Shown here: one piece after another, positions 1 to 36,227 of the stretch
Layout: every line of letters begins with the position of its first letter
Numbering within the stretch: the stretch's first letter is position 1
Source of the DNA: a virus
Length of the DNA: 36,227 nucleotides
Reading direction: 5' to 3' (one strand)
IMG/VR virus record: IMGVR_UViG_3300009703_000047
Location: 1-36,227 of that record
Program-made: the position numbers and the translations under genes
The notes under the pieces: model-generated
What the model saw: only the letters and a program-made list of their open reading frames with translations
The model's database searches: none
Told to the model about the DNA's origin: nothing

Positions 1-2
1 AG

Positions 3-10
3 TATTTATC
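3..10 (-). promoter_or_regulatory. Late-promoter-like octamer GATAAATA
   Basis: Minus-strand GATAAATA sits just downstream of the gp23 terminator. It fits the NATAAATA form of T4-type late promoters and would drive the next gene to the left, outside the window. It is one base from consensus, so less certain than the exact copies. Confidence 0.5.
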
Positions 11-12
11 AC

Positions 13-40
13 AAAAAAAAGGGGGCGATGAACGCCCCCC
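13..40 (-). terminator. Rho-independent terminator after gp23
   Basis: A 7-bp perfect GC stem (GGGGGCG at 21-27, CGCCCCC at 33-39) encloses a 5-base loop. On the minus strand it is followed at once by a run of eight T (positions 13-20). It lies about 23 bases past the gp23 stop codon. A second T run on the other side (45-52) could let it work in both directions. It is the only textbook intrinsic terminator in the window and closes the head-gene operon. Confidence 0.9.
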
Positions 41-62
41 TAAGTTTTTTTTGAAACAAAGA

Positions 63-1379
63 TTACATTAAGTTAGCAATTTGAACTCTTCTGTAGTATT
101 TGTTTGTATTTGCAGTAATTGAGATAGCACCTTCAGCAGAAGCAGCAACTGTTCCAGTATGGAATGGGTTGGCTGCAATGCCGTATCTTGTTTTAAAGCC
201 AATTTTTGGTTGGAAAGTATTTTCCCCAACTGCACGAACCATTTGTAGTGGAACATATGGGCAATAGAACATACCTGCATCATAAGGTGAAGTTCCTTTA
301 TATCCAGCAATGTAGTATTGTTTAGCAGCTACGTTAGCAGCATATGGGTCAACATATACTTTGTATCTACCATTCATGACACCTGCGAAAGTTGTTGAAG
401 TGTCATCTACATTTAGGTTATTGTTTAAAGCAGGTGTGTAATCTAAAACACCAGCCATTTGAAGAGCAGAAGCAACATCAGCAGAACATATAATCATGTT
501 ACCTTTTCCTCTTCTTGTTTGTTGTCCGATAGCGTTAGCATCTCTTTCAATTGCAAACATTAAACCTTTGAATTTCTCAACTGACCATCTACCATTTGAG
601 TCTGTATCTAAATCAAAGATACCTGCAGTAGTTGTATTCACTTGAGCGCCTTTAACAGCAGTTGTGTAAATATTTCTGATAACCTCACGGTTGATCTCTG
701 CAAGAATTTCAGCAGATAAAATATTTGCAAGTTCTGTTTCAGCATCTAAACCATGGATTGCTTTTAAGTCTTGAGCAAGTTCCATAGTATATTCTGCTTT
801 AAGAGCTCTTGATACAGCAGTAACAGTATGTTTTTCAATACTGAAAGCCATTTCAGCGAAAGCGTTAGTTGTTGTGTCACCTAATGCTTCACCTTGTGCA
901 GCTGTCATACCAGTTGCAGTTGAGTAGGTACCGACAGGTGAATCGTTAAGAACAGCAGGATTAGTACCTGATATATCTCCACCACCTGTATCAGAACCAG
1001 CGTCTTGGTTAGATAACATTGTAGGTTCGTCTGCAAGAGCTTCAGCACCAGTTTGTGATTGAATTCTCGCTCTCATTGCAAAGATTAGTCCAGTTGGACC
1101 AGTCATTGGTTGAACACCGCAGACATCATATGCAATAAGGTTTGGCATAGAACGTCTAACTAGAGAGATTAAGATTGGGTCCCAGTTATCTATTGAAGAA
1201 CCAGTTGCGTTTGTAGGCGCTGCCTCTCCTAAGAATGTTCTATCTTCTTTGATTGCTTTTTCTTGGTTTTCAAGAATTAGTGTAGTTACAGCCCGCTTGT
1301 AAGAATCCTCAATTTTTGGTAAATCAGGGTGTTCTAGGACTGGCTGCCACTTTTCTTGTAGATGTTGTGTTTGAAACAT
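63..1379 (-). CDS. 23: Major capsid protein gp23
   Basis: This is the T4-type major capsid protein, which forms the hexamers of the prohead and mature head. The 438-residue product is shorter than T4 gp23 (521) but typical of marine T4-like phages. Conserved capsid blocks are visible: the N-terminal arm (HLQEKWQPVLEHPDLPKI), then the NWDPILISLVRRSMPNLIAYD block and the GVQPMTGPTGLIFAMR block. A gp21-type cleavage site (L-G-E followed by A) lies at residues 50-53, so maturation probably removes about 52 residues, as in T4. The start is supported by AAGGAGA upstream. The gene follows gp22 with a 25-base gap. No separate late octamer is seen in front of it, so it is probably co-transcribed with gp22. 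Confidence 0.96.
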   Translation of the reverse strand: MFQTQHLQEKWQPVLEHPDLPKIEDSYKRAVTTLILENQEKAIKEDRTFLGEAAPTNATGSSIDNWDPILISLVRRSMPNLIAYDVCGVQPMTGPTGLIFAMRARIQSQTGAEALADEPTMLSNQDAGSDTGGGDISGTNPAVLNDSPVGTYSTATGMTAAQGEALGDTTTNAFAEMAFSIEKHTVTAVSRALKAEYTMELAQDLKAIHGLDAETELANILSAEILAEINREVIRNIYTTAVKGAQVNTTTAGIFDLDTDSNGRWSVEKFKGLMFAIERDANAIGQQTRRGKGNMIICSADVASALQMAGVLDYTPALNNNLNVDDTSTTFAGVMNGRYKVYVDPYAANVAAKQYYIAGYKGTSPYDAGMFYCPYVPLQMVRAVGENTFQPKIGFKTRYGIAANPFHTGTVAASAEGAISITANTNKYYRRVQIANLM

Positions 1380-1404
1380 ATGTTTTCTCCTTAAAATCTA
1401 CTAA

Positions 1405-2709
1405 TTAATTTGCACGCTTTACAGTTTTGCCAATAGCAGATGTATATGCAGCCATTGCTGTATCTGTATTGTCCTCTAGGGCGGTGCCAGTATCTACATC
1501 ATCTATTTGAGTTTTTTCAGAAACAGTTCCTTTATTTTTTGGAAAGTAACTTTCTTTTAAAGTATCTAACTTTTCTCTGAAAGATTCTTCATCTGTGAAA
1601 TCTACATCTTCTGTTAGTGATTTAAACTTTTCAAAATCGTTATCGGTTAGATCAGCTGATACGTCTGAGATAACCTTTTCTCTAACTAGGCCTGAATTTG
1701 ACTGCTTCATTTCAACAATTTGTGAAATTTGAGTTTCAACTTTCTCTTCTAGTTTAGAAATTTTTTCTGATTGTGCCTCTAGAATATCATATTTTTCATC
1801 TGGCACATCAATATAGTGATCCTCAAACAATTGTTTCATACCTGCGATAAAATCTTCTGCGATTTCACCTTTAAGTCCTCTTTCAATTGCGAGTTCATTT
1901 TCTTTCATCCATTCTTCTACAACATAGTTCAAATAGGTATCTACTTTATCAGTTAAATTTTCTTTAATCTGTTCAACCTGTTCTGTAAGTTCTCCATCCA
2001 TTTCATCAGAAATTCTTTTTACTTCTGAACGGAGTTTTGTTTTAATTGCAGCTTCAAAAATTGTTGCAGCTTTTGATTTAAAATCCTCTGATAAAGTATC
2101 ATCAGCAGATAGAAGAGCTTCTACATCCTCTTTAACATCTACAGATTTTATTCTTTCCTCAGTTCTGGCATCTTTTTCTTCTTTAGACTCTTTTTTGTGA
2201 GCCATTTCTTTTTTCACAGCTTTGACTAATTGTTCTTTAGTCATACTATTCATATACATTGCCATTAAATCTTGTTTGGACATTTTCATCATATCTTTTT
2301 CGTGCATACCTTCGTCTGTGTCGTGCATACCTTCTTCGTGTTCGCCTTCTTCAAGTTTTTCACCTTCGTGATCTACTTGATCTCCAGCTGCAAGAGGTCT
2401 GTTTTGACCAGCATCTTTTGCTTTGTCCATTTTGTTTGGTTTGCCTTCACTTTTTTGTGCAGGGTCACCAGAAACTTCTTTCGCAGAACTTGTTACTTTT
2501 TTGGAAGGTGTAGTGCCTTGAGTTGGTGAAACAACAGCAGGGCCAGTATCTTCTACTGAACCATCTTCTGGGTTACCTTTCATAGGACCTTCTTTTTGGG
2601 CCTTCATTGCGTTTTTCTTAGGAGCATCTGCCATAGCATCTTCTTCAAGTTCGGCAATGACTTCCGCTTCTAATTCCTCAATGGTTTTATCTAATTCTGT
2701 ATCAGCCAT
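1405..2709 (-). CDS. 22: Prohead core scaffold protein gp22
   Basis: This is the main internal scaffold of the prohead, normally degraded by gp21 during maturation. The product has 434 residues, against 269 in T4. The extra length is an acidic N-terminal half, with a Met/His/Glu-rich segment at about residues 120-155. The C-terminal half is highly charged, with coiled-coil-like heptads around residues 300-340 (DILEAQSEKISKLEEKVETQ). Identification rests on composition and on the position between gp21 and gp23; the C-terminus (AMAAYTSAIGKTVKRAN) resembles marine T4-like scaffolds. It has its own exact late octamer (2745-2752) and AAAGGAGAA upstream of the ATG. Confidence 0.85.
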   Translation of the reverse strand: MADTELDKTIEELEAEVIAELEEDAMADAPKKNAMKAQKEGPMKGNPEDGSVEDTGPAVVSPTQGTTPSKKVTSSAKEVSGDPAQKSEGKPNKMDKAKDAGQNRPLAAGDQVDHEGEKLEEGEHEEGMHDTDEGMHEKDMMKMSKQDLMAMYMNSMTKEQLVKAVKKEMAHKKESKEEKDARTEERIKSVDVKEDVEALLSADDTLSEDFKSKAATIFEAAIKTKLRSEVKRISDEMDGELTEQVEQIKENLTDKVDTYLNYVVEEWMKENELAIERGLKGEIAEDFIAGMKQLFEDHYIDVPDEKYDILEAQSEKISKLEEKVETQISQIVEMKQSNSGLVREKVISDVSADLTDNDFEKFKSLTEDVDFTDEESFREKLDTLKESYFPKNKGTVSEKTQIDDVDTGTALEDNTDTAMAAYTSAIGKTVKRAN

Positions 2710-2744
2710 GGGATTTTCTCCTTTAAGGTTAATTTGTTATAAAT

Positions 2745-2752
2745 TATTTATA
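2745..2752 (-). promoter_or_regulatory. T4-type late promoter for gp22-gp23
   Basis: An exact TATAAATA octamer on the minus strand lies 36 bases before the gp22 start codon. By T4 spacing, transcription would begin near 2739. It serves gp22 and, by read-through, gp23, with the terminator at 13-40 as the end. Confidence 0.85.
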
Positions 2753-2754
2753 AA

Positions 2755-3408
2755 TTATAGATTTTTCAAAAATCTTGCAAATTCAAGAGCGGCCATCTTA
2801 TCCTCTCTTAATTTTGTTCTCTTTTCAATTCTTTGTTTCATTGCGTAAACTTCACTTTCTACTAGTGAACCATTATTCCAAATCCACTCTTTACCTTCCA
2901 TAATACCTTCTACAAAAGCATTAGGTGCAGATGGGTCTGCAACGATATCACCAGCAGTTGCCAATTTAAAATCATCTCTTACATAATTGGCACTTCCTTT
3001 TTGTTCTAGACTACCCATTCCTCTTGAACTAACACCCAATGTTGCACCTTCATCTATTAGACTCTTTGCAATTTTTCCCATTGGTGTGTCCATTATCTTT
3101 GCTTCGCCAATAAAATCTTTTCCCTCTTGTTTGAGTTCAGTAATCATATGTGATACTCTATCAAGATTTACTGTTGGCCCTTCGGGGTGTCCTAGTTCTC
3201 CAAAAGCTCTATTTTTTTCTATAAAATCTTTATTATAATTTGCGACTTCTTTTTGTAAAACTTCTACTGGGTAAATTCTACCATTTCTATTTTTGATACC
3301 TCCTTGCATAAAGATACCTTTAATTTTATAATCTTTTTTACCTTCAGTTTCTTCTGTGATAAATTGTACGTCTTGAACTTCTTCCGTGATGAGTTTTACT
3401 ATTTGCAT
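2755..3408 (-). CDS. 21: Prohead maturation protease gp21
   Basis: This serine protease of the prohead core cleaves the scaffold and capsid proteins before DNA packaging. At 217 residues it is close to T4 gp21 (212). The conserved blocks are the N-terminal IKGIFMQGGIKNRNGRIYP, the His-containing FGELGHPEGPTVNLDRVSH (likely catalytic His74) and the Ser-containing GATLGVSSRGMGSL (likely catalytic Ser127 or Ser128). AGGAAAG precedes the ATG. It lies between the 144-residue unknown gene and gp22, as expected for the 21-22-23 order. The substrate site LGE/A is present in this phage's own gp23. Confidence 0.95.
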   Translation of the reverse strand: MQIVKLITEEVQDVQFITEETEGKKDYKIKGIFMQGGIKNRNGRIYPVEVLQKEVANYNKDFIEKNRAFGELGHPEGPTVNLDRVSHMITELKQEGKDFIGEAKIMDTPMGKIAKSLIDEGATLGVSSRGMGSLEQKGSANYVRDDFKLATAGDIVADPSAPNAFVEGIMEGKEWIWNNGSLVESEVYAMKQRIEKRTKLREDKMAALEFARFLKNL

Positions 3409-3417
3409 TATTCTTTC

Positions 3418-3852
3418 CTATAATGTATTAGTTAAAGTAACTTCTTCTACATAAATTTTACTGTTTGAACCACTTGACTCATTAATATGTGAAATGACAA
3501 AATTGATCTCTGGGTTATCATATAATAATGCTGATCTTCCAGCTGGGTTATTATCAATACCTGATTCTAATAATATGTGTCCATCTGTATTTTCTAGTCC
3601 AACACGACCTCCACGAAATGCTGTAGGTCTTTCTTCTGGTGTAGCAAATACTGTTTTGTTTGCTCCTATATAACTTCCATTGGTGGCAGTTACTGTTGTT
3701 CCAGCTTCAGTTATTTTAAAAAATCCGTCTTGTCCTCCAAATTCACTTATTCTTAAAGCACCGTGAGGACTTAATTTTCCTAAATCTAATGAGGAAGCAT
3801 TGTTGTCTGCCTGCGTAATATTTCCGATATGTTGTATTAATTTATAAGCCAT
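3418..3852 (-). CDS. Unknown 144-residue protein in the head operon
   Basis: I do not recognise this family. It is inserted between the gp68-like gene and gp21, a place empty in T4. The product is rich in Gly, Ser, Thr and Asn, has no membrane segment or signal peptide, and looks beta-rich, like a small virion protein. Residues 85-100 (GLENTDGHILLESGID) resemble the HILLE/ILLE strands of the repeated virion module found elsewhere in the window. It has AAGGGAAAG before the ATG and its own exact late octamer 41 bases upstream (3893-3900), which suggests strong late expression. A head decoration or head-assembly role is possible but not shown. Confidence 0.8.
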   Translation of the reverse strand: MAYKLIQHIGNITQADNNASSLDLGKLSPHGALRISEFGGQDGFFKITEAGTTVTATNGSYIGANKTVFATPEERPTAFRGGRVGLENTDGHILLESGIDNNPAGRSALLYDNPEINFVISHINESSGSNSKIYVEEVTLTNTL

Positions 3853-3861
3853 TGCTTTCCC

Positions 3862-4113
3862 TTAAAATCCGAGTGATGTTTCTTGTTCAAAGTATTTATA
3901 AATTTCTTTTTCTGTTACTTTATATTTTTGCGAAACCTTGCGTATAATACCCTCAAATGCACTTAAAAAGTCATTAGGCCGTTTATCCATAGTAGAAAAT
4001 ATCTCATCTACGGCCCTTTTCATCTTAGGTGTTAGTTTTTTGTAAGAATTACTTTGTTTATGTTCGTCTTTCTCTATCAAAGATTCTTGTATTTCACTCA
4101 GTTTCTTGGGCAT
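3862..4113 (-). CDS. Small prohead core protein, gp68-like by position
   Basis: This 83-residue, Lys/Glu-rich, mainly helical protein lies two genes after the portal, where T4 has gp68. It contains a conserved-looking block at residues 27-60 (LTPKMKRAVDEIFSTMD, then FEGIIRKVSQKYKVTEKEI), typical of small proteins in marine T4-like head operons. It overlaps the end of the gp67-like gene by 20 bases, and GAGGAC precedes its ATG. The function as a core component is inferred from position; sequence similarity to T4 gp68 (141 residues) is not evident. Confidence 0.8.
   Translation of the reverse strand: MPKKLSEIQESLIEKDEHKQSNSYKKLTPKMKRAVDEIFSTMDKRPNDFLSAFEGIIRKVSQKYKVTEKEIYKYFEQETSLGF
3893..3900 (-). 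promoter_or_regulatory. T4-type late promoter, internal to head operon
   Basis: An exact minus-strand TATAAATA lies within the 3' end of the gp68-like gene, 41 bases before the start of the 144-residue gene. The predicted start of transcription is near 3887. It would boost the 144-residue protein and gp21 relative to gp20 and the core genes. Confidence 0.75.
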
Positions 4114-4279
4114 TGTCCTCTTCTGATTTGTTAGTTTTAGTTACTATTGATGAAGCAACTTCTCTTTTTTTTAAATCTATTGCATCAGACATTTTTATTT
4201 TCATTGCATTTTTAAATGCATCTTCTGCTTCAAGATTATTATTTTTTTCTAATGAATTTACAAAATCACGACTTGTCAT
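4094..4279 (-). CDS. 67: Prohead core protein gp67-like
   Basis: This 61-residue charged helical protein directly follows the portal gene, the position of T4 gp67 (80 residues). The pattern LEAEDAFKNAMKIKMSDAID followed by LKKREVA matches the small core-scaffold signature of T4-like phages (AxxAFxxxxxxKxxDALDxKRxExA). I chose the ATG at 4279 over the longer frame to 4315 because AAAGGAGA stands six bases before it. The start overlaps the gp20 stop by 14 bases, suggesting coupled translation. Confidence 0.78.
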   Translation of the reverse strand: MTSRDFVNSLEKNNNLEAEDAFKNAMKIKMSDAIDLKKREVASSIVTKTNKSEEDNAQETE

Positions 4280-5873
4280 TTCCATTCTCCTTTGGTGGTT
4301 GACCATCATATGCACCTAAATCATCACCAGGTATTGGTGTGCCATCAACAGCTGGATATCTTGTAACACCATCTGTGCCTGATGGAACATCAACTCCACC
4401 TTCTTCTGGTGGTAGTCCAGCTTCTCTTCTGATTTGTTTTTGCATCTCTTCTATTTCATGGTCAGTTAATTTCAATACTTGTTTATGAACAAATTCTTTA
4501 CTAAAGAAAGTTCCGACATAAGGTTCTACTTGTCCTATCATATCTATTCTTTCTCTCAACATTTCAGCTTCTTTTAATTCTGCAAAATGACCATCTTGCA
4601 TAAAGTCATACTGAATGTGTTCTTTCATCTTACCCCATTCCTCAATACTAATAATACCTTTTAACACTAATTGTGTTTTTAAGATATCATTAAATAATGG
4701 AATGAATTTTTTGCGTACTCTTTGAACAAACTTTGTAAATTTAAGTTCATCTCTTGTAATCTCAGCAGTTCTTCCCAAACTAAAATTTTGTTCTGCCTCT
4801 AATCTAGAGATAGGTACATTTAATGAACGATAAAGTTTTCTTTGGAAATATTCTATGTCATCTATCTCACCAAGATTTGAACCACCAGGTAATGTAGTAA
4901 TCTCTGTTCCTCTGCCACCTTCTCTTCTTGGTAACCAAAAATCCTCTAACATGGACATATGATTTCTATCATCTCGTATTTCACCTGTCTTTGCATCATA
5001 AACAAGTTTGTTACGATAACGATTCATAACATCTTTTAGATATTGTTCTGCTTTTATTTTTGGAAGATTACCAACATCAATATAGAAAATTCTTCTTTCT
5101 GGTGCTCTTGATATACGATAGATAACTAAACTATCCTCTATCATTCTTAATTGGTTTGTAGGTTTGATTGCTTTATGAAGATAAGATAAAACAATATTTT
5201 TGTTTTGATCAACTAATCCAGATGGACAATACGAAATAGAATCGCCAGATATTCTTATACCTTGCATATCTCCACCTAATCCAGCAGAGCCGAGGCCTTT
5301 TTCATTGTACATATAATAAGTTTCAACTCTTTTAATAAGTTGTGTACCTTCTCGACTGTTATCTTTTTTAACTGATTTTACTCTTTTAATTTTTCTAGGG
5401 TCAATGTATCTTAGTTCTGTGATACCTGATTTTGGATTTTTAGTATCAATAACTTTATGATAAAATAATCTTCCATCAACATACCAACGTCTAAAAATGT
5501 CATGGCCTTTTTCGTTAAAATCTAAAAGGTCCATAACCTCTTCAAAACATTCTCTAATTTTATCTTTTATATTTTTTGTATAAGGAAGTAAATCTAGAAC
5601 GATATTGACAGGCATATCTCTTTCGTTAGAAACAATTGCCTCATTTACGATATCTTCAATCGCAGAATCAACTTCTGGTTGTTGTGCAATATCTCTATAT
5701 CTTTTAATTAAATCTAATTCACTTTTCTCACGACCATCTTGATCAAGAACTTGAGCGTAATATCCACCACCAGCTATCTCTACCGAACCATCGTCAGGTG
5801 ATTTCTGTGTGAATTTATCTTGAGTCGGTGAGTCTTTGATTCTTTCAAATCTAAACCCAAATAAATTTGCCAT
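4266..5873 (-). CDS. 20: Portal vertex protein gp20
   Basis: This is the T4-type portal protein, forming the dodecameric channel through which DNA enters and to which the neck attaches. Its 535 residues compare with 524 in T4. Typical blocks include the N-terminal FRFERIKD, the QPEVDSAIEDIVNEAIV region around residues 88-105, WYVDGRLFYHKVID, RISRAPERRIFYIDVGNLPK and LYRSLNVPISRLEAE. The C-terminus is Pro/Gly-rich. AGGAG precedes the ATG. Upstream at 5896-5903 is an imperfect late octamer. The downstream gp67-like gene overlaps its stop. Confidence 0.97.
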   Translation of the reverse strand: MANLFGFRFERIKDSPTQDKFTQKSPDDGSVEIAGGGYYAQVLDQDGREKSELDLIKRYRDIAQQPEVDSAIEDIVNEAIVSNERDMPVNIVLDLLPYTKNIKDKIRECFEEVMDLLDFNEKGHDIFRRWYVDGRLFYHKVIDTKNPKSGITELRYIDPRKIKRVKSVKKDNSREGTQLIKRVETYYMYNEKGLGSAGLGGDMQGIRISGDSISYCPSGLVDQNKNIVLSYLHKAIKPTNQLRMIEDSLVIYRISRAPERRIFYIDVGNLPKIKAEQYLKDVMNRYRNKLVYDAKTGEIRDDRNHMSMLEDFWLPRREGGRGTEITTLPGGSNLGEIDDIEYFQRKLYRSLNVPISRLEAEQNFSLGRTAEITRDELKFTKFVQRVRKKFIPLFNDILKTQLVLKGIISIEEWGKMKEHIQYDFMQDGHFAELKEAEMLRERIDMIGQVEPYVGTFFSKEFVHKQVLKLTDHEIEEMQKQIRREAGLPPEEGGVDVPSGTDGVTRYPAVDGTPIPGDDLGAYDGQPPKENGNDKS

Positions 5874-5895
5874 AATGTACTCCTACTGTTGTAAG

Positions 5896-5903
5896 TATTT
5901 AGT
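5896..5903 (-). promoter_or_regulatory. Possible variant late promoter ACTAAATA
   Basis: Minus-strand ACTAAATA lies 23 bases before the gp20 ATG in the only gap (5874-5907) between gp19 and gp20. It differs from the exact octamer at two positions but keeps the TAAATA core. Its position in front of the portal gene is the main support. Confidence 0.4.
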
Positions 5904-5907
5904 AGGC

Positions 5908-6531
5908 TTATTGTTGACCAGTTAGACTAGAAATAACTCCACCTATTATATTGTTTCTTATATCATTAGGTGCATTATTATTAGATGTTGTTTGATTTCT
6001 AACAAAATTAATATCACTAGCTTCAAAATGTTGAAATCTCCAAGTTACTTCAAATGTTTCTATTTCATTATTTGTATCATATGATAAAGCAATTTCCCCC
6101 ATAGTTTGAGGATATGCACTTCTAAATATGTAACTTTTTAAAACATTATCATCTCTATCTAATTGTTCAACACTTAAATCTGCTTGATAACCTGTCAATG
6201 CAGATGGACCAGTATTTTCTACTAAATTGTTGATTCCATTCATCCATCTTTCCATGGCATTTCTAATCATGAAATCTGTATCATTCATAAAAGTAACTGT
6301 CCAAGGTTCAAATTCTCTGTCACCTGCAACATATATATTTCTTCCTCTAAATGGTACTGCTATTTCTCCAAGAGTCTGACCAGGCAAATTAGTTGCAGTT
6401 GCTAAGAATGATGCTGTTGTGACATTCAATCCTAAGTTTAAATCAGGTGGAGATGCAAGAGTAACTCTATATTGGTTGGCACGAGCACCACCTCCAGTAA
6501 GTCTAGCTTTAAATTCATCTATTGTTGCCAT
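5908..6531 (-). CDS. 19: Tail tube protein gp19
   Basis: This is the T4-type tail tube subunit, stacked in hexameric rings inside the sheath. The 207-residue product is a little longer than T4 gp19 (163). The N-terminus (MATIDEFKARLTGGGARANQY) and the blocks FLATATNLPGQTLGEI, VPFRGRNIYVAGDREFEPW and the C-terminal EIETFEVTWRFQHFEAS are characteristic of this family. A strong AGGAGG lies just before the ATG, inside the two-base junction with the sheath gene. Translation is therefore probably coupled to gp18, as expected for two highly expressed tail proteins. Confidence 0.96.
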   Translation of the reverse strand: MATIDEFKARLTGGGARANQYRVTLASPPDLNLGLNVTTASFLATATNLPGQTLGEIAVPFRGRNIYVAGDREFEPWTVTFMNDTDFMIRNAMERWMNGINNLVENTGPSALTGYQADLSVEQLDRDDNVLKSYIFRSAYPQTMGEIALSYDTNNEIETFEVTWRFQHFEASDINFVRNQTTSNNNAPNDIRNNIIGGVISSLTGQQ

Positions 6532-6532
6532 C

Positions 6533-8632
6533 TTAACCTCCTACCTCTGTAAATGCAACTCCACTTCTTGTGGCAATAAAGTTAAGAGTTACAAAGTTAA
6601 TTGAACGAGCAGGTCTGACAAAGATATCAGCAACAAACTCATTTCTATCTATTACTGAAGCTGTGTTATTTGTAGAATCTGCAATAACATTAAATGCTGA
6701 TATTCCTCTTCTACCTTGAATATCTCTCAAGAAAGGTTCTACAAGATTTCTAAATTGTGCTCTTGTAAATTCATCATTGAATTCAAAGAGTTGAAACTTA
6801 GCTGCAGTTGCGATAGATTTTTCTAATAATAAGAATAATCTTCTTACGTTTATTCTATCAAATGCGCTTGGTGTTGATAATGCAGTTTTATCTCCGAATA
6901 GAACAACACCTTGACCTGGAAAGTTTACAACTGGGTTAATTCTTGCTCTATATAAATCATCTCTTTGAGATTGATTTGGATTAAATGCTAACTTAATCGC
7001 ACCTCTTATGTTTCCTCTATTGAAACCTGCAGGTGAGAAAAATGCATCAGCAATTTGATCTGTAAATGCACAAAGTCCAGCGACATCAGCATTTAATGGT
7101 ACAAATCTAAATACATCATTGTATTTGTCGTACATATATTTGTAACCACTATCAAATACAACATATGAAGATGATGGGCATAAATCAAATGCTGTTTTAA
7201 CATTTGAACTTTGTGTTATATTACTTGCAACTCCAACAACGGCAGAACGATATGGTGATACAAATGCAACACAATCTCTACGTTTCTCTACTAATTTTGT
7301 TATCATTGTTACATGAGTGTCTTGTCCACTAGATGAGTCTGTAACTGCACTTGATGAACCACCTATAACTAAGTTAATGTCAATTGACTCTTGGTCATCA
7401 AATTTATCATATGCAGTTTCAATTTCTCCAGCTGTTACTGCGTAATCATCAGCACCACTTTGAAGATTAGTTGCTGTAGGTGAAGTTAAATCAGAATATG
7501 CGGCTGTGCCTGTTTCTAATGTGATATTATCATTTTGATCGACACTACCTGCGGCCGATGAATCCATAACGATATTATCTCCATTGTCTGTTCCAGCACC
7601 ATCTGTTCCATCTATGATGATAGAACCTGAACCTCCATCAATATCTGTTCCAAAATTAGTTCCACCTGTATTATGGTCCATCCAAAAAACAAATTCAGAT
7701 TGTCTATAAATTACATCTGGGTAATATATTGAGTCACCTTGTGGCGACTTTGCATTTGGATTAACTGAAAGAGAAGCAAAAGTTTCTAATATAGCATTTG
7801 TTCTTTGACCATTAGCATCTACTGAAAATCCATTTATTTTTCCGAGTCTATCATAAACTACGATATGAATTTCGTCTAATGTTCCTCTGTTATTTTGTGT
7901 TGCAAAAGATGATGTGCCTGGAGCTGCATCAAATAAATCATAGAATCTCCATCTTCTTCTGACATTAGTGCCTGAAGCAACTGTTGATTGCAATCCACCG
8001 CCGTTAGGGTCATCTTTTAATTTTATTGTTAGTGTTGGTGTACCTGTTGAAACGGCGGTTACTTCGTATTCACTACCATCTGTTTCACCAAAATTTACTA
8101 TATCTCCAACATTGAAACCTGTTGCAGATGTAATTGAAATTACTGTTTGTCCTACTGCTTCTTCAGCAGAGGTTGTTGTCTTTGCAGTTTCTTCATATGC
8201 AGTTGAACTTGCACAAATTGAAACTCCTAATCCATTTCCGTGTGTTCCAGCACTTCTTGCTGCCCACTCACCAACTGAACCTTGACCCTCTGAAAAACTT
8301 TCTAGATAATGATCTGTATCTCTAATTAATAAACCTGTACTACCAGATGCAACTGCGTTAGTCACACCAGACTCTATACGAACAACTCTTAATGCATTAG
8401 AGTATTGTAAAAAGTTAGCTGCAGAAAACCAATTTTCGTATGAGTTATTTGTAGATTGGGGTTTACCAAATGTTTTTACTAAGTCCTCTTCAGAAGTGAT
8501 GTTAACTACTGTACCCACAGGTCCTTTTTCAAAGGCAGCTGCAATGGCACCAATTGATGTTGCAACAGCTGGAACTACATTAGTTAAATCTATTTCTTTT
8601 ACCTGAACACCAGGTGAGACCAAAAATGCCAT
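6533..8632 (-). CDS. 18: Contractile tail sheath protein gp18
   Basis: This is the T4-type sheath subunit, which contracts to drive the tube into the cell. The 699-residue product (T4: 659) starts with the conserved FLVSPGVQVKEIDLTN and ends with the sheath core (AFDRINVRRLFLLLEKSIA, then FNVIADSTNN and RPARSINFVTLNFIATRSG). Residues about 330-385 form an insertion in the variable middle part that holds one copy of the window's repeated module (IIIDGTDGAGTDNGDNIVMD), followed by a second, weaker strand pair. In T4 the middle domains face outward, so the insertion is probably exposed; this is inference. GAGGAGA precedes the ATG, and an exact late octamer lies at 8665-8672. Confidence 0.97.
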   Translation of the reverse strand: MAFLVSPGVQVKEIDLTNVVPAVATSIGAIAAAFEKGPVGTVVNITSEEDLVKTFGKPQSTNNSYENWFSAANFLQYSNALRVVRIESGVTNAVASGSTGLLIRDTDHYLESFSEGQGSVGEWAARSAGTHGNGLGVSICASSTAYEETAKTTTSAEEAVGQTVISITSATGFNVGDIVNFGETDGSEYEVTAVSTGTPTLTIKLKDDPNGGGLQSTVASGTNVRRRWRFYDLFDAAPGTSSFATQNNRGTLDEIHIVVYDRLGKINGFSVDANGQRTNAILETFASLSVNPNAKSPQGDSIYYPDVIYRQSEFVFWMDHNTGGTNFGTDIDGGSGSIIIDGTDGAGTDNGDNIVMDSSAAGSVDQNDNITLETGTAAYSDLTSPTATNLQSGADDYAVTAGEIETAYDKFDDQESIDINLVIGGSSSAVTDSSSGQDTHVTMITKLVEKRRDCVAFVSPYRSAVVGVASNITQSSNVKTAFDLCPSSSYVVFDSGYKYMYDKYNDVFRFVPLNADVAGLCAFTDQIADAFFSPAGFNRGNIRGAIKLAFNPNQSQRDDLYRARINPVVNFPGQGVVLFGDKTALSTPSAFDRINVRRLFLLLEKSIATAAKFQLFEFNDEFTRAQFRNLVEPFLRDIQGRRGISAFNVIADSTNNTASVIDRNEFVADIFVRPARSINFVTLNFIATRSGVAFTEVGG
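7562..7622 (-). repeat. DGTD module copy in sheath gp18
   Basis: This segment encodes IIDGTDGAGTDNGDNIVMD, one copy of the dispersed hLDGTDxSSTNAGDxIhLE module. It lies in the variable central part of the sheath, between conserved N- and C-terminal sheath blocks. The Asp/Gly/Asn-rich turn is flanked by short hydrophobic strands. Confidence 0.75.
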
Positions 8633-8664
8633 TGTTTTCTCCTCAAGAATGTATGTTTTTATAT

Positions 8665-8672
8665 TATTTATA
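8665..8672 (-). promoter_or_regulatory. T4-type late promoter for gp18-gp19
   Basis: An exact minus-strand TATAAATA lies 33 bases before the gp18 ATG, with a predicted transcript start near 8659. It stands back to back with a plus-strand octamer at 8716-8723 in the 96-base divergent gap between gp18 and the HNH-like gene. Confidence 0.85.
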
Positions 8673-8715
8673 AATTTTAATATTTGAAATCAATGGTTTT
8701 ATATACCATTAGTCA

Positions 8716-8723
8716 TATAAATA
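8716..8723 (+). promoter_or_regulatory. T4-type late promoter for the HNH-like gene
   Basis: An exact plus-strand TATAAATA lies five bases before the ATG at 8729. With T4 late-promoter spacing the RNA would begin at or next to that ATG, giving a leaderless or nearly leaderless message. An alternative is that the motif is chance and the gene starts further upstream (TTG 8684 or ATG 8693). Confidence 0.6.
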
Positions 8724-8728
8724 ATCGT

Positions 8729-9028
8729 ATGGAAACACATTACCAAAAATATAAAGAAACTATTAAAAAAGTAGCTCGTAGACATTACAATAAAAGGGGG
8801 TCTTGGTTAAACAAAACCTTGGCAAATAAATCTTGTAGTTATTGTGGTGAAAGCGAAACTGTGTGTTTAAAATTCCATCCTCATGATTCTGATATTCGTA
8901 AACAATCAAAGAGAGTTGGAATTAATGAAGAAAGCAGAAAAGAGATAAATGAACTTATTAATAATTGTAAAGTTGTGTGTTCAAACTGTTGGATAAAGTT
9001 AGATAATGATCTTATTGAAATTATTTAA
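8729..9028 (+). CDS. HNH-like zinc-binding protein, possibly inactive homing endonuclease
   Basis: The product has 99 residues from the ATG at 8729; in-frame ATG 8693 or TTG 8684 would add 12 or 15. Two zinc-type Cys pairs are visible, CSYC (36-39) and CSNC (84-87), spaced as in phage HNH endonucleases. FHPHD (49-53) stands where the first catalytic His block normally lies, and an Asn (93) follows the second pair. The usual C-x-x-C-H ending is here C-S-N-C-W, so one expected His is missing and nuclease activity is doubtful. The N-terminus is basic (KKVARRHYNKRG), consistent with DNA binding. It lies on the opposite strand between gp18 and gp17, next to the BMP cargo gene, a typical place for a homing-type insertion. 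No good ribosome binding site was seen before any candidate start. Confidence 0.65.
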   Translation: METHYQKYKETIKKVARRHYNKRGSWLNKTLANKSCSYCGESETVCLKFHPHDSDIRKQSKRVGINEESRKEINELINNCKVVCSNCWIKLDNDLIEII

Positions 9029-9031
9029 AAA

Positions 9032-9104
9032 CATAAGTTTACTCCTAGTATAAATAAGAAGATTTATCAATTCAAACTTATTTACATAAAGGAGCAAACT
9101 TATG
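9032..9104 (+). promoter_or_regulatory. RBS-masking hairpin upstream of BMP gene
   Basis: CATAAGTTTACTCC (9032-9045) is the reverse complement of GGAGCAAACTTATG (9091-9104) at 13 of 14 positions, and 9046/9090 add one more pair. The downstream arm contains the core of the ribosome binding site (AAAGGAG, 9088-9094) and the start codon (9102-9104). Read-through RNA from the HNH gene would bury both. RNA begun at the late promoter inside the loop would leave them free. CAAACTTAT also occurs at 9073-9081, so an alternative pairing exists that would free the start site. Confidence 0.7.
9049..9056 (+). promoter_or_regulatory. T4-type late promoter for the BMP gene
   Basis: An exact plus-strand TATAAATA lies 45 bases before the BMP ATG. 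The predicted start of transcription, near 9062, falls inside the loop of the inverted repeat 9032-9104. RNA from this promoter therefore lacks the upstream arm that would otherwise mask the ribosome binding site. Confidence 0.8.
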
Positions 9105-10112
9105 AAATCATTATTTATAAACAGAAGAGAGTTCAGCGTGGGTAGTGCGGCCGCAATAGCTGCATTAACATCATTACCTACATTTGCTGGTACAAAAATA
9201 AAAGTTGCTGGAATTTATACAGTTCCAACTCAACAAAAATGGGTAGCAAGATTACATCTCGCTTTAGATGCAGCTGCAAAAAGAGGTGAGATAGAATATG
9301 TGTATTCAGAAAGCACAGCAAATACTGATTATGTAAGAGTCATGAGAGAATATTGTTCTCAAGGGGTTCAGTTAATAGTTGGAGAAGCATTTGGTATTAG
9401 TAAAGAAGCCAGAAAAGTTGCTGACGATTATCCACAAATAGCATTTCTAATGGGTGACCCATTTAAACCTCACGGAACTAATTTCTCAGTATTTGATAAC
9501 TACATACATGAACCTTGTTATCTAATGGGTATTCTTGCAGGTCATATGACTAAAACAAATAAAATTGGAATGGTCGGTGGTTATGCTATCGGTGAAGTTA
9601 ACAGATTGTTCCATGCGTTTATGGATGGCTCTAGGTCTGTAAATTCAGATGTTCAATTTAAAGTAACATTTATTGGTTCTTGGTATGACCCACCGAAAGC
9701 AAAAGAAGCAACATTTGCACAAATAGAATCAGGTTGTGATATAATGTATGCAGAAAGAGCTGGAGTTGTTGACGCTTGTAGAGAAAAAGGTATTCTCGCA
9801 TTTGGAAATGTTAACGATATGAATAAAGAAGAAAATGGAACAGATGTTGTTGTTACATCAGCATTATGGCATATGGAAGATGCGATTAATCACGCAATAG
9901 ACAGAGTTAAGTCTGGTACATTCTCCTCTGAAGAATATCACGATTGGACAATGATGGCAAAAGGTGGAGCATCACTTGCACCTTATTATGAATTTGCAAA
10001 TAGAGGTGTAGTTGCCACGGTTAAATCTAAAATTGCAGCTTTAGCAGAAGATATTAAATCTGGTAAGTTTGTTGTGATTATAGATGACACAGAACCTAAA
10101 TCTACATTTTAA
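9102..10112 (+). CDS. BMP-family (PnrA-like) solute-binding protein with Tat signal
   Basis: This 336-residue protein resembles the BMP/PnrA-like family of periplasmic substrate-binding proteins of ABC importers, several of which bind nucleosides; the ligand here is not known. The N-terminus carries a twin-arginine signal (NRREFSVG, residues 7-14), a hydrophobic stretch to about residue 24 and a likely cleavage after PTFA (29). No lipobox Cys is seen. Family features are KVAGIYTVPTQQKWVARLH at 34-52, QLIVGEAFGISKEA, the FSVFDNYIHEPCYLMGILAGHMTKT hinge region split across 118-142, and KIGMVGGYAIGEVNR. The gene looks intact. It has AAAGGAG seven bases before the ATG and its own late promoter and hairpin. 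It lies between gp17 and gp18, which are adjacent in T4, so it is an acquired cargo gene, probably of host origin. It has no permease or ATPase neighbours and would need host partners. Confidence 0.9.
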   Translation: MKSLFINRREFSVGSAAAIAALTSLPTFAGTKIKVAGIYTVPTQQKWVARLHLALDAAAKRGEIEYVYSESTANTDYVRVMREYCSQGVQLIVGEAFGISKEARKVADDYPQIAFLMGDPFKPHGTNFSVFDNYIHEPCYLMGILAGHMTKTNKIGMVGGYAIGEVNRLFHAFMDGSRSVNSDVQFKVTFIGSWYDPPKAKEATFAQIESGCDIMYAERAGVVDACREKGILAFGNVNDMNKEENGTDVVVTSALWHMEDAINHAIDRVKSGTFSSEEYHDWTMMAKGGASLAPYYEFANRGVVATVKSKIAALAEDIKSGKFVVIIDDTEPKSTF

Positions 10113-10120
10113 ATAAAATA

Positions 10121-10169
10121 ATTAGAGAGATTTCGTTAACCATAATTTGTCTAGCCAAATCTCTCTAAT
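10121..10169. terminator. Perfect 13-bp inverted repeat at convergent gene ends
   Basis: ATTAGAGAGATTT (10121-10133) and AAATCTCTCTAAT (10157-10169) form a perfect 13-bp stem with a 23-base loop. It lies just after the BMP stop and overlaps the last codons of the minus-strand gene that ends at 10122. On the minus strand it is followed by a T-rich stretch (TTATTTTATTT). It could end both converging transcripts or protect their 3' ends. The stem is AT-rich and lacks a clean U run, so termination strength is uncertain. Confidence 0.6.
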
Positions 10170-10757
10170 ATCTTTAACTTTATCATGGTTGGTATCTTCT
10201 ATATTTAAATATTCACAAATTTTATCTAGTTGTGTCAACCATTTTTTAGAATAATAAACTAAACTCATATCCACAGTAAAATAATCATCATGTTTAGGTA
10301 AAGGTACTTGTTTTAAACAATCCTCTCTTATCGACTCTCCATTTATTAAATACAAACTAGGTTTAACATAATTATCTACAAAGTGGAGAATTAGAGGCCA
10401 TCTTTTTTTTATTTGTAAAAGTTTAGGATTATATTTTTCTACATCTAAAAGTTCTACATTGTTATGTTTAATACTGTGAAGTATATCAAAATATTCTTCT
10501 GTAAAAAATGTATCTGTATTTTTATTACATAAAAAGTTTTTATTCCCACCTTCCCAATGTTCTTTTTTTGAGTGGGATTTAATTATGTATTCGTAAACAT
10601 CTCCGTCATAATGTTCGTTCAGATGAAAATCTTTTGACATTGATAAACATTGTATTAAAAAGTTTCCACCTGCACCATTAGAAAAATGCACACCTACAAC
10701 ATTACCAATCAGTTTCGTAAGTTCTGACAACTGGGTTCCATTTTGTGCCGTATTCAT
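10122..10757 (-). CDS. Unknown protein downstream of gp17
   Basis: This 211-residue protein is not recognised with confidence. I prefer the ATG at 10757 to the TTG at 10772 because GGGGAG stands seven bases before it, inside the gp17 coding region; the overlap with gp17 is 56 bases. Near the N-terminus is a hydrophobic strand followed by a Gly-rich loop (VVGVHFSNGAGGNFL, about residues 20-34) that recalls phosphate-binding loops of sulfotransferase-like enzymes, but no further family motif was seen. The rest is basic and rich in aromatic residues. It ends the gp13-to-gp17 operon, and its 3' end forms half of the inverted repeat at 10121-10169. Confidence 0.75.
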   Translation of the reverse strand: MNTAQNGTQLSELTKLIGNVVGVHFSNGAGGNFLIQCLSMSKDFHLNEHYDGDVYEYIIKSHSKKEHWEGGNKNFLCNKNTDTFFTEEYFDILHSIKHNNVELLDVEKYNPKLLQIKKRWPLILHFVDNYVKPSLYLINGESIREDCLKQVPLPKHDDYFTVDMSLVYYSKKWLTQLDKICEYLNIEDTNHDKVKDIREIWLDKLWLTKSL

Positions 10758-12345
10758 CAACCATCTCCCCAATATTTTCTTCTTCTAAACCATTAACAAC
10801 AAATCCAAAAGGAGCCATGTCTTGTTCTAATTGATTTTGTTGTTCACTATACATTTTCTGTCTAATATTTAAATCAGTTAATTCTTTAAAATAAGTTTGA
10901 TCTGTCGCCCAAGCAAAAATAACACAACACATAACTAAATCATCATTTGCACCTTCCTCTGCTCTCCATTGATTTCCAAATGAAACAAATGTAGAAAACT
11001 CATTTATTAAATCAAAATCTTGTACTAATAATTTATCTGTTTCTAATATCTGTTTTAAATTAGAACACCCAACAGATTTAACAGTTTTTGTTGTCCTCAC
11101 ACCTAATTGTGCTTTTCCACCAGAGTAACCTCCACCCATAATCTGACCTGCACGACCACGCATATAACACATTACTATATTATCATATTCTAAATCAAAA
11201 TGCAAGTTATTTGCAACTTGTTCACCTATGTCATTAACCTCTATTAAAACATATGCATTATTATAAGCCTTTGCTACATCATGAATTTTATGAGGGAACA
11301 TCAAAGGTTTTAATTCATTATCTTTAAATGTTGCTACTATTTTATATGGTATTTCTGTAACATCAAAAACAATGTATGCAGAGTTATCATTTTTAGTTCC
11401 TCTGGCAACATCTGCCGTTAACATATATGTTTTATCTTTTTGTGGTTTTTCATAAACCGATAATCCAGCATATTGTTCTATTGGAGTTTTATATGCCATA
11501 CTTCTCAATTTACTCGCATTGATAAGTGTGTTTGTAGAACCTAAAAATTCACACTCAAATTCTGAATTAAATTGTTGTTGACTTGTATTTCTTATCGTTT
11601 CTTCTTTCCATTTCTCATCACGACCTGGCACTTCTGTCCAATGAACCTCAATAGGAACATAACTATTTCTTTTATGTTCTGCATCTGTCCATATTTTGTA
11701 AAACATATTCATACCATGAGGTGTAGATACAATAATAACTTTTGTAGATTTACCAGAAGTTATTGTAGGATAAACTGAACTAAAAAATTGTTCAGCAATA
11801 GTAGGTGGAACGAAAGCAAACTCATCTAAAAATATAACATTAAAAGAACCACCACGAATAGCAGAAGCAGAAGTTGAGGCCGCAAGTATTTTAGAACCAT
11901 TTTCTATCTCTAATGATCCTTTATTCCAAGACAAGATTCCTTGTTGTAACCAAGTTGGAAGATTTTCATATGCAAGTTGCAATCTACCTAATATATCTCT
12001 TGCAGTTGCAGCTTTGTTTGCTAGTATGGCTATATTTACATTTGGATTAAATAATGCATAATGAAGTAAGTACGCTATCATTATTGTTGATTTACCAGAT
12101 TGTCTAGGTAATTTGCAAATAGTAAAACGATTCTTATGAAATGTACCAATCATATCTTTTTGAAAATTATACATTCTAAAAGGAACAAGACCCTCATCTA
12201 ATGAAACAATTTTCATATAATTTTCTACAAAATATAAAGGATTATCCATACACTTTTTATACTCTGTAATGTTTTGTTTTGTAAACTCTACAGCTGTGTT
12301 TGCTTTTTTAAGATTTGGATTTCCTAGATATTGTGCGTTTGCCAT
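10702..12345 (-). CDS. 17: Terminase large subunit gp17
   Basis: This is the packaging motor ATPase and headful nuclease. The 547-residue product (ATG at 12345) has Walker A LPRQSGKST (79-87), Walker B NVIFLDEF (169-176), the coupling motif VSTPHG (206-211) and the RNase-H-like nuclease start MLTADVARG (308-316, Asp312). T4 gp17 is 610 residues. A TTG four codons upstream is in frame, but GAGGAA fits the ATG at 12345. That start lies one base after the stop of the nuclease gene. The 3' end overlaps the unknown gene that follows. The preserved motor and nuclease motifs indicate an active enzyme. Confidence 0.97.
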   Translation of the reverse strand: MANAQYLGNPNLKKANTAVEFTKQNITEYKKCMDNPLYFVENYMKIVSLDEGLVPFRMYNFQKDMIGTFHKNRFTICKLPRQSGKSTIMIAYLLHYALFNPNVNIAILANKAATARDILGRLQLAYENLPTWLQQGILSWNKGSLEIENGSKILAASTSASAIRGGSFNVIFLDEFAFVPPTIAEQFFSSVYPTITSGKSTKVIIVSTPHGMNMFYKIWTDAEHKRNSYVPIEVHWTEVPGRDEKWKEETIRNTSQQQFNSEFECEFLGSTNTLINASKLRSMAYKTPIEQYAGLSVYEKPQKDKTYMLTADVARGTKNDNSAYIVFDVTEIPYKIVATFKDNELKPLMFPHKIHDVAKAYNNAYVLIEVNDIGEQVANNLHFDLEYDNIVMCYMRGRAGQIMGGGYSGGKAQLGVRTTKTVKSVGCSNLKQILETDKLLVQDFDLINEFSTFVSFGNQWRAEEGANDDLVMCCVIFAWATDQTYFKELTDLNIRQKMYSEQQNQLEQDMAPFGFVVNGLEEENIGEMVDEYGTKWNPVVRTYETDW

Positions 12346-12346
12346 T

Positions 12347-12769
12347 TTATTCCTCAAAAGATTGAATTGTATGCAATCCTAATTTTGCTCTATTTTTTAA
12401 ATGTGCTTCTTTTATATCTTTTTTAGATTGACCTTCATATCTAACTGCATGATTTTCCTCTACCATTCTCTCATTAATATTTGTGTCAAATGCCCACAAC
12501 TCACCTAATATTCTTCCAAACTTTCCTTTAGCATCATATGTTTTTGTTTTTAAAACAATATTACCTGCTGATAAATATCTTTCCAAATATTCTTTAGCTG
12601 CAAATCCATATATCTTCTCTATGTCATCTGAAGTTCTAGATTCTGGTGTGTCAATCCCATAAAGTCTAACTCTCTCATCACGCAACCATACACCAAATCC
12701 TAAATCTATATCTACATCTACAGTATCACCATCAACAACTTTTACTACTTTACATTGATATTCGTACAT
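12347..12769 (-). CDS. Staphylococcal-type (thermonuclease-like) nuclease
   Basis: This 140-residue protein of the SNase family is expected to cut DNA or RNA with Ca2+. Visible family signatures are VKVVDGDTVDVDID (9-22, metal-binding Asp), RLYGIDTPESR (35-45, with Arg35 and Glu43 in the catalytic positions) and DAKGKFGRILGE (79-90, second catalytic Arg86). No signal peptide is seen, so it probably acts inside the cell. GAGGAGA precedes the ATG. It overlaps the glutaredoxin gene by 20 bases and ends one base before gp17. That placement suggests a role linked to packaging or host DNA breakdown, though this is not shown. Confidence 0.9.
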   Translation of the reverse strand: MYEYQCKVVKVVDGDTVDVDIDLGFGVWLRDERVRLYGIDTPESRTSDDIEKIYGFAAKEYLERYLSAGNIVLKTKTYDAKGKFGRILGELWAFDTNINERMVEENHAVRYEGQSKKDIKEAHLKNRAKLGLHTIQSFEE

Positions 12770-12995
12770 TTGTTTTCTCCTCTAAATAAGTTACTAAATC
12801 TTGATAACCACCAATTCTAACTCCACTTTTAAAAATTTGTGGAATAGTTTTTATGCCAGGAGCTTTAGATTTTAATTCTTCTCGCAAAAGTTTTTGGTTT
12901 ATATCATAGTCATTATATTCTATGCCTTCTTTAAATAACAATTCTTTTGCTTTATTGCACCAAACACAATCTGGTCTAGTATAAATATCAAACAC
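12750..12995 (-). CDS. Glutaredoxin-like thiol oxidoreductase
   Basis: This glutaredoxin-fold protein of about 81 residues has the redox motif DCVWC near the N-terminus (Cys10 and Cys13 from the preferred start), the cis-Pro loop KTIPQIF and the C-terminal IGGYQDL block that binds glutathione in the family. Typical motifs are CPYC or CPWC, so Val in the second place is a variation. Two starts are possible. TTG at 13016 adds seven residues. GTG at 12995 is preferred because AGAGG lies eight bases upstream and the GTGTTTGA overlap with the previous stop suggests coupling. It may serve ribonucleotide reductase or keep phage enzymes reduced. Confidence 0.88.
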   Translation of the reverse strand: MFDIYTRPDCVWCNKAKELLFKEGIEYNDYDINQKLLREELKSKAPGIKTIPQIFKSGVRIGGYQDLVTYLEEKTNVRISM

Positions 12996-13269
12996 CTTCC
13001 ATACCTCTTCTCGCAAAAATTACTTTTCTATTGTTTTCTGCTACATCTGGGTCTTTGTTTTCCATACAACCTATTTCTAAAGTTACATAATTATCTTTTC
13101 CATATGTTTCTTCCAAATAGTTTTCTAACGCATAAGTCATATTTATTGCATTGTTTCCCAAATATCTTACACATTGAGTTGCTTTTGGAAATGCAATATG
13201 ATTTGTTGCTTTATATTGTAAACTATCACCATTTATTAAAACGGCTGCATATATCATCCACTCTAACAT
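12988..13269 (-). CDS. Unknown 93-residue protein
   Basis: I do not recognise this family. The protein begins with a hydrophobic stretch (MIYAAVLI, about 5-12) that is too short for a clear signal peptide. It has two Cys residues (QCVRYL and EIGCMEN) and a Tyr/Asn-rich centre. The start ATG overlaps the stop of the 31-residue ORF (TAATG), and its stop overlaps the glutaredoxin start, so it is translated as part of a coupled chain. Conserved paired Cys next to a glutaredoxin gene may be meaningful but is not evidence of function. Confidence 0.75.
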   Translation of the reverse strand: MLEWMIYAAVLINGDSLQYKATNHIAFPKATQCVRYLGNNAINMTYALENYLEETYGKDNYVTLEIGCMENKDPDVAENNRKVIFARRGMEGV

Positions 13270-13364
13270 TACTTTTTATCCTTTCTTTTTTTACGCTTCC
13301 TACAATGTATTCTAAGGTGTCTAAATAAATCATCACCTTGCATTGGCAAATGATCTCCTTGCAT
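13269..13364 (-). CDS. 31-residue basic small protein
   Basis: This short ORF starts at the ATG at 13364 and ends with TAA at 13269-13271. The start overlaps the gp16 stop as TAATG, and the stop overlaps the next ATG as TAATG, so it exactly fills the gap between the two genes. AAAGGAG stands six bases before the ATG. The product begins MQGDHLPMQGDDLF and ends in a very basic tail (CRKRKKRKDKK). The tail suggests nucleic-acid contact, and the place next to the terminase small subunit suggests a packaging link; both are inference. No family is recognised. Confidence 0.7.
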   Translation of the reverse strand: MQGDHLPMQGDDLFRHLRIHCRKRKKRKDKK

Positions 13365-13711
13365 TATTTCTCCTTTAACATTCTTTGTAATTCAGCAGTT
13401 GAACCTACAAATAATGCATTAGTAACATTTTTTGGTGCATCATTTGGTACTTCTTTTAGTTTTTTCATTTTAGTTTGTAAATCGCCGAGTTTTTCTGTAA
13501 CATCTCCAACTTGTTTTATTAATTGTCCAGCAACCTCATATGCTCTAGGGTGCTGACTTTGTTGGGCTAAATCTAAAATACCTTGTATCGCATCTTGACC
13601 TCTCTCAACTAAGTTGTAAAAGTTCTGTCTTTGATACTCATAATCTCTATCAACATCTGGTGTTGAATCTATTTGATTAGTTTGATATAATTTTTCTGTT
13701 CCGTTACTCAT
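13364..13711 (-). CDS. 16: Terminase small subunit gp16
   Basis: This 115-residue helical protein matches the T4-like small terminase, which regulates gp17 and recognises DNA for packaging. The family pattern is clear: DYEYQRQNFYNLVERGQDAI, then GILDLAQQSQHPRAYEVAGQ followed by LIKQVGDVTEKLGDLQ, and the C-terminal LFVGSTAELQRMLK. T4 gp16 has 164 residues, so this is a compact form. Its ATG overlaps the stop of the oxygenase gene (TAATG). In T4, gp16 and gp17 are adjacent; here four small genes separate them. Confidence 0.93.
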   Translation of the reverse strand: MSNGTEKLYQTNQIDSTPDVDRDYEYQRQNFYNLVERGQDAIQGILDLAQQSQHPRAYEVAGQLIKQVGDVTEKLGDLQTKMKKLKEVPNDAPKNVTNALFVGSTAELQRMLKEK

Positions 13712-14274
13712 TAATCCATTTTACCTTCCTCTGGGTATAACCACCAACCCGTTGATATATATTTAGATTGATGATGAACTGGGTTTCCTCTATGTTGCCA
13801 AGGAAATGCGGCTGGAAATATTGCCATCATACCTTTTTTAGGTTGTACTCTAATATTTTCTAACAAAAATTCTGTTTCTCCCTCATTTTTCTTTATATCG
13901 TTTAGATATAATGTCCAAACTAAAACTCTACGAATATTTTTGTAGTGAGATATCTCTGAATGAAAATTATGAAATCCACCACCTTTGGGGTCTGTTTTTT
14001 GTATTTTAGTTTCTTTTGATATAAGTTTTTGATTCCCCCTATAAACATAAGGAAACTCCTCTAGATATAAATCTAAAGTTTTTCTTTTTACAATTTCTAT
14101 TTTATTATAAAGAGAAGAATCTATTGACACCCACTTTTGTAAATCTTTTCTTGTATCTCTATTTGCTGAAACAGTTTTAGAATCTTTATCTGACTCAAAC
14201 CAATCTAACATCTCTTGAACTAATTCATCTGAGGCTGCATTGTTATAAATTCTACAAAAATCACTTAATTTCAT
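13711..14274 (-). CDS. 2OG-Fe(II) oxygenase, prolyl-4-hydroxylase-like
   Basis: This 187-residue protein resembles small 2-oxoglutarate/Fe(II) dioxygenases common in marine T4-like phages. The iron site appears as H-x-E (His105-Ser-Glu107 in GGGFHNFHSE) plus His161 in PWQHRGNP, and Lys171 in SKYISTGWW sits where the 2-oxoglutarate-binding basic residue is expected. Other family blocks are RVLVWTLYLND and EGETEFLLENIRVQPKKGM. Glu instead of Asp in the metal triad is known in related phage and bacterial proteins. AAGGAG precedes the ATG. It is the last gene of the three-enzyme cassette inserted between gp15 and gp16. Its substrate is unknown. Confidence 0.85.
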   Translation of the reverse strand: MKLSDFCRIYNNAASDELVQEMLDWFESDKDSKTVSANRDTRKDLQKWVSIDSSLYNKIEIVKRKTLDLYLEEFPYVYRGNQKLISKETKIQKTDPKGGGFHNFHSEISHYKNIRRVLVWTLYLNDIKKNEGETEFLLENIRVQPKKGMMAIFPAAFPWQHRGNPVHHQSKYISTGWWLYPEEGKMD

Positions 14275-14277
14275 ATT

Positions 14278-14868
14278 TTACTCCTTGTAAATAAAAATAG
14301 GGTCTAATTTTTTATCTTTTTCAATTAACTCATATCCAATTGGAAATAATAATTTTTTTAAATTTTTTCTTTTTATTTCATTATCTAATTTTATTATCTC
14401 TACTTGTAAAGTTGGTTTATATTTTTTAATTGTTTCTATCCCACCAAGTATGATATCATATTCACTACCCTCTGCATCTATTTTAATAAAATTGGGTTCT
14501 AATTTATATGAATCTAATTTTTTTGTTGACCTAATAGTTTTTATAATATTAGATTTATATCCTTTTTCTTTCCATCTACTAAAATTTTCTTTATAAAAAG
14601 TAGATAATCCTTTATGAATTGTGTCTATGTAAAATTCTTTATATGAATCTGTTGAATGTAATGCTTGATTGTAATATATAAATTTTTCATCCTCTATTAA
14701 TTCTACATATGGATGACAATCAAATGCAACAACTTTTTCAAAGGCTTTTATATAAATTCTAGAGTGACTACCATTACAATATCCTATATCAACACAATTT
14801 TTAAATTCTTTTTGATATTCTAAATGTATATTTAGAGCATGAAAAATATTATCATCATCTTTTTTCAA
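14278..14868 (-). CDS. FkbM-family methyltransferase
   Basis: This 196-residue SAM-dependent methyltransferase has the FkbM pattern: motif I NCVDIGYCNGSHS (24-36), the acidic end of strand 2 VVAFDCHP (46-53), and the signature KLEPNFIKIDAEGSEYDIILGG (in two parts, 122-143). FkbM enzymes usually O-methylate sugars or polyketides. The start is TTG at 14868, whose last bases overlap the upstream TGA (TTGA); GGAAG lies just before it and no in-frame ATG follows soon. Together with the radical SAM and oxygenase genes it suggests modification of a glycan or other small acceptor. Confidence 0.87.
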   Translation of the reverse strand: MKKDDDNIFHALNIHLEYQKEFKNCVDIGYCNGSHSRIYIKAFEKVVAFDCHPYVELIEDEKFIYYNQALHSTDSYKEFYIDTIHKGLSTFYKENFSRWKEKGYKSNIIKTIRSTKKLDSYKLEPNFIKIDAEGSEYDIILGGIETIKKYKPTLQVEIIKLDNEIKRKNLKKLLFPIGYELIEKDKKLDPIFIYKE

Positions 14869-15794
14869 GTTCTTCCTGCTTTCATAAAAGTTCTGGTGCT
14901 TGTTTTGCCTCCTCTACGACCACAATATGTTTTACATATCTCGGGTGCATTTTCTGGATTATCTTTTAACATTTTATGAAAATCAATCCATTCTTTTGAG
15001 TTAATAATATCATTTACACTTTTCACATTACCTATACTAAATTTATCATCTGTTAGTTCTGGCAAAAAACTTAAATGTTGTTGCCCTGGTTGCCAATACC
15101 AACAACAAGGTAACAGTTTTCCTTGAAAATCCCAACCATATTCTTTATTTTTTAAACAGGCAGGATCAAATGTGTTTAAGTTTTGTTTTAATGTAAACCC
15201 CGTTTCTGGCTTTAGTGGATTCTCATCATCAAACCTTGACGATTCAATTAATAAAAATTCCATATTTTCGTCAACAGCCATTCCGTAGGCCTCAAAACTG
15301 TCATCCTCATTGTAATCAAAGACTATATATTGCCAAGAAACAAAAATTCCCATAGAAACACCAAGTTTCATCATTTCATATAACTTATTTCCATCTTGAT
15401 TGACACGATATTTGTGACTATCTTTTGGTAAACCATCTAATCCAAAAATCCATTTTGCATTTTTGTTTGCCTCAAATGCTTTTATATACCATTCTTTTGG
15501 TTGATGTGATGCTGATGTGTGAATTTGTACTTGAATATTTCTTTGATCACATAACTCTAACATTCTTATAAAGTTAGGATTGAAAACTGGGTCAGATATA
15601 TTTCCACAAAAAAGAATTCTTTCAAAATAATCTGCGATTTTTACAAAATCTTCAAATGATAAATCATTTTTTGGAATTTTTTGATTATGTTTAACATACC
15701 ACTGGCGATCACAACCACTACAACTTAAAGTGCATTTAGAAGATATGTCTAAATTTATTGCTTTTTCTCTACTTATCTGTTCCACTTGTTTCAT
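14865..15794 (-). CDS. Radical SAM protein with SPASM-like C-terminus
   Basis: From the ATG at 15794 the product has 309 residues; a TTG at 15815 and an ATG at 15809 are other in-frame options. The [4Fe-4S]-SAM motif C-T-L-S-C-S-G-C (CxxxCxxC) lies at residues 21-28 after NLDISSK. The C-terminal part has more Cys (PACLKNKE, LLPCCWYW, CKTYCGRRGG), as in SPASM or twitch domains that bind extra iron-sulfur clusters. Such enzymes modify peptides, sugars or cofactors; the substrate here is unknown. The gene overlaps gp15 by 26 bases and the methyltransferase by 4, so it is tightly built into the late neck operon. Confidence 0.88.
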   Translation of the reverse strand: MKQVEQISREKAINLDISSKCTLSCSGCDRQWYVKHNQKIPKNDLSFEDFVKIADYFERILFCGNISDPVFNPNFIRMLELCDQRNIQVQIHTSASHQPKEWYIKAFEANKNAKWIFGLDGLPKDSHKYRVNQDGNKLYEMMKLGVSMGIFVSWQYIVFDYNEDDSFEAYGMAVDENMEFLLIESSRFDDENPLKPETGFTLKQNLNTFDPACLKNKEYGWDFQGKLLPCCWYWQPGQQHLSFLPELTDDKFSIGNVKSVNDIINSKEWIDFHKMLKDNPENAPEICKTYCGRRGGKTSTRTFMKAGRT

Positions 15795-16575
15795 CAAAAT
15801 TCTTCGCATCCTCAAAGAAACTTATTGTTTCATTAAATCCAAAATCATCATCAGCAGTAGCTGTAGTTGGGTTTGGTGTTACTGTGATTCGTTGTTCTCT
15901 CGTAGGTTGTACCTCTGGTAAATTACTATATTGATCAACTTGAACTTGTTTAATAATTTTTGAATCTGTAACTGGTCCATAAAGATAAAATTTAGAAGTA
16001 AATCCTAAAGTATAGATTATTGCTCTTCTTTCTGTGAATTCTCCACGATAACTATCCTCATAAGATATAGAATTTAAAACAATGGGAACATCTCTTTTAA
16101 TTCCCATTTCAGGTATATCATTTATTGTAACAGTATAATCTGGTTGAAAGTATGGGAGTATTTGTTCTATCATTTGTAATGCATCATCTGATTGTTTTGC
16201 CATAGCATATAACTCAAAATCTAAATTATATGGAACTGGCATAAATTGACTATCTAGTTTTGATGTGACACCTGTTGTTCCTTGTACCTTTTTAAATTTT
16301 TGAACTCTGTTTAATTTTCTTGTGGAATCATAAGTTAAGTTTTGTATTTCAAATGCAAGTCTTGGTAAAGTAATTGCTACTTTACTATCTAAATTTGCAT
16401 CTTGATCTAATCTTGCAAGAAATTTTTGTTTCGGGCCATATGCAAGTGGAACTTTCATTTTTTGGACCACTGCTCCACTATTATTTTTTCTGACTAAATT
16501 TATGTTATTAAATATTGTACCAAAGGTTACAATTATTTTTCTAATGGTTTCGTGATAGAATTGTTGTCCTAACAT
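15769..16575 (-). CDS. 15: Tail sheath stabiliser / completion protein gp15
   Basis: This 268-residue protein (T4 gp15: 272) caps the tail and joins it to the neck. The start MLGQQFYHETIRKIIVTFGT followed by IFNNI, and KMKVPLAYGPKQKFLARLDQ, are hallmark gp15 blocks. LPRLAFEIQNLTYDSTRKLN and the QIEQILPYFQPDYTV-like region (MIEQILPYFQPDYTVTIND) follow. The C-terminal 40 residues are acidic. The ATG overlaps the gp14 stop (TAATG). Its 3' end is overlapped by the radical SAM gene. Confidence 0.96.
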   Translation of the reverse strand: MLGQQFYHETIRKIIVTFGTIFNNINLVRKNNSGAVVQKMKVPLAYGPKQKFLARLDQDANLDSKVAITLPRLAFEIQNLTYDSTRKLNRVQKFKKVQGTTGVTSKLDSQFMPVPYNLDFELYAMAKQSDDALQMIEQILPYFQPDYTVTINDIPEMGIKRDVPIVLNSISYEDSYRGEFTERRAIIYTLGFTSKFYLYGPVTDSKIIKQVQVDQYSNLPEVQPTREQRITVTPNPTTATADDDFGFNETISFFEDAKNFDETSGTDK

Positions 16576-17684
16576 TATGTGCTCCCTACATCACCGAATG
16601 GATTTGTTTCACTAAAATCTAAAATAGAATCATCAGCTGCATCAAATTGTTCATTCTGTGCGGTTGTATCTGTAGTACCATCTCCAACTTTGTATTCCTC
16701 TTGAAGTAAGAATGAGGTACCATCTTTTGTTTCTAGTATTATTCTTTCACCAACTGAAGTTGAATCATTTTCATGTAAGATATTATCTCCATCTGTTTCT
16801 TCTAATAACAATCCACCCTCAAAGAATAAGAAAGATTCTAGTGCAACATTTTCGTTGACAGCAGATGATTGTTCTAATGTAAATTGGAAATCTGAACTGT
16901 CTAATCCCAAACCTGACTCTATGGAATCTACTACATCAATACCTGTATCAATCGCTTCTGAACTGTATTCGTATTGTCTACATCTTAATTTATATACTGG
17001 GTTATTATCTAATTGATGAAAAGGTTCATCATGGTCTACAAAACTTATTTCAAACATTTTTGATAATATTGGGTGATAAACTAAATCACCTTCATTTGGT
17101 CTATCTCCACTTGTAGTCGCTGTGTCCATAATTAAATAAAATTCCATGCCACTTTCTTCAGATAATATCTTTGCAGTATTATCATCTTCTAATAAAAAAC
17201 TATCTCCAGCATTAGTTGAAGAACTGTCTGTTCCATCAATAAATATAAAACTTTTTGTTACTGTGCTTAATGTTGATGACAAAGTGGTTTGATTTAACGA
17301 CCCTGCTTCCAATAATATAGAACCGCCAGTAGAGCCAGTTCCATCTTCAAGTGTAATCTGACTATCTAATTCTTTAAATCTATCTTGATGAAGAACAAAG
17401 GTTACCTCGTTTCTATTCTCTAATCCAAATTGACTCATTATTTCTTTTTCGCCAGCATATCCACCAGAACCATCTTCAACATACATTTCTATTGGGTGTT
17501 GTCTTGTAAATTTAGATAAAGAATCTTCACCCAAAATATCATCTCTTGCAACAAGAGTTCTATCCATGTAATAAACATCATGGCCATAAATCTGTATTGC
17601 CTCTTTAATCAAATCACTATAAAGATTTCTTTCAGCCTTTATTGAATGAAGGTTGTTCGTATGAAATACTGAATTAACTGCCAT
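16575..17684 (-). CDS. 14: Neck protein gp14 with inserted repeat modules
   Basis: This is the T4-type neck protein, needed for joining head and tail. Family blocks are the N-terminal VFHTNNLHSIKAERNLYSDL with EAIQIYGHDVYYMDRTLV, FGLENRNEVTFVLHQDRF, GDLVYHPILSKMFEISFVDH and PFHQLDNNPVYKLRCRQYEY. At 369 residues it is over 100 longer than T4 gp14 (256). The excess is two insertions, at about 111-178 and 278-332, made of ILLE/LLLEE strands and one DGTD module (IFIDGTDSSSTNAGDSFLLE, 147-166). The first insertion splits the conserved blocks, so it was probably added to a standard gp14. GGGAT precedes the ATG. Confidence 0.94.
   Translation of the reverse strand: MAVNSVFHTNNLHSIKAERNLYSDLIKEAIQIYGHDVYYMDRTLVARDDILGEDSLSKFTRQHPIEMYVEDGSGGYAGEKEIMSQFGLENRNEVTFVLHQDRFKELDSQITLEDGTGSTGGSILLEAGSLNQTTLSSTLSTVTKSFIFIDGTDSSSTNAGDSFLLEDDNTAKILSEESGMEFYLIMDTATTSGDRPNEGDLVYHPILSKMFEISFVDHDEPFHQLDNNPVYKLRCRQYEYSSEAIDTGIDVVDSIESGLGLDSSDFQFTLEQSSAVNENVALESFLFFEGGLLLEETDGDNILHENDSTSVGERIILETKDGTSFLLQEEYKVGDGTTDTTAQNEQFDAADDSILDFSETNPFGDVGST
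17188..17250 (-). repeat. DGTD module copy in neck gp14
   Basis: This segment encodes IFIDGTDSSSTNAGDSFLLE, one copy of the dispersed module, within the first insertion of gp14. It is flanked by similar hydrophobic-acidic strands (SILLEAG, KILSEESG). Confidence 0.8.
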
Positions 17685-17686
17685 TA

Positions 17687-18499
17687 TTATCCCTTATGGA
17701 GAGTTGCTGGATATTGCATATTTTGTATTTGATCTTCTATGTTTGTAATCTCTTCTTGTGCTTGAGAGTAAATTTCTCCACCATTCATTTCTACTCCACC
17801 TAACATTTGCACACCTTGAAACTTTGATAAATTTGCACCCCATTGTTTTTTAATAAGTGCAGTTGCATATCTTTTTAAATGCATATCATTAAAAACATCT
17901 GTGTATGTTGCTGGGTCTAATTTCCTATAACATTCAATAACGATATAATCACCAGCAGTAACATCTTCATTCCAATCCATATCTAAATATAATCTGTTTT
18001 GATGTTCATAATGTCTTATTGGTATTTCTCCAACTAAAATATGACTTAAAAGGTCTATCTGGTCCATTACCATTTGATAATGTAAAATAGAACTTGATGT
18101 AAAATCATAGATATCATTTAATCTTATTTGATAACGAATATCAAAAAGACCATTCGTAGAAGAATCGTCAAATGGAAAAACTTGAACTACTGACAATACA
18201 CTACTTGGTACAGGTATAAATCCTTTTCCCTCTAACCAATCTGCTGTTATTGATGAAGATGCAGAATCCGTTGCAGTAGTTGTTTCATTCGTTGTGGCTC
18301 TGTCAATTTCTGCCTGAGTCATTTGATGTTTTAGATAAACTTTTTCAACAGAGTCATAATGGTAATGTGCAAAGTATTGAACTGCTTCATCAATCCTATC
18401 ATCAACTTGAGCATCTGTTACGTTAATATCAATAGCACCAAAGCCTAGTGCTCGTAAACAATAATCTTTAAATGTCGATTTTGAATTTGGTATGGCCAT
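17687..18499 (-). CDS. 13: Neck protein gp13
   Basis: This is the T4-type neck protein, which with gp14 completes the head before tail joining. The 270-residue product (T4: 309) starts MAIPNSKSTFKDYCLRALGF and continues with VTDAQVDDRIDEAVQYFAHY and HYDSVEKVYLKHQMTQ, typical of gp13. The C-terminal half has DLLSHILVGEIPIRHYEHQN, LYLDMDWNED and LKRYATALIKKQWGANLSKF. AAGGAAAA precedes the ATG, and an exact late octamer lies at 18518-18525. It is the first gene of a long coupled operon that reaches the unknown gene ending at 10122. Confidence 0.95.
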   Translation of the reverse strand: MAIPNSKSTFKDYCLRALGFGAIDINVTDAQVDDRIDEAVQYFAHYHYDSVEKVYLKHQMTQAEIDRATTNETTTATDSASSSITADWLEGKGFIPVPSSVLSVVQVFPFDDSSTNGLFDIRYQIRLNDIYDFTSSSILHYQMVMDQIDLLSHILVGEIPIRHYEHQNRLYLDMDWNEDVTAGDYIVIECYRKLDPATYTDVFNDMHLKRYATALIKKQWGANLSKFQGVQMLGGVEMNGGEIYSQAQEEITNIEDQIQNMQYPATLHKG

Positions 18500-18517
18500 C
18501 TTTTTTCCTTTATATAC

Positions 18518-18525
18518 TATTTATA
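18518..18525 (-). promoter_or_regulatory. T4-type late promoter for the gp13-gp17 operon
   Basis: An exact minus-strand TATAAATA lies 19 bases before the gp13 ATG, with a predicted start near 18512. No other exact minus-strand octamer was found between here and the inverted repeat at 10121-10169, so this promoter probably serves all 13 genes of the operon, enzyme cassette included. Confidence 0.8.
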
Positions 18526-18529
18526 TGTC

Positions 18530-18558
18530 TTGACATTTGTTATAAAGTAATATATAAT
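18530..18558 (+). promoter_or_regulatory. Perfect consensus sigma-70 promoter
   Basis: TTGACA (18530-18535) and TATAAT (18553-18558) are separated by exactly 17 bases. Transcription would start near 18565, about 24 bases before the first glycosyltransferase-like gene. It is divergent from, and only a few bases away from, the late promoter of gp13. The match to the bacterial housekeeping consensus is complete, which suggests strong early transcription by unmodified host polymerase. Confidence 0.85.
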
Positions 18559-18588
18559 TACTTTGTATTATAACATAAAGAGTATTTA

Positions 18589-19470
18589 ATGTCAAAAGTT
18601 ATTTTTAGTCTATACATAGATATACCTGAAAAAGATTTAGATTTGTTTGACACACATATTTTAAAAGAAAACGAAATATCTAGAAATCTTTTAACTAAAC
18701 AAGCCTTCAGAGATAACTATAATAAACTTATTGAGTGCAAAAAACGATACGCAGAAGCCGTGGGGGCAAAATTTGTATTATATGAGTATAATGAAGATTA
18801 TATAAGTTATAGAAATTATTGGAAAAAACATTTTCCTCAAATAACCGATTATAATATCGTTAACTTTTATAAACTTAAATGTATGTTTGCACTAAATCAT
18901 ATTTATGATGAAGTATTATATTTAGATTTTGATACGATACCAACAACAAACGAAAGTTTTTTTGAAAGATGGGATTTATCAAAAGGTATTGCATTATTAA
19001 ACAATAATAATAAAATAAGAAGTAAAGGTCAAAAAACTCATCAAATAACTGGCACAATTAGAAGCCCGTCTGCAAAATATTATAATGCACAAGCAATGTT
19101 ATTAGAAAATAATTACCCTCTAGATTGTGATGTTGTAAATACTGCGATCATTGGAATGACAAAAAAACATTCTATACAACTTAAATACTTTCATGGTATT
19201 GGAGAAACAATACGGCTAATGGATTATCTAAAAACTGAAGAATATGAAAGTGTATTTCCAAAAAACATCACTAAAATCTTTGGATATGATAATGAAACAA
19301 TATTCTCATATAAAATAAAAACGACAAATACACCTGTTCAATGGTTAGATAATGAATGGCATTATTTTTATGATGCAGAATTACATATTCCTAAAGAAAC
19401 TAAAATAATACACGCCATAAATAAACGATTTGATTTTTGTTGGAGGTTTTATGAAAAACTTGATCTTTAG
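18589..19470 (+). CDS. Glycosyltransferase-like protein, first of a tandem pair
   Basis: This 293-residue protein looks like a GT-A-type glycosyltransferase. The DxD-type motif that binds metal and nucleotide sugar is YLDFDTIPTT (111-120), preceded by a strand-helix region (FYKLKCMFALNHIYDEVL). A later VVNTAIIGM block fits the acceptor side of GT8-like enzymes, and the N-terminal strand is VIFSLYIDI. It is a paralogue of the next gene, with matching blocks in the same order. It is on the plus strand, opposite the structural genes, behind a perfect sigma-70 promoter, with a weak AAAGAG ribosome site. It probably modifies host or phage glycans early in infection; the substrate is unknown. Confidence 0.75.
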   Translation: MSKVIFSLYIDIPEKDLDLFDTHILKENEISRNLLTKQAFRDNYNKLIECKKRYAEAVGAKFVLYEYNEDYISYRNYWKKHFPQITDYNIVNFYKLKCMFALNHIYDEVLYLDFDTIPTTNESFFERWDLSKGIALLNNNNKIRSKGQKTHQITGTIRSPSAKYYNAQAMLLENNYPLDCDVVNTAIIGMTKKHSIQLKYFHGIGETIRLMDYLKTEEYESVFPKNITKIFGYDNETIFSYKIKTTNTPVQWLDNEWHYFYDAELHIPKETKIIHAINKRFDFCWRFYEKLDL

Positions 19471-20278
19471 TGTGTATTATGATATAGACAATATTGATAT
19501 AGATCACAATAAAAAACAAACAAATACTAAATCTCAATTAAAAAAATATTTTGACAAGTTAGTAGATAATAAAAAACAATATGCTAAAATTTGTGATGCA
19601 GATTTTGAATTAATTACTGATTTTGACACAAAGATAAGTTTTGATAATTTACAATTTCAAAAAATATTTTTATTAGAAGAGTTAGTAAAAGATTATGACA
19701 ACATTTTATATCTAGATTTAGATGTTGTTGTTAATACCAACAAAAACTTTTTCAAAAAGTTTGATATGAATACGATTTGTTGTAAAAGTTTTTATTGTAG
19801 TTTATATAATGAGTATGGTTTGAAAAATTCTGATTATAATCACATATCTAACGACATAGAAAATGAAATAAAAAATCTCGACAGGTATCATTGGGTTATT
19901 AAAGGTTATACAAAAGAAGCCATGATGAAATATCACGATATTTTTAAGGAAACTAATCTTGTGATAAACACAGCAATAGTTGGTGGTGGAAAAGAAGCAA
20001 TAAGTAAGTTAAAATTTTACGAAAACTTTTCTTCAATGTGTGATATGATAGAAAAATTAAAAAAAGATGAACTTTACCCAGATTATATCAGAGAAAAATT
20101 TGATATGAACAATGAAGTATTTTTTACATATCTTTTAGAGAAAAATAAACTACCATTTACAGACTTACCACAATGGTGGCATCAATTAATTTTAAAAGAA
20201 ACATCTCTTAAATGCACTGGTGTATCACAAGCCCAAATGTTACACATTATTGATAAAAATTTTAAGAGGATTTTTTGA
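19451..20278 (+). CDS. Glycosyltransferase-like protein, second of a tandem pair
   Basis: From the ATG at 19451, chosen because GGAGG lies four bases before it, the product has 275 residues. It overlaps the first glycosyltransferase-like gene by 20 bases. The DxD motif is YLDLDVVVNT (87-96). The same block order as its neighbour is seen: LIFSVYYDI at the start, a KKQYAKICDADFELI segment, the DxD strand, INTAIVGGG, and a Trp-rich end (LPQWWHQL). The gene runs tail to tail into the minus-strand gene ending at 20262, overlapping it by 17 bases, with no terminator visible between them. Confidence 0.75.
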   Translation: MKNLIFSVYYDIDNIDIDHNKKQTNTKSQLKKYFDKLVDNKKQYAKICDADFELITDFDTKISFDNLQFQKIFLLEELVKDYDNILYLDLDVVVNTNKNFFKKFDMNTICCKSFYCSLYNEYGLKNSDYNHISNDIENEIKNLDRYHWVIKGYTKEAMMKYHDIFKETNLVINTAIVGGGKEAISKLKFYENFSSMCDMIEKLKKDELYPDYIREKFDMNNEVFFTYLLEKNKLPFTDLPQWWHQLILKETSLKCTGVSQAQMLHIIDKNFKRIF

Positions 20279-20825
20279 TTTCTAAAAGTATTTCTAGTAT
20301 CTCTATTGGAGTTTTTGCTTTTCTTAATTTAGACTTTAATTCTCTATCTTGACACTCTCTTACTAAATCTAATTCAAATGCACCTAACTTAACAATGAAT
20401 AAATCTTCTTTTTGTTTGTCTGCATCAAAATCGTTAAAAAATAATTTTAACCCATAAGAGTAAAATTTAGTGTCTACTTTTGCAGAATTGCTCTCTGCAT
20501 CATAATATGCAACTGGGTCTATAAGTAACCCTTCTTCTTTTCCACATCTAATCGCAAACTCTCTAAATGCAGCCTCATCTCTTTTTATTCTTTGATAAGT
20601 ATTTTCGTGAAGAGTATCTAAATCAATTAATGACCATAATTTAGTAACGATTGGGTGAGGTTTACCTTTATCTTTTCCTATCTCAATCTTATCATTTATA
20701 TTAATTATTGTATTTTTTTGTTCAAGAGTAAGTGGGTCTTTCCATATTACATTTACCATCACTCTTTCATTGTCCACAAATTCTGCTGTGTAAAATGTAC
20801 TCTCATTAATATCATCTAAATTCAT
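20262..20825 (-). CDS. Unknown 187-residue protein upstream of the neck genes
   Basis: I do not recognise the family. The protein is soluble-looking, with an N-terminal beta-like half (FYTAEFVDNERVMVNVIWKD) and a helical C-terminus rich in Lys and Glu. Inside is IRCGKEEGLLIDPVAYYDAE. It has AAGGATAT before the ATG and follows the 317-residue virion protein by 14 bases, so it is probably transcribed from the late promoter at 21815-21822. Its position between tail-fibre-like genes and gp13 suggests a conserved virion or assembly protein, but that is only context. Its 3' end overlaps the convergent glycosyltransferase gene. Confidence 0.78.
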   Translation of the reverse strand: MNLDDINESTFYTAEFVDNERVMVNVIWKDPLTLEQKNTIININDKIEIGKDKGKPHPIVTKLWSLIDLDTLHENTYQRIKRDEAAFREFAIRCGKEEGLLIDPVAYYDAESNSAKVDTKFYSYGLKLFFNDFDADKQKEDLFIVKLGAFELDLVRECQDRELKSKLRKAKTPIEILEILLEIKKSS

Positions 20826-20839
20826 AATATATCCTTATT

Positions 20840-21793
20840 TTAAGATTGATTTATTTTAAAAACATAAGTATTTACTGTTTGTGCTGATCCGTTTGGAAAT
20901 TCTTGGGCACGATAATCATCAGCTCCAACATCTCTTGTATTATGAGCGCCCGAACCATCTAAATTTGTGTCAACAACACTACTTCCTCTTGCATTACCAG
21001 AGCCATCAAAATTGTAAGTAATCTTATAACTGTTTACATTACTTGTTGTGTGTCTAATTGCAGTTTGTAATAATGATTCTATATCTGCTTCAGCAAGTTG
21101 TTTTAAATTATTATCACTATCAATAGTAAGAAGTGTTCTTGATGGTGAATTATCAACACCATTTCTTCTTATTAAGTAATAAGAATTTATAGTTGATGGA
21201 AAATCTTGGGTTGATCCAGATGTGCCTATATTTGAGGCAGAAAATTGACCAGTATTAGCTCTAGTATCAACAAAAATTGCTGTGTTTGTGCCAGATACCT
21301 CTGTGTAATTTGTAACTGAAGATGATGTGTTAACTGAATATGTTCCTGCCGTATCTGATGACTCAGAAGCTGCACTTAATTTATCTACTGCTGGTTTGCA
21401 AAAAGTATCTATGAAATCATCTGCACTCATTGCCTGTAATCCACCAGTAGTGCTATCATAAAAAACTGGAAATGCTTTACTGTCGGTATCTGCTGTCATA
21501 CTGACATCTGTTACTGTCTGAGTAACTTTATCGTAGTTTGTTGTAATTGTGCCAGGTTCAGCAGTTTGGCCTTCACTTGGATTAGAAGAAGCTTGTTGTG
21601 CGGCCGCACCAGAAATTTTTCTCGTGTCTGCCATAGTTGGTGATATATTACCACTACTTGATACGATAGTTAAAACTGGATTTGGAGCTAAACTATATTG
21701 ATATATTGTTTGAGTTACATATTCTGTAATTTCAGACGTTGAAAGTTGCTTCAAGTCAGAACCATCCCAATAAACAGGTGTTCTTGCTGTCAT
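20840..21793 (-). CDS. Virion structural or fibre protein with threefold internal repeat
   Basis: This 317-residue, Ser/Thr/Asn-rich protein is of the kind found in marine T4-like fibre clusters. Three similar units can be seen: VYWDGSDLKQLSTSEITEYV near residue 7, VFYDSTTGGLQAMSADDFID near 110, and TIDSDNNLKQLAEADIESLL near 222. Each is a short strand, a Gly/Asp turn, L-(K/Q)-x-(L/M), then an acidic helix, followed by a long Ser/Thr-rich segment. This suggests an elongated or trimeric fibre built by duplication. GGGGAG precedes the ATG, and a late octamer lies 22 bases upstream. Confidence 0.72.
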   Translation of the reverse strand: MTARTPVYWDGSDLKQLSTSEITEYVTQTIYQYSLAPNPVLTIVSSSGNISPTMADTRKISGAAAQQASSNPSEGQTAEPGTITTNYDKVTQTVTDVSMTADTDSKAFPVFYDSTTGGLQAMSADDFIDTFCKPAVDKLSAASESSDTAGTYSVNTSSSVTNYTEVSGTNTAIFVDTRANTGQFSASNIGTSGSTQDFPSTINSYYLIRRNGVDNSPSRTLLTIDSDNNLKQLAEADIESLLQTAIRHTTSNVNSYKITYNFDGSGNARGSSVVDTNLDGSGAHNTRDVGADDYRAQEFPNGSAQTVNTYVFKINQS

Positions 21794-21814
21794 AATAAAT
21801 CTCCCCTTTTGTTA

Positions 21815-21822
21815 TATTTATA
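21815..21822 (-). promoter_or_regulatory. T4-type late promoter for the 317-residue virion gene
   Basis: An exact minus-strand TATAAATA overlaps the stop region of the preceding gene and lies 22 bases before the ATG at 21793. Predicted start of transcription is near 21809. Confidence 0.8.
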
Positions 21823-22981
21823 AACCATCTCCACCAACACCGTTGATGGTTCTAACGACAGTACCATTGGAGTCAAGAATTTTTAATGTGGAGTTAGTTG
21901 CCTCTGTAAAAAATTCTAGAATGACATCATCACCTGCATTAGAGCCTCCAGCATCAGTTCTATCTAAGATGATGTTATCTCCAGCGTCAGTTGATGAACC
22001 ATCTGTTCCGTTTAGTAATAAAAAATCTCCAAATAATTCTGGTTTTGCAAATAAAGAAAATTTTAAATTTTCATCAATTGCGATAGCAGGGGTTGTTCCT
22101 ACAGCAGAGCCTTTACCTATAAGTAAATCATCTGCACTATCATCTAATGCGATATAAAAATCTTGTGCATTTCCATCAAAAACTATTTTAGTATCTTCTG
22201 CTCCAGCATCTCCAATTGTTAATGTAGGTGTTGTACCATTAATTAACAAAGAGTTTGCAGTTGTAAATGTTCCATTTAATGTTAACCCATCATCAGCTGC
22301 ATGAGTTAAAGTAATTTCATCATCACTCCCAAAAGATAATACAGCACTATCTGATTTTAATCTTACATCATCACCTACTGTTAAGTCAAGAGCAATACCA
22401 ACTCCACCACTAACAATTAATGCACCATCTGTTGTAACAGTATTTGCAGTTGTTGCTGGAATACTTACATTACCTGAACTGTCTATTGAAAATCTTGTGT
22501 TTGTTCCTATTGCAGTTGTGCCTATTTTAAATTTATCTGAATCGCCATCATCTACACCCATTGTAAAAGTTGCAGTACCAGATAATGCAAATGCTAAAAA
22601 CGGGTCTCCATCTGTGGCAGTATTGTTAACTATTAAACCTGTTGTAGAACCTGCACCACCAAGTGTTAAAGATGTATCGGCGGCGTGTGTCAATGTGATA
22701 TCTTGATCATTACCAAATTGAATAGTGCTAGAATCTGCCAAAAATAAATCAGAAAATTCTAAAGTTGCACTTCCTAATGCAGCCCCATCTGCCGTTGTTG
22801 GTGTAACTGAACCTGTAAATACTGCACCTGAAGTTTTTGCCATTGGAATTCCACCAGCGGTAGAACCATCATGGACAACGACAACATCTTTCGTAGTATC
22901 TACAGTAACTTCACCAACTGCACCAGTAAATGAGTTGTGTTGTGTTGTCGTTCCTCTTCTTAATTGTAAAGTAGTTGCCAT
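21818..22981 (-). CDS. Tail-fibre-like protein with Mtd-like N-terminus
   Basis: This 387-residue protein begins with LQLRRGTTTQHNSFTGAVGE, then VTVDTTKDVVVVHDGSTAGG, a pattern typical of the N-terminal domain of the phage major tropism determinant and of marine phage fibres. The middle has two similar beta units: IQFGNDQDITLTHAADTSLT at about 95-114 and LSFGSDDEITLTHAADDGLT at about 213-232. Near the C-terminus lie two adjacent DGTD-type modules (LLLNGTDGSSTDAGDNIILD, then a degenerate RTDAGGSNAGDDVILE). It is likely a receptor-contact or fibre-support protein. AGGGAAT precedes the ATG, with an exact late octamer 21 bases upstream. Confidence 0.8.
   Translation of the reverse strand: MATTLQLRRGTTTQHNSFTGAVGEVTVDTTKDVVVVHDGSTAGGIPMAKTSGAVFTGSVTPTTADGAALGSATLEFSDLFLADSSTIQFGNDQDITLTHAADTSLTLGGAGSTTGLIVNNTATDGDPFLAFALSGTATFTMGVDDGDSDKFKIGTTAIGTNTRFSIDSSGNVSIPATTANTVTTDGALIVSGGVGIALDLTVGDDVRLKSDSAVLSFGSDDEITLTHAADDGLTLNGTFTTANSLLINGTTPTLTIGDAGAEDTKIVFDGNAQDFYIALDDSADDLLIGKGSAVGTTPAIAIDENLKFSLFAKPELFGDFLLLNGTDGSSTDAGDNIILDRTDAGGSNAGDDVILEFFTEATNSTLKILDSNGTVVRTINGVGGDGL
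21920..22025 (-). repeat. Two tandem DGTD modules in the fibre-like protein
   Basis: These two adjacent copies encode LLLNGTDGSSTDAGDNIILD and the variant DRTDAGGSNAGDDVILE. Bases 21987-22009 are identical over 23 positions to 33781-33803 in the large baseplate gene, about 12 kb away. Confidence 0.85.
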
Positions 22982-23001
22982 AGTTATTCCCTAATTCTTT
23001 T

Positions 23002-23009
23002 TATTTATA
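23002..23009 (-). promoter_or_regulatory. T4-type late promoter for the fibre-like gene
   Basis: An exact minus-strand TATAAATA lies 21 bases before the ATG at 22981, in the short gap after the 121-residue gene. Predicted start is near 22996. Confidence 0.82.
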
Positions 23010-23375
23010 TTACGCTATACTTCCTAAATCAATTGTTGCACCTGTAACCATAACTGTGCCAGTGGCGTCTGGAAAAGTTATTGTTCTATCTGCTGTTGGA
23101 TCGGTAACTGTTAATGTAGTTTCGTGTGCATTTGCAGTTGAACCTTCCAATACAATGTTAGAACCATTAATTGTAAGTGAATTACCAGTAATTGCATCTA
23201 GGGCAAAAGCACCAGTTATAGTTAAATCTCCAATACTAGCTGAAGATGCTGTCAAAGCACCAAAGTTTAATGTGCCTGCCTCTAATGCAGTAACATCTGT
23301 AACCAAATTATTAAATTTGACTCTAAATTGTTCTAAGGTATTATTACTACCTACTGTTGTTGCTGTTATCGCCAT
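23010..23375 (-). CDS. Short fibre-like virion protein
   Basis: This 121-residue protein has an N-terminal helix NNTLEQFRVKFNNLVTDVTA and a C-terminal TTLTVTDPTADRTITFPDAT block. Both are common at the two ends of much longer tail-fibre proteins in marine phages. The long central shaft is absent here, so this may be a minimal fibre or a remnant of a longer one. The first 29 bases overlap the end of the 83-residue gene. The ribosome site is weak. A variant late octamer (GATAAATA, 23433-23440) lies upstream inside the neighbouring gene. Confidence 0.75.
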   Translation of the reverse strand: MAITATTVGSNNTLEQFRVKFNNLVTDVTALEAGTLNFGALTASSASIGDLTITGAFALDAITGNSLTINGSNIVLEGSTANAHETTLTVTDPTADRTITFPDATGTVMVTGATIDLGSIA

Positions 23376-23598
23376 TTCTATCTACCAAAGTTTTTAACAT
23401 TGTTTTTATTTCGTGCATTTCACATTTTAAATTATTTATCTCTCTTGTTGCACTTCTTAATTCATCTCTTTTTGCCTGTGCTTCTTTTGCTCTTTTTACT
23501 GCTCTTTCATATGCAGAAGTATCTTTGTTAATAATTGCACTAGAGTTCATATCTCTAACTAAATTACTGTGTCCTTGTACTTTTACATAATCTGTCAT
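23347..23598 (-). CDS. Small coiled-coil virion protein
   Basis: This 83-residue protein begins DYVKVQGHSNLVRDMNSSAI, a pattern seen in small conserved virion proteins of marine T4-like phages. A long charged helix follows (AYERAVKRAKEAQAKRDELR), then a second helix (INNLKCEMHEIKTMLKTLVD) with coiled-coil spacing. It probably oligomerises within the tail or fibre base, but its exact place is unknown. Its ATG overlaps the stop of the giant upstream gene (TAATG). Confidence 0.8.
   Translation of the reverse strand: MTDYVKVQGHSNLVRDMNSSAIINKDTSAYERAVKRAKEAQAKRDELRSATREINNLKCEMHEIKTMLKTLVDRNGDNSNNSR
23433..23440 (-). promoter_or_regulatory. Possible variant late promoter GATAAATA
   Basis: Minus-strand GATAAATA lies inside the 83-residue gene, 58 bases before the ATG of the short fibre-like gene. 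It fits the NATAAATA form but could be chance in AT-rich coding sequence. Confidence 0.4.
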
Positions 23599-26500
23599 TA
23601 CGTTGCCAATGCTATTGCTCTAAAATCTTTAATACGAACAGGTTCAGCTGCATTTGTTCCTTGTCCTACGATTTTAATTGCAAATTGTATGAATGTTGGT
23701 AGTGGTTCTCCCACTCCATCATCTGTAACACCTGCTGTAAATTTATATTCTTGAAAATCATCTATATCAAGTGAGGATAAAACTGTGTTATCTGTCGTGC
23801 CTGTTGTATTAAAAAATGTATATCCTAGTTCATCAAAGTCACTTGCATCATCAGTTCTTAAAGTTTTAAATAACACTTTAATATCTGAAGAATTATGTTT
23901 ATGTGCAGAGAAGAAAACCTTTAATGCAGTTGCTGGATTTTCTAATGCGATTTTTTTCGTAATATAAATGAAAGAATTTTGATCGCCGTTTGGTTCTGTT
24001 GATGCAACAAAATCTGTAGTAGGATAAACATCTGAAGAACTATCAATATTATTAATTCTATTTGCAATTGCCAACATTGAAAGCCTGTTTGTGTCAATTA
24101 CAGGTGAAACATTTGCATTTGTTGTCCTTAAATCTATAGGTAAGAATAAAGATTTTGTTCCACTATTCTCATTTGTTTCATTTATTTTTGATGCAACAAT
24201 CTTTGAAGTAAAAAATCTAAAGTTTTCATTTAAAGGTGTTCCTACAGCATTACCAGTCGTTGTAGCAGTAAATGATGTTTCACTTCCACTAGGACTTGTG
24301 CCTGACATAGGTTGAATAGAACCACTAACGGCAGTTTCTGGTAATTCTAATGCAGATATATTTGTTTTGATATTTTCATATCTGAAATTCTCTGAGGCAT
24401 AAACATTTATTCCACCAACTTGTGAATCTGTTGAATTTCCAGATATTGTAGGTGCAGTTGTTAAAGCAACAGTATAGGAATCCATACCTATATTTGCAAT
24501 TGCAGTATGAGTTTTGTTTATTTGATCTAATGGTGTTTTAAATAATTGATATAATTCTACAGTAGCACCATCTGCGTGAGCAGCTGCAGTTGAAGATGCT
24601 TGTCCTCTAGATAAACTTGAAATTGTTGTAGATGACAATGTTCCAAACATTATCTCATTACCTATTTTAACATAACATCTTGAAGATAAACTACTTGCTT
24701 CAAACCCAGTGGCCGATGTAAGTGTTAAAGACGTTGAGGCTGCAGTAATCGCCCCATTTAATGTTGTAGATACACCAGATGATGCACCTGATATTGTAAC
24801 ATTATTAGATGTAGAGTACATTCCGTGATCTTGATGTCTTACTTGAAGAACTGCTGAACTATTCACCATATTTAAAGGATTTGTTTTTAATCTTCTACCT
24901 TTATCTGAAGTTCCTATTTCATTTGTATAAGAATCTCCAATATCTTTATTCTGTAATGTTACTGTACCTGTTGTATTTCTTGTAAATACAGCCTTTCTAA
25001 CTGTAAATTTTAAATCTTCTGCATATGAAGGTCTCCAAGACCTATTGTTTTGTGATTTATATAAAACTCCAAGATGTGGTTGTTTAGATATTAATCTAGT
25101 TCCACCGACATCTACTTCTCCCATTTTTGAAATCCAAACACGAGGTATTATTGTATGAGCTCTAACTACAACACTATACTCTGCACCTTCTTTTAAATAG
25201 ACAGGTGAGTCAAAAGTAAATGTTGTTGCAACGGAGGCGTCTGTTGAAACATTAATATCAGCAGGTTCTAAAAGTTTTCTCCCAAAAGGTAATATTTTTG
25301 GACCAGGGTAACCATTAACTGTATTTCTAATTTCTATCCAACAAGGAGTATCTTCATCTTTAGCAGAAAAATATACATCTAAAGAGGTTATGAAACAACC
25401 ACCACTTTCCTCAACCATAAAAGTTTGTGCAAGTGGGTCATCACCTGCACAAGTTTTAACACTTCTAATATCATCATCATTAAATTGAACTATTCCCTTA
25501 TTATTAGTAACAACTGTAACATTTGGATTTACATTATCATTGCCATCATCATTAACTCTAGTTCTGTTTATAATTCTAGATGAGGTATCTGTTGCAGTTG
25601 TTGTATCTGAAACTGTGCTTTGAACAACTTTAGCATTTCTAGTTGCAACTATATTTTCTTGTGCAGTTTCTATTATTCCTTTTGCAGAAAAAATTGTACT
25701 TCCAGCAGTTGTTGGAAATGGCATCCTTTTATTTGTTGAACTTGATGTGATTCTAAATTCTTTTTCACCAGTTTTAAATTTTGGAACAGTTTCTTGACCT
25801 GTAAATTTAGTTTCTGGTATTCTTAAAGTTCCTTTTATTTCTCCAAAGGCTGTTGTAACTAAAGCAGAACCCTCTATTATCGTTGTGTCTGTCGTGTATG
25901 CACTAGAATTTGGTGTTACAAAATTTGACATATCTACACCATCAAAATATACATAAACTCTTACATTTGGAAAAAACCCTGTGCCAGTAAATTCTATATT
26001 AATAGGTCTCATAAAAGGTATTATTGCTTTTGATAAAATTTTGTCGCCTAAACTCTCTTCATCAATTTGTTCTACAACTTCTGTTTTGATACCTGTTCTT
26101 GTTAAATCTGAACGAGTTGTTTGAATTGTTCTTGTTATATCAAAATTACCTTCTCTTGCAGTTTCTTGTCTAGACGCCACAACACCAGACCATTGTGTTT
26201 CCCAATTGTTCCATATTGTGCCTACTTGATTTTCGTTTGCAGCTAAAACAGAATCAAAATTACCATCAACATTAATAACTAAATCTGGTCGTCTATCTGT
26301 TTCAAACCAAGTATCTGCATCAGGTTTAAGCTCTATATGTCCTATCCAATTAGGAACATAATCTGCTAACACTCTTTCAGTTCGTGATGCATAAGGATTT
26401 TCTGAAAGTGTTGTTGAAGTATAAGGTAATGTAAATACATCACCAGTTTTTTGATATCCAGCCGCAGCTCTTAAAGCGTCTGTAGAAACAGATTCCTCTA

Positions 26501-29500
26501 ATTCAACATTTCTCATAACACATTTTGGTCTTAATTCTTTTTTTGCTTGATCTATAGAATTTTTATAATCTATATTTTTAACATCTCCAACTCTATGACC
26601 TGCAAAATTATCCACAATAAAACCAGACTTAAATCTGTTTAATCCATTTGCATCTTGTACTTCAAAAGATTCTGCATCTCTTTCTAATAATGAAAGATTT
26701 GTATAATACTCAAGATTATCAATTCTTGTTTGAAGTTTACCTATGTCTTTCATGGTAAATCTTTGAGTCTTTACTCTTGTTATTGATATGTCAGTAGGTT
26801 TAAAAGTAAATGCTGGTACAAAAAGTTCAGCAAGTTTAAATGCGTTATCCAATTCTTTTGGACTTTGAGGATTTTCAGCAGGTGTGCCTATTACTGTTGA
26901 AAAATTTCCCTTTTCTGTAAGATAGATAGTTGCTCTTTGTGATAGATAATGTTCAAAATCTAAAGTTCCAATTGTATTTGGTTTAGGTGTATCAACAACT
27001 GTTGCACCAGTGCCATCAAACTGTCTGTGAAAAAAGTCAAAAGACTTTGCAGTAATTGTATCTACAGTAGAATCTGTTGATGATGCTCCTGCGATATCTT
27101 CCACAGTAGGTCTAAAATCTATACAATCTGTTAATGGAAATAAACCAGTTGGTTCTGGCTCATCTGGGTCAACTCTTGTTGCAGTATAAGTTGGAATATC
27201 ATCATATTCCATTTGTTTAGCACCTGTGTCTGAATAAGAGTCCACACTAAAGAATGACCCACCAGAATGAGAGAAGAAATCAAATACAACTAATAATCTA
27301 CCTCTAGGTGCTGGGGCATCAGTTTTTCTTACTATTCTTGCAATGTCATAAAAATTATCTCTTTGACCAGTATCTAATGTAAAATTAGAAGTTATTACTT
27401 TAGAACCTGCTGTCAAAGTTCCAACTGTCGCAGTTGCAGCTGAACCTGAACCTGTTATTGTTTCTCCAGCAGTAAAATCTGTTGCACCATTTCCGTGAAC
27501 TAATGTATATGTCATTGGTGATGTTGTATTTACAACTCTTGCAGCTGCACCAGATGTTGCACCAGTAATTCTTTCTCCTCTTGCAAATGTACCAGTAATA
27601 TTTGATATTGTCATTTGAGGAATGGAAGCGTCTGTACTTGTATCTTCAGAATCATATACTGCTTGTAATCTAAAAGCATCTGCACGACCTAAGGATATAT
27701 CTTTATCTGTTGCCTTTGTTCCATAATCGCCTGCGGTTGCACCTAAAACTTTTAATTGTTTAGATAATGTAGTAGTTTTAACTCTTGAAGTAATTGCTGT
27801 TCTTAAAATTGTTGCAGTAAGTTTAACTTTAGCCGCATTTGCTAAAATACTATTGTCTGTAATAGTTATTGTAGATGTACCAGTTCCAGATATTGTGTCT
27901 GCAATATTTACAACATCTCCTTGGCCACCACTTCCAGAACCTGCGGTTAATATTGTTAAGGTATAATCTGCTTGAGTATGTGCAAGAAAAGTTTCTCCAG
28001 AACCAGCAGTAAAAGAAACGACACCTGAGGAATTTGTTGTTCCTATAAATTGGCGTCTTATATTAATTTGTGTATCACTTACACCACTATTATCTGTAGT
28101 TAATAAAGTTTTAACAACTTTTTTAGGAAGTTTATATATTGAAACATTTTTTTCTGACTCTTGAAGAACAGCGGTTGATTCAGATTCAAGAGCAACTGTA
28201 GTAGAATTATCTTCCTCTAAGACTATATTATCTCCAGCGTTTACACTATTTGCATCTGTTCCATCTAAAAGAATTTGGGAAATTACCCCTATTGTTAATG
28301 CAATGTCAGCTGTAAAATCTTGGCCTGCATCAGCATCATCCATAAACAATGAACGAGTATCAGTAAATTTATGTGTTGTTATTTCAGATATTGTTAAATC
28401 TGTATTACCAGAGTCCTCTACTATTTGATCTGTTTCAGAGGAATCAGAAGCAGTAATTTTTTCTCCAGAGCTAAATGCACCAACAACATTTGTTAAAACA
28501 ACAGTTGTGCCAGAGGTTAATGAACCAAAAACAAAACCAGTCGCACCTGAAGTCACACCTTTAACCTGAACACCTCCGTTTGAATGATTTGCAATAAGAG
28601 TCGCACTTGGTGTTCCATTTAATGTTAAATATGTAAATGGTCTTACATCAAAAAGATATAATCTATAAATTGCATCTGTATTTCCTTTTGTGCCTGATTC
28701 ATATTGCATGGTTTTTGCACGACAAACTCCAATTTGTGTGCCAGAGGAACTTCCTCTAGTCACTATTCCATCATCAAATAATCCTATCGTTTTGTACGGT
28801 GTTGTTTCACTAGAAATACTTGAAACATCTGGTTGACCATATACATTTGTAATTTTTACAAAGTTTCCTAATTCTGCATTTATAGCTCCAGCATCTACTG
28901 TATCAAAGTTTCTTGCTTTCGGAACATCTAACCTTGTAGATGCAGTTTTTTCTATTTCATAACCTTTAACATATGCTTTACCAGGTGATACAGATAAAAC
29001 AAAATTAGTTGATGATGCAGTATTACCATCATCTGTAGTATCTCCTATTGAATAAACTCCATCAAAATCTTCACCTTTGACTCTAGATGTTAAAGACTCT
29101 TTTGCCTCAAACTGAAAAGGTCTTACTGTATAATCACCAGATTCATCAAATGTTCTTCTTGCAAGAGTATCTCCTAAAACAGAATATTCTGTAGGTCTAC
29201 TATCAGTTAAAGGTTGACTTACTCTAAGTCTAACTAATTCTATAAAACTAGAATCAGCAATAGATGTTGTATCTAATGATGCAAGTGTTAATGTAATTTT
29301 TAATCTGTGAGCGCCTTTAGCTGCAAAGTTAGATGAACCTGTTGCATTGTCTGTTAGTGAAGTATCTGATTCAGGTGTTTCTAAAGTTTCTGTTATTGTA
29401 AATCCAACTCTTGCATTAACACTTGTTGATGTATCTGAAAGAACTAATGTTTGTTCATCTGCTTGAACAAAAGTTCCTTTTACAAAATATACACCTCCAT

Positions 29501-30056
29501 CTCCTATTGTAACTGCTGTGCCTGTTTGAGCAGCTGAAGTTGAGTGTGTTGTTGCCGAGGCTGTATTTGCAGAATATGCTGTTGTATGTGTTATGGCTGC
29601 ATTTGCGGTTATGTTTTCAGAATTAGAAAATACTGCTGAACTTCCGTCTGCACCTGCCGTTACATATTGAACATAAAGTAAAGGTTGTGTTGTTGCAGTT
29701 GCGTTTTTAAATCCTACTACCCTTGCTTTAACACCAGATGTTGCACCAGTAACTATAACAGGTGTTGTTGCATTATAATATTGACTAGGAACAATTGTTT
29801 CACCTGCAAAGGCAGATGACAATTGAATACTTTGATAAGTGTCACTTGTTGTTATTTGTGCTGGAAGAACGGTATCTCCCTCTTGGAATATGTGATTACC
29901 AAATCTTTCAAACTGATTTTGTAATATAGATTGTAACTGAGTTAACTCTCTAGCTTGAACAGCAAACCCTGGTCTAAATAATATTCTATGAAAATTTTTA
30001 TCTTGTGAAAAATCGTCATAATATGGTGCTACGTTTAAATCCGTTTTTTGTGGCAT
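23598..30056 (-). CDS. Giant DUF4815-type tail/baseplate structural protein
   Basis: This 2152-residue protein starts with the block LNVAPYYDDFSQDKNFHRIL plus FRPGFAVQARELTQLQSILQ and NQFERFGNHIFQEGD, characteristic of DUF4815-type virion proteins of marine myophages. Gly/Ser/Thr-rich segments follow, with several TGATSGxxARV units (residues about 103, 860 and nearby), and one DGTD module near 600. A later conserved part (about 1545-1690) has CWIEIRNTVNGYPGPKILPF and GVLYKSQNNRSWRPSYAEDL. The role is probably in the baseplate periphery or as an adhesin-like tail protein. The stop overlaps the small coiled-coil gene. The gene begins just after the gp8-like stop and has no late octamer of its own, so it is probably read from 31580-31587. 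Confidence 0.85.
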   Translation of the reverse strand: MPQKTDLNVAPYYDDFSQDKNFHRILFRPGFAVQARELTQLQSILQNQFERFGNHIFQEGDTVLPAQITTSDTYQSIQLSSAFAGETIVPSQYYNATTPVIVTGATSGVKARVVGFKNATATTQPLLYVQYVTAGADGSSAVFSNSENITANAAITHTTAYSANTASATTHSTSAAQTGTAVTIGDGGVYFVKGTFVQADEQTLVLSDTSTSVNARVGFTITETLETPESDTSLTDNATGSSNFAAKGAHRLKITLTLASLDTTSIADSSFIELVRLRVSQPLTDSRPTEYSVLGDTLARRTFDESGDYTVRPFQFEAKESLTSRVKGEDFDGVYSIGDTTDDGNTASSTNFVLSVSPGKAYVKGYEIEKTASTRLDVPKARNFDTVDAGAINAELGNFVKITNVYGQPDVSSISSETTPYKTIGLFDDGIVTRGSSSGTQIGVCRAKTMQYESGTKGNTDAIYRLYLFDVRPFTYLTLNGTPSATLIANHSNGGVQVKGVTSGATGFVFGSLTSGTTVVLTNVVGAFSSGEKITASDSSETDQIVEDSGNTDLTISEITTHKFTDTRSLFMDDADAGQDFTADIALTIGVISQILLDGTDANSVNAGDNIVLEEDNSTTVALESESTAVLQESEKNVSIYKLPKKVVKTLLTTDNSGVSDTQINIRRQFIGTTNSSGVVSFTAGSGETFLAHTQADYTLTILTAGSGSGGQGDVVNIADTISGTGTSTITITDNSILANAAKVKLTATILRTAITSRVKTTTLSKQLKVLGATAGDYGTKATDKDISLGRADAFRLQAVYDSEDTSTDASIPQMTISNITGTFARGERITGATSGAAARVVNTTSPMTYTLVHGNGATDFTAGETITGSGSAATATVGTLTAGSKVITSNFTLDTGQRDNFYDIARIVRKTDAPAPRGRLLVVFDFFSHSGGSFFSVDSYSDTGAKQMEYDDIPTYTATRVDPDEPEPTGLFPLTDCIDFRPTVEDIAGASSTDSTVDTITAKSFDFFHRQFDGTGATVVDTPKPNTIGTLDFEHYLSQRATIYLTEKGNFSTVIGTPAENPQSPKELDNAFKLAELFVPAFTFKPTDISITRVKTQRFTMKDIGKLQTRIDNLEYYTNLSLLERDAESFEVQDANGLNRFKSGFIVDNFAGHRVGDVKNIDYKNSIDQAKKELRPKCVMRNVELEESVSTDALRAAAGYQKTGDVFTLPYTSTTLSENPYASRTERVLADYVPNWIGHIELKPDADTWFETDRRPDLVINVDGNFDSVLAANENQVGTIWNNWETQWSGVVASRQETAREGNFDITRTIQTTRSDLTRTGIKTEVVEQIDEESLGDKILSKAIIPFMRPINIEFTGTGFFPNVRVYVYFDGVDMSNFVTPNSSAYTTDTTIIEGSALVTTAFGEIKGTLRIPETKFTGQETVPKFKTGEKEFRITSSSTNKRMPFPTTAGSTIFSAKGIIETAQENIVATRNAKVVQSTVSDTTTATDTSSRIINRTRVNDDGNDNVNPNVTVVTNNKGIVQFNDDDIRSVKTCAGDDPLAQTFMVEESGGCFITSLDVYFSAKDEDTPCWIEIRNTVNGYPGPKILPFGRKLLEPADINVSTDASVATTFTFDSPVYLKEGAEYSVVVRAHTIIPRVWISKMGEVDVGGTRLISKQPHLGVLYKSQNNRSWRPSYAEDLKFTVRKAVFTRNTTGTVTLQNKDIGDSYTNEIGTSDKGRRLKTNPLNMVNSSAVLQVRHQDHGMYSTSNNVTISGASSGVSTTLNGAITAASTSLTLTSATGFEASSLSSRCYVKIGNEIMFGTLSSTTISSLSRGQASSTAAAHADGATVELYQLFKTPLDQINKTHTAIANIGMDSYTVALTTAPTISGNSTDSQVGGINVYASENFRYENIKTNISALELPETAVSGSIQPMSGTSPSGSETSFTATTTGNAVGTPLNENFRFFTSKIVASKINETNENSGTKSLFLPIDLRTTNANVSPVIDTNRLSMLAIANRINNIDSSSDVYPTTDFVASTEPNGDQNSFIYITKKIALENPATALKVFFSAHKHNSSDIKVLFKTLRTDDASDFDELGYTFFNTTGTTDNTVLSSLDIDDFQEYKFTAGVTDDGVGEPLPTFIQFAIKIVGQGTNAAEPVRIKDFRAIALAT
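28213..28275 (-). repeat. DGTD module copy in the giant tail protein
   Basis: This segment encodes ILLDGTDANSVNAGDNIVLE, followed by further acidic strands (TTVALESESTAVLQE). It is a single clear copy within the 2152-residue protein. Confidence 0.82.
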
Positions 30057-30057
30057 A

Positions 30058-31554
30058 TTAGAACTCTATGATAATTTTAATATCTTCTGTTTGATCTGAT
30101 ACTCTTTGTATTGGTTTTCTATTCTCTGTATAAATTATATTTCCACTATCTGGTTGTAACTCTGGGTTAGCATACCCAGTTGTGAGAGATAATGTATTAC
30201 TATTTGCAAGTGTTACTGTTTCAGTTGTGCTTGATGGCGTACCAGTTGCACCTGATGTTGAACCTGTAATTACATTTGTTCCACTAAATGCAACATAAGA
30301 CCCAGTTGCAGTTACAGTTCCATAACTTGAGTATCTTTCTTGTGTAAAATATAATAAACTTCTTGTACTATCGTATTCAACAACTCTTCCAACAGCACCA
30401 GTTGTCGCTTGTGTTATTGTTTCATCAACATCAAATGTGCCAGATGATGATGAAAATTTAACAACGTATGTTAATCTAGCTGTACTATCCGTTGCAACTG
30501 TACTAGTTCCATAAGTTGTTGGGTCTACAACTATTCCTATATTTCTAAAATCATTTTCAGTAGATAAATCATCACCCTCTGCTTGTGCTAATGTGGTATT
30601 TGTCATAACAAAATGGCCACCAAGTTCTGATACTGCATCATTACCATGACCTGATTTTGGACTTATGACAACTCGTATAGCTCCACCCGATCCACTTCCG
30701 ATAGAAGATGTTGATGATAAACCAGAATCAGAAAAGGTATTACCTGTTGTTAAGTTAACGGTACCAAAAGTATATCCAGACCCTGCTGAATGAATTGTTG
30801 TATCAGTACCAGCGGTCAATCCGAATGATTGAATCGCACCACCAGAAACAGTTATTCTAACAATCGCTCCAGAAGATGTTCCTTGACTTGTTCCATCTCC
30901 ATAAACGGCTGCATAGTAAGTTCCATTTGAATAACCTGAACCAGCAGTAACAACAAGTGATTCAATCGCACCATCAGTTGCAGCTGCACTTACAGTTGAA
31001 TCCGTAGAAACTGGCATAAAATCTGTTGTCAAAAATTTTGAAACTTCTGACGCTGTAATAGAATACATATATTTTAAGATATATCCACCTGACTCAAATG
31101 TTGATGTTGATGTAGATGTTGGTTCTGAACCAGAAAATGCTGTTCCCCCATTGTTATCCAAAACTTTATATACATTGTTATCTGTAGTCATAAAGAAAAA
31201 TGTACTTGAATATAATGAAGATGCACCAGATGTTGCTGTGTTGGAAGAACTTATTGTGTCATCATACATATCAAAAGTTGTGTTGTTTGCCCAGTTTCTT
31301 CTAGGAAGTGCAAAGGTAACATCTGAAGAAGATATAAGTTTTGCACCTGTCATTGCATCCCAATCATAAAATTCTCTACTTACGGAATCTGCTGGAGTTG
31401 GTGGTGAAGTATCTGAACCTCCACTTGTGCCTGTAGTAAAAGGTGTTGCTTTTCCTATAAACAAATAGTAAGTGGATTTAGATGACTCCGTGAACGACTC
31501 TTGAAATTGATTAGCGTTATGTTGTCTAAATTTTTCTGTAATTATTGCTGTCAT
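30058..31554 (-). CDS. 8: Baseplate wedge protein gp8-like
   Basis: This 498-residue protein matches the gp8-type wedge protein of marine T4-like phages. The blocks are FRQHNANQFQESFTESSKST, YYLFIGKATPF, SPPTPADSVSREFYDWDAMT with GAKLISSSDVTFALPRRNW, and GGYILKYMYSITASEVSKFL. Later parts contain VTAGSGYSNGTYYAAVYGDG-type Gly-rich units. The C-terminus has NRKPIQRVSDQTEDIKIIIE, also typical. T4 gp8 has only 334 residues, so the middle is expanded. AAAGGAAAG precedes the ATG, and an exact late octamer lies at 31580-31587. The next gene follows after one base. Confidence 0.87.
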   Translation of the reverse strand: MTAIITEKFRQHNANQFQESFTESSKSTYYLFIGKATPFTTGTSGGSDTSPPTPADSVSREFYDWDAMTGAKLISSSDVTFALPRRNWANNTTFDMYDDTISSSNTATSGASSLYSSTFFFMTTDNNVYKVLDNNGGTAFSGSEPTSTSTSTFESGGYILKYMYSITASEVSKFLTTDFMPVSTDSTVSAAATDGAIESLVVTAGSGYSNGTYYAAVYGDGTSQGTSSGAIVRITVSGGAIQSFGLTAGTDTTIHSAGSGYTFGTVNLTTGNTFSDSGLSSTSSIGSGSGGAIRVVISPKSGHGNDAVSELGGHFVMTNTTLAQAEGDDLSTENDFRNIGIVVDPTTYGTSTVATDSTARLTYVVKFSSSSGTFDVDETITQATTGAVGRVVEYDSTRSLLYFTQERYSSYGTVTATGSYVAFSGTNVITGSTSGATGTPSSTTETVTLANSNTLSLTTGYANPELQPDSGNIIYTENRKPIQRVSDQTEDIKIIIEF

Positions 31555-31579
31555 GACTTTCCTTTACAATCTCTATTGT

Positions 31580-31587
31580 TATTTATA
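31580..31587 (-). promoter_or_regulatory. T4-type late promoter for the gp8-like gene
   Basis: An exact minus-strand TATAAATA lies 25 bases before the gp8-like ATG, in the 38-base gap after the large baseplate gene. Predicted start is near 31574. Confidence 0.83.
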
Positions 31588-31592
31588 CATTG

Positions 31593-34500
31593 TTAAGATG
31601 CCTTTTTTATAATATATGCACCTCGTACCACAGGTGTCTTTCCTATCTGTATGACATTTAGTGGTAAAGGATTGCGTAAAACTTTTCCATCTTTATTAAA
31701 ATTTAATGTCAAGTTTTCAAAAGATATTTGTCCTACATCCTTTCTTATGTCAGCTTCCTCTAATAAAATACCTTCTTTAAGTAATTCTATATCTGCTGTT
31801 TGAGAACCATCATCAAGAATTAAATCATCACCTGCATTAGTTGACGATCCATCCGTTCCATCTAATATCATAACATCTCCAATCTCAGCTGTTGTATCTT
31901 CTAATTGTACTCTGTCTATTGATTCTTTGTTTAAAGATTTTTCTTGTAATAATAAATTACCATCTTCTAATTCCATTTTAGAGTCATTAGAGCCTGTGTC
32001 ATTTTCCTCCATTATTAAAACTCCATCAACCTCTTGAATAATTCTAAAATTATCTTCATCAACAATAAATGAATTTGCATTAGTGCTACTACTATCCGTT
32101 CCGTTTAATGTAAGAAAACCAGTATCTTCTAATGCAATAGCATCTGGGTCTTTTGCAAGAGCATTATTAATATCTCCTTGACTCTCTATAAATGGTGATA
32201 ATAAACCTGTATCTTCTGTGCCAGTTTCAATTCCAACAAATGAAACCCCACCAACATCTGACTCCAATGCGATATATGTTGTATCATCAAATTCAAGTTT
32301 TATTCTTCCGTCTACAAGTTCTCTTGCCACCATATCTCCATTTTGCGATAATAGTAATCTACTTGGTCTTATTATGTCACTTATCTTTAAATTAAATTCT
32401 GTAGTTAATTGACTTATTGTGAATGTTTCTTGATTTCTAGGTTCATCACTCATTAATTTTTCACCCTCATGAAATTTTATTAGTGACCCGTGTGTAAAAA
32501 TATTACTTCCGTCAGCTAATATTTTTGACAATCCATCTTCTTGAAGAACATTGTCACCAGCATCTGTTCCACTTGCATCTGTTCCGTCTAAAACTATTTC
32601 TACGACTGTCGGTAATGGTTCTATACCATTTAGTACAAGAACTCCATGATTTTCTTTTGGTTCTAAAAGCAAGAGCTCTCCCTCATCTGTTGAACTTGCA
32701 CTTGCATTTAATAAAATATTATCTCCAGCATCAGTACCAAAAATATCTGTTCCATCTAAGAGTAGTGTTCCGAATGTCGCATCTTCTAACATGAAACCAC
32801 TTGTTTCATCAAAAGGGTCATTTCCAAGATGGACAAGTAAATTTTTAGAATTCGCATATGTATTTGGTTTGGAAGAAACTGTTACTTTATTTTCTACTGT
32901 TAATGTTCTCTCATTGTTTACACCTGGAGCAGAAGATGACTCCATCATCATTCTTCCCCCACCATCATCAAATGAAGTTTGTTTAGTTCCACTCTCAAAG
33001 ATAAATTGTTCACGAACAATATTACCATTAGAATCTACATTAAATGATATTATTCCGTGTTCAAGTATTATTTTTCTAGAATCTGTTTCATCTATTATAC
33101 TATCACCTGCGTTACTTGATGAACCATCAGTTCCGTCAAGTATTAGACCATCACCTATAATGACACCATCTTCTTGAAGTATTGTATCTTCTCTGTGACC
33201 AACTCTGTCTGAAACTGGTACGGCAAGTGTTCTTGTTTGAATTCTCTCATCAAAAATAAAATCTAATGTAGATGCAAGAATTGGTGAGAAGGTATCAAGA
33301 CTTGGACTTGAAACAGAGGTACCTGATGCTTGCAATGATGTTGAGATAAGTGTTGCGATAGAAACTTTTCCAAATACAGCAAATCCAGCTGGGTGTACAG
33401 CTTGTTTTAACTCATTGATATATTGTGTCGTTGATTGACCAACTTGTACCTCATATGAAAATTGTTGATAGTAATAGGAATCTTGAATACGATTTAAATC
33501 TTCATTTATTAAACTGTTTATCCCTTTATAGTTTCCTTCACTTGTTGATGTTGTATCAACTGTCAAAGAACCTCTAGATATATCTGCTAATATTACGGTA
33601 CCAGTTGCCCCACCAGAATCTGTTATGACAACATCATTTCCACTAAAGTCTATTAGATTTTCAAAAATTATTTCAGAACCTGCATTGTTAGAAGAACTAT
33701 CCGTTCCATCTATAACAATAAAGTCTGTAGCTGACATTGATGTTACTGAATCTGTTTCACTTACAATTCTACTACCTGCATCAGTTGATGAACCATCTGT
33801 TCCATTTAATAGTAAATGATTACCAAAAGTTTCAAGTTTTAATCTTTGTCCGTCTGTTTCATCTAAAAACTTAGATGTTTCATCAGTAACTAAATTATCA
33901 ATTAATACTTTAGCCCCAACATCTTCTTGTTGTGATGCATTAGATTCCTCAAGAAATACACTATCACCCTCCTCTAATGATAATCTTTGCAAAGGTTGAT
34001 CGGCCGATGCACTTTCCATTTGTATATAACTTACATTTGCAAAACTAGAATCTAAAACTAAATCATCATTCTCATCTGATATTATAGTTAGTCTAGGTAA
34101 AGTCTGTATTATGTTTCCCATACCAGAATGATTTACGCAATAATAGTATAAATCGCCACCAGGCTCTGGGATAACTATTTGAATATACGCACCAGAAGTT
34201 CCAATAGCGATATCAGCAGTAGATTTTGTTACGTTTGTCGTGTATTCTGTTCCACTTCCATGTGTTCCATCTGACGTTAAAGAAAATTTAAGTTGATGGT
34301 TCGCAGTAGATGTCGCATTATATAAAGATGAATCGGATAAATCAAAATAATATGTCCAACCTTCTTTTAATTGTAAATTTGGTTTTTCTATTCCATTGAT
34401 TTCAAAAACATTTTGTTCATAGGTTGTGGAATATTTTACCTTTACTGTTAAATTAACAAATCTTGTTGACTCTATAGAAGATGAAGTTCCATCTAAAATA

Positions 34501-36227
34501 ATATTATCATTTGATGTTCCCTCTATAATTTGTGTATCTTCAAGTAAAAAATCATTACCTGATAAAACAGTACCAGTCAATTCTTCTGTAACAAAAGGTA
34601 AGTTTACTGTACCAGTAAATTCTTGGAACATTCTTTCTACGTTTTCAAATGTCGTTGTTAATAAATTATTTGTTGAATCCCAAGAAACGACAGTACCTGT
34701 ATGACCACTTGAAGCCAAAGTATTATCTTTGGCAAAAGTACCTGTAACATCTTTTAAAATAAAATGTGCGTTAAAAGTCATGTCAGGGATGTCATCTGTA
34801 TTATAATTAAACCCTGCATCATTAATTTTTAAAGAATTGACTGCACCAATATCTGTAGTTAATGGTATGAGTTTTGCACTAGAACCACCTGAAGTTATTG
34901 GCGTTATTGTTGGAAGAGATGTATATCCTTGTCCAAAGTTGGTTAATATAATTTTATTAATAGATGTTGCTTCTGACACAGATAGAGTATCATATTCTAA
35001 AACTAATTTATCTGTGGCCGTACCATGCAAGTCTAAACTTGTTTGGGTATTGTTCATTAATATATTAAATCCAGCATCAGCACCACCACTTGTGGTTCTA
35101 TCTAATAATAATAAATCAACATCGCTATCTGGGTACTCTTGATATGCAGCTGCAGTTGTGGTTAAATTATCTACAGCTCGTTGTGCAGTAGAGGCTGGCA
35201 TATAAAATGTAATGCCTGGAAATTCGTTAAATGTTTGCTCCGTGGCAGAACTATCAGAATCGGCTGCCTTAGCTGTGGTTTCTGTTAAATAAATTGGATA
35301 AAAATATCCTCTTTTACCAGCACTATTTTGAGCAGTTCCATCTGATATAGTTAATCCAGCAGTTCCATAAAGATAAAAAGGTCCATTTAAAACTTCTTTA
35401 CTTTCTAATGCTATATTAAAAGGTTCGTCTATTAATACTGAACCAGATTCTATAAGTATTGTACCTGTGCCTGTAGAATCTGTTCCAGACTCTAATAATA
35501 TTCCTCCACCAATAACCGAAATAAATCCCTCGGCTGGTATGATATCCGTTCCACCTGAAAATAATACTTTCTCTCCAGCTTCATATCCACTCCCTACAGT
35601 ATCTACAAATACCTCACTAATACCTCCACCATTTAGTGTACCAACTTTAACTGAACCAAATCCATTTCCTTTTGAAGAGTCTACTACTAAATCCTCATTT
35701 ACTGTATTTAAAATACCATCATTTGATATTGATGTTGTTGAAATAATATCTTTAATTGTAAAAGATATTTCTGTATCACTTGTAGCAGAGGTTGCAGTAA
35801 TTGTTTCGCCAGATACAAACCCACTTAATGATAAAGTATCTAAATTGATACCAAACTTATAATCCTCTATTGTAAACTCTATGACCGATATTACACCTTG
35901 TTGAAAAGTTGAAACATCAGAAACAGTTGCTGTGGCTTGAGATGTTCCACCTGTAATAACTTTGTTTAATGCTTCTGACCCAGATGAACCAGTTGATGAA
36001 ACTCTTATCTTTACATTCTCTTTCCAATTACCATCAGACATTCTTATCATATATTGATTTGGATATATTATTTCAGAATTTTCTGCAAGCAATAATCTCA
36101 TAAAAAGTTTATGACCCTCTTTAGTTCCTTTTGCAGAATATAAGTCTTTAATACTTTTTACTAAATTTCTTCTTGAAACACCAGATGCTAATGTTTTAGG
36201 TATAGCGTTCATAAAAGAATATTTTAT
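31593..36227 (-). CDS. Large baseplate/tail structural protein, cut by window edge
   Basis: At least 1539 residues are seen, and the frame stays open to the window end, five codons beyond the first in-frame ATG at 36212. Homologous proteins carry a similar IP...LVKxIKDLYxxKGT region inside a longer N-terminus, so the true start is probably outside. The segment RRNLVKSIKDLYSAKGTKEG followed by LFMRLLLAENSEIIYP is typical of very large wedge-linked proteins of marine T4-like phages, which are gp7-like by position next to gp8. VGSGYxxGEKVLF and NFGQGYTSLPTIT units follow. A cupredoxin-like domain lies at about 600-705. At least eight DGTD modules occur, mostly after residue 800. ILLEE-type strands dominate the C-terminal half. 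Confidence 0.8.
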   Translation of the reverse strand: MKYSFMNAIPKTLASGVSRRNLVKSIKDLYSAKGTKEGHKLFMRLLLAENSEIIYPNQYMIRMSDGNWKENVKIRVSSTGSSGSEALNKVITGGTSQATATVSDVSTFQQGVISVIEFTIEDYKFGINLDTLSLSGFVSGETITATSATSDTEISFTIKDIISTTSISNDGILNTVNEDLVVDSSKGNGFGSVKVGTLNGGGISEVFVDTVGSGYEAGEKVLFSGGTDIIPAEGFISVIGGGILLESGTDSTGTGTILIESGSVLIDEPFNIALESKEVLNGPFYLYGTAGLTISDGTAQNSAGKRGYFYPIYLTETTAKAADSDSSATEQTFNEFPGITFYMPASTAQRAVDNLTTTAAAYQEYPDSDVDLLLLDRTTSGGADAGFNILMNNTQTSLDLHGTATDKLVLEYDTLSVSEATSINKIILTNFGQGYTSLPTITPITSGGSSAKLIPLTTDIGAVNSLKINDAGFNYNTDDIPDMTFNAHFILKDVTGTFAKDNTLASSGHTGTVVSWDSTNNLLTTTFENVERMFQEFTGTVNLPFVTEELTGTVLSGNDFLLEDTQIIEGTSNDNIILDGTSSSIESTRFVNLTVKVKYSTTYEQNVFEINGIEKPNLQLKEGWTYYFDLSDSSLYNATSTANHQLKFSLTSDGTHGSGTEYTTNVTKSTADIAIGTSGAYIQIVIPEPGGDLYYYCVNHSGMGNIIQTLPRLTIISDENDDLVLDSSFANVSYIQMESASADQPLQRLSLEEGDSVFLEESNASQQEDVGAKVLIDNLVTDETSKFLDETDGQRLKLETFGNHLLLNGTDGSSTDAGSRIVSETDSVTSMSATDFIVIDGTDSSSNNAGSEIIFENLIDFSGNDVVITDSGGATGTVILADISRGSLTVDTTSTSEGNYKGINSLINEDLNRIQDSYYYQQFSYEVQVGQSTTQYINELKQAVHPAGFAVFGKVSIATLISTSLQASGTSVSSPSLDTFSPILASTLDFIFDERIQTRTLAVPVSDRVGHREDTILQEDGVIIGDGLILDGTDGSSSNAGDSIIDETDSRKIILEHGIISFNVDSNGNIVREQFIFESGTKQTSFDDGGGRMMMESSSAPGVNNERTLTVENKVTVSSKPNTYANSKNLLVHLGNDPFDETSGFMLEDATFGTLLLDGTDIFGTDAGDNILLNASASSTDEGELLLLEPKENHGVLVLNGIEPLPTVVEIVLDGTDASGTDAGDNVLQEDGLSKILADGSNIFTHGSLIKFHEGEKLMSDEPRNQETFTISQLTTEFNLKISDIIRPSRLLLSQNGDMVARELVDGRIKLEFDDTTYIALESDVGGVSFVGIETGTEDTGLLSPFIESQGDINNALAKDPDAIALEDTGFLTLNGTDSSSTNANSFIVDEDNFRIIQEVDGVLIMEENDTGSNDSKMELEDGNLLLQEKSLNKESIDRVQLEDTTAEIGDVMILDGTDGSSTNAGDDLILDDGSQTADIELLKEGILLEEADIRKDVGQISFENLTLNFNKDGKVLRNPLPLNVIQIGKTPVVRGAYIIKKAS
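31819..34510 (-). repeat. Cluster of DGTD modules in the large baseplate gene
   Basis: Clear copies lie near 31819-31880, 32062-32115, 32548-32600, 32704-32765, 33094-33148, 33660-33720 and 33763-33815. A weaker copy lies near 34466-34510, and a diverged one outside this range near 35050-35112 (LLDRTTSGGADAGFNILMN). The shared core is hhLDGTDxSSTxAGDxIhLE. Spacing between copies is irregular, so these are dispersed modules and not a regular tandem array. Confidence 0.85.
34100..34430 (-). other. Cupredoxin-like domain coding segment
   Basis: This part of the large baseplate gene encodes a plastocyanin-type pattern. YYFDLSDSSLYNATSTANHQ, with a His in strand 3, is followed by LKFSLTSDGTHGSGTEYTTN and then LYYYCVNHSGMGNI, with the C-x-x-H-x-x-M spacing of a type-1 copper loop. 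All four usual ligands (His, Cys, His, Met) are present. Similar domains recur in marine phage structural proteins, but copper binding there is not established to my knowledge. Confidence 0.65.

Follow-up and report, generated by a model that had tools for sequence, protein, structure and literature searches.

A short DGTD module at variable sites of unrelated virion proteins in marine T4-like phages

Promiscuous modules are already known from phage virions. Ig-like domains occur in many unrelated virion proteins, the sheath included, vary in presence and have been proposed to serve in binding or stabilization (Fraser et al., 2006, as cited in PMC9230969). The DGTD module described here is new, unnamed in Pfam and much shorter (units of 16-22 residues versus ~100 for the Ig-like domains covered by that citation), and differs from them in that it occupies single loops, occurs in the neck as well and carries a fixed loop sequence under purifying selection. 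Among Ig-type Pfam models the best match to the module was FlgD_ig, which reached 17.3 bits over 22 residues against a cut-off of 27. The hemolysin-type (RTX) beta-roll is similar in consisting of short tandem Asp/Gly-rich repeats followed by a hydrophobic strand, whereas the DGTD module has a 16- rather than a 9-residue step, lacks the GGxGxDxUx pattern and is mostly found in single copies; PF00353 (RTX/HemolysinCabind) gave no reported match to it up to E = 10. The extra domains described for type 2/3 contractile sheaths likewise break into the conserved core of the sheath protein, but they are Ig-like sandwiches or helices (PMC9230969), whereas the DGTD insert of the sheath consists of consecutive 16-residue units located where domain II ends. 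Neither Pfam nor the PDB contained a family or solved structure matching the module, and a search of the open-access PMC literature returned nothing relevant on the motif or on a promiscuous short repeat, although absence from open-access text is no proof that the module has not been seen before.

The phage fragment and its late genes

The late genes in the window, a 36-kb IMG/VR virus record (36,227 nucleotides), are those of a marine T4-like phage and run from left to right as gp23, gp22/21/20/19/18/17/16 (gp19-gp22 assigned by gene order), gp15, gp14, gp13, a short fibre region, VrlC, gp8 and a large baseplate protein truncated by the right end. Pelagibacter phage HTVC008M and Methylophilales phage Melnitz-3, which are both classified in Kyanoviridae, are related to it. 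SAR11 and other streamlined bacteria of the ocean are the hosts of such phages, whose tail structures are, to our knowledge, almost unknown.

The sheath protein gp18 was identified over its whole length by phrog_23 (E 1e-124), by PF04984, PF17482 and PF22671 above cut-off and by T4 gp18 structures; the T4-like neck protein gp14 (head closure Hc2) by a PF11649 match and alignment to T4 gp14; and VrlC by a PF16075 match and its place after gp8 (phrog_438) next door. The position of the large baseplate protein between gp6 and gp8 fits T4 gp7, although it has no sequence match in the PDB, PF23786 stays below cut-off, and T4 gp7 has been described as absent from this phage group (PMC7029224). HTVC008M protein YP_007517921 is its orthologue and carries two modules; the window protein, with seven strong modules, is longer (a 1717-aa ORF in the near-identical contig L285, compared to 1016 aa). 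The papers that we searched do not describe the module as such. Both YP_007517921 (L125, 33435-36485) and phrog_3465 are labelled 'head closure Hc2', but the gene lies behind gp6 and encodes the baseplate protein; the wrong label probably came from repeats common to gp14. A second promiscuous motif, TGTF..GE.VTG.TSGA..V..W, seems to be common to virion proteins, among them the window protein at residues 402-522, where it matches the gp14 family phrog_460, and P-SSM7 gp14 at its C-terminus. In many relatives (L289-L304) the baseplate ORF stops ~300-400 residues earlier and the match resumes in the following stretch, which suggests a split or frameshifted gene.

Several other features of the window deserve mention. 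From VrlC to gp14, the variable region for host recognition (17684-23598) spans only ~6 kb, whereas that of pelagimyophages averages 44.6 kb (PMC7029224); its fibre gene at 21818-22981 begins with an Mtd_N (major tropism determinant) domain, no reverse transcriptase was found among the window ORFs scanned, and a weak glycosyltransferase-8 match lies at 18589-19470 (+). An auxiliary gene unusual for a phage (9102-10112, +) is flanked by gp17 and gp18 but lies on the other strand; it encodes a 336-aa solute-binding protein of the PnrA/BMP family (PF02608, E 1e-35) whose N-terminus is twin-arginine-like. This protein had no PHROG match and no relative among the related loci fetched, and shares only ~25-33% identity with proteins of unannotated faecal phage records. 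An HNH endonuclease is encoded at 8684-9028 (+), and 2OG-Fe(II) oxygenase-like, methyltransferase and radical SAM genes lie in a row at 13711-15815, adjoining the terminase genes.

The DGTD module and its carriers

The preliminary description had reported about 14 copies of a short DGTD module spread through five unrelated virion proteins. A strict pattern for hhLDGTDxSSTNAGDxIhhE matched 12 times in the window, all on the minus strand, and not once in 200 shuffles of the window proteins. A profile seeded with ten copies, from which those of the sheath and VrlC had been left out, recovered both (domain E = 2e-7 and 1e-11, respectively). The total thus comes to 12 strong copies and one weak copy in five late proteins, and the figure of about 14 is fair because the weak copy and a degenerate second unit of the sheath insert add to the 12. 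The coordinates hold, as does the assignment of the copies to sheath, gp14, Mtd_N fibre, VrlC/DUF4815 and baseplate protein (Table 1).

Table 1. Positions of the module and of related elements in the window.
Feature	Position	Strand	Basis or remark
DGTD module SIIIDGTDGAGTDNGDNIVMDS, tail sheath gp18	7559..7624	-	strict pattern and profile
Whole sheath insert, tandem 16-residue units, aa 334-376	7505..7633	-	
DGTD module FIFIDGTDSSSTNAGDSFLLED, neck protein gp14	17184..17249	-	strict pattern and profile
gp14 insertion site, aa ~110-183	17136..17357	-	none/A/B/C states in relatives
gp14 C-terminal region, related hhLE strand repeats, aa 268-335	16680..16883	-	
Mtd_N fibre, first of two tandem modules	21959..22024	-	strict pattern and profile
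Mtd_N fibre, second tandem module (16-residue step), near C-terminus	21911..21976	-	strict pattern and profile
DGTD module, VrlC/DUF4815	28212..28277	-	site variable among orthologues
DGTD module, baseplate protein at T4 gp7 position	31809..31874	-	strict pattern and profile
DGTD module, baseplate protein	32052..32117	-	strict pattern and profile
DGTD module, baseplate protein	32535..32600	-	strict pattern and profile
DGTD module, baseplate protein	32703..32768	-	strict pattern and profile
DGTD module, baseplate protein	33084..33149	-	strict pattern and profile
DGTD module, baseplate protein, directly ahead of conserved domain aa 868-1017	33657..33722	-	
DGTD module, baseplate protein	33753..33818	-	shorter hairpin instead in relatives
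Weak copy LLLDRTTSGGADAGFNILM, baseplate protein	35031..35129	-	E 2e-4; full DGTD module here in several relatives
Small protein, head gene cluster	3418..3852	-	hhLE strands where L030 relative has full DGTD module

Five carriers is correct for the window and an undercount overall. Across 6598 ORFs of related loci the strict pattern matched 464 times (five shuffles: none), and the module was present at ~171 sites of the related contigs collected, counted without redundancy; when the motif was written as a DNA pattern, at least 120 viral contig stretches matched. Most carriers are baseplate proteins at the gp7 position; the others are sheath, VrlC, gp14, several kinds of fibre (including one that bears a C1q domain), a protein encoded next to gp5/gp6 and a head-cluster relative of the small protein at 3418-3852, so that the module is found in at least eight otherwise unrelated virion protein families. 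Carriers that could not be classified mostly have T4-like genes (gp5, gp6, gp8, gp13) as nameable neighbours, except in L086 and L108, where the neighbours are of fibre type only. Among cultured phages, searched up to E = 10, the clear form appeared in HTVC008M only, a count from which BLAST low-complexity masking may have hidden others.

A bacterial origin was rejected on the basis of a pattern scan of 85,000 prokaryote genomes, which returned ten stretches: three (L363, L369, L370) have the motif in a phage-like setting, two of these contigs being T4-like phage sequence as judged by VrlC, and the remaining seven look like chance matches. L363, from the single-cell genome of a marine Acidimicrobiales bacterium, is a module-bearing contig of a T4-like phage that encodes the baseplate protein, gp8 and VrlC, and it hints at a possible host link.

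The 297 distinct sequences gave the consensus G-D-x-h-h-L-[D/N]-G-T-D-[G/S]-S-S-T-[N/D]-A-G-D-x-h-h-x-E, with frequencies conditioned by the regular expression used to collect them. The loop is near-invariant (T3 97% and D4 100% among matches to an expression that itself fixes part of the motif), and D1/N1, T3, D4, N/D9, D12 and E17, which belong to the loop and its flank, are conserved in these matches. Neighbouring copies are most commonly spaced 16 residues apart (24 pairs matching the expression), so each unit starts on the strand that ends the previous one.

Variable sites, descent and selection

In the conserved proteins gp14, sheath and VrlC, the module occupies one hypervariable site each, where relatives have empty sites or shorter hairpins; its placement in insertions of gp14 and at a variable part of gp18 by the preliminary description is thus supported. 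In VrlC it takes up a stretch that varies among orthologues, bounded by GQDFTAD and the conserved KLPK..IKTLLT, and the baseplate protein, with its seven strong modules between 31809 and 33818, shows DGTD loops alternating with short turns at fixed strand positions in relatives. All gp14 inserts fall between T4 gp14 residues 124 and 128. In 66 sequences this site is empty once (Melnitz) and otherwise in state A (29; a short GSILLE element), B (20; A plus the hairpin FIF-DESGEK-VVLE) or C (16; a B-type hairpin with the loop IDGTDSSSTNAGDS), with eight changes on the tree. Between fixed strands, then, one loop is exchanged for another, as in SFIF-DESGEK-VVLE versus SFIF-IDGTDSSSTNAGDS-FLLE, and two contigs (L178 and L156) whose gp14 DNA is near-identical outside the site differ by a clean in-frame hairpin of 78 bases, with no flanking repeats apparent by eye at the junction. 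Window gp14 is 369 aa long compared to 256 in T4-like gp14; the claim that the insert accounts for this extra length is true for much of it, the rest including a longer C-terminal region with hhLE repeats (six hhhE motifs in the protein overall, versus 0.5 expected). The sheath insert, two or three 16-residue units at a single place, is present in 22 of 93 sequences and absent from the other 71, with two changes on the tree, and maps to T4 gp18 ~335-337, at the end of domain II. The two sites are not obligately linked, as L165 has the gp14 loop without the sheath insert and L053 the reverse, which makes a single dock requiring both unlikely.

Copies at the same site in different genomes share 75% amino acid identity, whereas those at other sites of the same genome share 51% and those at unrelated sites 49%. 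Codon identity at shared residues was 0.55 against an expected 0.51, near enough to expectation to indicate that the spread was not recent. The copies are therefore old, kept by site and not homogenized within a genome. The gp14 module had a dN/dS of 0.30, the short hairpin one of 0.12 and the sheath insert one of 0.27, compared to 0.07-0.11 for the protein cores and 0.17 for sheath domains I-II, indicating that the module is under purifying selection, somewhat less strongly than the surface domain. Being inherited by site, not homogenized and constrained, the module is neither low-complexity filler nor mobile DNA.

The preliminary description had likened the module to a beta-hairpin, with which loop-length swapping at fixed strands is consistent; the strongest evidence for a probable hairpin fold comes from such swaps in nature. 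An AlphaFold2 model of gp14 (47 sequences) had a mean pLDDT of 36 and one of baseplate residues 767-1070 (91 sequences) a mean of 57, both too low to compare folds or orientation; in the latter, the first-loop block reached ~71 and was flanked by two short strands, and Foldseek returned no match for this segment model at E <= 0.001.

Candidate roles of the module

We tentatively favour, at somewhat less than even confidence, a reading in which the module is a short cassette folded as a beta-hairpin, with strands hhhL and xIhhE on either side of the loop DGTDxSSTNAGD, whose copies can stack every 16 residues. In marine T4-like phages it has entered single hypervariable loop sites of unrelated virion proteins, namely the baseplate protein at the gp7 position, VrlC, gp18, gp14, small structural proteins and several fibres. 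Each site then passes on its own copy vertically, with occasional gain, loss or swap for a shorter hairpin, and the cassette may act as a rigid structural or docking contact, by beta-edge pairing or as a stalk joining neighbouring tail and fibre components. This role is favoured because the loop barely varies, is under purifying selection and occurs on fibres as well as on the components to which they attach, a near-invariant loop fitting a structural role more than receptor binding; against it stands the dispensability of the module in many relatives. The conserved Asp/Asn/Ser/Thr loop may in addition be stiffened by Ca2+ or Mg2+ from seawater, which its acidic, hydroxyl-rich composition makes plausible. 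A stronger version, in which the modules form a common plug-and-socket (a beta-hairpin 'Velcro') holding fibres and accessory proteins to baseplate, sheath and neck, seems improbable; if true, one conserved sequence on both partners would allow free exchange of fibres between phages with no redesign of the dock.

A serious rival to a docking contact, though one that we consider rather unlikely, is weak adhesion, with the module as a surface ornament for attachment to the surface of hosts or particles, in the manner of Ig-like domains on other tailed phages. The sheath site supports the earlier proposal of an outward-pointing ornament, since domain II of T4 gp18 (residues 88-97 and 189-345) lies within the solution-exposed, protease-resistant part (PMC3004832); moreover, fibre modules adjoin C1q-like or other binding domains, and an aid to adhesion has been proposed for Ig-like additions to the sheath (PMC9230969). 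The gp14 site, adjoining the Hfq- and gp15-binding face, does not evidently point outward, so that the proposal is supported in part. In T4 gp14 the stopper loop comprises residues 89-112, Hfq is contacted by D112, E113, E134, N150, E148 and S177, and Hfq is ejected once the stopper loops and the C-terminal region engage gp15 (PMC12270204); the insert at 124-128 lies outside the stopper loop and close to E134 in sequence, so that, judging from residue numbers, it may face gp15 instead of the exterior. A near-invariant loop under purifying selection is also unlike typical receptor-binding loops. The conserved D1/N1, T3, D4, N/D9, D12 and E17, together with the abundance of Ca2+ and Mg2+ in seawater, would suit a calcium-binding repeat with an RTX-like, Asp-rich loop and ion-dependent stabilization as its sole role, but the step is 16 residues rather than 9, there is no solved relative, and no Pfam model, RTX included, matched up to E = 10 (HMMER filters drop most weak matches), and we hold this, too, to be improbable. 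Still less credible is neutral loop expansion without function: the module is present or absent between close relatives (L178 versus L156) and occurs in a minority of sheath and gp14 orthologues, but a dN/dS of 0.12-0.30, retention of the same sequence at ~171 distinct sites and the age of the copies at synonymous sites already disfavour it. A DNA-level mobile or gene-converting mini-element copying itself between genes might be suspected from the many copies per genome and their in-frame presence or absence at fixed sites; it is largely refuted, and highly improbable, as copies at other sites of a genome are hardly more alike than those at unrelated sites, codon identity is near expectation, and the L178/L156 junction shows no apparent repeats. 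We therefore rejected DNA-level copying between genes.

Whichever role it plays, a single short motif present at accessory sites of at least eight families of virion proteins provides a handle for annotation, and the common repeats probably explain some wrong 'head closure' labels. The module shows that promiscuity, known for virion domains of ~100 residues, extends to a loop of ~20, and it opens the concrete question of whether one type of hairpin may serve as a general contact element on the contractile tail.

Follow-up and report, generated by a model that had tools for sequence, protein, structure and literature searches.

A phage gene at 9102–10112 (plus strand) encodes a solute-binding protein (SBP) of the BMP family, 336 aa long, that is probably the solute-binding subunit of a bacterial BMP-type importer adopted by the phage, with cytosine as its most likely ligand and the importer of the host as the complex that it loads. 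The gene lies in a 36-kb IMG/VR virus record (IMGVR_UViG_3300009703_000047, positions 1–36,227), here called the window, and the window phage reads as a T4-like myovirus. The argument is built on the family of the protein, the operon and kinship of its host orthologues, purifying selection on the phage copies and the absence of partner genes from the phage stretches; the ligand, the export, the docking and the benefit to the phage are inferred. The SBP would probably be expressed late in infection, be exported via the Tat route and capture cytosine in the periplasm; the loaded protein would dock on the host's own permease/ATPase complex and raise import, as proposed for cyanophage PstS. Host cytosine deaminase would then convert cytosine to uracil and ammonium, and the uracil would go to pyrimidine nucleotides (along with nitrogen) for phage DNA.

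The SBP gene and its setting between gp17 and gp18

The open reading frame is complete, with an AAAGGAG-like ribosome-binding site ahead of its ATG start and no internal stop, and its product matched Pfam PF02608 (Bmp/PnrA-like; E 1.1e-35, 123.5 bits compared to a gathering cut-off of 24.1). The NCBIfam model NF047927 (putative B6 ABC SBP) scored 87.6 bits and did not reach its curated cut-off of 400; a vitamin B6 SBP was rejected on this score. The N-terminus, MKSLFINRREFSVGSAAAIAALTSLPTFAG, was assigned by eye from the translation as a probable twin-arginine (Tat-like) signal (9102–9191), with an NRREF motif and an AxA-like cleavage site (TFA-G); residues 1–24 are of low confidence in the AlphaFold2 model of the SBP. 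Both the phage copies and the nearest hosts retain the NRRxF motif; the signals of some more distant orthologues are Sec-like.

The motif TATAAATA, the core of T4-type late promoters, occurs at 9049–9056 (plus strand), 45 bp upstream of the SBP start codon and inside a 73-bp intergenic stretch. It was observed 11 times in the window compared to 6.1 expected, and seven of its eight minus-strand copies lie 19–41 bp upstream of a late gene start. Motif position and counts support the predicted late expression of the SBP gene, so that the late promoter proposed in the first-pass annotation was a reasonable reading.

Genes gp23, gp20, gp19, gp18 and gp17 are all on the minus strand of the window; gp17 (large terminase, 10702–12357) and gp18 (tail sheath, 6533–8632) were assigned by family search, gp17 also by terminase comparison, and gp23, gp20 and gp19 by reading the translations. 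Among named phages, the terminases nearest to that of the window come from Methylophilales phage Melnitz (68%) and Pelagibacter phage HTVC008M (67%). On the plus strand, the gap between gp17 and gp18 holds the SBP gene and an HNH-endonuclease-like ORF (8684–9028, found by family search and gap comparison). The intact reading frame, the Pfam match and the flanks bear out the earlier description of a complete BMP-family protein with a Tat-like signal between these two genes; missing from that description were the HNH-like ORF and a 216-aa ORF (10122–10772, minus strand) in the same gap. The 216-aa ORF overlaps the end of gp17, had no Pfam or PHROG match, and is the second part of an insertion of about 1.65 kb between gp17 and the HNH ORF. 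No ATPase or permease was seen within the 36-kb window, in agreement with the earlier statement that none is encoded nearby. On the earlier concern that the gene might be an assembly error, two other IMG/VR metagenome records (L002 and L003) have identical gene order at 97.5–100% protein identity; because these records share the arrangement of the window, an assembly artefact or chimera is unlikely.

The gp17–gp18 gap was surveyed in the IMG/VR loci with the 80 closest terminases, using readable gaps only. The gap usually spans about 400–600 bp in these relatives and about 2.07 kb in the window, where it is longer because the SBP gene and the 216-aa ORF are inserted between gp17 and the HNH ORF. 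Every readable gap among the relatives examined has an HNH-like ORF on the strand opposite to gp17 and gp18, and none has a BMP gene. In two of the loci (L101:6448–8917 and L102) the slot holds a TctA-family transporter subunit (PF01970 in L101) and a 345-aa exported-looking protein, for which neither Pfam nor PDB gave a match in L101 and which resembles TctC by eye only. A third locus (L132:6431–7918) has a sodium:solute symporter family protein (PF00474) there, followed by two ORFs that look by eye like P-loop sulfotransferases. The site behaves as a slot for cargo, into which transport genes have been placed on more than one occasion. The HNH-like ORF may be a mobile endonuclease tied to this slot. 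Elsewhere in the window, several large structural-looking ORFs (16575–36212, minus strand) have a repeated motif of the type DGTDGSSTNAGDxI/LLEE, and genes for a 2OG-Fe(II) oxygenase and an FkbM methyltransferase, together with radical SAM/SPASM-like and glycosyltransferase-8-like genes, lie amid structural genes (13711–15815, minus strand; 18589–20278, plus strand).

Host operon, candidate pocket and probable ligand

About 85,000 species genomes were scanned for host orthologues and the best 80 loci were taken; their SBPs are 70–83% identical to the window SBP, and most of the loci are from marine Alphaproteobacteria, among them SAR116 and records with the label Rhodobacteraceae. Wherever the contig allows, the orthologue is the first gene of an operon in the order SBP, ABC ATPase, permease, permease, and a deaminase gene is the usual fifth member. 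The gene after the second permease was readable in 67 loci and encodes a CodA-type cytosine deaminase in 53, an Fcy1-type enzyme in 10 (L047, L051, L056, L057, L058, L071, L072, L087, L091 and L098), both in none, and neither in four (L064, L074, L079 and L081). The CodA-type proteins scored 700–767 bits against NF005748 (cut-off 438; three scanned), and the Fcy1-type protein that replaces them is small and of an unrelated deaminase fold, its best solved relative being yeast cytosine deaminase (E 6e-41; one scanned). This swap at the same place of non-homologous enzymes sharing one reaction is the strongest evidence for cytosine transport; because two unrelated cytosine deaminases alternate at one operon position, it points to cytosine as the ligand and not to nucleosides. 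CodA-type enzymes can act on bases other than cytosine, so isoguanine, 5-methylcytosine or similar compounds are also possible ligands. No published account of a BMP-type cytosine transporter was found in the open-access journal literature searched. Between hosts the SBP is about 70–77% conserved compared to about 44–51% for its ATPase (L020 against L047–L098). ABC importers usually show the opposite; in part this is a selection effect of the search.

The AlphaFold2 model of the window SBP (pLDDT 82, pTM 0.80) has a two-lobed periplasmic-binding fold. The closest solved structures by Foldseek were AtzT (guanine-bound) and Brucella 3s99; structural Z values were 31.7 for AtzT (over 298–299 residues), 30.8 for 3s99, 30.7 for guanosine-bound Lbp and 28.7 for PnrA, where values within 1 are ties. 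The window SBP has about 30% identity to AtzT (PDB 6pi5) and to 3s99 (adenine modelled). The PnrA/Bmp nucleoside binders (2fqw, 6y9u, 6shu) share its Pfam family and fold, but with 16–22% identity and a lower structural score, and unlike their nucleoside ligands the host operon of the window SBP points to a base. The first-pass annotation had proposed nucleosides or a related nutrient, with PnrA-type binders for comparison; a nucleoside ligand is disfavoured by host operons ending in cytosine deaminases, and by overall similarity the closest solved relatives are the nucleobase binders AtzT and 3s99, ahead of PnrA.

AtzT has an affinity of 110 nM for guanine but of just 800 uM for cytosine; the guanine is sandwiched between Tyr45 and Trp194 and contacted by Ser97, Phe98 N, Glu165, Asn218 and Asn220 (PMC6834077). 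Aligned to AtzT, the window SBP has W47, F97, E165 and W194 in place of Tyr45, Phe98, Glu165 and Trp194, so that the aromatic clamp and the glutamate of AtzT-type binders, common also to 3s99, are present; Ser97, Asn218 and Asn220, in contrast, have become A96, Y216 and E218, and two residues next to Y216 are deleted, leaving the purine contacts unmatched. None of the seven candidate pocket residues varies among 32 phage and host proteins. By this alignment and invariance, the candidate pocket has kept the clamp for a flat ring and the key glutamate and has lost the purine-specific contacts, and at the seven aligned positions the phage pocket equals the host pocket.

The alternative that survives best, though we hold it unlikely, is that the phage SBP does load a host ABC importer but with some other small heteroaromatic compound or a nucleoside as ligand. 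The BMP-family structures matched by Foldseek name nucleosides, nucleobases and riboflavin in their titles; the purine-contacting residues of AtzT are changed in the window SBP, so that specificity is not readable from AtzT; and four operons are without a deaminase. However, 63 of the 67 readable operons have one of the two non-homologous cytosine deaminases, and the closest structures by both sequence and fold are nucleobase binders and not nucleoside binders. Cytosine stays the preferred ligand, on the evidence of the operon partners.

The phage copies: kinship, selection and probable role

Scans of IMG/VR gave 17 loci with a window-type SBP gene (78–100% identity), 15 of which encode full-length copies, and the copies are 78–88% identical across different phages. 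At least three kinds of phage carry the gene: the T4-like type of the window; SU10-like phages, in which a portal or major capsid gene is nearby (L008, L011 and L018); and contigs that have genes for ribonucleotide reductase, exonuclease or PhoH. For L004, L006, L007, L009, L010 and L012–L017 the phage type is less certain and rests on their presence in IMG/VR and on the ribonucleotide reductase, exonuclease and PhoH genes, because a terminase search (PF03237) of nine other SBP contigs matched only the record of L005.

A maximum-likelihood tree was made of 95 SBPs, 15 of them from phages. All 15 group together behind a single branch (support 86/70) and have one origin in 90% of bootstrap trees, which we regard as moderate support for phage monophyly. 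A phylogeny with host BMP proteins, as had been proposed at first pass, thus places the phage copies in one clade; this clade adjoins host group L019–L033, within a larger cluster with SAR116 and Paracoccaceae-labelled records, and the window SBP is nested among SBPs that head an ABC–cytosine deaminase operon. On the simplest reading of the tree, the gene was captured once from such a host and then spread among phages. The nearest host group has the length and the twin-arginine signal of the phage protein, and the host operon proteins have identical candidate pocket residues; the phage copies differ in forming their own clade and in standing alone, without ATPase, permeases or deaminase.

In the stretches examined of 97 phage loci with the window-type SBP or its paralogue, in records that are fragmentary, no ABC ATPase, permease or deaminase was found. 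Together with the complete transporter operon headed by the host orthologues, this agrees with the earlier proposal that the SBP has to feed a host importer. An SBP standing alone in these fragmentary phage records, with its partner transporter only in the host, is the arrangement of a PstS-like auxiliary SBP; the phosphate SBP PstS of cyanophages, listed with uptake assays in PMC12713726, is also phage-encoded without partners and thought to feed a host ABC importer, but it belongs to an unrelated SBP family and has another ligand. A close orthologue was present in only 7 of 96 Alphaproteobacteria genomes drawn evenly, so the phage host may lack the importer.

An improbable reading, raised at first pass as a further option, is that periplasmic binding of the ligand by the SBP serves a different end, for example sequestration or a hold on the host permease that shuts out a second phage. 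The phage loci encode no partner genes in the stretches examined, and at sequence level a role other than capture would leave the same picture; however, the candidate pocket residues are identical to those of host SBPs and the 78–88% identity among phages is that expected for the same ligand and transporter, and no features of exclusion proteins were seen in the SBP. Loading of the host importer is the role that we prefer. Between pairs of phage copies dN/dS was 0.06–0.12 with synonymous sites near saturation, and the phage SBP is under strong purifying selection; judged by its sequences, the gene is a long-standing resident of phages kept for its protein. A host gene picked up recently and carried as a passenger without function would fit the lack of the gene between gp17 and gp18 in the terminase relatives examined, where the gap is mostly short, but is very improbable given the low dN/dS with near-saturated synonymous change, a phage clade over at least three phage types, and the well-placed late-promoter motif.

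PHROGs gave no match for the SBP; INPHARED, searched by tblastn, gave matches of at most 33% identity, in human faecal records named "Bacteriophage sp." that have no annotation and in two records of Enterococcus phages; and BFVD yielded one distant match, a podovirus protein annotated as having a PnrA-like domain. No account of a phage BMP/PnrA or nucleobase SBP was found in the open-access journal literature searched. PstS is a known precedent for a phage-encoded SBP. What appears new is the family and the class of ligand, because there was no PHROG, no INPHARED phage at useful identity and no paper in the literature searched.

A second phage SBP and proposed nucleobase capture by marine phages

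A second BMP-family SBP, apparently of guanine type, was matched in at least 154 viral loci (among them L182–L261) and is also phage-borne without partner genes; twice it lies near a window-type gene (L011:8961–9989 and L017:5795–6874). It differs from the window SBP in sequence (27–28% identity) and is an orthologue of Brucella 3s99 (E 6e-131), and several of its loci have gp23 of T4-like phages or SU10-type capsid genes as neighbours. In the two genomes examined, the gene next to its host orthologue encodes a guanine deaminase (TIGR02967, over cut-off), which is independent evidence that the BMP family pairs with nucleobase deaminases. A 2OG-Fe(II) oxygenase gene (isopenicillin-N-synthase-like) lies between the two BMP genes of L017 (6874–7749), and a part for it in base modification or salvage is conceivable.

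We lean, with somewhat better than even confidence, to the broader proposal that marine phages of several unrelated types have acquired cytosine-type and guanine-type SBPs, sometimes side by side, and steer host importers to scavenge nucleobases for phage DNA. Phages usually obtain nucleotides by degrading host DNA and with enzymes of their own such as ribonucleotide reductase. If the proposal holds, nutrient capture parallel to that by cyanophage PstS would be aimed at nucleic acid precursors, the PstS idea would extend to a new nutrient class, and phage-raised uptake of nucleobases from seawater would tie infection to the pool of dissolved organic nitrogen. For the hosts, the exchange of two enzymes in the operon puts forward a ligand that can be tested directly, for a widespread marine transporter of which the literature searched gave no description.
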